64,000 nucleotides of DNA from Platycnemis pennipes (lineage: Eukaryota; Arthropoda; Insecta; Odonata; Platycnemididae). The stretch covers positions 2,294,001-2,358,000 of the forward strand of contig OW121857.1 of assembly GCA_933228895.1 (NCBI GenBank). Direction: 5' to 3'. Shown piece after piece: positions 1-64,000 of the stretch. The position numbers and the translations under genes are program-made. Each line of letters starts with the position of its first letter. The stretch's first letter is position 1. The notes beneath the pieces are model-generated. The model made no database searches and was not told where the DNA came from. It saw only the letters and a list, made by a program, of their open reading frames with translations.

Positions 1-889
1 ACCATGAACGCAAATTACACTTTCCACGGGCCATAGATGTATTTCATCGCGTCGGTCTTTCTTCACTTACTCCGCGGGAATTGCGAGTCAGTGTGTCAGT
101 CATATTTTCGAGCCCTCTACGCTTCACCCCTGCAATCATTATTCCTCTTTTCTTTTGTTTTTCATGGATACATCGCGGAATATTTTATCCTGGAGTTTTC
201 CAGGGTATCGCGAGGATGTATTCGTTTCCGGGTGGATATGGCAGAAAAAGCTGCCCAGCGGGAAAACATTAATTGGGCTAGCTTCTGGGAATGGACGATA
301 AATTAAATCCGAAAGAGTAAAAAACCGCATGATCTCAATTTCGCCCGGGTGAAGTCGTTTTGCTTTCCGCCGCATAGTCCTCCCTCCTCACCTTCCCTCG
401 AGCCCTCGGCATTTTTTAATTGCGCAACCATCCCCTCCTCGACCCTCCCCCTCCACCCCTGGACCGTTTTCCACCCTAGGGGTCCGCTTCATCCATCCAA
501 GCCGTCTGTCCGCATGCCCCTTATTTATGAACGGTCCCGTGTGCATCTTTTTTGTGAATTCCACACGCCACTAATCATGACACCACCACTCAGTTCTTTC
601 GAAGCCTTTCCCGAAGGAGAGCAGATGCACAGGGCGTTTCATCCCTCTGTGTGGAGAATGTTAAAAAGGGGAGAACAGAGGCAGTTTTCCGCACACTCAG
701 TAATAGAAAAATGGGCCATCGCAACTTTCGCACGCAGGCCTCCGTTACGTTTTTGAACTTCATCCTTCAATCGAAATCAGGAATACGATTGTATTATTCT
801 ACATGAGTTTAATGCCATTATAATTTGATTTTTTCAAGGCAATTTTAGAGGAGAAAATAATGAAAGTGTTGTGATGGAACGATTATACT
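1..889. other. Non-coding stretch, no gene seen
   Basis: Several overlapping frames stay open for 60 to 135 codons between 37 and 756, but they are pyrimidine-rich, overlap on both strands and match nothing I recognise. I see no splice-flanked exon, RNA gene or repeat with paired ends here. Confidence 0.5.
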
Positions 890-1233
890 CATCATCATCA
901 TCGATCAACACTCCTAGGATAGGTTGACGCAACCCTCCACTCGATTCTTCTATCGGTCGGCCTCTTCATATTGACGTACCTCCTCTCTTTTGCATCCTTC
1001 ACAACCTGTTCCATATATCTCATACGAGGCCTGCCTTTTCCGTTCTTCCCGTTCTCTTTTCCCTCGACGATTGTCTTCATCAGGCCATCGTGTCTCAAGA
1101 TGTGGCCCATTAAATTGTCCCGTCTTCTTTTTAATGTTTTCAGTAGACATCTCTTCTCTCCCATTCTTCTTAACACTTCTTCGTTTATACTAGGGAAGTT
1201 ATTTTTTGTGCGTAACGATTGTGAAATTGCCAA
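890..1233 (-). mobile_element. RTE-type non-LTR retrotransposon, 3' end
   Basis: Read on the minus strand, about 110 codons are open and resemble the C-terminal tail behind the reverse transcriptase of RTE-type elements: a segment like EEVLRRMGEKRCLLKTLKRR, then GHILRHDG, then a basic GKGRPRMRYMEQVVKDAKER stretch. Related blocks recur in this window at 3230-3625, 23418-23606, 27280-27710 and 35255-35800. Directly after the coding part, on the plus strand near 889-902, is a short ATC/GAT trinucleotide tract, the kind of short tandem tail expected at an RTE 3' end. No catalytic domain is present, so this is a 5'-truncated, immobile copy. The family call rests on remembered family motifs, not on an alignment. 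Confidence 0.75.
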
Positions 1234-3229
1234 TTATGACTAAATGCTAATCACGACTCAGGTAATGAGCTGAAGATTCTATTGCATATCATAAAATTGA
1301 TCAGCTTTTTTTGGTGCGTTATTCATTTTGGTGCGTCCTACATCCCTCTATACGAATACGTCCTTGCTTTCGCATTGGTTATGCACCCTCTGCCTCATCC
1401 TCTTTTTCTGTTTTCCTTTCTCGCGCATGCGCAGATCTTCCTCCTTGCCATCGTCCATTCTTCCCGTACCCGCTCCCAAAAAGACCTCTTTGTCAGTACC
1501 CAGAGACCAGATTGGACATCTCACTCGCCGGTCCTTTCTTATTTATAGCCGAAGGACTGCTCAAATTAAAACCCCGACCATTGTTTCTATCGGATCTCCT
1601 CCTCCTTTTCCTCTCTCTCTCTCTCCACCGAAACGCCTCGGCCAACTCCTCGAGAAACCCTCTCTCACCCCCTTGCCTCCCCCTCTCCAATTGTCTCTCC
1701 CGTGTTATTCTCGCCAGAAACGTTTTAGGGCCGCTTTTATGCCCTCCATTTTTCTCTCGCAGTTCTGAGTTTTTATATTACTGCCCCAATATAATAAGTG
1801 GGACACAAGGTTCCCCCGTTCCGTGCATGTCCCGCTTCAAGGTACACGCCCCTCGGGCACCAGCTGAGCAGCTTGGTCAATGAATGCTTCGGGTGGCGGT
1901 GTGACGCTCCGTCGAGGGCACTCTTACATTCGCCCCTCCCGACGCGTTGGTTAATGATTTATCTACGCGTCCCACTCATCCTCATTGAATCCGATTCCAT
2001 TCTGAACTGAACTCAAGTTCAAACTTTGTTGTTTTTCATTACCGGCTATTATTCAGCCGAAAGTACGTTTTCGTAATCATTTTATCTCTGCTCGTCCAAG
2101 CACAAAGTTTTCAACTTTTGGATACGTATGGTATGTGTACGCATTGTTATCGGCTTTCAATTTCATTCTATGAAGCATCCATATCATTTTTATGGTAGTC
2201 TCTCTTGCTGATATTATTTGCAACCCATTTTTTATTAATTCGAAAATACGGCTGAAAGGTAAAAATTGTCCAATATTTTACTTTGCACTTCACTTGCATC
2301 AACAGAATCTAAAAGTGGCGGCTTCAGTCAGCTAGAGGTCAGGTGCCAGTTTCTAGATCCATTTTGTAACAGCGGTTCTGAGATGGCTTTAATCTTTGAC
2401 TATCTGCAGCCGTGGTGGCAAGGAAGGAGTCAGATTTTAAATCGTTGGCGGGAATGGATCTCCTAATTCAAATGGAAGGCCGGTCCTCTAATAACCTGCT
2501 TGGCGTTAATCATCAGTTTATATGTATCTTTAATTGCTTTTGTGCCTCCCAAAGCATCAGGTCACAACAACTACATCCTATAAATGATTAGTAGAGAATG
2601 AACACTTTACACTTATCGACAGACATAATATTATAAAACCGACTAAATGAATGTTTTAAGTGTGGATGAGTGCCAAGTATTCATTTCTTTCTTGAAATGA
2701 AGTTCCACAATAAATCACCCTCCGCCATCTCATTCACATAAACAATTCTTCACCGCAAATATTATCTGTAGAAAAGCACAGGCTGGGTCGTTTTTCAACC
2801 TCCAACCAGGTGTTGTAAACACGGGATTAAATGCAGGGTTTTTCGATAATACTTTCATCCCTTAATACCAGTCTCAACTCATGCTCCATTCAAATCGAGG
2901 ACCATGTTGATGGATACCCAATGATTTTGATGATATAATTCCTCCTTTCTTGGGAGGTGGTATGTATCTTAAGTGAAGAGATCAAGACCAATGTTACACT
3001 CTAGAAGCAAAAGCTGTAAAAGATGATTTGAGCATTGCAATCTAGGAAGCCGAAAAATTATTAGTAATGGTTAAATACACGGAATTAGTATTGAGAGATG
3101 ATAATAGAATAGCCTGTCGACCAGCCCAGGTGAAGTAGCCCATAGCATTCTACCGGAATTACAACCTATTAACAGCTGGAAATACAAGCTAGGTAGGAAA
3201 GCACTTCAGTTGAGCTTGCATCTGGAGCA
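1234..3229. other. Non-coding stretch with a pyrimidine-rich part
   Basis: The part from about 1380 to 1760 is C/T-rich on the plus strand and includes a (CT)n run near 1610-1626. That composition keeps several frames open without protein-like content. The rest is ordinary AT-rich DNA. No gene is supported. Confidence 0.5.
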
Positions 3230-3625
3230 TGCTTCTTTATCGCAGCAAGGTACGGACGGTAACAGCAGCAGAGAAGTCATAAAAGGAAATAAATCGACCG
3301 GGCAATGAAGTGCAAATGATGCCGACCAGCACAGCCAATAAACGAGTTACGAGGAAAGAGGTCCTGTTCAAATTGGGCGAAAAGAACGGTCTGCTGAAAG
3401 CTATGAAAACAAGAAGGGGCAACTCGGTATATTGAGGCATGACGGAAATGGCCGAGGGAAAATTGTACCTGAAGAATGGCTATGAACATGCGGACCTAGC
3501 AATGAGAGACGCTGAGAGAAATATTCTTTAAGCTTGAAAAAGTTATCCCAAAGAAAACTTTCGTGAGAGCGGCGTAAAACCAACCCTAGGATTCTTGACT
3601 TGTGATGATGAGAAATGAAACGCAT
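3230..3625 (+). mobile_element. Decayed RTE-type retrotransposon 3' relic
   Basis: Fragments in different frames match the RTE tail seen at 890-1233: GEKNGLLKAMKTRRGN near 3376-3424, then GILRHDGNGRGK shortly after in another frame. The last part, near 3573-3610, closely matches the corresponding end at 23555-23606 (a CAACCCTAGGATTCTTGAC-like segment followed by GATGATGAG). Several frameshifts and stops make this an old pseudogene copy. It has no catalytic motif. Confidence 0.55.
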
Positions 3626-4590
3626 GGAAGAGTAAACGTGGCTGTCCTCACGAGTGACATGGCTTCATCCTACTTAACTAAAAGCATCCAACCGGTTTTG
3701 CATCTCCAGCAACAAACAAATCGGCATTTTGCCGTGAGGAAAAGGTTAAAGTGGTAAAACTATTTTGAATGCTGGATAGTTTGAAAAAAGGTTTAGCGTG
3801 CATTAATTAGTGAAGAATGGTGTACGATAAAAAACAATTCATTCGTAGCAGTCCTCGGTGAATATTGTGAAAATGTAACGAAAATAGATCTGGTAAATTT
3901 TCTGTCTTCTTTGTTTTTAATTCTATTTTAGAACCAAAAGATAATGGAATGCTGTTTAAACGTGTCCTGCAGAAAAATTAGTAATGAATATGTTAGCAGT
4001 GATTGGAATTAATACCGTACACTGTAAATTACACTTGCGAAATCCCGAACTTGCAAATCCCGTCGCTGGTATTCTAAATATTGGAATGACATTCCAATAT
4101 TTCCCTGAAAACGTATTATTACGTCCGATTTTAATCATGGACTGAGCGGAATATCTCGATACGCCTCTGCAGTGAAGAATTAAATTGGTTTCGTCGCATT
4201 CAAATTGCGTTCCACCCGAGGCTCCAGATAATCTTTTGCTGGCTTCTTAAAGGTGAGGGCTTCTTCCGAATTGCCCCGTGCCGTACTTGGCCGGGATTGC
4301 GCGACCCAATCGCTTTCCTATGTGAGAGGAGCGTGCCAAGAAATCGACGACAATGGAGTTCCAATCTTTTAAAGACCCGGTGCACCCTGGGATATGTGAA
4401 TCCCTTCAGCGATCAGGGCAGGCATGGTAGACTAATGTGTCCAACAGAAAATGAAGCCTTGCTATCACATTTCGACAAAAATCCTTGGGAAATAATGTTC
4501 GTGCACATTGTCATCGTTTATTTAACACATGAGGGATCTTTTGCTGATTCATAGGGCAAATTTATTTGTGAAAACTTTAAAAATAATATT
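3626..4590. other. Non-coding stretch, nothing recognised
   Basis: AT-rich sequence with only short open frames of about 60-85 codons on both strands. None has recognisable motifs or convincing splice sites. Confidence 0.5.
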
Positions 4591-6033
4591 TCATTTGCCC
4601 TGATGATATACCTGGTTTTGTTATTCTCTGTGCTTATGACTATATAAAACAACCATTGTCATATCTGATCAATGAATCTCTGTCCTAAGGTGTTTCCCTT
4701 TCTGCCCTGAAACACTCTAAAATAATCCAAATTTAAAAAAACCTAAGGTTGTCCTAATGATGTTAAAAATTACAGACCTATTACCATGCAAAACACATCA
4801 TCCAAATTTTTTGAAAGGGTTGTTGCTACTCAGATACTTTCCTTATTGGAAAAAAATTCCCTTCTTATACCTAACCAACACGGTTTTAGGAATGGTAGAT
4901 CTTCAACTACCGCGGTTCATGAAGCCATTGATAAGCCATTGATTTCATCCTGTCATCACTTGACAGGAAGCGGAAAACCCTTGGTATCTTCTTCGATCTT
5001 TCGAAAGCTTTTGATCTGGCAAATCATCATCGCCTTCTCAAAAAAATCTTTCACTTGGGTATTAGAGGTATTCCTTACAACTGGATAGAAAATTCTCTCC
5101 TTAATCGCACTCAATTGGTGTCTCTTCTGGCTAATGGTGTGCATTACCCTTCAGAAGTAAGACACTGCTCCCTAGGAGTTCCCCAAGGTTCTACTCTTGG
5201 CCCAATATTATTCTTAATTTATATCAATGACTTGGATTATTATATTACTGACACTTCTAGTTATAATCTATTACTCTATGCTGATGATACAAACTTCCTT
5301 CTCTCCTCTCCTTCCTGCCCTAACTTGATTGATGAGGCTAAAAAATTTCAATACCTGGTGCCAAGAAAATTACCTCTGCCTCAACTCCCAGAAAACACAA
5401 TTAATTATTTCCTCTAAAAAAATCAATGAAATAAGGTCAAGTTCAATTATAGATCTATACAGCAGGTCAACTCGACAAAATTGCTCGGCGTTCACATCAT
5501 CGGCAACCTTTCCTGGGAAATGCATATTGATTCCCTGATGAAAAAACTTAGCTCAGTCTGCTATCTTATGAGATCCATACGTTGTACTGTGAGTCTAGAT
5601 GTCCTTAAGACACTATACTATGGTATCTTCTTCTCTCATATGACTTACAATATACTTTCTGGGTCTATTCCCCCCTCGCCATGAAGATTTTCAAAATGCA
5701 AAAACACCTAATTAGAAGTATTGCACGGAAATCATATCACTCTCCTGCCAGACCAATTTTGCAAATTTAAATATTCTCCCTTTTCCTTGTGTGTTTATAT
5801 GTCTTAGGGTGTTCATGTCCGACGATTTCTGCAAAACTTTCTATAAATGACGATTTTCATCAATATGTTACACGTAGTTAAAACAATTTTCACCAAGGTG
5901 CTAGTTCTGGCCCTAGAGAACTGGGCATCAAATTGTACAATAAATTTCCCAACTGGGTTGAAAATAGAAATTCTGTGAAGGGGATCAAACAAAATGTACA
6001 TAGTTTTTTTTATTGATAAACTGCATTACTCTG

Positions 6034-6177
6034 ATTGGTTCTGAGGTTTCCGCGGCGTTTCTCAACACTGGTAACGGCTTTCGGGCGTTCCTCCGCGTCG
6101 TGTGTTGTCAGGGTGACGACAGTTTCTCCAGCCATCCTGCTGGCGTCTTCAGGTCACTTCTGAAAGCCGTTACCAGT
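6034..6177 (-). mobile_element. Hammerhead-bearing short retroelement, copy A
   Basis: This 144-bp insertion is flanked by a 14-bp direct repeat with one mismatch: ACTGCATTACTCTG at 6020-6033 and ACTGCATTGCTCTG at 6178-6191. It sits inside the 3' untranslated part of the CR1/L2-like relic. A perfect 16-bp inverted repeat (6067-6082 with 6162-6177, ACTGGTAACGGCTTTC) encloses a hammerhead-ribozyme core on the minus strand. Its minus-strand 3' tail (GCGGAAACCTCAGA) resembles that of copy B (GCGGAAACCTGAGA), which links the two. It has no coding capacity. Known hammerhead-bearing mobile elements are Penelope-like elements and animal retrozymes; which of these mobilised this copy is inferred, not shown. 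Confidence 0.75.
6113..6157 (-). ncRNA. Minimal type I hammerhead ribozyme candidate
   Basis: On the minus strand the order is: stem I 5' GTGAC (6153-6157), core CTGAAGA (6146-6152), stem II CCAGC/GCTGG (6139-6143 with 6128-6132), GAAAC (6122-6126), a one-base loop, then GTC (6118-6120) and stem I 3' GTCAC (6113-6117). Stem I is five perfect pairs. Stem III is only A-U and C-G, the short form described for retroelement hammerheads. All invariant core positions (CUGANGA, GAAA, UH) are present and cleavage would follow C at 6118. A weakness is the base of stem II, where the first pair is not complementary (two unpaired bases on one side, one on the other), so activity may be reduced. Confidence 0.7.
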
Positions 6178-6338
6178 ACTGCATTGCTCTGTTAATGAAT
6201 ATTTAAATGGTTGCTTGTAACTTACTGGATCCACTCTCCGTTTGTACTCTGTTTTGTACATTTTTCCATATTTTGACGTCCCTTATATCCACTTCTATGT
6301 GATTTTTGGACAAATAAAATTACCTTCATCTTCATTAA

Positions 6339-7591
6339 GAATGTTTTGCAGACCTTGTGTAACCCTCTCACCCTACTCTCTTTTTCTTCCGCCGGTTATC
6401 TCAACTCTCCTTATCTCACACACACACTTACAATACATGCACATAAAATACAGGCAACAAGATTTTCAATTGATTAAAGAATACCACTCGTATTACTCAT
6501 GCACTCAATTGATACATTTAATTCCTTTGAAATCAAGAATTGGGTCCAATTTACATATCTGATACAAAACACATTTATATTAACCAATTAACAATTTCTC
6601 AACAATCTTATGAAATGGTCGTAAGAATGAAATGTTAATTGTTCCGATCCCTTTTACACTTATCGTGATTGGTGGGCCTGGAACCTCCCTCTGTGAGATC
6701 GGGCCGGAGTGCCGCGTCAAACTCCCGCCGACACCTTCCCCGTGATACTGCGCCTGCACCTCTCCGTCGATCACCTTTCCTCGCCTCTGCTCCTTAATCC
6801 TCCCGATGTGTCCCACTCTCGAGCGTCCCGTCTTATTTGTCCCGATCTTATACGCCGACGCGTCCTTCTTTCTCGTGGGCTTGCTCTTAACTCCATTGTT
6901 TATTTACAATCATTGTTAATCCGCCGACGCGAGCTCACATGGGAGCCTAATCGTTACGTTACACTTTCAAGGAGAGGGTCTGCTGTAAACTCCTGGCAAT
7001 GTTAATTCTTGGATTATTTTAGGATGTGTGATTTGTTATAAATGCAGGAGTCATCCTCGAGCTTAGCAACCAAATGACTTCAAACCTCAAATCGAGGAAA
7101 TCGTAAGATTGGTGTAAGAGCTGTGCTCCTTTCAACTGCGCAGAGGCGGAAAGCAGCTTGCATTTGATCGTGTTAGGGTTGTGTGTGAGCAGCATGAGCA
7201 CTATTCGAGGAATCGTTAGCAGAGCGATGAGATGAATAATTATCTCCGGAATATTAAGGTGATTGTGGCGTCATCCAGGCGATGGAGAGATTTGTAAAAA
7301 AATTAAATAATGAAACATAAAGCCAGTGAATGATTTTTTTGAGCAGAATACTCACCTAGAAATTATTTCCCAGGAAATCTCCTGTAAGTACATTCCTCAG
7401 AAAGAGGACTCGAAGAGTTTAGTCTAACTAAGCTTATGGCACATTTGGCACGTTTATGAAGGAAAAATGTGACCCCCGACCTCGACAATTAAAAGCCTGG
7501 CAATGAGCTATCGTTTTGTCAATTTCATTCGTGTACTATGCCTCCGTCCGTCGATGTAACCTTCCTAACTAAGTTCCATCAACATTCCCAT
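6339..7591. other. Non-coding stretch, nothing recognised
   Basis: Open frames near 6580-7005 lie on both strands of a moderately GC-rich patch and do not look like protein. No repeat with clear ends or splice-bounded exon is visible. Confidence 0.45.
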
Positions 7592-8187
7592 GGAATGGGG
7601 TAATTTATCATGCTTTTTCATTGCCGAATCTGTTAGAGTTTGTAAAATAAAAAGGCCAGCATTATTCCGTTTTTTGATCCGTCAATTATTTCTCGAGTTA
7701 TAAGTGGCTAAAAACTGATGTTCTTAACCCTTTCGGAAAGGTGGGCGTGCAAAGGACTCATACGTCTTCGTCCAATCAGAACTGAGACCTCAAAGCTCCT
7801 TCGCCTAATCACAATGGGGGACACACAGCTGACTCCGCCAATGGAAGTGGTTGCGACAGGATCTATGCGAGCAGATATCCTCCCCCCACCACTCCCCTGC
7901 CTTTCCTTTCCCTAGAAACAGCCGAGGATGACGTAGTAATTTTCAATCTCAGGTTTCCGCCGGGGTCCAACATTGTTTCAGTTTGCATACACGTACATTG
8001 TTTTTTTCCCGCAACAGTTTCACCAGCAGATTTTCCCGGCGTCTCCTCACCTGAGGACAGAGAGCAGCAGGGCCGGTGGAACTGTTGCGGGAAAAACAAC
8101 GTACGTGTATGCAACCCGATACAATGCTGGTCTCCAATGACGTAGTAATCCTTAACGCAGCTCGTTCGGTGGGATTCACCTTTTGCT
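7592..8187 (-). repeat. Dispersed repeat X, copy 1, split by an insertion
   Basis: In reverse complement this copy matches 19005-19425 and 59336-59737 almost end to end. Shared landmarks are the starting AAGCAAAAGGTG, the CACCGAA and GAGCTGC parts, a GATTGG..GAAG block, CTTTCCGAAAGGGTT, CACTTATAACTCGA, GACGGATCA and TTTACAAACTCTA. It ends near a CCCCATT stretch. The copy is interrupted at 7941-8136 by the hammerhead-type insertion B; without that and one duplicate of the target it would be about 390 bp. No coding capacity, terminal inverted repeat or poly-A is obvious, so the class is unknown. Confidence 0.8.
7941..8136 (-). mobile_element. Hammerhead-type short retroelement, copy B (nested)
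   Basis: The 196-bp insertion is bracketed by perfect 13-bp direct repeats (ATGACGTAGTAAT at 7928-7940 and 8137-8149). The equivalent place in the other two copies of repeat X has a single such sequence, so the empty site is visible. The insert contains near-perfect inverted arms of about 60 bp (around 7960-8023 and 8074-8135), including CCGCAACAGTTTCACC against GGTGGAACTGTTGCGG. On the minus strand the loop side holds GTGAGGAGACGCC and GGTGAAACTGTTG, an eroded counterpart of the hammerhead core of copy A. The 3' tail GCGGAAACCTGAGA is shared with copy A. The changed CTGA box and the GTT site suggest it no longer cleaves. Confidence 0.75.
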
Positions 8188-8934
8188 TATCATAATATTT
8201 GATTTTTGAGTGAATAGCTATGCTTAGAAGATTAATTTTTTTGCTAAAAGTCATTTTTCGTTTTCTTCTAACGATTTCGTGTACAAAATAACTTTGTTCT
8301 GAGTAAACGCCCCTATTATTGGTGAATGAAGTTAACACATCAAATTTTCTACCTAGCGTCTTAATATTACTTTTATAAGAATTGATTCATTATTATTAAC
8401 AAGCATTTTCAGCAGCGTAAAAAATAACTTGTGGTTATTAATTTAAATGAAATGTGGTTTGCTTCTTATTAACATACTTTGAGATGAAAAACCAGGCTAT
8501 TTGTCATATTCCTGATACATTTACCAAATGTTCTTAAATATTTAAGTGTCACGGTTCTACCGGTTCTGTCCAATATTACAACGCCCTAACTTAAATACCC
8601 ATAGTATCAATAGCTTTACGAAAAAGGTCTTTATCTTGTCACTTGATTCTGTTACTGTATTAATCCTATCCAGCATCTATCTACGTATCCTTTAGCGGAT
8701 AGTACTGAAGCCGTGGCAACGTGTCGAACATTTGTTTTTAGAATTCCTAGAGACGCAAATCTGAACATTAATAATTCCATAATTTAAATCAAACAAGATT
8801 TGACTCTTGCTTCGTGAATGAAAGAGACTTTATGATCTTTAGAGAGAGTGCTTCATTTTTCACCGAAGTGTCCTTTGTTGACGCTTTCCTGGGGTATTCT
8901 AATTTTGCATTTTAAAACGAACTCGGCGACTGCA
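8188..8934. other. AT-rich non-coding stretch
   Basis: No open frame of note, repeat or RNA gene seen. Confidence 0.55.
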
Positions 8935-9100
8935 ACTCTGGAATAGCCGCGAGGGCCTTCCTTTCCATCGCGCGGCATTTCAAGTTCAGTTCGGCGTACG
9001 CTGAAGTCCTCTTCCCCCGGCGGGGCGTCCTTGGCGCCTGGCGCCTCTCTCGGCCCGCGCCGCCGCCGCCGCCGCTGTTAAGCCTCTTCTCCGGGGTTGC
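8935..9100. promoter_or_regulatory. CpG-rich block, possible promoter
   Basis: This patch stands out from its AT-rich surroundings by dense CpG, ending in a (CGC)n run at about 9058-9076. A TCAGT at 8986-8990 matches the arthropod initiator motif. Downstream sequence to about 9200 is pyrimidine-rich, as 5' UTRs often are, but I find no convincing start codon with a following splice donor. The strand is not determined. Promoter function is an inference from composition only. Confidence 0.3.
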
Positions 9101-9808
9101 ATCGATTGCCTCTCTCTACAAAGCGCCACCCCTCAATTCTTCTTCTTCCCTCACTTCTCCTTGTTTGGCTGCTCTCCAAGTCTTTGTCGCTCGCAATTAA
9201 TTCCTCCCTCTCCAAGTATTTTACGCTTTTACGAGTTAGCAGTGCTTTAGAAATCGGGTTTGGGATCCACTGTGGCTCCCATATTGGCTGGAACTCACAA
9301 CTTGAGTCGGAAAATTGTCATTTCTGATTGAAGTGGCTGTCATACACTATGTCCCCCATCACAGCAGCCTAGACACATTGTACAAACAAAGGTCTCTCTC
9401 TATCTCTCTTTATGTTTGCTCTGAAACCGTTGACTAAGGTTCCTTTATTTCATTTCTAGATGACATCTAAGGGTCAGGAGTCATTTTTTTCCAATATCAT
9501 GTTTCCTGTAATTTTTATAGAGGTGTGGATTCAAAACTTGGAAAATATGGCTTTTAAATGAACCTTCTTGGAAAAATTCATGGAATATTTTTTTAAAAAC
9601 ATTCTTTAAAAAAACTGATGTTATCTACATGAAGGCGATGAAAATCAGGTATTAAATTACTTGAAACCTTATATTACTGCTTAGCTTAATTCAGTATGGA
9701 ACATTTCGTACATCTATTAGGTTTCCAGCTGCCTATTTAAGAAGCCGCATCATCAGTCATAAAGGAACTGTTGTTTGCCTTTTCTTCATTCTTCTTTTCA
9801 TTTCTTTT
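9101..9808. other. Non-coding stretch with an eroded hammerhead-like site
   Basis: Mostly AT-rich with a short TCTC-rich tract near 9393-9411. The segment 9721-9756, read on the minus strand, has CTGATGA (9750-9756), about 25 bases, then GAAAC (9721-9725), but lacks GTC after it. This resembles a decayed hammerhead core. No gene is supported. Confidence 0.35.
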
Positions 9809-10232
9809 CCTTCATGGCCACGAAAAGAAGGCAGACAAAGCGCCACACGCATTGGCTCCCGAAAGAGACGACTTGAAGTAGTCCACGCTGCAAAGATCTA
9901 CAACCCCTCGAGCTTCTTGGTCGTGGCTTGGAGGTTTTCGGATTGCCGATTGGTTTAGACTTTATATGGCTGATTCGTCGTAAATTAACCTTGTGGTTTC
10001 CGAAAATATACTCTTCCTTTAATTTCTTTGGGATACGTATGTTTACGTAGCTGCAACGTGACTTATTTTCGAAAAGTCTACTATTGATGTTCAAATCGTG
10101 TTTATTTTTCGTTACATGTTGATACGCTCAACATGTAACGAAAAGGTTTTGGCAGCGTAGAGAATTTCCACTTGTCTCTTTCGGGAGCCGCCGCGTTTGG
10201 AGCTTTGTCGTCCGATCTTTCGTGTCCATTGC
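9809..10232. mobile_element. Foldback element with about 80-bp inverted arms
   Basis: The left arm (about 9809-9892) and right arm (about 10148-10232) are imperfect inverted complements. The clearest shared core is GGCTCCCGAAAGAGAC, at 9853-9868 and, inverted, at about 10174-10189; ACAAAGC and CACGAAA parts further out also match. The interior holds a perfect 17-bp hairpin at 10106-10144. No transposase-like frame is present, so this looks like a non-autonomous foldback or MITE-type element. I could not define its target-site duplication. Confidence 0.55.
10106..10144. repeat. Perfect 17-bp hairpin
   Basis: Positions 10106-10122 (TTTTCGTTACATGTTGA) are exactly complementary to 10128-10144, with the loop TACGC between. 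It lies just inside the right arm of the foldback element at 9809-10232. Confidence 0.85.
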
Positions 10233-13200
10233 AGGCCATCTGGGTGGAATACCACGTATTTCAGGCTATGGATACCTGTTTAGTTGTGCTATATTTTGAC
10301 TTGGGCTCTCTACACTGAAGAATTTTAGACTTTTCTCGTTATGAGGTATTCAACCGTGATTCCAGTAACACTGCTCGTTTCATGTACTCGCCGTTAAAAC
10401 ACATTCCTCCAGTGGAAGATTATCCCAAGTTTGAATTGGAAATTCGCCTATCAATATTTTGAGGCATTCCCACAACAAGTGGTCCTGAAAGTTGAGTTCA
10501 CATGTCAGCGCACCGTTTATGAGTTTTTTGCCACGAGTGGTCCCGCATCATTTTCTTGAGAGTGGTTATCGAGGTGTGCTTTCCTTAGTACGGGCACGAG
10601 CATTGAATTTGCATTTCTTTGTAATTAATACAAATCTCGTGTTAAGCTTATTGACTGTTTTTCTCCCAAATGTAACAGGTTGTTACGCTTTCGCTGCGTT
10701 CTGCTTCGATAATTATGTTCTTGCTTTAATTTCAGTGTATTTTTTATATACTAAAGTAGCAAGTGCTTACATTTTTTTGAGCACTAATATTTATTTTAAC
10801 ACTTAACTGCTGCACTAAGTATTTACTTAATAAGTAATAAATAACTCATTTGCGCTGAATCATTTGTGCCATTTAGGATTGGTGGGTAATTTTGTGCGTA
10901 AATATTTTAGGAGCAGGGTGTTTTTGTTAGAATGGTGCGTTCATCCACATCAGTGGGTGGTGCCACCTATCGGGAATGATGGGAGGCGCTTTGTGTTTTG
11001 TATTGTCGCTACTGCTGCCTAGCGATAGTGTGTAAATAAGAAATAAATAAAGTGTTGTTCCTTCATCTTACGCAACCTATAAAGGAGTAAGTTTTATATT
11101 TCACATTCACCACGGCTAACAGTTTTAGGCAAGTGAGGAAAGGCAGAGGAAGTCCCTACGTCGGTATTAGCCTTCTCTGAACCAAATTCGCCGACCAACG
11201 TCAACAATTTAGGGACTAATTTGACTATACGTATGATGCGCTATCCAAATGCACTCTGATAGAAGCCAATACGGTAATAATTGGAAACAGTTAAAAAACC
11301 CCGGGCCCTCGGGATGGGAAGCTGGTACGTATGTCGCACATGAGAAGGGGCAGATGGCGAGAAATCATCCTTTCATCGAATGATATTCCCCGTTTCCTAC
11401 GAAGAGTGCAAGAGGCTTGACTGTGAGCGAATGGCGGAAGGAGTTGCCTCCTGTTGGAGAGTCTTTCCTCGCCATTTCTTCATCTCATGCCATGTCGCTT
11501 GCTTCCTGCCCCTCAATGCAAAAGACTTCCCTCGGGCAGCGAGGGAGAGGAAGAAGGTAATTGACTTTCGTGTTTGGCTCCCAACTGAGGATGAGAAGAA
11601 ATTTACTGATAACAATACAGGATCATTCCTCCGGATATCCCGTTTAATCAAAGCGTAGTTATTCCAACGATTTCTTCTCAGCCACCTAACCCTTATTCTC
11701 ATGATTTTTATTTAGCGTTGCTATTTTTCAGCATGTATGTACTTCATCACGTACATACAGCGCTATATTTATGGGATGTAATATTCCCACAAAACATGAA
11801 ATAGCAAGCAATACGTCATATTTATAAATAATTTTCTGGTTTCCTGCCGAGTAAGATTTTGCGTTGCTGATGTTTGTCAGAATATTCCTCCATCGTCCTC
11901 AGAGCAACTTTTTAATTCTATTTTATTTTAAGAACAAAATCATATTATACGTAATAGTTTACGCTGATGCACATATAATAATTTTTCATCGCAGGGTACA
12001 GGCGTTGATCAATTTAGTACTGCCAGTTGAAGCTCAACCCACTTCTTAAGGATTTAGAGATCTAAAGATTTTTGAATAAGAAAGAAAAACTTGAAAAATA
12101 TTATTATCCTCAATGTTTGATACCTCAAAGGAGCACTCATTTTCAAGAGGGTTACTCAGACAGTGTGATCTGTTGTAACCTTGACCAGTGGTGGATTACA
12201 TTGTGCTGATAAAACATTTTTTTTATTTCTTGTTCAAAAATGATAGAATTACGCAATTTTAAGTCTAAAATTATTCATTTAAAATCTTAAGTGTTTTACC
12301 AGGAGATTTACTATGCTCAATAATTAGTCGAAAGCAAAAAAGAGTCTCAATTGTTTACTGATTGGAATGTTTGTCAGTTTTCGTATTATATTAACTTGCC
12401 AAGTGCTAAATGCCTCTTGCGCCTCGACTATATTCCTATAATTTCGTTGTAATTATTATTCCCAGCTGTTTGCCGCATGTGGCTTCTGCTTTGTTTTTTA
12501 ACTTAGAGCTCAACTAAACATAAAACATGCATTTTTTTTCTCTCACTTCATTGCGCTTAAATTCGTCAAGAATATGCGTGCACATGAATACTTCTTCACT
12601 GTTTATCGCATCCACTCATCCACTGCATTGCTCCCACGGATCTCAAAAGGAGATGTGGTCTTCCAAACGGGAGAGAGAGGCTTGACCGCCTGGGTCCATT
12701 GCCGCACGATGTGTAGCAGGCAGATGCCGACCTTCCAGCGCCACACTGAGAGATAAGCAAAGGAAATCGAAATTGGTTTCTTGCGTTTCATCCGAATATC
12801 ACCACTCAAATGGAAGATGGGAATAAAATTACGAGCTTCCCGGATCGTAATGGAAAAATTCTCATTTCCCGATAAAGGGATGAAAATAGCATTCCTGTCG
12901 GATGAATATGAGAGGTAGAATAAACAGCAGATCCATCTAATCCGTGGAGATTGTATGCCCTTCCTCTGACAACATTTTCCTCAAAGATGATCGTTTTCCC
13001 AATTTCGTTAATTTCTCTTTGACTCAATAATTTTAATCAAATGCAATTTACCTGCCCTGGATTAAAAGCTCATTAATTAGTTACCTGTAAATCAATAGTA
13101 AACATTGGTAAATTTCAGGATGTTCCTAATTTGAAAACTTCTATCCTACCCTCGCGTATGTAATCTAAGAAATATCAGGAAACGAGGCAGCCGGGGAGGA

Positions 13201-16200
13201 AGCATTGTAATAAACTCTCTTAAAGTCCCCTTTTCATATGCCCTCTGTGAAGTGAACACGGTTTCTGCGAGGCTATTATGTTTAGTTAATCCAGCTACTG
13301 CCATGAGAGGTGTTATTCTACTCATCAACCCAATATATTGTGCTGAGTACTGTACACATTATGATTACTTTTCTGAAGAATGGCGTTCTGCGGGGTACCT
13401 GTGGAAGCTGACGACGGAATCCCGTGTGGTTTAACGCAATCTTTTGAATCCGACGATCCCACGGAACATAACCCACATGTGATCCACGAAGTAAAGGCTG
13501 AATGCAAGCGGTTGGCATAGCTCAGTGAAAGCATCAATCGCTATCGTTGGCATTGAAACGTGTCCCTGTGACCGACTCGCCTAACGCACTCGTGTGTAAT
13601 TACTGCTGTATTTCTGAGTACATGCTAGTGATGGAGCAATTTATGTACATTGATAGGTTGTAGATCTCTCGTCTTACTCTCAACGAAACTTACTGCGTTC
13701 ACAGTACCTACTTCACAGCCTAACCACTCCTGGCTTACAGCTTTATCCCCGTAATCAAAAGAGCATTTTTGGTCTATCTTTGTCTTCTCTAACTCGTAGT
13801 CATAATTAGACGAAGATCTAATAATCTCCTCATTGCCGTAGGGGAGCACTCTGGCTTCAGATTCGCGAGTCAGTGACCATATTATTATTTTTGTTATTCC
13901 GGTCGTATCACCCATCTTCACTGATCAAGCTCCAATTTGTGGAAAAACATTCCTCCTACAGAAAGACAGATATTCTTAATTACAAAGATCGGAAGAGGGG
14001 AATGGTCATCAGATTGTTTCCTTTTTACATGTCTGTATTCATTTGGATGGAAATCAATCGATCGCTCTCTGTGTGAGTTATTTCCAAATTGTCAGAGACC
14101 ACGATATATCATGATTAATTTACCTCCTAGCTAATAATTCAATGGATTCCATTCTCAGATAGAGTAAGTGAACGGAGAGGTAAACATTTATTATAATTTA
14201 TAATATTTAAATATTTTCACCTTTGCTTCATTTTATTTCGCTGAGTTAGTGAATGTTTATACTTCCCCGAAAGATCGACTGAATAAGTAGTTCGCGCCGC
14301 TGATGCTATTGTAGAGTGTTGCTGTTCATAAGGAAACCGGCCATAATGAAGCTGACAGCGTTATTTATTCTGTGGTGCTAATTATATTACTTATTGCGCT
14401 GATCTCTTTGTGATGCAAAACGTTAGAAGTTCAATACTCATTTCTGATAGTTGTGATATAAATCACTGTTTTCTCATATTTACCAACAGTACATATTATC
14501 TTTTTATTGGGTCCAATTGTGCCTGAAAGCCTTAATTAATATCAATAATGCGAATGCTTTGGGGCTATTAGTAGGTACTAGGTGAAAATGTGTGGTACCT
14601 AAATGTTAAATGCTCGTTGAAGTTTTATTTTTGAAGATGCATTTGAAACAAAAGGCTTCCTGAATATATAAATGTATGGACCTCGCATATTTGCCGAAAT
14701 GGATTGATGGCGGAACTTGATATCTCGTCTTTAAGGGCATGATCTGTGGCCAAAGATGAAATGTCATTTTACTTTGTGTATTCCCGCATCGTCCAGATTT
14801 ATCCCAGCGTTTTAGGAAGCAGTAAACAGTTCTGTGCGACACACGCCTTTTGGTATTGCATGTGAAGGAGACGGTGAAGCAGAGTTGTTCGAACGGAAAC
14901 CAACCCCCTAGCTAAGAGCGTGGTTTACTCCAGGAGGTTAGATTGTTCACTGCGCCTATCGCTTTGTAATTCAAAACATTAAAACACTTGACGGACTGTG
15001 TGAAAGATAAGTTTTCATAATGCTCTAGTTTCTATAACCAACGTGAAATACGCTGACATTGTCATTTCTGAAGGACACTCTTCACTTCTTGTCCCAATAG
15101 TAATAATGCTTCAGCAGAATATAATTATTATATTAATCTCATCTGCTTTGCCTGTACATAAAATGCTGCCCATAGTCTTTCTCCAGCAAACATTAGCCTA
15201 TTAGCTGAAGTCTTATAAGTGTCCTTTCAGTTCAAAAATTTGCTATGAACCAAGATAGTATTTCATAGCCGAGAAACATTTTTCGCGGAGAACTGAAGAT
15301 TATCACCTTTTAAAAAATTAATATTTTGAAAGGTATTAAATACTACGCTTTCAAATATATTTAAGAATTTTCATTAGTTTCATATCACCAAAAGTCTACC
15401 CCTAATAAAAGTAAAGTTCACTGTTGTTAAAAAAGGCCTTGTACTTGTCTTTTTGCTTAGTTATTCTCGTTGCTATGTAATTATTGAGAGGATGCTTGGA
15501 TTCCATGTCATGCCTTTGTTGTACCCTCCCTTCCCTGTATCAATTCAGATCCTCCCCTCCATCCGAAATGCTCCCCTGCATCGCCCCCATTAGAGTAACG
15601 TCCATTTTCATTTCATCGCATCGGGCTAAGGACATTAAATACGAATCAGTATCTCTTTTTGTCAGTGATATTAACCCCTTTATTGCCGTTGAATAGCGAA
15701 TGCGTTAAATCAGCAAAACTCGTGTTTTAAACTGCTCGGGGGAGTAAAAGTTGGCCTCGCTCGCATGCGATGCCCTCTCCAGGTGTGCGTGAAAGGGTGT
15801 CTTTCCATTCCCACCCTCCTTCCCCCCTTATCTGGAGGAGAGCACTTCTCCCTCGCTCTCTCCTTAGCCGTCGGTGGGAACCTTTACTGCGAGGCCTCCC
15901 ACCTCCGCCACAGACCCCATCGACCTGTAGAACCCGTTTTGCGCGATGCTTCGCGACATATTGCCGGTTTCCATGAGTTCAGCGGATTGGGGTGGCCTCT
16001 GCAGTGATATTTCGACGTTTCATTGTTTTAATGACATGCAACGTTGACGTATTTCCAGAAATACAAGCTAATACCATATCCGTCCCAAGAGTCTTTTTTT
16101 GCGTTTGATTGCCAATATCGTTATGCTCAGTGAACCGGAGTAAATCCTGAGCATTCAGTATGGCTTGTTAAAAATAACGAGTATCATTGGTATTTTATCT

Positions 16201-16480
16201 CTGGATGAGCCAATTTTAAAATTTGAGAATTAAAATACAGTTTAATGAGTTCTATCCCGCGTGTTACCAGTACCTGTGTTATGCTGCGTTAAGGTGCAAT
16301 GTTTTAAGGATGCATGTTTCCCGAAAGAAAATTAGCTTTATTTGTTATATTTTCGTAGAGATTAGTGGAGAACAGTGGCTAGATGGTGATCAAGGAGGTT
16401 CACGTCATAATGCTGGCCTCCATGCTCATTCGCATATAGGTGCACGATATTTATGAAACGGGTTGTTTGCCGGAGAAGAG
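10233..16480. other. Long non-coding stretch, no supported gene
   Basis: Open frames here (for example 10492-10806, 11380-11658, 13625-13921) have no recognisable domains and are not bounded by good splice sites with matching phase. A minus-strand frame at 14606-14842 starts with a segment vaguely like a transposase helix-turn-helix, but this is too weak to call. A sequence near 11030-11060 with repeated AAATAA could be the end of an old retroelement. Everything else is AT-rich DNA without paired repeats that I could see. Confidence 0.45.
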
Positions 16481-16590
16481 AGGGGGTGAGGAGGCAGAGG
16501 GGGGGAGGGGAGCCTTGGGGTTGATCCTGCGGCATGCCCTCGGTGGCGGATAAGCGCCCAGAATATTGCAGGGGCCGGGGGGGAGGGGGT
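16481..16590 (+). other. G-rich tract with quadruplex potential
   Basis: The plus strand carries many closely spaced runs of three or more G: a run near 16499-16507, GGGG near 16509-16512 and 16516-16519, and two more runs around 16573-16590. This spacing satisfies the usual four-run rule for a G-quadruplex. Nothing shows function. Confidence 0.5.
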
Positions 16591-17149
16591 GAATTGAATG
16601 TTGTGAGAGGGATCTGGCCGTGGAACTCGCATCTGGGATTACCCGTGCGATAACTCATGTGAGACAAAATCAATTTAAAAAGCAAGGTGCTCCTTTCCCT
16701 GCCGCATTTCTTAAAGGAGAAACACGGAGCTTGAAATGGAGGAAGAGGGGACGTCCTACATGCGACGAGAAGGCCCTCCGAAGGCCCTCTGACGGGGCCC
16801 CCACAAAAGAGTGAAGAGCCTCATGTCTAGTTGAGCGAATGCTACGGCAGAGACTCTCGCGTCGCACTCTCAACCAACAAGTGTCGTGGACCGCCTCTCA
16901 ACGGTCCTAACGAGTCCATTTGCAATCGGTTTTGCAAGCGCAGCCAATAGGAACTCGCCCCACGCGCACATAGGTTCCTTGTTTTGGTACACTAGTGTTA
17001 TTTCGTGCGTATGCTCCCCAGCACGTGTGAGATATGTGATCGCGAACAGCACGTGACTCTGAGACGAGACGCTATTTGCTGCGGTTGTGCAACCAGTGAG
17101 GGCGATTAGTCGTCAGTGTGACATAGGAACATTTTACAACAATCGAAAA
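16591..17149. other. Non-coding stretch
   Basis: Somewhat GC-richer sequence with overlapping short open frames on both strands. No motif, exon or repeat is recognised. Confidence 0.45.
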
Positions 17150-17182
17150 CGACCACGGCAACGTTTACCGTTGCCGTGGTCG
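17150..17182. repeat. Perfect 14-bp hairpin
   Basis: CGACCACGGCAACG at 17150-17163 is exactly complementary to 17169-17182, with the loop TTTAC. The GC content of the arms makes it a very stable stem. There is no poly-T run typical of a terminator, and the host is eukaryotic, so its role is unknown. Confidence 0.85.
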
Positions 17183-19004
17183 CAACGTGACGACCTTTGG
17201 TGTGACACGACCCTGGCAAGCAGAGGCCGACACCAGAACTAACAAACGGCGAAGAAGGAGGGGGACGATATTATTGTTGGTGGTGGTGCAGAAGAGGGAA
17301 TTGTTGGGGAAGAGGCTGGGTGATGAGGATAGGAATAGTTTTGCATCTTTCTCGATGCGGGGTGTCTTAGATAGGGGATCAAATATGGCTTTGATGGTTC
17401 TAAGGATACCAAAAATGGTAGGGGTCATTTGAAGATGAGGAGCGGGCATTTCGGGAAATAAATGGGCGGTAGAGCGGTTATCAGGAAGGATAGGGAAAAT
17501 GTATTTGACGGTGTGTTTGGGGAACTGTATGTTAGGGGTGTAAGTTGTGGAAGAAGAGGGGTTGTTTTCGCTATTTCATTTGTTTTGTGGGAGTGGGGTT
17601 TGTTAAGGACTTTTTGCTAAGTGCATGCGTATCTATTTGATGGTACTAAAGTAATGAAGTGCATATGAAGTTATTTTATTCGAAAATGCCTCTTGGTTCT
17701 ATTTGTTCTATCTGACTGGAGTTTTGCTACTTGACTGTCTTTCGTGTATGCTGCGACCACATTTTTATATAAGTCGTTTTGGACAGCGATGTAATGCAAC
17801 ATAAGCCGGTATTTGAGTTTGGTACGTGTGATAAACCATCAAAATACGAAGTAAGAGTTATTCCTTTACCGACAAACAATTAGAAGGATATCTTCTAGGG
17901 CCTCTAAATAATATAAATAATTTTATGAATGACGCAAATATTATATGGATGCCGACGATTGGGATCCCAACTTGAAGTCCATCCTCGGGGTAAATGATGC
18001 TGTCACCGTCTTGCATAGCCTTAAGGGTCCTCTTTTATGTATACTCAACGGTCGTCATTGTTGCACACGTTCATGCAACTGATTGGTCGGCTTCTAGCCG
18101 TTAGGTTTTGAAACTGCAAGGGTTATTTTCATCTTTATTTTTAGACATTTTAATAATTCTCTTGGCGGAAAATATAAAAACATTTAAAGCATGCCAAACG
18201 TGTTTACAATTGGTCATACATAGACTGCAATCAAGAAAGAAAAATGAGAACCTCAGCAAAGAGGTGAAGACACAGATGGTTTTCATATTGTTCGATTCTA
18301 TTTGAGGGAACCACAGCTAGCGTCGGATTTTTTTTCCGTGAAAAGAGTATGGGAATAAATCTTCTTAGCAATGTTTAGGCTATCAATAAGGAAAATTGAA
18401 AAGGGAGAAGAATTGCATATTTTTTTCAGTGATAAAAGTAGGATTTCTAGTAGAAACCGGAATGTACTAAGTATTTAAAATTCGAGTGGTTTGTCTTTAT
18501 GTTTGATGCATTATTATTCTAACCGCCCTGGGTCATTCCCTCAATTCCGTTTCCTGTCCATTCCTTTGCCTTCACTTCCATCCTCACTCTCAGGGCTCTT
18601 CATCATGTTCACTCAAAGGACAATTTTTTGTTTTATTTCTAGAACGCTGCCAATCAAGGACTACTTGGGTAATATTTAATGTCCTATTGGTGTTTAATTT
18701 ATTGTGTACATATGGGAAGAATAAACTGTAAGTTTTCAACGCCACTTCCAAGTTCATTTGAGCAAGTTGGCACTTTTAGTACTGCCAACTGGAATTCTGG
18801 TAACGCCATCACCAGTCTAGTTAATTTTTATATCGCTTTCCATTGCAACTGTCAGGTTTCTGAAGAGGAATGGGGGCAATGTTCACTCGGAACCGAAATC
18901 GCAATTTTGTGCACGAAATCGTTAGATGGAAACGAAAAACGAATTTTAGTGAAAAAATTAATCTTCTAACCACAACCATTCACTCATAAATCAAAAATTA
19001 AAAT
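17183..19004. other. Non-coding stretch
   Basis: A G-rich purine patch at about 17250-17460 keeps frames open on both strands. The remainder is AT-rich. No supported gene or paired repeat. Confidence 0.5.
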
Positions 19005-19425
19005 AAGCAAAAGGTGACGCCCACCGAAAAAGCTGCTGTGATAACATTGACGTCATTTTCCTCCCGTCCTTGACTGCTCTTATGGGAAGGGAAGGGAGTG
19101 GAGGGGGGTTCTCGGAAGGTCTGCTCGTACAGATCCTGTCGCAATCGCTTCCATGGGAGAGCCAGCTGTGTCTCCCCCCCCCCCCCCCCCCCCATTGCGA
19201 TGAGGCGAAGTAGCTTCTCGGGCTCAGTTGTGATTGGTCGAAGTGGATATACGTCAGAGGTTGCACCAATCCTACTTTTCCAAAAGGGTTAAAAACAACA
19301 GTTTTTCGCCGCTTATAACTCGATAGATAATTGACGGATCAGAAAACGGAAAAATGCGGGTCTTTTTACTTTACAAACTCTATCAGATTCGTCAGTAAAA
19401 AAAATATGGTAAACGACCCCACTGT
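19005..19425 (+). repeat. Dispersed repeat X, copy 2
   Basis: The copy starts with AAGCAAAAGGTGACGCCC and runs to about CCCCACTG. It is closely similar to 59336-59737 along its whole length and to the reverse complement of 7592-8187. At the site where the third copy has a short C run before ATTGCGAT, this copy carries an expanded C tract of 20 bases (19174-19193). It has no coding capacity. It supplies the intact empty target site (TTGACGTCATT) for insertion B of copy 1. Confidence 0.85.
19174..19193 (+). repeat. Poly-C tract, 20 bases
   Basis: An uninterrupted run of C inside repeat X. The homologous place in the copy at 59336-59737 has a run of only 8, so the tract expanded after the copies diverged or is an assembly-sensitive site. 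Confidence 0.9.
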
Positions 19426-22400
19426 ATCAAATTGTTTGTGAGATATTGAAATAGAATTTTATGCCATTAACATGAGACAATTATTGTATCCTTTTTACAT
19501 ATAAAAGAAAATAAATTTCTCAATTTTAAGTTAAATTAGTGAACTATGTAAAGAATGCCCAACATGAAACCTAATGCAATTACTTCACTAAGGCTAAAGT
19601 CAGGAAGTCAAGGAATGTTTTTGTGAAACTAAGAAATTGGGCTTACTCTCCATAACGTTTATTCAGGAAAAGCGTGCTGTGGATAGCTCACATTAGGAAA
19701 ACACACTTTCCGTTTTTATTAATGATCCATAAATCAAGTGAAATTGAGGTGTTCTTCCCTGAAATTTTAGGTTCCCCTCCCTTATTTGGAATTTTTAATA
19801 TTTTATACGATGTATGTTTTCATCGATTGACATTTTACCTGTAATTTTGCAATGATTTACAAATTATGTAGCCATAAATAATATTTACTGGTGGTAAACT
19901 ACACATCATAATACATTTTTAAAATTGTAATTTCTAGGTACGGTATATTTGAGCAATTCCCTAGATTTATGGAAATGTTTACAATTTTATTTGATTAAAT
20001 TTGAAATTGGACTCAAACCTGAGTGTTCTATTCTGTTATCTGAAACCTCTTGAAATGATCAACGAAGGGACTTCTTGCAACAGCAAATGAATTTTCATTG
20101 CTTTAACAAAGGGACCTATTTTGAATGAGGCGTAATTTTGGTTCGAAGTTTAAGTTCGTGTGATTCCAGCTCATACTCGTAACAAGGGAAGCATTTTGTG
20201 ATCAGCACTCCGGTATGGAAAAGGAATTGAAAGGTGGTATGGGTTTCCCTTCTCTGGATAATATCCTATTAGTTAGTGTTAGGACGAGGGCCGGATTTGT
20301 TGTCTGCGCATGAAAATGCCTCATTTCTTCTTTCAAATTCTTCCATTTTCTTTCCAGCCTATCAATTATCCTTCGATCGACATTCAATGTGCCTTTAGGC
20401 GCCAGAATTACTGAACCGTTTGCCTCAGAAGATTGTACTTGCCTCGAGCAATGTACTCAGAGTAATTTCATTCGTCTCTGAGGGAGCATCCCTTCCTTCA
20501 GCTGTCTTAGTTCTCATCATGCTAAAGCTACGTAAAATACAAAGTCGTTGGAAATAGAATCTCGGGGCAACAGAAATCTCGTGTCCTTTCATTGAGTATT
20601 TCAAAAGATTTCAGCCAATAAAATGGAATTCGCAGGGTTTACCGCCACGTGTAAAGTCCACAAAACTATAAAAATGAAACATTTTCACAAAGAAATGTGA
20701 ATTTTTCCGATACAGGATATATATATTCAAATTTGGAGAACACATTGTAAAATGCACTTGAACACAATCTGGGATTGAAGTTTTTGGAAGCGCAACGTGT
20801 TTTTTCAGAAATAGGTTTAGTTGGAACGTCAGTAGAAACTGTTTTTGCTTTTAAATAGCACGCATAGAGTTTGTATTTTACCACCCAGATGAAGAATAAA
20901 TAATAAGGATAGCCTGTGTTATGTTAGGCGTATCAATGGAACCGAGTGGAATAAATCTCTTACGCAAATTAATTTCCGGAATGTGCACCAACCTTAATAG
21001 CGATAAAGATACAATAGAATTCAGTTGTTTTTAAATGCCCTTCAGCGTATAACTTTACAGCTCTTCCGCATAAATGGAGTTAAGTAGTAAGATTTTTTTT
21101 ATTTGCTAGGTACTATAAAGTAGCTATAGGTATATTTATGAAGTAATGATACTAAGTACTGTGCTCATCCCAACAGTACTCAAGTACTGTACATGTTTTG
21201 GCGTTAGTTTTTCTGAATGTATTTCATCCATTTTTATGTTATTTTAAATATTTTCAAACTCTACTGCTTTTCTGTATTATGCTTTATTCCAAAAATATAT
21301 GCAGTGATACTTTGACTCAAGAGAATAATTCGTTCCTCGACTGAGCTCGTAATTCAAAATTTCTCGGAAGTCAAATCCTTTTTTTCCATATCCATTATTT
21401 TAAATTCCAATATACCGTTCTAACAACAAAAATGTCCTTTTAAATTTGGGTGTTTAATAAAAAGCAGGGACATAATACTTAATGACAAATATGCATTACT
21501 TAAAAACGCAATAGATGATATATAACTGATTTTTGCTAGCCATACTGAAAGACAAACCTTTTCGAGAAGATTAGTTTCTAGTTTTGTTTTCCCTTTATGA
21601 ATATTTCAGAAAAAGTTCATTTAAAAAATATAAGAATAAAAATGCTAATTAGTTCCTGATTGTCATCCAATAGCTCCGATACAGCCCAGTTATTGCCATT
21701 TTTTTTCCGAAATTCCTAACATTTATTTCACTCCAGTTGTATAGAGGTAGCCTCCTCATTAGGCTCAACCATGTATAACCAATTCAATGCACTATGCATG
21801 TTGTCTGCCACTTCAACTCCTCCGTTGTCAGTTCCTCGGAGTGTTTCTTGACGAGCTCCTTCAAATTTTCTACATCCCCAGCCCCAAGTCCATACACTTA
21901 GAAGGACACAATCACCTTCTCCACTGCCACTTCAAGATCCAATCTTTTGAAACCCTTTCGACACAACCTCAGGCAACATCTGATTCCACGCAGAGGACAA
22001 GGTCTTCCATGTAACATCTTGCCAGGCCATATTCTGGGGAATGAAAGGATGTTATTGTGGTATTCCTCACGTAGTTATCCTTCCAGAATTGTCGAAGGGT
22101 GAAGTTTGTGCTCTTTGTAACCGCAAAACATCGGAAGAAGAGGTGCTTGGCGAAGAGCTTCTTGAAATCACGTGCTGGTCCATGGGCTGCAGAATGGAGA
22201 GTAGCATTGGGTGGACGATAGAGAAACTTTGTAATTAAATACTCGTCACGGACGTCGTTTTCAATGCATTGCATTTGCGTTCACTTCAATTTACTTCATC
22301 ATTGATGACTGAAGAGGTTTAGTGCAGCGTGAATTAATGCTGATCAGATTTCAATTCTTCAGAAAAACTTCGTATTTTTCTAAATTGCCGGGACTCTCAG

Positions 22401-23417
22401 AATGTTGATTTATTATCTGTCCTAAAATATTATTCTGGTTTTGCTCCTCAACAAATATTTATCTTGGAGAGATAATAATGTGCAAGTTGTAGCTAATCGA
22501 TATAATCTGTGTGCTTTAATCATACTTGACCGAAAAACGTAATTGCCATTCAGTGCGAGTTGATGTAGCCTATTTTCTGCGTGTATTATGAAAGAATATT
22601 TTGAAGCAATCAAGAGTTCAGTATCAGTGTTGCGCCTTTTGGATTTCCGTATCGAAGCATATTAACTCTCCAATATAAATTTATGCATAACGTTTGCATT
22701 AGGTGATGAATAACATATATTTTTTATAAGAAATAAATGTGTTTCATCATACGGACTAACATTGTTTACTAATGCTTTACTTATGGGTTATGACCCTTAA
22801 CTGCGTGAATTACAGCAAATTACTCTCAGATAGCATTTATTCTTTTGTAGTAATACAGCCTTTCATCCTTTGCTTGAAATGGGCCGTTGATCCGTCGGTC
22901 AGTCCTTCGAAATATTTGCAGCCGAGACCAATGTTTTGCGGTGACCGGATTAGTGGTCGTATGGTCCCGATAGTTTTTCTTCTGCCATCACCCTTCAGTT
23001 TTTATCGAGCACTAGGCCTTTATCCTGTGGCCTCAGGTCCCCTCCATCGATTTGACTTATATCCTTTCACTCTTTCAGTCCGAGGGCACCGATTTCTCCC
23101 CCTTTCTTCCACTTGGTCTCAATCCTCCCTTGCCTTCATCCACTGCTCTGCGGTTCGCTGCATTCACTCGGGAAATGAATTGCTCGGGAAATAATATTAG
23201 AGGGAGAAAGCCTTGCCAACGGCTATCCTTTGCGATAGTCGGGTCGGTTGCTTGTGATTTCGTTACCGCTTCTAAGGACTCCTCTTGCTCAACACCATGA
23301 CCAATTTACACACTCAAGTAGAGTTACGCATATCGTTACTAGGGGTTATATTTTTTCCAAAACTTATCCCTATCGCTTTCCTTGAAGAGCATATAATTAA
23401 ATTTTGTAGAAATATGT
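19426..23417. other. AT-rich non-coding stretch, no supported gene
   Basis: Open frames such as 21969-22274 (minus) and 22772-23194 (plus) lack motifs and consistent splice borders. No repeats with defined ends were seen. Confidence 0.5.
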
Positions 23418-23606
23418 AATCGTCGAAGGAAAAGTGAGCGGGAAGAATGGAAAAGGCAGGCTTCGTATGAGGTATATGGAGCAAGTTGTGAAGGATGTAA
23501 AAGAGAGGAGCTACGTTAACATGAAGAGGTTGGCCGATAGAAGATTCGAGTGGAGGACTGCGTCAAACCAATCCTAGGATTGTTGACCGATAATGATGAT
23601 GAGAAA
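23418..23606 (+). mobile_element. RTE-type retrotransposon, short 3' end
   Basis: The frame reads GKNGKGRLRMRYMEQVVKDV followed by YVNMKRLADRRFEWRTASNQ and a stop, nearly the same as the C-terminus at 890-1233 on the minus strand. It ends with an ATGATGATGAG trinucleotide tail at about 23593-23603. Only the last 60 or so codons remain, as expected from incomplete reverse transcription. Confidence 0.75.
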
Positions 23607-23929
23607 TATGTAGTGCTGGGTGGGTAGAAATAGCAGTGACTGCCAATCTTAGGGCTTGAATCAGCCCAGACTTGAGTACGTTCGATTATGTTACCGCACT
23701 TGAATCTCGAAAGATTTCCAAAATCTCTGTCCATCGACTGAGCCATAAAACTGTCGACTCCTTGGTGTCTTTTGTTGAAAGAATGCCGAGACCATGTTTC
23801 TACCCACTCATCCCCGTACTTCCTGCCTGACAATTATTTAAAGGAAATTAAATCAGATAGTACATTGTTTTTTTCACACCACTGAAACTAGTATTTGATT
23901 GAATCCAAAACTGGATTTCAATATGTTCC
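23607..23929. other. Non-coding stretch
   Basis: A minus-strand frame of about 100 codons (23516-23833) overlaps the RTE relic and has no recognisable motif. Part of this stretch may be the body of the SINE whose tRNA-like head is at 23930-24005. Confidence 0.4.
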
Positions 23930-24005
23930 GTTGTGAGATACGAACCTGGGATCTATGTGATCGAATGTGGGCGCCTCAACAGCCTGTATGCGGCATCCAC
24001 CATGT
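23930..24005 (-). mobile_element. tRNA-derived SINE head (Pol III boxes)
   Basis: On the minus strand an A-box-like AGGCTGTTGAGG (23974-23985; two departures from TRGYnnAnnnGG) is followed after about 27 bases by a B-box GGTTCGTATCT (23936-23946), close to the consensus GGTTCRANTCC. Box order and distance fit an internal RNA polymerase III promoter. The sequence does not fold into a full tRNA, so this is a SINE head or tRNA relic rather than a working tRNA. Flanking duplications were not found. Confidence 0.45.
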
Positions 24006-24040
24006 GTAGTGCATACATTTGAATCACGGTGATTTTATTT

Positions 24041-24086
24041 TCACGATGAGTATCGCCATAGAATGAGTCACGATGAGTATCGCCAT
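24041..24086 (+). repeat. Short tandem duplication, 27-bp period
   Basis: TCACGATGAGTATCGCCAT occurs at 24041-24059 and again at 24068-24086, separated by eight bases. Confidence 0.85.
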
Positions 24087-25293
24087 CATTTGCTCTATTT
24101 CAAATATTATCATTTAAATTCTCAAAAAATCTGAAAGATTGAAGTGATAAGGACGTTATTCCGCTCAATTCAGTGGAAACTAATGACCTTCGTGATTATT
24201 CATGCTTGGAAGATATAATGCTCCAATAAATGTGTATGGTTACGTGATTTAAAATGATTTCTACATTCAACGGTAGCCGGCGGCATGAAATATCACGGTC
24301 CCACCCTGCCACGTGTCACTGACGGTTGATTAGGCCTTGGAGTGTTTATGTTAAGCTAACTCCGTATTTTTAATTGCAAACATGAAATGATGAGCTACTA
24401 GAGAAGAATAGAAGTACTGAACGCTGTATGAAGAAAGGCTTCCTTATCATTTTGCTTCCCACAAGATTACTTCCTATATTTTGGCCTAACTTATGTTTCA
24501 GTCGTTTTTTCGGTGATAGAATTGAAATGATCGAGAAAGTGCCCCAACGACCTCGTGCGCCTCGCGATTGATGATTAGTGAAATAGGTTAGTAATGATCC
24601 TTTAATGGCAATTTTGAGTTGCATCAGTCATTGATAGTGCTTCAATGGAGCACACTTACTGAAGCTGCTTTCGGTGGCAGATTCATGTTCCCGAGATATC
24701 GTTTTCGAATCTGCATTCATAATGTGAAACTCAGATTGCAGGAATCTCTCGTTTTATTCGGCCCGCTTGCGTGGTCTGCATTCGTTTCCGCTTAAATTGA
24801 CCTCATTTAGAACTCCAGCCACTTCATGTGCTGCGAGTCTCGGCATACATCTGGGCCATGTATGAGTGCCCTGTGGTATCGAGTGGTACATCGAGGTTTC
24901 CAGACATGTGTCTGACTCCCTCTATGTCGTGTACACGCCACTACATCCCCATTCATAAAGGGTTCGCCTCCCAGTGCGGCTGCGTAATTAAAGCGGCATT
25001 TGTGGATTAGCTTCTCTGTTTTCAAAGCGGTAGAAATTAGAGGTAGGGATTTCTTTTGTACTTTACAAATTGATTCTTCGCTTTAAAAACCAAGTGTTTG
25101 CTCTGAAGTGTTATGGTAGAGAATTATCTCTTTTTGTTAATAGTTACTCTTTACTAGGTATGCAATTTTTGATATAAATGTTAAAATAAGTTTGTGGTGA
25201 AAATTAGAAATAAAATAAATTAAAATTCGTTGGCGTTCCGATAACAAGTACTCATAGCATTTAATTGCAGGTATATTAATTACAAATACTACC
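24087..25293. other. AT-rich non-coding stretch
   Basis: Only short unrelated frames on both strands, with no motif, exon or paired repeat recognised. Confidence 0.5.
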
Positions 25294-25297
25294 TTAA

Positions 25298-26351
25298 GGT
25301 GGCTGGTTCGGTAATCGTGAGTCGTTGAGAACTAGTGCTCATATAATTTCAATGGCACTAAAAAATTGCTTGGAGGTGATTAAATTACACGACATTTTAA
25401 CCGGATGCCTCAAATTCTCAAGTCATATTGAAACATTGCCCTTTTTAATTTAATTATTGACATGAAACATAACATAAAACTTGACTTGATTCGGTTTCTG
25501 GCAACCTGAACGTTGTCACTCTGTGCATATCCTTTGACCTTGGAGATGTTGGTTTTGATTTATGGATTGAAAAAGTATATAATTTTGTGCTATGGGTATT
25601 CGCATACTTTTTAGTGACGAAATAATTGTGATAAAACGCTTAAACATTTATAACATTTGTTTAAACCATTTATTTAATCTCTCTTTTTTACTCGGCAACA
25701 ACGCACATTCTGAAATTCGGCACTGCTGTTGTGTAGGCAATTGTTTCTGTGTTTCAGCGGTCGTAACGGTAGGTGTCGTATTCGTCTATTCTCAAGAACC
25801 ATAGATTAAAGCACGAATATAACATTTTGTACAAGTAGCCTCCTTGAATTAAAGAAGAGAATTCTTCTTTCATCTATGTCGAGAATTCTGTCAAGGGGAC
25901 TACATTGTAATATTCGCGGACTTTGTGGTGTGATTTGTTGTGGTTTCTCGCGCGTTCGCTTTCCCTCGTCTGATTCCACGTTGCCAAATGCACCTCAAAA
26001 CTTCGCCCGCGATATTTGAAAATTTAAGGAATATTTTATTTCTTTCATATATACGGAGGAAATAAGTCGATAACACTGGATGATTTTCTCAGAATAGAAA
26101 TTGTTGGCTAATATCCACATCATTTCGGTTTTTGGAGAAAATCTTTGTGGTAGAAACGTAAATAATACATAATTGACCCTTAAGAAGCGGGGTGCGCCAT
26201 AAGGCTCCATGTTAAAAAAACCTTAAATATCTCAAAAACTACACCGAAAACCCCAAAAAATTTTCTCATAGAATTTTAGAGCATAATTAAAGGAACAAAT
26301 ACTGCAATTATGAACAAAATCTATATACCTGTAAATTTCGACCCAGCCACC
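25298..26351. mobile_element. TTAA-flanked TIR element, non-autonomous
   Basis: The tetranucleotide TTAA stands at both edges (25294-25297 and 26352-26355). The ends are inverted repeats beginning GGTGGCTGG, then a variable base and TCG (25298-25310 and 26339-26351). A TTAA target duplication is the mark of the piggyBac superfamily. The 1,054-bp interior has no transposase-like frame, only short AT-rich open frames, so this would be a MITE-like derivative. Assignment to piggyBac rests on the TTAA target alone. Confidence 0.55.
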
Positions 26352-26355
26352 TTAA

Positions 26356-27279
26356 GAAATATCTAATGAAAATGAGCCACGGAAGAAAGTAAGATAAGGC
26401 ACACAAAAGTAGCTTGGCTCAACAAAGAAACAATAAGATATTGGATTGAAAGTGTGGGACAGTTTTGGAAGCATGTAGCTAATGGGACAAAGGTGAGCGT
26501 AAGAGTAAATGGCCTGAGTGATAGGTTTATCTTATTCCACAGACATTTATCTTTGATTGAGAGCTTTAGACTATTAGAAAGAACGAAAGTAGAAGGAAAA
26601 GACTGATGAGGGGCCTGATACTAAACACGGCTCTATACGTTAACGTTACTCGACGGTGGGGCGTCTGGAAATATCGGTGGAACATGCCTCTCATGAAAAG
26701 AAGGATGGTACAGGAATTATGCTGGTGGTGTGCAGTTGGCCAAAACTTGAACCCAATGAATGAACTCCTGTTTGACATCATACTTCCGTTGGTTTCGTAT
26801 ATTAAGAGGAATCCTGAAATTAGCAGTTTCATTCTTGTATTTTTAGTTCCTTGGAACGTTAGGCATCAAGATGTTACTTATCTGTTTTAATGGATCATTA
26901 TTGCTGTTTTGGGACTTTTTTCAAGATGATAATTATTCATTATCTGCGTCATAATGAAGGAAAATTGACATTTTATGTGTAAGAAGGTCCTTGAACGGAG
27001 CTGATGAAGTGAATCATTACATTTCTTCAGCAAGTAAAAATGTTAGGATAATATAAATTGGTTTTATTAGTCTATAAACAACTTTCAACTTGAGGAGGTG
27101 AAAGAGTTCTCTTTCCAGGGAAGCCATGTAACCAACGGTGGATGCAGCAGGGCAAGCTTTCTTAAGAACTTTACTTAATTTATGTCCATTTTCAATGAAT
27201 ATGTGAATGAGTATTGAATCGCGCGAATAATGAATATTTGAATCGCACCAGACCTCCTATTGCATGTTTTTACTGAATA
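26356..27279. other. Non-coding stretch
   Basis: A plus-strand frame (26606-26890, 94 codons) and its antisense shadow are open, but I recognise nothing in them. Confidence 0.45.
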
Positions 27280-27710
27280 TATTTGGACCATGGAAAAATC
27301 AAGAATGAAGTAGTCAGTACCCTAACAATGAGGGCATCCTACCAAAAGAAAAATCCACTTGCAGCTGAAAATACAAGCATAGAAGTAAGGAAAAAAGTCA
27401 TCAGAACGTACATAGAACGGAAGAAGAGTGGGAGAAATGATAACTCTTCTGAATACCATAAGAAGGACAACGAAATCGGCTGCATTATGAGACATTATGA
27501 TGTAGCCGATTATGACATTATGATGTCTGATGAAGACTATCATTGAATGACAATTGCACGACAAGAACGGCACAGAGGGGCCTCGTATGAGATGCATAGA
27601 GCAAGTGATGAAGGATCTAAATGAGAAGAAATACGTAAACATGAAGCTAATAGAAGAATTCAGCGGAGAGCTGCGTCATACCAAATACAGGATTGTTGGC
27701 TAATGATGGA
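27280..27710 (+). mobile_element. Decayed RTE-type retrotransposon 3' relic
   Basis: The first 45 codons contain AENTSIEVRKKVIRTYIER, which matches the region behind the RTE reverse transcriptase, and a later frame carries RMRCIEQVMKDLNEKKYVNM, the tail block seen at 890-1233 and 23418-23606. Between them an expanded CATTATGA repeat near 27482-27525 and frameshifts disturb the reading. The conserved tryptophan-rich middle part is missing, so an internal deletion is likely. Confidence 0.65.
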
Positions 27711-30700
27711 AAACTGTTCAGTATCGCGTTTGCGGTCGAAACATGCTGGTCGTGGTCGATGCTACTTTTCTCTCCAAGATAGGAATCTAGCGCCGTGAAA
27801 TTTCCTCAAATGCTATTGCTCATAAAACGCCCGTTCTTATCCCTTGACTCAATCTTGCCTTGAAGCGGCGCCCTCTATTTCCACACCCATCGTGATTACG
27901 CACGAAACTGCACATTTCCGAAACCTACCTTCCGAAGAGTAAAACAGAAGACGATTTGCGACGTGAACCCGTCCATAACTCTCCGTGAATGGTTCGGGAT
28001 CCTATTTCGGGTGGTGGGTGTTGATTTTAACCTTAAATTTTCGCTGGTCTTCTTGCGGTTGAACGCTGCTTTTTCTGTTTTTCTTTGCCGCTGGGGACCC
28101 TTTGTTTAGACCCTCTGCGCGAGGCTCCGACCCCTATCCAGCGGGCCTGGGCGATTCATAGCCCCTGTGGTGTGACGGCCGCTCGTAAAGCGGAATGCAC
28201 ACGCCCCTCATTTGCGTGATCGACGACGCATTCCTCTCCGAGAGACTCCCCGGGGCATTTGACCTGGCATTTGACGTCCCCATATCTCCTCGGGGCATTT
28301 GACCGGGCGTTTGACGTCCCGTAAGGGGTCGACCTCTCTCCCTACCCCACATTCCCTGCTAATCCGTCTCCCAGAACCACGAGGTGAGGTTTGCTGCTTT
28401 CAAAGGAGAGATAGATCTGAAGAGCGGTTTCCCTTCGAGAGGCTCAGATTAATAAGGCTCTTTATAAGCGATATATTGCTTAGCCGTGCCGAAATCAATG
28501 ATGACAACCACGTAGGCGTTTAGCATGGAAACCAATGAAATAAAATTGTATAATAATACTATTATTTCTTTTGATTGTTAATTTAAACATTTGAGTGAGA
28601 GATAAGGTGGATGCTTTTGTACGGTGAAGAGTATGGCACCTGTTTATTTAAATGATTTAAATTAATTGCATTGCACATTTTATCCAATAATATCTTTGCT
28701 TTAGTTTTTAAATTGCTGTAATGATGTGCTGTATATAAAAAAATGTAGCGCAAGAAAATTAGTTTTAAAGCCTGTCTGGATGAATCTTTCAAATGATGTT
28801 ATCACGGTTTACATGTCCGTTGCATTCCTGTGAAACATTCTCAATCACGTTGCATGGCGTTGCACACTGCTATGTTCTTTGAAGTTATTTTGCTTGCGTG
28901 CTTACTGGTGACTAATATCATTGTGAGTTCTCGGGAGCTCATTTAGAGTGAGTTGTGGCCCGACTTCAATTGATGTGAACTCGAGTTCGCATGAAACAGC
29001 TGTCAAGCCACGCTATCAATTCCGCGTTGGGGCTGCCTGTTTCATGCTTGATGTCGTAAGTGTGTTTAAATGGGCAACACATGCCAAATGTACCGTTTAT
29101 GAAGTGCAAGGTACAGAGCTACTTTCAAGATTTTCCTAATTTCAGTGTTTTTGTAACTTCGCCGCTGCCTTTGGAGAAAAATATTCAGTTTATATTTCAG
29201 GTAACTCTCATCTAGGGGTTGAGTCTATTTTTTGGGCCCCAAAAAGTACGAGAGTTGTAAAAAAATCTCACTGAACTATATTCATCCCCAGCTTTGAATT
29301 TTTTCCCTCAATTATCTCATTTATTTTCCTTAAGATTTGTCTCCGAGTCAATCTCTCTCACTCACAATCACTCTTATGCTCTGGCTGATTGCTTCTCTGC
29401 CACTCGTGAACCTATCAATATTTATTTATACCTCTACTACTTTTAGCCTCAATCGATGTCCTAGGTATCACTTATCTTTTACCAGTTGTGTAAAAATGTT
29501 CCCGAGTAATTAAATGAATATAGTTCACCACATTATTTCGCAATGCTTACATATTCTTTTGGTAGTGTAATGTACCGAACGTCTTATTTGAATCAATAAA
29601 ATATGCCAGTAATAATGCATTTGCACACGGTATTCCCTTTTTATGTTTTCAATCAATCCTAAGCACTTTGCAGCATCTTTAATAACATTCTCATCGTCAC
29701 ATTATCTCGTAAGAAGGCCACTCCAATTGAGTCTGTGGCCTCTTTTCGCGGTGGTTTCTCTGATAAACAGACGCTGTCCTGTCATCTCACGCTCCAATAC
29801 ATCGACCTACCTGGCATGTGAGAAGCTTTCACGAAAACCTTTCATTGTTACCTACAATGCAGCTCAAGGGGTCACAGCTATAATGCTAGACCAGGCCACC
29901 GCAATAAGGACGAAATTCATAGGAATAGCATCATTTTGTAATTATGCTACATCAATCAAGACACTTAGCGTTATAGTAATCAAGAGTACCATAAGATATT
30001 GAGTAAATTTTGTCACTTGCTATAATTAATGAAATACATTAAACGAAATGAAACTATTAAACAAAAGATTAGCTCTAAATCTTCATGGAAAGCATATTTG
30101 ATTGAAAATTATTTCAGAATTCGTCCCTCTTTCATGTAGTGGACATAATAATTTATCAGTTAAATAAAACACTTTTTGCATATTTTCCTAAAATATTTTT
30201 AAAAATATTTGGCACAAGCTAACACGCTGACGAAGTTCTTCTTACTTTCCACGACAACAGGCGTTTGGTAAAAGGTGTTTCCACTTGGAAGTAATAAAGT
30301 TTAGGGATTTTTACGTGATTCTATAATTCCACGACACTTTGCCGTTCGTCTCAGACTTTATGATAGAGGTCAGAGGAGATAACCCGGTAGCCTTTTCTTA
30401 GCCGTTTCTACTACTTAGTGCCTACTTTAAGTTCACTATTGTGTCGTTTCTGTCATTCTTCACACCACATATATTATTGTACGAAAAAATAATATCTTTG
30501 GCTCTTCTTTTATGCCTATTGTCATCGGTTTCATAGTTCTTTCCTTTGGTAGAAATAAAACTTAATTTTTGAATTCCAAATTCCCAGTTCGTTGCGATTT
30601 TTTTTAATAAATCCCTAAAACTTCCTTTTTTACTTTAGAGCATGGAAAGTTTTAGGTTGACGAAATATGAACGCATGAATGGACATTGATAGCAGTTGGT

Positions 30701-30924
30701 TAAAACAATAAATTAGAATATACCAAAAGTTAATGAAAATACAATTCTTCATTTCTGTGTATGGTTAGTCCCAATCTGCGATCGTCTCTTGTGTGAACAA
30801 TGTAAATATTTTACACTCTAATCAGTTTCCATGCGGCAATTTTTATTCCAAGGAAAATAAGGACCGAAATTCCTCAGATTCACTCCAGCTCCTCTGCATG
30901 CTTATCCAGCTACTATTCGAGCAC
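27711..30924. other. Non-coding stretch with a GC-richer part
   Basis: About 28080-28340 is GC-richer and contains the tandem repeat at 28251-28320. Open frames at 28948-29139 and 29643-30002 have no recognised domain; the first ends close to a GTAAGT donor at 29057 but has no convincing acceptor. No gene is supported. Confidence 0.45.
28251..28320 (+). repeat. Two-copy tandem repeat, 40-bp period
   Basis: CGGGGCATTTGACC begins units at 28251 and 28291, each continuing through a GGCRTTTGACGTCCC segment. The two units differ at three positions. Confidence 0.8.
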
Positions 30925-30974
30925 GTGTTTCCTTCACATGTCGCTAATTGTGTTTCCTTCACATGTCGCTAATT
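30925..30974 (+). repeat. Perfect 25-bp tandem duplication
   Basis: The unit at 30925-30949 (starting GTGTTTCCTTCACATG) is repeated without change at 30950-30974. Identity suggests a recent slippage or repair event. Confidence 0.9.
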
Positions 30975-32893
30975 ATAAATAATGACGCTAATTAACGCCA
31001 AAGACATATTAATATGATATACAATAATATTTCATGCAATTCGAAAATCACTGTGACAGAAACTAGACACTGGTGGTGTAAAGCCGATGAATAGAAGCTT
31101 TGGACGCGTGGACGTCTCAATTTGATGTGAGATGGACGTAAGTACTCTGCCCAAGAGTTTTTTGTGTCCAGAAAGACAGACATTGGACTTTCCCCATCCC
31201 TCACTCTTCAAGTAGATGCTTCAGGATCATTTTAAGGAGGTTCCATCTAGACTCCGCGATTCAAAATCCCGTAAAAAAATGTTATTCTATGAAAAAATAC
31301 CAATCCAGAAAAACACCTATATGGAAAATCATCAATAGAATAATAACGGATGCACAATAATTGTATGAGAATTATATTATATAGCGTGTTGTAGTTGCAT
31401 TCTATTTTTTACAAGCTCTTTTCACTAATTTTGACTTCGGAAAATTACTGTTGTGTTGTTGCCATGTTTAATTTACAAAGTGAGAATACATTTTCTTCAA
31501 ACATATGACGGGAAGGCTCATTTATTTAATTACCAATCGATAGGTGGGCCAAAAAATGATGTGCCCTGAAGTTTTCATAAAAGTGACATCTACTTCATAA
31601 TTCGGTGGAGCCTCCTGAAGTGGCGATAAGTATATGCGTCGAAATGTGGACTCAGTGGTCAGTGTAAATGAGCTCTGGAAACTAAACGTATTCCTTGAGG
31701 CGACCGAAATTGTGGAGAAAACACCTTCACTCCCATATTTTGGTCTTCATGCCAAGAGAGATCCAATCGACAACGAAGGAAATAGGCGCTAGGGACTAGG
31801 AGTCAGGAAATAAAGGCGGAAGGGGATGTCACGTTACTCCCTGAAAGGCGCGCGGTGGTTGACTCGTCTCCATTTTCCGTGCGTGGACTCAAGTCACGCG
31901 CTACAACTCTGCCCTCTAGGGGAAAGCAGAATAGTAGGACGGACGACCCTGGAGCGTTCGGATAGGTCGCCCCTTTTATACGGCTGTGACGCAACCCGCG
32001 TATACGTCAAAGATGCGCTGGTTTCATCTTCAAGGATACATTGCTTTCAGATGTTAGTCCATTGCCATCACGGAATTAGGAATTAAAAGGGCCTGAAATC
32101 ATGTCTCCGTTTGCGTCGCCGAAAGCAAATTATACCAAAACATTGCAGCAACATAACTCAACTTTAGTCAGCTGTGAAAATTTATTGTAAATCCGTAGCA
32201 AAAACGCGCAAATACGGCAAAAATTACAGTAACTCAACATTTTGTATATTTTACTGACATTGAGCACGATGTTTTGGCAACGTAATGTTGCATAAAACGT
32301 AGAACGTAACGTTTTGGCAACGTCCACCTGTGTAAGCAGGACACTCTTTTGCATATTTATTTTGTTTTCAGTTCTGTTCTAGGCGAAATGGATTAAGTCA
32401 GTGTCTAGCAAGAATTGGTCGATAAAACCTGGTCATAGGGTGTGTGGGAAGCTATTTTTCTGTCGTAAATAGTTCGGGAGAAGTCACTGTATAATATGAG
32501 AGACTATATAATAGTTCATGCCTATTTAATGTGGAGTTCATGCCTGGTTTAATATTGATGCAGCAAAGTATTATCATCGCTACATCAATTATTCACATTG
32601 CTTCTAAAATGATAGGCTCCTTTCAAGACCCTGCACGTGATTCAGTCCATGTCTTAATTAATTTGTTTCATTGAAGGGTACCTGGGTAATACCTTGTGAT
32701 TGTTTGTTAACCGAGAACATAAAACGGGTAAATGACAGTTCCCGATGGATCATTCCCCTTATTTCTCTAAATTTTTAGCAATAACTGTCAGTTTCGAAAT
32801 TTGTCAAAAGTTTTTCATTAAATAGCATGCTGTGCGATAGTGTAGCAGGTGATACAGGATATGAGGAAAGGTGAATTTCGATTGATGCTGCGT
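30975..32893. other. Non-coding stretch
   Basis: A GC-richer patch near 31840-32010 has a TATA-like TTTTATA at about 31975, but no coding exon follows that I can support. Near 32271 and 32310 the sequence GTTTTGGCAACGT occurs twice, with a partly inverted counterpart near 32137, suggesting an old small element with unclear ends. Confidence 0.4.
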
Positions 32894-32907
32894 CAATTTT
32901 CATAGTT

Positions 32908-33098
32908 AAGAAAGATTGCAATTTTTCCCGTCGTATGCTTGTAGTGAGGGTGATCGGGTGCTCCACGGAGTCAATTCTTCCATCTGAGTGATGAAGTGCT
33001 TCACTCGGCCCTGAAGATAGAGAACGACTCTCGTTCTTCGAGACGTTGGCAGCGATGGAAGCGTTGACCCGATGGAGCACCCGAAGAATCTTCACCAC
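32908..33098 (+). mobile_element. Hammerhead-type short retroelement, copy C
   Basis: A 191-bp insertion lies between perfect 14-bp direct repeats (CAATTTTCATAGTT at 32894-32907 and 33099-33112). Imperfect inverted arms of about 31 bp (TCGGGTGCTCC... at 32953-32983 and its inverse at about 33054-33084) enclose a hammerhead-like core on the plus strand. There is no coding capacity. Size, duplication length and layout agree with copies A, B and D, although its outer sequence is different, so it would be a separate subfamily. Confidence 0.7.
33006..33052 (+). ncRNA. Eroded hammerhead ribozyme core
   Basis: CTGAAGA at 33011-33017 is followed by a 7-bp stem II (AGAACGA 33021-33027 with TCGTTCT 33031-33037, loop CTC), then GAGAC (33040-33044) where GAAAC is expected, and GTT (33045-33047). 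Stem I has three pairs next to the core (CC.G at 33008-33010 with GGC at 33048-33050). The A-to-G change in the invariant GAAA box should abolish or strongly lower cleavage. Confidence 0.55.
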
Positions 33099-33271
33099 CA
33101 ATTTTCATAGTTGATTTCTTGCATTTTACTTTACCCAAATAGATTTTTCTGTAGAAAATAGTATATACCTTCTAAACACTGTACTTCTGCTTAAAACGTC
33201 ATTAGGCCTCTGGCAAGAAGCGAATCTCTCTCAAGAACGCCTCTCAGTTAAAGAGCAAGGGCGAGTACGTC

Positions 33272-33612
33272 TGTTGCCCTCTAGTCTTTGAAACTTTCGA
33301 AAAGCGGCAGTAGTGGCGACATCAACTAGTACTAATAGGAGGAGAGAGTGTGAAAAGGCTGATTATCACCATGGCAGCTGCGCAAAATAGGCAAAGAATG
33401 ACTCTGTTGGAACTAATGGAATAAGTAGCCGTATCCGAAAACCAAGAATGCTCCGGCAAAGTATTCTTGCTAATTACGCATTGCTGACGTACAATGAAGC
33501 ATACTTGGGAAAAAATACTTCATATTCGGATAGTCTACGGTAAGGAGCGACGTTAAGCAGCAGTGGCAACTTAAAAAACCACTAGGTAGTGTGAAACACG
33601 ATAGAGGGCAAC
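33272..33612. mobile_element. Small TIR element candidate
   Basis: TGTTGCCCTCTA at 33272-33283 is inverted at 33601-33612, with weaker complementarity continuing inward (TTGAAAC against GTGAAAC-like sequence). The 341-bp length and lack of frames fit a MITE. Target duplications are not clear, so confidence is limited. Confidence 0.35.
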
Positions 33613-35254
33613 ATATATCAAATGTTTAGTTCGGAAGGAAAAGAGCGATTATATGTATATTAACCTTTTCATTGATATGTATATTAATAATTATGCAAAT
33701 ATAATATACTAAGTTAAAAATAGGTACTATATACATTTACAAGTAGCCAACTGCTCCGCCGTCTTTTGTTATTCTCTTCAACAATGCTTCGAAGCCTATA
33801 ACAATGGAAGCGTGCTTCTGTGCTTTGGCTTCGTAGCATGCTTTTATCCCAGAGTGCTTCGCGTTCGGATATACTTCGGGTGTTTCCGACGATACCCCCC
33901 TCCACTTGCAAGCAAGCATTGTAGTATGGTCAGCGCCAAAAGCACACGTTTTGGACAGGGCTGGTGTCTCTTGCACACGAAGAAGGAAGCTCAAATAGGT
34001 GCCAGGTGGCAGTCGAAAAATGGCTAAATAGCACCGTAATGCTTAACTTTTGACTGAAAAATTAATTATTTCTTCATATAACATGTATTTCATATATTTA
34101 TACTTTTAATTTGTCAATGAGTTGGTAATCTGTGAATTGAATTTGCAATTATATGAAAATACAAATAGGTAATAATGAAACTGCTGCTAGATAGCTTCCA
34201 ACGACATTAGGCCTTCATATGTTAGGTACATCTAAAATAATTTTGTATAGCTTAATATTAATTAATTACTTTTAATGAGGTAGGTATTAGTATGAATGAG
34301 ACAGCATGACCTCTATTTCAACTCATTTTTGAGTTTTCTAATATTAACTACTACAACTATTTCCGTTCAAGCCACGGCTTAATTTGGCATGTATACGAAC
34401 GGGTTGATTTTATCTTAAAGATGGTGCTCCCTGTCACCACCCTGTAAAGAGCACACAAGATTCTCCTCCAAGTTCTGTCTTATCATTCACTCCTCATAGC
34501 TCTTTGCCGCAAGTTCATTCAATTCCCTCATTCCCGCGTAATTCCAGTTCTTATGTCATACACTCGTATCTCTTCTCCGATTCGCTCTCCGTGATCCTCT
34601 TGAGAAGTGTGTTTGGCTTCAGGACCCTTCGGGATCTTCGTTATATAACCCGGTCACATTTTTCCTGCTCATATAAAGACAGGCATTCAGTTTATCCCCT
34701 CCCGGGCCTCACTGGAGGGCCCTTCCAGATGAAAGGACCACGGCTCAACTCCGAACGGTCTCTCCTCCTCCCGCGGTCATTCAGGTCACGTTGGGCACAG
34801 AAAAGGCGATAGTAAAAAATGCGGCCTTATTTTTTACTGCCTCTGCTCACTCGCGCTGAGAATTTCGGGAAAAGACGGTCAGCTGCTCCATCCTCCTCCA
34901 ATAGGACGGAGGCCTAAGTCATCCTTCGGTCACCTCGGGTCATTTTGCTTGCTATTTAATTTGAAATCCTTTGAAAGCTAGCCTTTGGGGACTCTTTATC
35001 TGCAGACCATATTAATCGTTTCTCTCCACCCATGCCACCTTTGAATGATTTCGTCCGGTGTCCGTTTTTATTTTTTATGATACACTTTTAACCATTGTCA
35101 CCTTAGACGTTGCTTGAATAATGTCCTCTTTGCACATCGGTGATGAGACAAAACTAAGCTCGATGATTGGAATTTCAAATACTTGAAAAATACTTCCCCA
35201 TTTGCAAAAAGCAATGTTTACAGACTTTCTCTTTCCGGCACAAGCGTCATACAT
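33613..35254. other. Non-coding stretch, one protein-like frame
   Basis: On the minus strand 33737-33994 is open for 85 codons and its composition (rich in A, K, E, G; ending KRITKDGGAVGYL and a stop) looks more protein-like than its neighbours, but it has no ATG start and I recognise no family. It may be a gene or transposon remnant. The rest shows nothing. Confidence 0.3.
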
Positions 35255-35800
35255 CATCTTCAGTCAACAGACTATTTTTGACGCAGCTCTTCACTTCACT
35301 CATCCCATAACCTCTAGGTCCCCTTCGCATTCACTTAGTTCTCCACCACATCTTTAACCACTGATATCATATATCCTCTACGGAGTTTTCCTTTGCCATT
35401 CACTGTTCACTCGACGACTGTCATAACAAGACCATCAAGATAGGGCCGATTCGGTTCTTCTCTCTTTACTCCTGGTCTTCAACAGAATTCTCTTTTCTCC
35501 CACTATTCTCAAGGCTTCATTAGTCACACGGTCTTTCCATTTGACATTCATAATCCTTCTGTAGTACCACATTTCAAATACTTCCTGCCTCTTCTGTGGT
35601 TTTTTCCATGTCTCACTTTCACAGAAAGTGCTCAGATGGATATTCATATTAATTGTTCCTTTACTTTTCCACTTGTATTTTCAATTCTAGAACATGCACT
35701 ATTTACTTCAATGAAGGGATATCTCGATCGCCAGGATTTGTTGATGACAAACTAACACTTGTTCATAAAAGGTCGACCATGTGAAACTCAACTAAGTCTT
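35255..35800 (-). mobile_element. Decayed RTE-type retrotransposon 3' part
   Basis: On the minus strand, CESETWKKPQKRQEVFEMWYYR at the start corresponds to the CETWT..E...L..FEMW block behind the RTE reverse transcriptase. MNVKWKDRVTNEALRIVGEK and ILLKTRSKERR follow, then in other frames a weak tail (about 35300-35435) matching the basic C-terminus of the other copies. Frameshifts and stops show decay. The element's catalytic part is absent. Confidence 0.7.
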
Positions 35801-36519
35801 TTGTTCGTGATATTTCAGTTTCAAGAGAAGGTATAAGTAGTAGTAGTAGTGAATTTATTGCTTTCAACAAACATCAAATATTGAATTACTAATCATAATT
35901 TAAAAAAGATTATGATTATACATGCATTGCTATCGCATTCAATTTTTTTCATTCAAAAGTCCAAGAAGTTAGCAATGAACAAAACTGTCATTAGTATCTG
36001 AATTATTATTGATGTGAGTATAAGTACAGAACAACTAGTAAATTTGTGTGCAAGGAGAAAAAAATCTGGTGGCATATAAGATCTTACGTTATTTGTATCC
36101 AGTATATAAATTACCTTTTTCTACAATTTTCTACATTTTTTATTTTCTTGGGCAACAAATAATAAACTTTGATAAACAAATGATAAACAAATAATGTTTA
36201 TCTTTGGGTTTTGGCGCGAGGGACTCGATTAGTACACCACCACGATCTAAGACACCATCGTGATCTCTGAAAAGACGCATGAAATGTCACATGTTTAAAA
36301 TTATCACAATTTCAATGGTAACGTCCTCAGATCCTTCATGGAAGATTTCTCTTGACCCTCCAAGGGCTACGCAAGGGCCATAGGTTGCCAGGTGTGGGCA
36401 AGCCAATTTGGGACAGGCAAAGTGAGGGAAAGCTAAACGTGCAGATACATAGGTCAATACCTTAGAAATCATTACCAGACCGTAGGGTTGTATTTAGCTT
36501 AATCTATTGAGTTATTTCT
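35801..36519. other. Non-coding stretch
   Basis: Contains a short AGT trinucleotide run near 35834-35850. Nothing else recognised. Confidence 0.5.
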
Positions 36520-36892
36520 AATAAAGTACTTTTTCTGATGACGTTAAATCATCTTGTGAACCCCGAAATACTATTATAGAGTAGATATTGAACACAAAAT
36601 GAGAGACAGTGATTGCCAAACCGACAGATTTAAAATGTCTTTCTTTCCTCGTACAATTAGGAATATGAACAGTTGTAAATATATCCAATACAAGTATATC
36701 AATGGATGGCATAGGAAGTTGATTGTTGGAATAAGGGCTTGGCTTAAGCTAATCCAACTAAAAGCATTGTTTTTGCACGCTTACTTTGTTCTATAAATCT
36801 TTTTAAATTGTTATGTTTTGCCTAGATATAATGCATCCTCTTTAACGCACGTTGGGTGTGAATCCACCCGCTGCCACACACCTTCATGGTGG
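36520..36892 (+). mobile_element. CR1/L2-like family Y, 3' fragment
   Basis: It matches the end of the copy at 56960-58672: DRFKMSFFPRTIRN near 36622-36665, the AATAC.AGTAT...AATGGATGGCAT part, and the 3' hairpin CCGCTGCCACACACCTTCATGGTGG at 36869-36892, where the match stops before the usual GCAGGG and the (GATGTA) tail. It is truncated at both ends. Confidence 0.7.
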
Positions 36893-37849
36893 ACGAATAA
36901 GCGATGTGGTCAGCGGGCTCCCATCTGCAGGCGCGTCCAATGGCTTCTGCGCAGCGAAGGAATAAATATTCGCCCGCCTCTCCACCTCCGTAATGTACGC
37001 CTTCCCTTCATTCATCTCCCGTTCCCTCGCCCTCTCCTTCCTTGCGTAGTCTTCCACGGCGTTCCTTTTAAGAACGATGGCATTTATTGCTTTCACCTGC
37101 TTGTGAGATTCCCGCACAGCTACATGAATGTATCTTTTTTGTTTTTTACTTTTCCTCTTGATGGTGATGTCAGGGAATTTAAATGATGGCTTAGTGAGTG
37201 CGGTAAAATCAGATTTATTGGCTTTTTCCGTTATCACGATCTTTTACTATTTGCAAATATTATTTTATCATGCTGTTGATGCTAATTGTATTTTTTTATT
37301 CAGTTGCTTGAATGATTCATTCCTTTTTTCCTTTATTGAGTCCAATGTAAAAAGCCTTGTGTAAACGTCTCAAGGCAAGTTTGAAAGTAAGATTTTCACG
37401 TTTTGCATGGAAATATTTAACATACGGAGTTAAATTTTAATATCTTAGGCTTCATGAGTTATTTAGATACCCGGCTATGGAAATGGCGTTTGCTGGAACT
37501 TACAGTCTTATGATTAGAGCCGATATTGGTTGAATTTCATTTGTTTTGTTTTTCATGTGTTTGTAGGTGGCGTATATTCTTGATAGCTAGTTTATTTTGT
37601 TCCTGTGATCTGCAAGCTTATTTGCTAAGTATCAGCTAAATACCGAAATGGTAATAATAGCATTTAATCAGGTTATTAAAATGTCTTACTTAGTGAGAAT
37701 TTAAATTTGTTCCCTCTGAGTTCTATGGCTCACTTTCCCGTCTGCAATTCTGCAGAGTTAGCTGTATTCTTCTCTTTAAAATTTTAAGTGCGCAGTTCCC
37801 AAAAATTGCTAATTATATCATTGATGAAACTAATGGTATCATTTCCTCT
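36893..37849. other. Non-coding stretch
   Basis: GC-richer at 36893-37090, then AT-rich. A plus-strand frame starting at 37128 begins with a very hydrophobic stretch, but this is simply T-rich DNA. No gene is supported. Confidence 0.45.
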
Positions 37850-38050
37850 ATAGCAAGATATTCTACAGAGAAAAAAATCAATCGCCGGGACTCGACCCCG
37901 AACCCCCTGATTTCCGGCCAGGTGCTCTACCAGTTAAGCTACCTAGAGGTCCTCTTTCTTATTAAAAAATAATAGAGGCTTTAAAGGGGCCAGCTTTCCT
38001 GGCCGGAAGTCAATGGGAATGTTTTTTTTCTCTGTGGAATATCTTGCTAT
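37850..38050. mobile_element. TIR foldback element carrying a tRNA-like body
   Basis: Inverted ends of 28 bp with one mismatch (37850-37877 and 38023-38050, starting ATAGCAAGATATTC) enclose 145 bp. One inner half is a tRNA-like sequence on the minus strand (37878-37956). Part of its anticodon arm (ATTTCCGGCCAGG at about 37910-37922) recurs inverted at about 37994-38006, so a second inner stem exists. The combination of DNA-transposon-like TIRs with a Pol III type body is unusual. A target duplication is not evident. Confidence 0.65.
37878..37956 (-). pseudogene. tRNA-like sequence without acceptor stem
   Basis: On the minus strand an A-box TAGCTTAACTGG fits TRGYnnAnnnGG exactly and a B-box GGGTCGAGTCC has one departure from consensus. 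D arm (GCTT/GAGC), anticodon arm (CCTGG/TCAGG, loop CCGGAAA) and T arm (TCGGG/CCCGG, loop GTCGAGT) all fold, but the seven bases on either side do not pair into an acceptor stem, and position 33 is C rather than U. It is therefore a tRNA-derived pseudogene or SINE-like head, not a working tRNA. A formal anticodon would be GGA. Confidence 0.6.
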
Positions 38051-40474
38051 TGCGCAGTTTTAGCGGGTAACGTCGCTAAAGTTTTCGCGGCCAGTTTTCG
38101 GACTTTGAACGTATTATTTTCTGTTTAGAAATTATTATTAACAGGTTTTTCATGTCGGCTACTACATGGAAGAAACCTCAATTATTTTTAATTTATATCT
38201 TATTCGGGAAAAGTATAATAATGCCTATTGTCTTCCCTGATTGCAGTAGAAATCAGGCTGCTTCTGTACAAATCGATAACGCAATATTTTTGAAAACTTA
38301 TTTCACGTACAATACTCCCTCGCCTCTGTTCGTCTTGCGGTATTTCAGGTATAGATTGCTGGGAATACTACGGTCGCTTTGTCCAGGGAGCGATTCGATC
38401 TTTTAGAGGTCATCGTTTATCAAACGATATTTGCATCCGATATCCGAGTTCACCGCAGCATAGCTTAGGTTGCCAGCTGCAGTATGATTCAAAAGTGCAT
38501 TCCTGAGAGTTTTCCAATGTTCTGACCTTCGCTGTGAAATGCGTACCCATTCGAAACTCGCATCGTAAATGCTCAGCTGCAGGAGATGTACATTTGATGG
38601 AGGATATTTTATTACATTCAGTTGTGTGTGTACTAGTGAAACTTATCTGCTTGACCATGGTACGCAAGTGAAGTAGATATTAGGTGAAAGGCTACAAACC
38701 CCAGAGTGCATTAAAAAGGGCATGATGATAACATTTTCTCTAGTGTGCGTGTCTTTTAGTGATAAACTGTAAATCCTAAGTGAAGAAATGGATTTTGGTT
38801 TGTTCCTGTGGATCATATCAATTGCGGTTAACTTGAAAAGCCCCTTGATGGAACTTTATAGAAGGCAAACCTGGTTTCATCACATTGTGTCATTTTCTGG
38901 TGACCTTGAGATAATGCAATCTGTTTAAATCTGTATTATTGTCAATACCATTTATCAGTGGCGTTTGAAAGTGAATTTTATTATTTAACCTGTATACTCT
39001 ATTTATTTAGCGTACTTCCCTGATATCTACTATTGTAATATTGTATTCCCTAGAGTAAATAATAATAATTTGATATAATGGTGTTCGGGACATGTGGATG
39101 ACTCTATTCCTGCTCACACTTGGAATTTTCAAATCTTTCTCATGAATTCGTGTTCAGCTATGAAGAAATTTGTACGGCCACGCATCGGAATAAAGTCTGA
39201 AAATTTGAAGAAGCTTTCTCAGAATTTACATTTGGGAACTGCATTGATGCCAGGAGTCGTGCGTTGGTTAAGGGTCGAGGGTACAAGTCGAGGGAGTTGA
39301 GGGGTTGCCCGTAGGGATCAGGATACATGCGGTTTGAATCGTTGATCATCAGTGTCTCGTTAATGTAAAGGAATATGCACGATATTTCGTGACCTCATTC
39401 ACAGCAGCTCCCTCTTCTTCTCTCGTCCAATGCACCAATGCCTTCATTCGTGTCGCGCCAAATACTCTCCGTCGCTGCTCTTGCTTATGTTCATCGCCTT
39501 TAACTTTCACTTCTCCGCAGAATACAACCACAATAAACAAAGTGATGGTTGCGTTCGTTTTAATCATTATGAAATTGGGTGTGTATGACGTTTGTCTGTC
39601 GTGAAATCTCATTCTCGCGATTTTAGTTTCCACACATAATATCTTTCATTTTGCCTGATAATATGAAATCAACCCTCGAAGTAGTTTGAATTTTAGCGAC
39701 ACTCATTACTTTAAAGTCCCAAGGATGCCTGCTTTTCAATGTCATTATTTCATATGTCTTCGAATGCCTACATTTAAATACCTATCTATTCATTTGAAGC
39801 CCTTAGTTTATTGAAGTTCTAAAACGTACTACTCACACAATAATGTTTCGCCCATCAAAGGCATGTAAGCGAAACGGAGTATAAAGTGTAGATAGCAGTT
39901 AGTAGCAGTACATGTGTTTTTAAATATGAAGCAGAACGATGAACAAAATGCTTTCTGTTAATACCTAGATAAACTGCGAATCCAGTCTTTACTTTACTTA
40001 CGGATTTGCTTTATTGATCTATCTTTGCTGATTGCTAATTTAATGCCTACTCATGATTTTAGTACGTAAATTATATCACATAAGTATTCATGCTGAATAT
40101 AATCTATTCATTTAGGCCCGGGGTGTTGGCTCTAACGTATGGTTAAGAAATATTTGGGTTTTCAACCAATTTATTGGTAGGAAAATGCTAATTATACTTT
40201 GTTACTTTGTTACGCAACGGTTTACTGAATGCTATTTGAAACTGTTGCAAAAGGTTTGTTTCGTTAAGAAGTAAGAAATAAAAATAGAAATTGAAATGCA
40301 TGCATGAATTAATGCATGCCAATTTCGCATTCTTACGCAGTTTATGCAAATTACTTGTCTGTTCAAGACAGTCGTTAAAAACCTGGCAGTGTGTACTGTC
40401 ATACTTGATAATATTATGAAGATGCAAGGTTTAGAGCTCCTGAGGTTTTAACTGAAGACATTAATTTGTTTCAG
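38051..40474. other. Non-coding stretch before the EGF exon
   Basis: Probably intron or upstream DNA of the EGF-like gene. Open frames at 38410-38667 and 39349-39633 (minus) and 39389-39604 (plus) have no recognisable motifs. No further EGF exon was found by eye. Confidence 0.45.
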
Positions 40475-40569
40475 GCATATTGGGTCCACGGCGATACGCT
40501 GCGAATGTCCAAAAGGATTTGTTGGACCATTGTGCCAAGGTAGAGTGGCATACGACGGCAACCACACTG
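40475..40569 (+). CDS. Internal exon of an EGF-like-domain gene (1)
   Basis: The 95-bp exon follows a TTTGTTTCAG acceptor and ends at a strong GTGAGT donor. In the frame with one leading base it encodes 31 residues including CECPKGFVGPLC, the C4-x-C5-x8-C6 half of an EGF domain with the usual G-F-x-G turn. A linker ending DGNHT follows. It ends in phase 1 (a single G), and the next exon at 43464 starts with AT, which restores a GAT (Asp) codon and an open frame. EGF repeats are found in secreted or membrane adhesion and matrix proteins, but I cannot tell which gene this is. An earlier GTAGAG donor at 40540 is possible but weaker. The intron to the next exon carries a CR1/L2 fragment and a hammerhead-type insertion. 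Confidence 0.7.
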
Positions 40570-40916
40570 GTGAGTATTGCCTTTCGAGTGAGTCGCTGTT
40601 GTTGCTACTTGCTTTGCATTCAGATTCCCTACGATCGTGACATTATTTAGGAAGTTAGTACCTATCTGTGAAAGTCATTTCTTGTTGTGCTTAAGCTGTA
40701 TATATTGACGAAGAACATTATATATGTTTATATTTGTTATATTGATACATGAAACTAGGGTTGACGCTAAATTGTAACATTTACAAGTAATATCTAACCT
40801 GCAGAATAATGTATTGTTTTATGGAATAAATTTTGTTCTAGATTATTAACAGAAAACTAATAATATTATCACTTAAAAACGATTAAAAATATGGATTTTA
40901 TAGCACCAAGTGATTG
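40570..40916. other. Intron sequence between EGF exons
   Basis: AT-rich, no features seen. Confidence 0.5.
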
Positions 40917-41530
40917 CGAGAAATCAGCTACTTTTCCCTTGTAAGACCTCATTTGGAATATGCTGCCAGTGCATGAGATCCCTATGAAATCGGTCTAAAT
41001 AACGAACTTGAACGTTTGCAGCGAAGATCGGCAAGATTTGTAAAGGGACGGTACGATAACCTTATTAGCGTAACCAGTCTGTTAAATGAATTGAAATGGG
41101 AATCATGTCAGATCGCAGGTTGAAATTCAGACTTAATCTCTTAAAAAAAATTCCAAGACCATATTTTCAGTGATGATGTTAAAAATATTTTGCGAACCCC
41201 AACTTAGTTTGGTTGACTGGACCATCATTAGAAAATTAGAGAAATTGATTTCCGAACAGACAGATTCAAAATGTCCTTTTTTCCTCGTACTATTAGGGAT
41301 ATGAATAACGGTAAATATTTCCAGTACGAGTTTAGCAATGGATGAATACCTTCTGACAGCAAGTTTTTGCATGCTTAGTTTGATATTTTTATCTTTTTTT
41401 TAAATAGTGTAGTTTAGAACAGTATATAAATACAAATCCTTTTTTATGCATGACATGTAGTGCATGTTTGTTGAGAATTCACCCCCTGTTATGGTGGCCT
41501 GCAGGGTGTTATGTAGATGTAGATGTAGAA
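40917..41530 (+). mobile_element. CR1/L2-like family Y, 5'-truncated copy
   Basis: It starts abruptly at GCGAGAAATCAGCTAC, matching 58165 onward in the fullest copy, and continues through LVRPHLEYAAS, RLQRRSARFVKGRYDN and DRFKMSFFPRTIRDMNNG to the 3' hairpin and a GATGTA hexamer tail ending at 41530. It retains about 120 bp (from 41011) that the 56960-58672 copy has lost. Stops and a frameshift (near 41105) make it non-coding. It lies in the sense orientation inside the EGF gene intron. Confidence 0.8.
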
Positions 41531-43002
41531 GTGATCTAATATTTAGAGGTAATCCTATGTTAGTATACTCCGGCATATTCTCCCTGTCTCTTATCATTAT
41601 CTTCTTTATATAAAAGCAGGATGTTTTTTCTTGTCTGCCCATCTTTCCGAATGAGCGATCGTTCCCTCCTGTTACTCGGAAACTGTTCTGTCTAGAGGGA
41701 TGCCGTAAACTGCACCTAGTTTAGATCTGCTTTACAGGCCTGGAAAAACTGTTGCCATTTTTGTGAAGGCTCGGGTTCGATACTTGGCCTCAATTGTGTG
41801 CTTGCGTTTGTTTAATTTAGATTTTTAATTAAACAATATGCAAAACTTTTCACTCAGAAAAATAATTTCGTTGTGATCAATTTTCTTCATTTTTTCTTTA
41901 TTTATAAGAAAAGACTTTGCACTTTTCTCTATTTTTTCTTTCCTATTTCTGTAATCGCTTTTAGCAGTCAAATTCAGATTTTTCTCAAATGTTCCGTTGC
42001 ATATACTTTTATTGGATTTTTTCGCTTCTTTTCCGATCCTTAGCCCAATTGCAATTGCTACCTCCGACTGAAAGTATTGCTGTTCCTTACAGTTCGTCTT
42101 ATTAGTACCGAGAAGCAGCTTATTCTGTAACGATGCTTTAAGGTACTGTAGGCTGCGTCGTATCTGATTCTTGAAACAAGGTTCGCTGTTTCATTCGACA
42201 TATTCATTTGAGCTTAGTGCTCGCGCTTCTCATTGTGGTTTTTGTACGGGGTAAAGCTAACTGTGGTAACATGGATAATGTAATGAATAAGAAACATGCC
42301 CTGGAAAGAAACGTGAAAAAAATCACCAAACATAATGGCAACGTGAAAAAAATATTGTGCATAAAAATGTGTCGTGTCAACAGTAAAACGTATGCAAGTA
42401 AGCAAACGAACGCCGTGAGGGTAGTTTAAATATTTCAAATTTGTACCAAAATTTTGGAATGGAATTATCTCCGAAGGAAACAAATGTTTTATAAGAATAA
42501 AAATTAGGGCGTTGCAGACTCATGCAAACTCCGCAAGAAACCTTAGAGAACGAGCTGTTTTGTGCCGAGAAGGCGAGAAATAATCCTTCCCTAGCACCCC
42601 TATTCCGGCATCATTTTCACCCGTATCTGCATATGTCCTCCTATACTCCTTACAAGTTTTACTAGAACGTTGAAAAAATGTCGCCCATCTAAAATATTTG
42701 AACTTAATTTTTTGTGAAAAGTCGTGACGCGTGTGGAATGGTGTTTTCGCGGCGTATGCTGCGGTCAAAGTCTCTCGGAGCAGATCTTCGATGGCCGACG
42801 TTTCGAAGGTCAACTCGTGCTCCAGCGGCTTCAAATGTGTGTCCGGTGTATAGCGACGTATGCTTTCTGCTCTTAAATTTTTATTCCAATGACGTTGTTG
42901 CATCATTTTTATTCTATTCCACTCTGTAATTATCATGCCGTGTCCTTCTGTTCCATTCCATTGTTGTCAAAGCCAAACTATAATATTATTGCAAGTTCTG
43001 AA
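41531..43002. other. Intron sequence, one coding-like antisense frame
   Basis: On the minus strand 42520-42936 is open for 138 codons, with a stretch HLKPLEHELTFETSAIEDLL near its middle that looks protein-like and is GC-richer than its surroundings (42715-42850). I recognise no family. A transposon remnant is the simplest reading. On the plus strand a hydrophobic frame at 42208-42429 begins with TTG, not ATG. Confidence 0.3.
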
Positions 43003-43016
43003 GTTAACTACTAGTA

Positions 43017-43143
43017 AAGGCAGTTGTTTCAGGCTTGATTTGGTGGAATATCATAGCGAAAGAAAAGGACTGGCAATTTTCCACAAAAATAAAGAATTTT
43101 ACTTGACCGGTTTCGGTGTACAACACCATCTTCACCATCTTTC
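43017..43143 (-). mobile_element. Hammerhead-type short retroelement, copy D
   Basis: A 127-bp insertion is bracketed by perfect 14-bp direct repeats (GTTAACTACTAGTA at 43003-43016 and 43144-43157). On the minus strand it begins almost directly with a hammerhead-like core and continues for about 90 bases with no coding capacity. The start lies in or next to stem I, which suggests 5' truncation. It sits in the intron between the EGF exons, antisense to the gene. Confidence 0.75.
43105..43137 (-). ncRNA. Hammerhead-like core, C3 changed
   Basis: Minus strand: GTGAAGA where CTGAAGA is expected (43129-43135), stem II GGTGT/ACACC with loop TGT (43115-43127), GAAAC (43110-43114), and GTC (43105-43107). 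The sequence ACCGGT after GAA is a perfect palindrome, so stem III would have three pairs and no loop in a monomer but could form between two RNA copies; such palindromic stems are described for retroelement hammerheads. The changed first core base and weak stem I argue against activity of this copy. Confidence 0.55.
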
Positions 43144-43157
43144 GTTAACTACTAGTA

Positions 43158-43463
43158 TTAAATTAGGTCTAGTATATGGCGAGTAGTTTTAGAGAGACAT
43201 ATTTTCGTATAGCAAGCTAGAAAGAGGTTGATTTCTGTCCAATGATCCTTCTGAGTGAACCTTTTTCAAAATAATTTTTTTAAATAAAGTTAATCGTGTC
43301 TAGAACCTCATTTTAACTATCGCCATTAAAATATAGCATAAATAGTAGACTTTTCAATAATTATCTCTATAGTTTTTCAATTTCATAAAATTCCTAATAT
43401 CCTTGTATGTTAAAGGTGCTGTTAAGATCGTATGCTTATTGTAGGTCCATATTCTGTTCGCAG
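43158..43463. other. Intron sequence before the second EGF exon
   Basis: AT-rich, ends in a TTCTGTTCGCAG acceptor. Nothing else seen. Confidence 0.5.
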
Positions 43464-43556
43464 ATTGTCTGGAGGCGGAATGCAGTGGGCAGTGTCCATT
43501 TGATGGAAGGCACGAGTCAGTGTGTAACTGTCCCCGAGGATCAAAGCCGGCCACTG
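43464..43556 (+). CDS. Internal exon of an EGF-like-domain gene (2)
   Basis: The 93-bp exon lies between a TTCTGTTCGCAG acceptor and a GTAAGC donor. Its first two bases complete the Asp codon begun by the exon at 40475-40569, and it is then open: CLEAECSGQCPFDG, then HESVCNCPRGSKPAT. The cysteine spacing (C-x4-C-x3-C-x9-C-x-C) fits the first five cysteines of an EGF domain, with the sixth expected in a following exon. Both exons end in phase 1, the usual phase for shuffled extracellular modules. I found no next exon; a candidate at 45145 hits a stop in the required phase. The gene therefore continues outside what I can trace, and its identity is unknown. Confidence 0.7.
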
Positions 43557-46500
43557 GTAAGCATCAGGAATTAATTTTACCCTTTATACCTTTGCCCCTA
43601 CCTTTTAAATATGTGAATACAATTTTTCTCGTTTATAGTATCATGAACAGTATATTTTGGAAACACATTTTTAGCGAGTGAGTTGTTCAAATATTTCAGC
43701 GTTTTTTAGTCAATTTTCATTAAAATGATGCAAAATTAGGTATATAAAGTGTTTCAAACACTTAACACTTAGCAAAGCTAAAAAAGCTCTTCACTGAAAT
43801 ATTTGGATCAATTTACCCAAATCTTAATCTTAGTCTTAATATGAGGTAGCGTAGGCAAAGCTTTGAGACTTCAACATCTATATTTAAATAAATACACATT
43901 AAAGCCCTTATATACCTTTTAGATTACATAAATTAAGATTGAAACACCCCATGTGGCCAGCACGTACTGGAAGAGTAACCAATGGGCGCTTATTTTCCAA
44001 TTTTTTCCGAATTCTTTGTTGCAAATAATCACTCTAACTCCTTACCAGAGTTCAAAGAATAAGTTTTAATACTATACTGGGTTTAAGTGCGTAAGTTTTC
44101 GCAGTGAGGATGATCTGCATCTGTCATTATCGGGAGCAGCTGCGTGTAGGGCGCCTTGCCGACCAAGCTATCGCGTCCTTTCCAGGTCGCATCTCCAGAG
44201 GGCGAATTAAATGATATAAAGCTTCTTCTTCCTGGTATTTATTGCGAAGAGGGTCCCCCCTCCTCCATGCCGTGTATGCCCGGTGACGTCAATCACTTGG
44301 GGAGAGTTGACCACCTCCCCCTCCTGTGGCCGCTGTGGGTGCTTAGGGTGTATTTTCTCTTGTTCTTAGAAAAGTTACTTTCTTTCTAGTTTACCTCTCA
44401 AATATGAAACTTTTGGTTACAAATTTGAAAAAAGCGTTTATACATTTTACACTCCCCAATTTATATAAAAATGTACACACTTACTAAGTATATTTTGTGC
44501 TCATTTATGCAAGTAGTGATCCTGGGGTAAATTATGGTTAACATTTTAAGGCATATGATTACTCCCAATTCTTCCTATACTTTTTTGTCATGAAAATGCT
44601 CTTGCTTGGACTCCTTTCACTCCCAAGCAAAGCTGTACCTATATCCAGTCTTATGATCAAGCACTTTATAGTCCATAGTACCGCGTTTATTGTACAACGA
44701 GGAGCATCGAATGAAAGCGACCAATGATCCTCCTAGCTTCATCATGCGCGCAACAGCGACTCACTTGTCTGCAGACGCCATGCACCTACGATCCATTGTA
44801 CCAAGGATGTGGTACTTCGCATGAGGACTTGGATCGGAGACATCTGCTAATATATTTCTTGCGGTGATTCGACCTTAGTCCGGTATGGACCAATTGGCGG
44901 CTGATCTCTACCCCTTCGCAACGCCCAGAGCAAAGTGGACAAGCATCTCTTCCGCACCTAGCAACGCCTCTAATGTCGTTGTTTACCAGTCCTCTCTTGC
45001 AAAGTGGCTGCGAGGACGAAGTGCTAAAGTTTTGAGTGGAAAATCATTCCTTATGTTTTGATGAGTGCTTGGAGTGCATATGTTGTCGCTTGTGCATTAG
45101 ATGGATAAACCGAGACCTCCTGCAGGACCTGACGGCCTTTTCCAGTTGGACCAAAGTAGAATGTGGAGTGCATACAGAGGAATTTGAATATAACGATAAT
45201 GCAGGTACTGCAGAACTGTGAAGGCCTCACTTGCAGTCGTAGCTTCAGGTGCCACTGTATAATCTACAGAATATTTAGAAGAACATCAGCTTTGAAAAAA
45301 AAAATCATTCATCTGAATCCGAAACATCAATAATACTAGGTCTCTCTGTCTATATGAGTCATTCTCAGATATGCATTCATTATTTGAATGACATCTCCGA
45401 GATTCCGTTTGTGAGGCAGAGAGCCTGACGCTCTTCCTCACACCGACTGTCCAAGATGCTGCGTTCACTCAAGCATGGTTGTGAAGCTGGATACTAGTAC
45501 CTATATACTGTTTTTTGCTCGACACATACACATATACATAAAGCGACATAGGTGTGGATAACGACCAGCATTGCAATAATCCTTTGCCGCGTCGATTTCC
45601 ATTACCATGCATCATTCACTATGATGAAGACCGTGGGCCACTGCTATTCATTATTGCTCAAAATAATACAAAGTTCATGGAAAATCCGCAGTTATCTTCC
45701 CTGCATCTAATAAGTTATTCTAAAGAGCCCATTGGAAATCAAAGACTATTAAAAAAGGTTCCATTCTTTACGTATTTTGAATAAAAAAATGCGTTGACCA
45801 CCAAATTTAAATCAGGCAATTATAAAGCTTTTATTACAACTATGCTTGCGTGCATATAATTTTTTATATTTAATTTTTATTATCACTATTTAAAAATACC
45901 CTAAATGTGTAATTCGAAAAATATTTAGACAAAATACAATAATTCTGCGTTAAGTAACGGCAGAACACCAATAAAACAGGTAAAGATTAGCTTGGGTCGT
46001 AATAAGGGTCTTATTTGCACATTACATCCTCCTGCTGAAAAATTAAAGTCAATCAATGTACAAGAGCTGAAGGGAATGAATCAGAAGTGATGGGGTCTAA
46101 AATATGAGAAACATATAAAAATGACCGCTACGTTTTCGTAGCGTTATCGAATGGAGTGGGTTTGTAGAACGCCTAGAAGAATGAGAAATGGAGTGCATGC
46201 GACTCGCTGGGATGTGGTTGTTTCACCTTGTCTTATAACAATGATACGGTTATTGCTACAACATATTATAAAAAACACAAGAAAATAATAAGGATTTTAA
46301 GCTTTAGGTGAACCCCCAAGCATTAGCCTGTTGTTGGGGTCTGCTTCAAAATACATTCACAGCAATGCTAGCGTTCATTCTCGTCTAACAAATGTCTCCA
46401 GTTGAACTTGGAAAACTTTATCAGAAAATTGCATATGGAGTTATGTAACAGCTTAATGACACTACAGTTACAGTAATACGACAGCTATAACATTACAGAA

Positions 46501-46667
46501 ATATTGTATGCATAGTAAACCAAAAACAAAGGATAAATATCCTGAACAACCTCAGAATTAGCTCCAAACTAATGCTTTCTCTGGTGAATAGCCAGAGTGT
46601 CACCTGCTTGAAAAGGAATGTTTTGAAGTGTGTTGTGTTAACTCGGTTACTCTGAGGCAAGCTATTG
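43557..46667. other. Non-coding stretch after the EGF exons
   Basis: Likely intron or intergenic. The frame at 45036-45221 contains CLECICCRLC, but it has no matching splice phase and no homologous context. Open frames at 44156-44389 and 45554-45784 are unremarkable. No repeats with defined ends. Confidence 0.4.
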
Positions 46668-46711
46668 AAAATGTAATCCTCCGATTCACAGTGATTGGAG
46701 GATTACATTTT
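46668..46711. repeat. 15-bp perfect inverted repeat
   Basis: AAAATGTAATCCTCC at 46668-46682 is complementary to 46697-46711. Three further bases inside pair with one wobble, leaving a short loop. Confidence 0.85.
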
Positions 46712-47689
46712 GACCGTACTGGAAGGGGACGCTGTTAGAGTAAATATACCACGCCTGCAGTGAAATGAGTGTCGCTGTGCCGACCTCTATGGTTTCCACC
46801 TTCACTCCTCCGGGTGGGGAGATGCATAATTGTTGCCGGCCTCCCGTTGCCAAGTCACGGCATCTTCTAACGTTTCTGTATACTTAATAGAAAAGGCCTT
46901 CGTTACCCAATGATAGACCAATGCCACCTTGACAACTTGTTCGACGAGCAGACTCGCTTATCTCGCAGATGACCTCCATATCTAGAGGTCGACCCACCAT
47001 CTGATGGACGCACTCGGAGGCTTTGAGGTCAGACCTGAGGAGCACTTCAGTGAATGACAGTAAATCGATGACTGGAAAATGACGCGTGGGAAATGTGCAA
47101 TGACCCCCTCCTCAATGAATATTGTAACATTATTTTTAAATACCATTAATATTTTTCTACCTTACAAGGCCTCGAATTGAGTTGATTTTTTTGTTTAGTC
47201 TTCATGAACATAATACCCTATATGCATAGTAACACAAAAAACAAAGGCTGCCCAACAATTTCTTTGAAAGCCTACAGCTGCAACACTTTAATCAGAGAAC
47301 TTCAAACTTCATGTTTTCCAGTGAAGAGCCACATTTTGACTGACCTCGATAACCACACGATGGGCGACACCAAATAATCCATGAGAAACACTGTCAATAA
47401 ATAACGTGAATTTTAATAGGTGTAGGATGGAAATAGATATAGGAGGAAATAGATATAAGTATGAGAGTGGAAGGGGGGAGAAGGATATCTCATTTTGGTT
47501 TTTTTGCAAAGGTTCTGTTTCCGCACTAATTGGCGCTTCAGACCAGGAGGAAAGGTATAAGGATAAGAATGGAAGGGATTGGGGCTCATTTTGATTCGTC
47601 CTAACAATGTGGCTGTTTAATCCAGGCATTGTGCTTTTACTTTTGGTGATATTATTGGAAAAAACATGGCAGTGTTCGCAAAATCAACT
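46712..47689. other. Non-coding stretch
   Basis: Moderately mixed composition; overlapping frames on both strands near 47309-47629 are not protein-like. No repeats with clear borders. Confidence 0.45.
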
Positions 47690-48110
47690 AGCCGAGTCAC
47701 CAGTCTGGCGTCGGCTCATTTTAAGGCATTCCCGAAATCTATCGTCACGGCCGCCGCTAAAAGGATTCGCTGTGTTGGGGGAATTGCCATCCGGGTGGGA
47801 GAGGCGGTGGCGCTCCCCGTGGTCGTCCCGGGAAACACGGGCGCGTCCAACAGCACCCCCTTTTTTGTGGATCACGATCTGCCAGCCGCTCGCCCTCGGA
47901 ACGTGAATTCACGTGCACTCCCGTGAAGGCGGTCTGTTCACCCGTGGATCGGCTGAGCAAACAGCATCCGGGCACACCGCTAACGGGGCCATTGCCAAAT
48001 GGCTGCGAGAACGTCCACAAGTGTGGGGGAAAGAGGTTCGGCGCACGAAATGAATGGTGGAATTGCGGTTGTCTGTCGTGTGGATGCGGCTTGTCCTCCT
48101 GCTGTTTGCC
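47690..48110. promoter_or_regulatory. GC/CpG-rich block, possible promoter or 5' exon
   Basis: GC content and CpG density rise sharply here compared with both flanks, so that four or five frames on both strands are open at once (up to 129 codons on the minus strand). I treat those frames as composition artefacts. The block ends in a possible signal-peptide exon at 48054-48114, which would make it a promoter and 5' UTR region. No TATA box is obvious. Confidence 0.35.
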
Positions 48111-48114
48111 GCTG
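48054..48114 (+). CDS. Possible first coding exon with signal peptide
   Basis: An ATG in a GAATGG context opens a frame that reads MVELRLSVVWMRLVLLLFAA and then meets a GTGAGG donor at 48115 in phase 1. The peptide has a charged start, a hydrophobic core and small residues at the end, as in a secretory signal. A first exon that ends just after the signal peptide in phase 1 is common in genes for extracellular proteins, and it could in principle join modules of the EGF type. It lies downstream of the two EGF exons on the same strand, so it would belong to another gene or another transcript. With no downstream exon found, this is only a candidate. Confidence 0.3.
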
Positions 48115-48841
48115 GTGAGGGATTGAACCATGGTGTGTCCACGCAAGCACCAAACCCGTGCGGTGCATCAAGAACCATCTTCCACACTGGCATCGATGAG
48201 ATAGCGAAAACCACACGACATTTGGCGCGTGTGGTGTGGATGGAGGGGGAGAGCACTTCCTTATTTCAATAAGGAGAGTAGCGATTTATAACCGAGTAGA
48301 CTCAATGTCCTTTGGTGCGCTTGTTTTGGCTTGTTTTTCACCCAAAAGGAAGAAAAGAGCCGATGCTGTTTTGTTTCGTGAGGTTCGTATAAAAATTTTC
48401 ATTTCAATCAGGTGTTCGCGCAGTGTTGTATTTCAGTGGTGATTTCCACTTTTTCGTCGCATATCCTTCACACTCTTTCGTTGACCAAATCTCATCTTTA
48501 GCGCTGTGCATATTTCAATTGGCATTTTTATGCATAAGGAGAGAGGCATGGGCAGGTTTTCAACTTTTAAATAGTTGCGGTCTCATATAGATATCCTAAT
48601 TTGCAGCACTGAGTTATGCGGGCGGGTTAGTGGTAGTACAGGGGCTATAGAAAGGCCACCTCACCAATGAGGTCCACTCGCGGTGATGAGAGGGCTCTTG
48701 ATTTGCCATCCACAGCCCAACTAAATAGAAGCAAATGACCATTCGTTGCTCTCTTGACGTCCACTTTTTATCCAAGAGAGAGATTTCATTCGAGCCGCAG
48801 TAGTGGTGTTTAACCAGCATTTTTAATATCACTACATTATC
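48115..48841. other. Non-coding stretch
   Basis: If the exon at 48054 is real this is its first intron. No exon, repeat or RNA gene recognised. Confidence 0.45.
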
Positions 48842-49430
48842 ACTAGTTAGGCCCCACCTTGAGTATGCAGCCAGTGTGGGATCCGAATGATTTAGGTTGG
48901 ATCAGAGAACTAGGCAGTGTGCAGCGTAGAGCAGCTAGGTTCGTTAAAAGGTGTTACGATAGGTTTAGTAGTGTATCAGAATTAATACAAGAATTAGGGT
49001 GGAAACCATTAATAGAGCGTAGGTTAAAGTACAGATTAAATCTATTAGAGACATTTCAATCGGCTAACTTTACTGAAGATGTTAGGAACATATTAAAAAA
49101 AAACCAGCGTATTATGCTAGATTCGACCAGATAAATAAGATTAGAGAGATAGATTGTCGTACTGATTGATTCAAAATGGCTTTTTTCCCCCATGCTATAA
49201 GAGAACAGAATAGGCAGCATAGCAAAGGGATAGGTAGGGGAAATATTTTAGAGTAGTCTGTAGTGCATGGTGCATGTATTAATCTTTTAAATACTATAGA
49301 TACTAACAATCTAGTTGCATGAGACAATATATTTGCTAGTTTGCATGTTAGTAGTGCATGCTTGGTGATCTTCACCCCCTGCCACACACCCTCGCGGTGG
49401 CTTGCAGGGTATCGCGTGGATGTAGATGTA
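48842..49430 (+). mobile_element. CR1/L2-like retroelement, divergent 3' copy (family Y2)
   Basis: It begins within the RPHLEYAASVWDP block and stays open for about 90 codons (48859-49134): WIRELGSVQRRAARFVKRCY, ELIQELGWKPLIERRLKYRLN, then NFTEDVRNILKK. The 3' region keeps the CCCTGCCACACACC...GGTGGCTTGCAGGG hairpin (about 49378-49409) and a short GATGTA tail. Codon choice and sequence differ clearly from the other copies (for example loop CTCGC instead of TTTAT in the hairpin), so this is a sister subfamily. It lacks the catalytic domain. Confidence 0.75.
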
Positions 49431-50548
49431 TCCCGTGAACGAGCTGCAGGGACCAATGGGATCACGTATGACGCCTCCGATGACTGCAATACGTTGAACC
49501 CATTCCCGCTTGCTTGGGCGAGGAGTCGGGAGTGGGAGAGCATTTGTGGGTCAGCAGCATCGATGCGTGGGGAGCACGCGGCACAAGTAAGTGGGTGGGG
49601 GTTCCTCCTCCCCTGCCCCCCCCCCCTTTCCCCTGCGCTGAGAGTGAGCCCGGGACCGGACGGAGCAACTCGGCGGATCTACGGCCCGGGGTGAGGACGC
49701 CCGGGAATACATTGCCGCCGCTAATCTCTGCGTGAGCGCGTAAATTAACTCGGTCGCTCCGAAAGGGTATCGACTGGGGAGTCTTTTAGGTTTAAAAACC
49801 CAATTGTTTTGATTGGGGTTCCGCGAGAGAAGATTTCGTGTCAGATTACTCATACTTGCGTTTTAAAATATGTTTCTGCTAATATGTGCTGCTTTACAGT
49901 TAAATGTAACCCCTTTGCCAGTTGGGACAATAATCTCCTGAGAATACAATGATTTTATATAATCTCCATTGCATTGGTTTGATTTAAGAGCACAAATGAC
50001 CACGAAGTGTAAGAAATACGCTTATGATACAGCTGGAATCCCCGCACCTGGTTTCGAAATGCGAATGATGTGTTTATTGATTTTTTTCCTTCTGTTGAAG
50101 GTAAGAACCCTTATAAAAATATCGAATGCGGCAGTAACCCATGGAGTGGATTTGGTAAAGCTCCCTTGACTGTGCGAGGGAAAAATGATTGTGAGAATGC
50201 GGAAAAATTAAGTGGGCTTCTAGGTTTCACAAAGCCTGTGTATTTAATTATACAATTTCCTTCTTGATGCAGAAAAAATACTTAACAGGAGAATTTTACA
50301 ATTTTGGTAGTTCATTGTGCAAGTAGTTCGCCTCAGAAGGCAGAGTATTTCTCGAATCAGTAAATTCTTAGCATAAGAGCTAGACACTACATTGAAGGGA
50401 AACTCAATGAAGATGACAAAGCAGTAATCGCGCGCTTGGAAACTAAATTATATCGGCTATGTTTGAAGCGCTATGCATACTAGAGTGTACTTTTTTCCGT
50501 CGGAAGGGACCTATTCGTATTACTGAGTATTCGATTACATTATATGTG
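49431..50548. other. Non-coding stretch with a GC-rich part
   Basis: The part 49500-49735 is GC-rich with an 11-base C run at 49616-49626 and has overlapping open frames on both strands. A frame at 50070-50267 can be read from an AG at 50098-50099, but cannot be placed in any gene. No supported features. Confidence 0.4.
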
Positions 50549-50550
50549 TA

Positions 50551-52496
50551 TGGGTATTCCACGTCAATTCGACCAGAAAATAGGCAAAAACGACCCTTAG
50601 GATTTGACCGATTTTGACCAAATTTGGCAGAACGGCTTCATTTCATAAAAAATGAAAACCCCGAAGCCGTTTTGCAAAAAAACGCAACCGTTTCCGAAAT
50701 ATTGCAACGTTGCAAAATTCGAATTTTGCAAAAGTTACGACACATTTTACGGTCTATCTCAGAGACTATTTGAGCTGCAGACGTAATCAAGGGCTTATTT
50801 TAAACATCTTAAATTGTGCAAATATAAAAACGGATTATACTGTGAAATATATACAATTTATAAAGTTTATAACAATTTTAAAGTTTAAAATCGATTTTTG
50901 ACTGTGTACATATGCCTTAGATTTTGACCATTTTCTTATATGTTGTAGACCACACCCTCCTCTTCAAATTAGAGAAGTTTACCAGAGGTATCAGAGGTTC
51001 TTCCATTTAAGATAGAAAAATATTTTTGAGTGAAGGCCGTTTAGGCGTCACCGCGGTGCCCGCCTGAACGTACTATGGTTATGATACTACTCTGGTGTCC
51101 TCAGATCTCTGTCACTTTCTCATTCATCTTCTTCTCACCAATTTTTAACCGTATACCAAGTCTTTGCCCGTTCATATTTGTTTCGCCCAGGTGTGACCAA
51201 TGCCTTAGAATATACGAAGAGCGGCTCCTGGCCTCAGAGGACAATTGACATGCCTCGTCCCGTCTTCGTCTTCCAGTACTACTCTCCTCTCATACTCTAT
51301 TAGCATGTTCTCCGAAATTTCTTCCTCAGTTCTTTTTTCAAAGAAGCGGGTGCACTATTCCGTCGCCCACCATCTCCCATTCGAATTTTAGTCTAACGGA
51401 AAACAACGGGGAAGGCAGAGCGCTACTACCTTTATGTCATCTACACGGATATTTTGTGTCTCTTCGCATACGATAGGCTCCCAGGCCAAGGCGACACCCT
51501 GACATCCCATAATTTTGCTCCCGTACCTTTTTTAATAATTAAATCTGTCACCTTAACGCCAATGCATCCCTTATATTAAGCAAGTTTTAAATAATTACAA
51601 TAATAATGCGTTCAGTAAAAATCGAAGGGATAATTATGAATGTCGTCTCCGTTTAACCTGATGCCGTCTTCTGCTGTGCTGGCGGATCGGATTTCCGAGG
51701 TTTCTGAAATTTATGTTTCAATACGCAATTTCACATCTGAATTACGCTAACCTTCTTACTTTGCCTTGAGAAACCCACGTTCTCCTCCAAAGTCACCCAA
51801 TCGTAATTGTACCATAAAATTGAAAATTTTTGTTTCGGATTACTGAGAAAGGTACTTTAACAGCAAATCTTCCTTCGATTGTGGGTATCCGAACGGTAGG
51901 TATGAATACACTCCACTGCAGGTGTATCTCGGAATCTTCTCGTCAGGCTCTTCTTTTCTCCTTCATTTGTTCTTCGGTTACGAACTCGAAGTTTTCCTAA
52001 GTGTTATACTCCTTTCACGTTCGATGTGGCCCATTTGTTAAGTTCCTTAAGAGTCTGAATTTGTTTCTTATAATTGAGCTTCAGACTGGGGCGTGTGGCT
52101 TGTCTTCAGTGTCCCTTTAAATCCACCACTTGTGTCCTTTCCCTGAGATGTGGTATAAAAATGCCATTCAGCATCGACTCCGAAATATTGGCGATGCAAC
52201 AATTTCAACATTTTGTAGCGGTTCTTATATTTAGACACCGCAAGGTCGAAAAAGTGAAACTTTTGAGTAGGTATTACAACGGAACCGTAAAATGTAGACC
52301 GTAGACCGTAAAATGTGTAGTAACTTTCACAAAATTCGAATTTTGCAACGTTGCAATATTTCGGAAACAGCTGCGTTTTTTACAGATCGACTTTGGAGTT
52401 TTCATTTGCATATCAAAAGGAGCCGTTATGGCAAATTTGGTCAATATCCGTGAACCTAAGTGCAATCACCTGGTCGATTTGACATGGAATGACCCA
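50551..52496. mobile_element. DNA element with about 220-bp terminal inverted repeats
   Basis: The ends TGGGTATTCCACGTCAA (50551) and its inverse TGGGTCATTCCATGTCAA (ending 52496) are flanked by TA on both sides. Similarity of the inverted arms continues inward for roughly 220 bp, through TTGACCAAATTTG, AACGGCT, TTTCCGAAATATTGCAACG and ACATTTTACGGTCTA. Each arm contains the perfect palindrome GCAAAATTCGAATTTTGC or a near copy of it (50713-50730, and about 52329-52346). The interior has no intact frame and shows no transposase motif I recognise. TA flanks suggest a Tc1/mariner-like target, but the superfamily is uncertain. Confidence 0.6.
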
Positions 52497-52498
52497 TA

Positions 52499-53759
52499 TA
52501 TATTATATATATATTTCAACTTACCCACAATTGATTGTCCTCCTGCGCAACAATATATCCCGCTGCGCAAACGCCAAATATTCCAAACTTCTTGCTCTGC
52601 AATCTTTTATTAGGTACGGTGAGAATCACTGTGTTGGTCCCAAGATTGGCGGCAATATACGGTTGTCCCTTTCGGAAACTAATGTTTCAAAAGGAAGCAT
52701 TTATGGCATTAATGGCTTCTCTATGCTGACTGTAAACTTCTCCCGTGATCATTTATACTTTTAGAGGAAGGCACTTCACATTTCGGGTCGTCACATATCT
52801 TCAGCTCTTGATTTATTGATTCAAGCATTGGGTTCCATGGAAACGTGGAGTCGAGATCCCTCTCCTCATCGGACGATCCTCTATCTCGAATGTGGCTGTA
52901 TGAGTTTCCTCCCCGCGATTCCTCGGGCGGATTGACTGCCAACGGGGCAGACCGCCGCTGAGCCCGCATCCGCTTTCGGCTCCAGCGCTGCCAGCGGTAC
53001 TCCTGATGCCTCCCTGGGCAGGTTAAGTGTTTGTGGGTCCCCGCGAATAACTACGTAAGGGTGTGCTTTGTCGGGGGAGGAGGGGAATGAATGGCAGGGT
53101 TCCGCGGCTAGGGGCGCTATCGGTGGTCGCTCTGAATTGTATCGGGGCGCTATCGGAATAGGGTGGGGGTTATTGCCACCCTGGCGGCGTGGATATGAAT
53201 TGGTTAGGGACTGCTTCTTCAGGTGTGATGCGAGCGAAGAGTTCTGAAAGGGAGAGAAATTTGTGCTCGCTCTGAGATTGCGACCGGGGATTGGAAGGAA
53301 GATGATTGGAGGTGGCCTCTAATGTCCGTTGGAATGTGTGTGTGACGTCGTGGGTGCGGATGGAGCCGGGAGCAGCGTTATTTGTGCAGGGAACACGACC
53401 GCAGTCGACGAGAGACCAGAATGACCTCGTTTCAACACTAGCTGTCCTCTTCCCAGTGCAATAGAATGTTCGTCGTCTAGCCCCTGAGGAGGCTGTCTCT
53501 CCCGAAATGAAGGCTTCAAAGTAAGTGAAGATTCCTCCGAGGATTCGTGTGAAGGGGGGAGTTCTGTCAGGGGTCGCAGCAGAATCTTCTCCATGGAATG
53601 TGCATGTGTTTCGGGAATGATACGACCAATCACAATTGACCCTCCCAGACCACTCTCATCATGAAATTAATCTCCTTTTCGCCAATCAAACAGGCAACGT
53701 ACCAAGACCAACTTTCCTAATCATATCAAAGGGCTCTAGAGATAAAGCAAACAGTTAAA
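52499..53759. other. Non-coding stretch, one candidate antisense frame
   Basis: On the minus strand 52721-52969 is open for 82 codons and reads as a hydrophilic, serine- and acid-rich peptide (RDRGSSDEERDLDSTFPWNP in part), more protein-like than other frames here, but no start or splice support is convincing. GC-rich part near 52900-53180. No gene called. Confidence 0.35.
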
Positions 53760-53781
53760 CCCCCCCCCCCCCCCCCCCCCC
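53760..53781 (+). repeat. Poly-C tract, 22 bases
   Basis: Uninterrupted C run on the plus strand, not within a recognised repeat. Confidence 0.9.
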
Positions 53782-56700
53782 TCCACGCCGAATCTTGGGA
53801 AAATACTTTTAGTTATCAGCCGGTCTTTCTTCTCTCCACCTAACTGGAGAGTGGGTGGAGCATTGTGCCCAGTTCGGCGTACGAGGGTGGAAAGACCCAA
53901 AGGTCCGCCTTCTCTCCGGAGTGCTCACCATGGAGATAGTTGCGGTTACGGGGAGTGCTTCAATAATGGAGAGGAGATAGCAGAAGTCAAAGAACACGGG
54001 TGAGGGAACACTGTGCTTAGTGGACTAACATTATTAACATTAATTCAAGTAGGAAAGAATCCAAGATGGGTAAATACATTCATTCAAACGTGGTAAGACA
54101 CTCAAACGCCAATACTAAAGGTAGGAAAACGTAAAACCATTTTGTGTCTATTGTTTTGTTTCTTGGCTTTTATCACGCCTGCGATTTCAATACTTTTATT
54201 CGTCACTTCGAGGATCTTTGAATACCTCTTATGAATGGCGTTCACCCAATTAAAAAGTCAAATACGAAGTTGAGTGTCATCCACCTTATTCATCATACCA
54301 TTCATATCATTCATCAATGTTGTTTGCTGGATGCGTAGTCTCCGGAGAAGTCAAGAGTTCGTGATGCTGTAAGATGCGACCCTTATTTATATTGCAAGCA
54401 AGTTTAAGAGGGCACAAAATAATTGTCGTTTGCCGTATACCTTCGATTGTCCGCGGTAATTGATGGTGAATCTTGATGGGATAACTGGAAGTGGTGGATT
54501 GTCCATTCATGTTTAATTTCATATTAGATTTGGCCATGGCTCCAGTGCCACAGAGTTACCCATCCCTTTGCATATTTTATTGAAATTCTCTTTATTTCCA
54601 ACGATTTCGTTTATTGGGCAATCATTTAATTACCCTAAACTCTGCTTCACCTAAAACTAACGCCAATTATTAACACATTGTATATGCCACATCATAGAAC
54701 AATGTAGAGGACGTCTCTACGGCTGTATGCAATGAAAAATTAAGAATAAAACATCTCCAAAGCCGTAATCTTAAGGGGCAGGGAAATAGAAAGGGGGAGG
54801 AAGGGAGGGATATACAAGGTAAGGGAGCTCTCAATCACTCGTACAAAATTAAGTATACAAAGAAATTCAAATGGAAGTAAATGACACACTCGCGCACTCA
54901 CTCATATTGTTACAAAACTATCGTCCACTCAAAATTAAGGGAAACGAGGTAAAAATAAAGACGAACTGTGACTCACACAGTCACTCACTCACTCAGATTT
55001 GTGTACTAAATACAGTCACCTTCGTGATTCAATCACACACACAAGCGATGATTTCTCCAACGCAAGTGACCCGTTCTTCGCAATAGGGAGATTTTCGTGA
55101 AATTTCGCTATAGGGAGGTTTCACTGTGCTTGTCTCCCTCCTTTCAATTGGCGCCTAACCTCTCGCTAGGGGGCAAAATAATTCGTCAAATAAGTCGGCC
55201 ATTGTCATTGTGAATGCGTAAATAGAAGATTTATATTATCTGTGTTGCTGTAAGTACCGGTTATACAATAGTATCCGTGAGATTAAGTGTAGTCCCACTC
55301 TTTCCATGAGATTTAATCTCATTTGTGAGTAGACAGAAGAGCACCATCGTCAACTTCGCCAAATCTTCGCTTTTAATAATTCAAGAAAGAGGTGCTTTTA
55401 ATGGTCGTTTGGAGGAATTGAGAGGATGGAGCGTTAAGCGAGAGAACCGGCGTCGTACCCAGATGGCCCAGTCGTCTTATAGCATGCATCGCGCAGTGAG
55501 AGACCCCCATTCGACTCTCCGGCTGATTTAGAAGAAGTCCAGGGGCTAGCACCTGCGGGTGGCAGCGTGATTCATCGCCCATTCCCACGACTTTTACTTG
55601 AGCCAGCGCGAAACGTCGATGTATCACCCCTTTCGTTGAATGGCCTCCATCAGTCCAACGGAAGTTTTATTTCTCATTCCGAGCGGACGTTTTCTCGGAG
55701 ACTCCCTTGCGAAAGTTTCCGAGACACTTTATTCTATGGAGGAAAATTTTCTCAATGATCGGTCATTTATGAACATTATTCGTTTTTTATCACTTTCTCA
55801 CAAGTGTCAAATAAATGTTTTGCAATATTGCGATGGTGCTAAACGTCACAAGGATTCTTGGATACTTGTCGCCGAAAGTTACCCGGGGGCATTGGAGTGT
55901 GGGAACTATTCGATGAATATGTTGTGCATTTTTCGAGAGACGTGGAAAAAAACGACGTATTTTTATTACATCACTGAACACACTCATGCCTATACAACCA
56001 AACTCGGACTTTAATATGACGTTTTTCCAATTAATGATAGAGTGAAGATAATTTGCGTTTACATTTTCTCAAGCAAATAAGAAACACTTTGGGTAGGTAT
56101 ATAAAATTCCAATATGAGATATAGATTCATTTGGAGTGGAACCATTTATCTAGATAAATATTTATTTATTTGTATTTCATTACTTTATTAGCTCCATTTA
56201 TGTGACTATAAATTTATCTAGCATAGTCAATTCAGCCATTTAGTTTATCACCCCCGCATTTTCACCAGTATCACCTTGTCTTCATATCACTGGCTCCGCA
56301 TGGAAATATAATGTGAGCAGCACTGCTAAAACTTGCTCCTAAATTACGGTTCCGCCTCCAGTTTCATTGCCGGTAGGAATCACTGTTTAATTGCTAATTG
56401 ACCGCCCGAAATGGGCCAGTTTATGAGCTCATTCGGGCAGACTGTCAACTAAATGGCCTTTTTGTTTAATTAACGACTGGACAACAGAGCTCGCGAGGTT
56501 ATATTGGGAGCCAAAGGCATTACTTCCTGATTGAAGTGGCGGGTTAGAAAGTGGCACTTACTCGTGATAACGTTTTGACATTGACATTCATCAGCGTAAC
56601 TTCCACCTTATAGTTCAGTATACGGTTTCTTGAGAATGCCGCGTCGTAAATCAGCCCAATGGTCCTTAATTTATTCTCAGAAATACACATAGTGAAGGCT

Positions 56701-56959
56701 AACCCTCTCTCAGCCGTCAATGCCTGTGTTATGAAGATAGCGAGAGCAAGCTTGACAATTAAAAGTAAAATTCTCCAATGGCCGTAAAATTGGCCAGAAA
56801 ACCCTCCTGTGGTGGTTTACGGGAATGTTACTTCCTCGTCAGTGACACAACACACACACTCAACCCTAACTGGAATTATTCACGGGGCTGATGGGACCCT
56901 GGTCAGGATGCCTGGGTTATGAACGCAAACACAAGCACTCAGCAAAAAAAACACACTCA
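53782..56959. other. Non-coding stretch
   Basis: Contains CACTCA-rich simple sequence near 54884-54990 and again near 56845-56960, just ahead of the CR1/L2 copy. A 124-codon frame starting with ATG at 55640 has no recognised motif. No RNA gene or paired repeat was identified. Confidence 0.4.
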
Positions 56960-58672
56960 CTCAAATGGGCCTCACACCTAATGGGAGAATAGAGCTCAAA
57001 AAAGAGCGTATTCACAAAGTTAACTTGCTGAATTCCTTCTTCCAAACCGTTTTTAACCCACCTTCCGGGGATCCAACTGTCGTGTTACCCGACCTCTTTC
57101 AGTGGTTGATGCAACCAATTGACATTTCCTGTAATGGTATTGAAAAGTTACTTAAAGCTATAAGCCCCAATAAATCTCCTGGCCCTGATCAAATTCCCTC
57201 CCGCGTATATAGAGAGTTAGCCTCCGAAATTTCCCCCTACCTTGAAATAGTATTTAATAAATCCCTGACCGAACATGTCGTACCGATGGACTGGAAAGCA
57301 GCCGATGTAACACCCATTTTTAAAAGTGGTGATAGGGAGCAGCCATCTAACTACAGACCTATATCCCTCACATCCATTTCATGCAAGATCCTGGAACATA
57401 TAATTGTCAGTTCAATTAAGGGACACCTAGATAGCCAGAATTTATTGTACAATGTTCAGCATGGCTTCCGAAAGAGCAGATCATGTGAAACTCAACTTGC
57501 TCTCTTTTCCCACGATACTTTAGTTTCTGGCGAAAATAATACTCCAGTGGATGCTATATTTCTAGACTTCAAGAAAGCATTTGACAAGGTTTCTCATAGC
57601 AAACTAATTTTGAAATTAAAATCTTATGGGTTAGACAATAACATTATATCATGGATTAATGATTTTCTGCATGATCGGGTTCAAAGGGTTGTTTTGGACG
57701 GTGTTTCCTCACCGGCAATTAAAGTCACTTCGGGTGTCCAACAAGGTAGTGTGATAGGTCCACTCCTATTCCTTTTGTACATAAATGATATGCATAAGTT
57801 GGTAAAAAGTAAGCTTCGTCTATTTGCCGATAACGCAGTACTGTACAGGGAAATTCTATGCCAAAATGATAAAGAATATTTAAATATTGACCTACAAGCA
57901 ATTGAAACTTTGTGTGATACATGGCAGTTAGAATTAAACTTTAAAAAATGTCTTGTAATGAATTTTTGGAAAAAGAATAGCCCTCCTCCTACCACTTACA
58001 AAATAAGTAATAATGAATTAACAAACGTGGAATGAATTAAATCTCTTGGAATAAGACTGACAAATGATCTTTCCTGGGATAAACACATTCGTAAAATAAT
58101 GGGTCAAGCGAATCGTAAACTGGGATTCGTCAAAAGAGTACTGGGTAAATGTGACGGTCATGTACGAGAAATCAGCTACTTTTCCCTTGTAAGACCTCAT
58201 TTGGAATATGCTGCCAGTGTATGGGATCCATACGAAATCATTGTCAGATCGCAGGTTGAAATTTAGACTTAATCTCTTAAACAAATTCCAAGACCATATT
58301 TTCATTGACGATGTTAAAAATATTTTGCGAACCCCAACTTACTATGGTAGACTGGACCATAATCATAAAATTAGAGAAATAGATTGCCGAACTGACAGAT
58401 TCAAAATGTCCTTTTTTCCTCCTACTATTAGGGATATGAATAACGGTAAATGTATCCAGTACGAGTGTAGCAGTAGATAACGTTGGTAGCTGCATGTTTG
58501 CATAAGGACTTAAAGCTAACCCAACTAACAGCATGTTTTTGCATGTATGCTTTGCTATTTTAATTTTTAATTACAAATTTTACGCATAATATGTAGTGCA
58601 TGTTTGGTGAGAGTTCACCCCCTGCCACACACCTTTATGGTGGCTTGCAGGGTATTATGTAGATGTAGATGT
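56960..58672 (+). mobile_element. CR1/L2-like non-LTR retrotransposon, family Y, fullest copy
   Basis: This is a 5'-truncated copy containing most of the reverse transcriptase, the C-terminal part and a complete 3' end. After the last codons (about 58480) come a 3' UTR, the hairpin CCCTGCCACACACC...GGTGGCTTGCAGGG (58619-58651) and the tail TATGTAGATGTAGATGT ending at 58672. Fragments of the same family lie at 36520-36892, 40917-41530, 58771-59037 and 61028-61100 (minus). No endonuclease or ORF1 is present. A deletion of about 120 bp around 58240 relative to the copy at 40917-41530 falls between AATC repeats. Confidence 0.85.
56965..58035 (+). pseudogene. Reverse transcriptase, catalytic box mutated
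   Basis: The 356-codon frame contains the non-LTR reverse-transcriptase blocks in order: SPNKSPGPDQIPSRVYREL (about residues 69-87), WKAADVTPIFKSGDREQPSNYRPISLTS (110-137), QHGFRKSRSCETQL, AIFLDFKKAFDKVSH with the first catalytic Asp, GVQQGSVIGPLLFLLYINDM, and LRLFADNAVLYR. The catalytic box should read FADD; here residue 290 is Asn (AAC at 57832-57834), so polymerisation should be lost. The frame ends in TGA at 58033, but the same frame continues through IKSLGIRLTNDLSWDKHIRK and RPHLEYAASVWDPY, so this stop is premature. A relic of an enzyme that copies its own RNA into a nicked chromosomal target. Confidence 0.85.
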
Positions 58673-58770
58673 TCCGTCAGAAATCGCCGGCGCTTGACAA
58701 AAAAGACATGTAAAAGACTTATTACATTTACATCCACGCAACACCCTACTCACCACCTGGAGGATGCGTG
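58673..58770. other. Spacer with an inverted 3'-tail fragment
   Basis: Near 58720-58758 the sequence ACATTTACATCCACGCAACACCC is the reverse complement of a family Y/Y2 3' tail (compare 49402-49427), so a tiny minus-strand retroelement end sits between two plus-strand copies. Confidence 0.4.
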
Positions 58771-59037
58771 TATATATCCAGTACGAGTGTAGCAATGGAT
58801 AACATTGGTAGCTGCATGTTGGTATAAGGACTTAAGATTAGTTGGTAAGAACTAACGGCATGTTTTTGCATGTATGTTTTGCTATTTTTACCTTTTTTAA
58901 ATAGCGTAGTTTTGAACAGTACCTGTAAAAGTACTGATCCTTTTTTATGCATGATATGTAGTGCATGCTTGGTGAGAGTTCACCCTCTGCCACACACCTT
59001 TATGGTGGCTTGCAGGGTATTATGTAGATGTAGATGT
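58771..59037 (+). mobile_element. CR1/L2-like family Y, 3' UTR copy
   Basis: Only the last 267 bp of the element are present, starting at TATATCCAGTACGAGTGTAGC and ending with the 3' hairpin and TATGTAGATGTAGATGT. It follows the fullest copy by about 100 bp in the same orientation and is very similar to it. Confidence 0.85.
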
Positions 59038-59335
59038 ATTCAATGAGAAAGGAGGAGACGAGGATGTGCGTCGGATACGCGTATTTCGGCCACAAGGTGT
59101 GGCCCTCTCCAGTGAGCTGAAGGGAGAGCACCACTTGCAACACGGGGTTGTAAGTGAATTAGCGGGGAGGACAATCTAGGATAAATACAAATAGAGCAAA
59201 AGGCAATGACAATGGGGTGTGGGGGAGGGCGAAAAGGTATTGGATGGCTGATCAGGTGTGAGAGGGGGGAAGGGAAGGTGTCAGTGAAAGGGGGGAGGGA
59301 AGTGAAGTGAAAGGAGATGACCGTTGAAGACCGTT
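59038..59335. other. Purine-rich spacer
   Basis: GA/G-rich on the plus strand, no coding content. Confidence 0.5.
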
Positions 59336-59737
59336 AAGCAAAAGGTGACGCCCACCGAAAAAGCTGCTGTGATACAATTGACGTCATTTTCCTCCCGTCC
59401 TTGACTGCTTTTAGGGGAGGGGAAGGGAGTGGACGGGGGGTTCTCGGAAGGTCTGCTCGCAGAGATGCTGTCGCAACTGCTCCTATTGGTATTGTCAGCT
59501 ATGTCCCCCCCATTGCGATAAGGCGAAGTATCTTCGCGGGCTCAGTTGTGATTGGACGAAGTCGATATACGCCAGAGGTTGCACCACGCTCACTTTTCCG
59601 AAAGGGTTACAAACATCAGGTTTTCGCCGCTTATAACTCGAGAATTGATGGATCAAAAACGGGAAAATACGGGTCTTTTTATTTTACAAACTCTATCATA
59701 TTCGGCAATAAAAGAATATGGTAAACGCCCCCATTGC
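59336..59737 (+). repeat. Dispersed repeat X, copy 3
   Basis: It begins AAGCAAAAGGTGACGCCC and ends near CGCCCCCATTGCG. It matches 19005-19425 along its whole length and the reverse complement of 7592-8187. It keeps a short C run where copy 2 has 20 C. It shows an undisturbed TTGACGTCATTTTCC at the site of insertion B in copy 1. Frames open within it (59401-59724) are not conserved in copy 2, so it is non-coding. Confidence 0.85.
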
Positions 59738-60477
59738 GGACGATGTAAAGGAGTGAGTATCTCGTACTAAAATAGAAAAAAAGTGAGGATTAAGAAATAG
59801 GTCCGTTATCACTATTCATGATGTTTCTTCTGAATTTGTGTATATAAGAGACTTTCTCCGGTCTCTATATACAAAAGTCGTTAAGATGTGTGACAGATTT
59901 CACAGGAAAAGGCGAAAGGAATCAAGAATTTAGGCTGAATTGAGGAACATTGAAAATATTGAAGTCAGAGTTTATTCTTAAGAATCTGAGCCCTTCTTCC
60001 TCCCAAGTCCATTCATGTGCAGTGCCTCCTGGATTTTGAAAAGGAGAGTTTCAATATTACCTGTGTCCTGGTATCATCATCTGATGTTGGCGCATTTGTG
60101 AGGAGAAAGGTACGGATAAAGCCACTGACCAAGGAAAAAGGTGTGGCATTTCAGAACAAATTAGCTCTTTTTTGGAATTCCATAGCTATAATTCCGATGT
60201 AATGAGAAATATTTAAAAGAAATAGGAGGAGTAGCAATAAATTGTTTCATCTTCTGGCACTTTTGTCCAATTAATCGTCAACCAACCTAAGCAAAGAGAA
60301 TTTGTCGCTGTTAAAATGAATGAAAGTAAAATTAGGGTTGAATTCTAAACTTTAGGGAATTTTTTTTTCGAACCGTATAAAAACGGCCACAAGGATTTCT
60401 TCAATGCTTTAGATGGCCACCTGTGATTTCCCAATAAGTTCTGACAGTCAGAAAATTGCACCGCGAGAATTTTAGGG
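59738..60477. other. AT-rich non-coding stretch
   Basis: A short frame at 60017-60202 has no recognised motif. Nothing else seen. Confidence 0.5.
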
Positions 60478-60545
60478 GTGGGGTCCAGATGGGAGCCTCC
60501 GGTCCGGAGCCCAGGGCTCTATCCGTCAGACCCCCATGACCCCAT
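60478..60545 (-). mobile_element. Possible tRNA-like SINE relic
   Basis: On the minus strand, TGGGGTCATGGGGGTCTGAC followed by GGATAGAGCCCTGGGCTCCG resembles the acceptor, D arm and anticodon region of a tRNA, and GACCCCA closes an acceptor-like pairing with TGGGGTC. The B-box position reads GGCTCCCATC, poorly matching the consensus. This could be a decayed tRNA-derived SINE head or chance. Confidence 0.3.
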
Positions 60546-61027
60546 ATAATAAGTGTTGTTGATATTTAAAAGAGCTGTTAGAAATATAAGTAGAAAGGAT
60601 TTCATCTCATGGCCCAACAAGGCAACTGTAGTAAGCACAATGTTTGACTCATTAAATTGAAATACTTCCCGTACTAGAGTACTTCAGCGTAACTTCATTT
60701 GGCGGCAGATTCGCCGAAGTCTTACGAATTACTTTTGCTTTTATGGTGCGGGAGTCTGCTATTAATTCCAGTAACATGTGTCGCATGATGGCTCAAGAAG
60801 AGCTTTTCTTCTATAACTATGATGGTATCTCAAAATTGTAAAATATAGACTCAAATCTATATTTTATCACGATGACTGGATCGCATATTTCTCCTGGTTC
60901 AATTAATCGACTGATATGAATTGTTAATTTCCACTAGAAATAGTATATTTTGTGCAGGCTCTAGAAAAAGTCTTTTGCAGTAGTACTATAGGTTGATTTT
61001 CTCAGAATATATATTATAAATAATGTA
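60546..61027. other. AT-rich non-coding stretch
   Basis: Nothing recognised. Confidence 0.5.
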
Positions 61028-61100
61028 CGACTACGTCTACGTAATACCCTGCGAGCCGCCGTTAGGGTGTGTGCCAGGGTATCACCAAACATTCACTACT
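61028..61100 (-). mobile_element. CR1/L2-like family Y, minus-strand 3' end
   Basis: In reverse complement this reads GTTTGGTGATACCCTGGCAC, then CACCCTAACGGCGGCTCGCAGGGTATTACG and a degenerate GTAGACGTAG tail, the 3' hairpin and tail of family Y with several changes. It is the only clear minus-strand copy and the most truncated. Confidence 0.65.
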
Positions 61101-62589
61101 TACATACAACGATATAGTGAAGTGTCACTACTTCATGGACACATGTTAGATATCACGTAATGTAGGAGACGTTTGTGTACCTCCCAACACTCTCATTACA
61201 AATTTCTCTCCGTGCATTGTCCGGGCTATTAGCAGCGCGAGGCCCCCGCTGATGACTTCAGGTTCGGATCGACCAGGGAAGGAGGTATGCGATACGTGAA
61301 ATGACACACCACCCTTTCTCAAGGAGCCCTTTTACCCTTTGTCTTTAACCTTGAAACTACCTACCATCTCTATTAACTGCGAGAAACGCAAGCTTTCCTA
61401 AATATATTTTCCCCAGTGTTTTAAGAGTCTTCAACATTCTTAGCTTTCCCTGATTGGAATGCCTCTTATTTCGACTCTTTAACATTGCAATATTTCAAGT
61501 AAAAGAAATTAAAACCATAAGTCACTTTTCTGTTTCATCTTATCTTGCGCATTATAATGAAATCCAAAGTTTAGTAATTATTGACGACCAGTGTAAAGTG
61601 ACGTTACAGCATATATATACGAAATAAATTTAGGCTTCAGTTCCTGCTACACAATTTTTAATTTAGTACTTGCCCCCCCTTTCGTTAATTCTATCACAGA
61701 CCCCTATATGAGAATTTTAAACGAACATTTTGCCTCTTCTCAATGAAAAAAAGCACCTAAAAAGCTCAAGTTTTGCATGATTGATCCATACCTATACATA
61801 TAACGTCGTTTTCTGGGAAAATAATGTATTGAATGGATTTAATGATGGATTTTCATCAAGAGTGAAAAAAGGTTATTTTCCCTTATAAATTGCATTGAGC
61901 AATTCCCAGCCATTCGTAACATATTTGGATTTTAAGTGAATTTGATTCCTAACAATGGACTCCTCACGCGGATTTGGCCGCCAGGTGTCTCTGACCGCAG
62001 ACCCGTGCACGGGGCCTATAGTTATTGAAGTGAGGTGGAGGAAGAAATAAAGAGAAATAACTCGTGCAGTACGCCAAAGGCTCCACGGACTGCATCTTGC
62101 GATCTTTTAAGGAGTCACGACAGTCTCTAAATTACAAATAAGGGACGTCGTGCGGATAAAGATCTCCTGGAGAGGAAACCATTACAAACTCTGAAGAAGC
62201 CTCTGGGGGAATAGTTGGTATTAACAAATCGTAATGTGTATTTTCTTAATGAACTGCACCATGGCTCGGAGGTACATATATTAATTTCGTTTTCGTTTGT
62301 ATTAAGCTTATACGCAACGTATAATTAATAGAATAAATAGGTCTATCCTTAAAAATCTGGCTATTCCTTAAAAAAATAATTAATAAATCATCAGCTCTAC
62401 TGTGCTTTTGAGAAAATATTGCCCGAGATACGAAGCTCATAACTGTGGAAATTAAGAGGCCACTATCAAAAGTGCCGTCCCGAGTAGCCCTTGCCAATGC
62501 ACTGACTTATAAAAAACATGATAAACCCGAGAAACAGATTTCCTTGATGATAGATTCTACATTCGGATTCCCAGGTGAAAAATACTCGA
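61101..62589. other. Non-coding stretch
   Basis: A GGTTCGGATC near 61261 resembles a Pol III B-box but has no A-box at the right distance. No gene or repeat is supported. Confidence 0.45.
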
Positions 62590-63600
62590 GGGAGACAATC
62601 CTGGTAAGCAATTAAGGGTAAGAGCATGCAATGAAGGATTTATTTGGACATGAGACAGATTGGATAATCTGAGAGTGGAAATGCAAAGAATTGGACCTAG
62701 ATGCATAAAGAATCGACGAATAAGAAGAGCAAAGTTGTAGCTGGAAGGAGCAGAGTTTTTCAGCGGAAGAAACATGGTCTTAGAGAGTGGAATTGGTAAT
62801 ACTATGGTAGTGATGACGTCAAGGAATAATATCCACCGAGATGCGTGTGAAGAGCTTCCCGTTCTGTAGCACAATGATTATAATAATGGTGACGATTAAC
62901 TGGTGCCATATTGGTACAGGTGTACATGCCTATGAACTAAATGAATGAAGAAGTTGAGTCCTTTTTAAATGATATCACGGGAGTAATGAAATCGGTAAGA
63001 GGAGGAGGAAGGTTAAAACTTTTAGAAGATTGAAAGGCTATTAGAAGAAGTGATGCATGGTGATTGCCAGGGAGACTTTCTCTAATTGACTTCATGCTAG
63101 TGAAGCAGAGATTCATAATGAAAGTGAGGGACTGCAAAAGCTATTCGGGTGCAGATATCGACAATGATCACAGCCTAGTCAATCAAATGCCATTTGAAGT
63201 TCAAGAAACTTGAGGGGACAATGGCAGATGAGTATTTACAAATAAAAGACCTGAAGAAGATCCAGCATGAGCTGGCTTTTCAGGTTCCATAGCAGAACTG
63301 AATGGGGGGGGGCGGGGGGGTTGAAACGACTGTCAAATGAATGGACGAGGGATGGAATCAAACAGGCCACAGTGGAAGCCGCAAAAGGAGCTCTTGGTAT
63401 GAGGAAAGCTGTCATAAAGAAGGTCGGGGCAGTATGAGTCATATTGCCGTTTGAGAAAGAAAAACAAGAATGTTTTGATTTGAGAAAAAAACGAATGACT
63501 ATCTCTGATCCTAAAGATGGGAAAGAAAATGGATCGTAAGGCGAGAGAAGCAAGAGGAAAACGGGTGAAGGGAGAACAGTGTGCACAGAAGTGCTGCTCG
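62590..63600 (+). mobile_element. RTE-type retrotransposon, endonuclease-domain relic
   Basis: Segments in different frames follow the order of the apurinic-type endonuclease of RTE elements: RLDNLRVEMQRIGP at about 62655-62696, EGAEFFSGRNMVLESG near 62740-62790, LVQVYMPMN near 62910-62940, and LIDFMLVKQRFIMKVRDCKS, then GADIDNDHSLV near 63080-63180, where the I-D-F and S/N-D-H motifs are the endonuclease signature. The linker AAKGALGMRK follows near 63380. Many frameshifts and stops show decay. The other RTE relics in the window contain only the opposite, 3' end. A G-rich insertion (63303-63320) interrupts it. Confidence 0.75.
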
Positions 63601-64000
63601 GGGGAAAGATTGCCTACTGAGTAGTGGTGAACCACTTCACGGAACAGAAAGCAACCAAGGCAGGTTCCCAAGCGAATCATCGTCTTTCGCTCCGACGTCG
63701 TAAGAAGGCGCAGCGCAAATTCGACCGGCGCTCTTCTCGTTTTCAAATCTTCTGTCAAAGTTCTCTAATACAACAAGGTAGTTCTACCATATGGCATCCC
63801 AGATACCTCAGCTGGTTCATCAATGGTTCATCGTCCTGCTACACAAGTTCGTTCATTTTTCCGACATTTTCATCGGCCCGTGAGGTTGATGGACGTGCGA
63901 CCTGAGAAAGATACTGAACAGACATTTATCTTCATTTGAAACCCAAAAAACAGTCATGAACTTGGGGTTTTCCTAAAACATCCTCTTTGTAACACTGTAA
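63601..64000. other. Non-coding stretch to the window edge
   Basis: A frame at 63624-63905 is open but has no recognised motif. Confidence 0.4.

Follow-up and report, generated by a model that had tools for sequence, protein, structure and literature searches.

The window analysed here, a 64,000-nucleotide stretch of a Platycnemis pennipes contig (OW121857.1), contains four short insertions, A–D, each bordered by a direct repeat and each carrying a sequence that resembles a hammerhead ribozyme core (Table 1). The 13–14 bp repeats that the first-pass annotation had placed at their borders were borne out, being perfect for B, C and D and having one mismatch in 14 bp for A. With a low-complexity filter applied, there were three perfect direct repeats of at least 13 bp at 110–260 bp spacing in the window, exactly those of B, C and D, whereas 30 dinucleotide shuffles gave a mean of 0.1 and a maximum of 1. 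When one mismatch in 14 was permitted, seven repeats were obtained (those of A–D and three more) against a mean of 1.8 and a maximum of 6 in 40 shuffles, so that the duplication of A by itself was weaker evidence. Two of the seven one-mismatch spans, 8281/8417 and 17390/17636, held no core match.

The insertion of B was proven independently, because it splits an interspersed repeat whose paralogues, at about 18869–19436 and 59335–59736 (inverted), are without B and have the target core only once. It was confirmed that A–D are real insertions. Two pieces at 63766–63950 scored at least 35 against B, and no element could be made out there. A candidate fifth insertion, E, had weaker support than A–D. 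It contained a core-like sequence, CTGACGA ... GTAAAC, with its 3' end 101 nt from the core; its frame had stops, and no hairpin excess was observed on folding (z –0.77).

Table 1. Positions of the insertions, their duplications and internal features in the window
Feature	Positions	Strand	Remarks
Insertion A, 144 bp	6034–6177	–	14-bp duplications (1 mismatch); strict core pattern
A duplications, ACTGCATTACTCTG / ACTGCATTGCTCTG	6020–6033 / 6178–6191		14 bp, 1 mismatch
A tail, GCGGAAACCTCAGA	6040–6053	–
A hairpin, 16-bp perfect arms 6067–6082 / 6162–6177	6067–6177	–	fold z –3.15
A hammerhead-like core, CTGAAGA ... GAAAC ... GTC	6115–6152	–	core scans
Interspersed repeat split by B	7581–8317		paralogues without B
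Insertion B, 196 bp	7941–8136	–	perfect 13-bp duplications; fold z –10.83
B duplications, ATGACGTAGTAAT	7928–7940 / 8137–8149		13 bp, perfect
B tail, GCGGAAACCTGAGA	7947–7960	–
B minus core-like sequence, GTGAGGA ... GAAACTGTTGC	8007–8050	–	GAAAC box present, no GTC
B plus core-like sequence, CTGAGGA ... GGAACTGTTGC	8051–8088	+	GGAAC box; alignment of A to reversed B scores 35
Insertion C, 191 bp	32908–33098	+	perfect 14-bp duplications; fold z –6.87
C duplications, CAATTTTCATAGTT	32894–32907 / 33099–33112		14 bp, perfect
C hairpin arms	32954–32984 / 33054–33084
C core-like sequence, CTGAAGA ... GAGAC	33011–33044	+	relaxed scan; no GTC
Insertion D, 127 bp	43017–43143	–	perfect 14-bp duplications
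D duplications, GTTAACTACTAGTA	43003–43016 / 43144–43157		14 bp, perfect
D core, GTGAAGATG ... CGAAACCGGTC, ATG at 43129–43127	43105–43135	–	relaxed scan
Candidate insertion E, 172 bp	56736–56907	–	16-bp duplications 56720–56735 / 56908–56923, 1 mismatch

A CTGAnGA/GAAAC/GTC-like core had been described in each insertion. Core-like sequence was indeed present in all four, but the complete literal core (CTGANGA...GAAACNGTNGTC) was found once in the window, inside A, and was absent from all 100 shuffles; the core of D, GTGAAGA...GAAAC...GTC, departs from it by one change (G at the C3 position). A relaxed core scan, the rules of which were fixed after A–D were already known, gave eight matches in the window, A, C and D among them but not B, compared with a mean of 2.65 and a maximum of 6 in 40 shuffles. 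Four of the eight lay inside the seven duplication-bounded spans, which make up 1,382 bp or 2.2% of the window, where 0.17 were expected (Poisson P of 3 × 10–5; spans and match positions entered by hand, two core-less spans retained in the count). This result was reached in 1 of 100,000 random placements and in 241 of 100,000 circular shifts, the latter presumably small shifts for the most part. Hammerhead-like cores in duplication-bounded spans were thus beyond chance expectation.

This enrichment argues against the explanation that A–D are ordinary short RNAs mobilised by LINEs, or unrelated small insertions, whose hammerhead likeness came from chance and selection by eye. The strict pattern in A and the relatedness of A and B across the core region also speak against it, and we consider it improbable. 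It does have points in its favour: duplications of 13–14 bp fit LINE machinery, LINE-type reverse transcriptases are present in the window, and neither C nor D clearly resembles the other insertions. Moreover, a match at 9756 on the minus strand, one of two such matches, has both core boxes perfect and no GTC, yet lies outside every insertion, and an Rfam search found no hammerhead in the window (E 5) nor around A (E 10).

The cores had also been described as being at 'different states of decay', which now appears doubtful. The duplication pairs of A–D mismatched at only 1 of 55 positions, implying that part of the core divergence is probably older than insertion, although the 95% interval (0.05–9.7%) still allows decay.

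The similarity score of A and B was matched or exceeded in 1 of 5000 dinucleotide shuffles, and their relatedness runs through the core region. The tail reported as common to both, GCGGAAACCTSAGA, was verified as exact in each, and no third match was found in the window at up to 2 mismatches; at the same tolerance, two or more matches were seen in 8 of 100 shuffles. C and D showed no clear similarity to A, to B or to each other. The proposal of one SINE-like family was supported as far as retroelement-like insertions with hammerhead-like sequence and a related pair A/B are concerned. Membership of all four in a single family is less well supported, since C and D stand apart, D has no hairpin, and D fits a truncated start region of a Penelope-like element instead. 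A tRNA-derived SINE was rejected: no tRNA or 5S match was found in A–D, and no A-rich or simple-repeat tail was seen by eye.

Hairpins were found in A, B and C. In A, one arm extends to the 5' end in the core sense. B forms a palindrome of the head-to-head type whose centre is near 8050, and each of its strands carries core-like sequence. The paired fractions of B and C were 0.77 and 0.68, compared with a background mean of 0.53–0.55 and maxima of 0.70–0.71; that of A (0.51) was not above background, and D showed no hairpin on folding (paired fraction 0.55). The long hairpins might suggest that A–C are fold-back or MITE-like DNA transposons, which we regard as very improbable. The arms do not reach both termini, as 33 bp (A) and 21 bp (B) lie outside one arm, and D lacks a hairpin; a MITE was rejected on the ground that the arms are terminal at one end at most. 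In addition, we know of no DNA transposon family that 13–14 bp duplications would match.

The hairpins also bear on the possibility that A–C are decayed monomers of metazoan retrozymes, that is, RNA cut by a type I hammerhead, circularised, reverse-transcribed and integrated through the machinery of LINEs or PLEs, with D being something else. At 196 and 191 nt, B and C fit the published size of 170–400 nt and are more strongly paired than the background mean. Metazoan non-LTR retrozymes (PMC7229834, PMC4918200) are likewise small non-coding units with a type I hammerhead, large duplications and highly paired RNA (as in B and C), and 15-bp duplications are given there for Nematostella repeats (PMC4918200). 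A–D differ from them as single copies, with no tandem array at any of the four, and in their non-canonical cores, no canonical hammerhead having been found by Rfam. The GC content of A–C is 51–56% against a published value below 50%, A and D are shorter than 170 nt, and A (144 nt) is paired no more than background. We regard this origin as rather unlikely.

D resembled a different kind of element. An ATG directly follows G8 of its core, and the frame from there is open to the D end; cleavage is predicted after +25 (counted by eye), and the 3' end is at +113. In the Anolis Penelope-like element (PLE) PAc, the start of the ORF lies inside the hammerhead, the cut is at +26, and reverse transcription starts at +111–118, where genomic copies end, the start having been mapped with one purified enzyme (PMC11167929). 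The ATG after G8 and the +113 end of D both match PAc, the yardstick being one other PLE. D can accordingly be read as a putative 5'-truncated Penelope-like tail. The D frame used as a protein query yielded no candidate, and a literature search with the core string returned only papers that were unrelated by their listings. The exact core string and the D body pattern each gave 0 hits in viral contigs. The pattern CTGAWGATG...CGAAACCGGTC gave 3 viral and 61 bacterial or archaeal stretches; the best 25 by stem II had at most 3 contiguous pairs, in records titled bacteria or archaea, and were taken as chance.

The four insertions look like members or pieces of a class of ribozyme-bearing retroelement that has been described before, most likely the Penelope type. 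We hold with moderate confidence that they arose by target-primed reverse transcription of hammerhead RNAs, which would once have cleaved themselves, likely by a PLE enzyme, with D a truncated PLE tail and A–C non-autonomous relatives. The PLE reverse transcriptase/endonuclease would cut the two target strands ∼13–14 bp apart, copying of the RNA would start internally, ∼80–115 nt downstream of the core, and it would halt soon after the core was passed. An internal start and an early halt would leave short copies that hold the core, whose 3' end lies a family-set distance from it and whose 5' end varies. A and B (as one family) and C may be related hairpin elements mobilised in trans, either retrozyme-like or originating from the terminal repeats of PLEs. 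The 3' end lies 113 nt from the core in A and 104 nt in B; that of C, merely 82 nt away, speaks against this reading. In A, the core position lacks an ATG and the frame from there contains a stop, and the frames of B and C have stops. No PLE protein was seen among the 8 of 36 ORFs scanned, of which 3 had LINE-type RVT_1 and none GIY-YIG.

Like PLEs with minimal hammerheads, D has a core without a real helix III, and 5' truncation is a further feature in common. B further resembles the head-to-head inverted repeats with palindromes of Adineta PLEs, which were explained by self-priming (PMC3846280), and its palindrome would need self-priming as well. A–D differ from PLEs in having no coding part, in their 13–14 bp duplications, against 8–10 bp in Adineta (PMC3846280), and in the long hairpins of A–C. 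Sm-alpha and similar schistosome SINE-like hammerhead elements (PMC8490949, PMC4918200) are also short and dispersed with a type I hammerhead; a full tRNA is reported there for the schistosome repeats, unlike A–D.

A bolder view takes B, together with its source family, as ambisense hammerhead elements, palindromic, with rod-like RNA and a hammerhead-like core from both strands, cleavable in either polarity like viroids and spreading by retrotransposition. We give this little credence. Divergence of the B palindrome appears to predate insertion, in which case the form that propagates would be the hairpin copy.

As it stands, the class of ribozyme-carrying retroelements is already published, and what A–D add to it is probably one family plus singletons. 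Should D and A be as read here, short tail insertions would record the start site of PLE reverse transcriptase and its cut spacing. A family of hairpins bearing a core on each strand would connect animal retroelements to viroid-like RNAs.

It was found that A, B, C and D are duplication-flanked insertions with the anatomy described below. A scan of the 64 kb for perfect direct repeats of at least 13 bp at 110–260 bp spacing, with low-complexity words excluded, returned exactly the pairs of B, C and D, compared with a mean of 0.1 and a maximum of 1 in 30 shuffles. When one mismatch in 14 was tolerated, seven repeat pairs were found in the window, including that of A (mean of 1.8 and maximum of 6 in 40 shuffles). 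The positions assigned to all four insertions in the first-pass annotation were upheld, as were their duplications of 13–14 bp (A, 14 bp with one mismatch; B, 13 bp; C and D, 14 bp each).

The insertion of B was directly proven by paralogues of its host repeat without B. The repeat is split by B, and self-comparison of the window revealed inverted copies near 18869–19436 and 59335–59736. The former aligned to both flanks of B (left 73%, right 80% identity), and the latter to the left flank (76%) and, over a short stretch, to the right one. Both paralogues continue across the site of B with a single target core ATGACGT, and the filled copy carries the 13-bp target on either side. Both also have 11 additional bases immediately left of the site, and the target end differs between them and the filled copy, which is expected for repeats so diverged.

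Insertions, core-like sequence and repeats in the window
Feature	Position	Strand	Remark
Insertion A	6034–6177	minus	
Insertion B	7941–8136	minus	
Insertion C	32908–33098	plus	
Insertion D	43017–43143	minus	
Candidate insertion E	56736–56907	minus	weaker; 16-bp duplications, one mismatch
CTGATGA ... GAAAC, both core boxes perfect, no GTC	9721–9756	minus	relaxed scan
Interspersed host repeat of B, three copies	7581–8317 (split by B), 18869–19436, 59335–59736		73–85% alike; self-comparison
Second dispersed repeat family	888–1179, 3441–3616, 23418–23607, 27421–27708, 35247–35518		62–88% alike; self-comparison
Broken LINE-type reverse transcriptase genes	56923–58441, 4599–5648		
3' parts related to those genes	near 36465–36892, 40914–41526, 48807–49430		

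The hammerhead-like cores (CTGANGA ... GAAAC ... GTC, variously altered) proposed for the insertions were confirmed in part. In their favour, the window holds one match to the strict hammerhead pattern, on the minus strand within A, and none of 100 shuffles produced one. A relaxed scan, devised once A–D were already known, gave eight matches versus a shuffle mean of 2.65 and a maximum of 6 (40 shuffles). Three of them were in A, C and D, and a fourth (56842, minus) lay inside another duplication-bounded span, candidate E; the remaining four (4600, 56042, 11902 and 9756) were outside such spans, and repeat scans found no flanking duplication for the core-like stretch at 9721–9756. GTC was present in two relaxed matches (A and D) versus 0.225 per shuffle, with a maximum of 1. 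Four of the eight matches fell within the 1,382 bp of duplication-bounded DNA, where 0.17 were expected, and this enrichment is the best evidence linking the core to the insertions; the three spans that the first-pass annotation had not named held one match versus 0.048 expected. On the other side, B was missing from the eight relaxed matches, and an Rfam search of the window (E 5) returned no hammerhead, nor did one around A at E 10. Judged by eye, intact core bases do not appear together with intact stems I and II in any of the sequences of A–D.

Folding was better than in any of 200 shuffles each for A, B and C (z of −3.15, −10.83 and −6.87, respectively), and no excess over shuffles was seen for D (0.12) and E (−0.77). 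The paired fraction of B, 0.77, alone exceeded those of all 200 background pieces of equal length; that of C (0.68) was slightly over the 95th percentile, and those of A (0.51) and D (0.55) were ordinary. The halves of B lie head to head around a centre near 8050 (66 columns, 55 identical, 9 mismatches and 2 gap columns). Both open with (C/G)TGAGGA, followed by GCYGGTGRAACTGTTGCGGG at equal spacing, so that core-like sequence is present on both strands of B. Taken in the sense of the core, the hairpins of A and B extend to the 5' end or stop at most 1 bp short of it, leaving 3' tails of 33 and 21 bp that contain the motif common to A and B, which is exact in both.

A and B aligned in the same orientation over most of A with a score of 40. 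This score was reached in none of 400 mononucleotide shuffles, in one of 5000 dinucleotide shuffles and by no window piece (0/946 against A, 0/947 against B). The core of A scored 35 against the opposite strand of B (0/400 and 3/5000 shuffles as high). Because the other ten pairwise comparisons were weaker (at best A–C reverse 19/400, C–D reverse 21/400 and B–C reverse 36/400), A and B are, on sequence similarity, assigned to one family, with C and D as two singletons. Separately, 63766–63950 was weakly similar to B on both strands, with scores up to 39.

RVT_1 was detected in three of eight ORFs scanned; the largest such ORF resembles LINE-type proteins, and of the few of these that carry a name, two are from a pearl oyster. 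A possible SINE or fold-back element derived from a tRNA lies at 37850–38050, where a 28-nt imperfect inverted repeat encloses a tRNA-like stretch (Rfam tRNA match at 37884–37942, minus, 34.8 bits).

For PAc, the enzyme of an Anolis Penelope-like element (PLE), reverse transcription is described as beginning within the RNA at +111–118 of the ORF, where genomic copies stop; the ORF start is located within the hammerhead, following G8, with the cut at +26 (PMC11167929). D is similar, with an ATG at the same place, a cut after +25 and a 3' end at +113; only D among A–E has this ATG. Its frame is open up to its end; by itself, a frame so short counts as weak evidence, and as a protein query it yielded no relative. 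From core to 3' end there are 113 nt in A, 104 in B, 101 in E and 82 in C, and ahead of the core 25, 86, 65 and 103 nt, respectively, and 8 in D. An enzyme that initiates a set distance downstream of the core and halts soon afterwards would leave the core in every short insertion, with variable 5' ends. Palindromes and head-to-head inverted repeats of Adineta PLEs have been attributed to self-priming (PMC3846280). We infer that a PLE enzyme with an internal start would have produced the insertions, with self-priming in the case of B.

Of the 55 positions in the duplications of A–D, one is mismatched (95% interval 0.05–9.7%); the hairpin arms differ at about 10/66 in B and 5/31 in C, and those of A are perfect. 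Had arms and duplications been diverging for equally long, perfect duplications would have probabilities of 0.12 and 0.085, jointly about 0.01. The greater divergence of the arms points to source copies as the origin of the imperfect hairpins in B and C and possibly of the imperfect cores; this age argument is no more than suggestive, since detection through long duplications is biased to young copies.

Minimal type I hammerheads are reported in PLEs and dispersed through animal genomes, and retrozymes are described as small hammerhead retroelements whose duplications are large and whose RNA is highly paired (PMC7761336, PMC6155905, PMC4918200, PMC7229834). One review states that metazoan retrozymes could count as a new SINE family (PMC7761336), a view shared with reserve by a curation guide (PMC8969392). 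The ribozyme-bearing, SINE-like class proposed in the first-pass annotation therefore exists and is already published; the A/B family and the two-stranded layout of B may be new.
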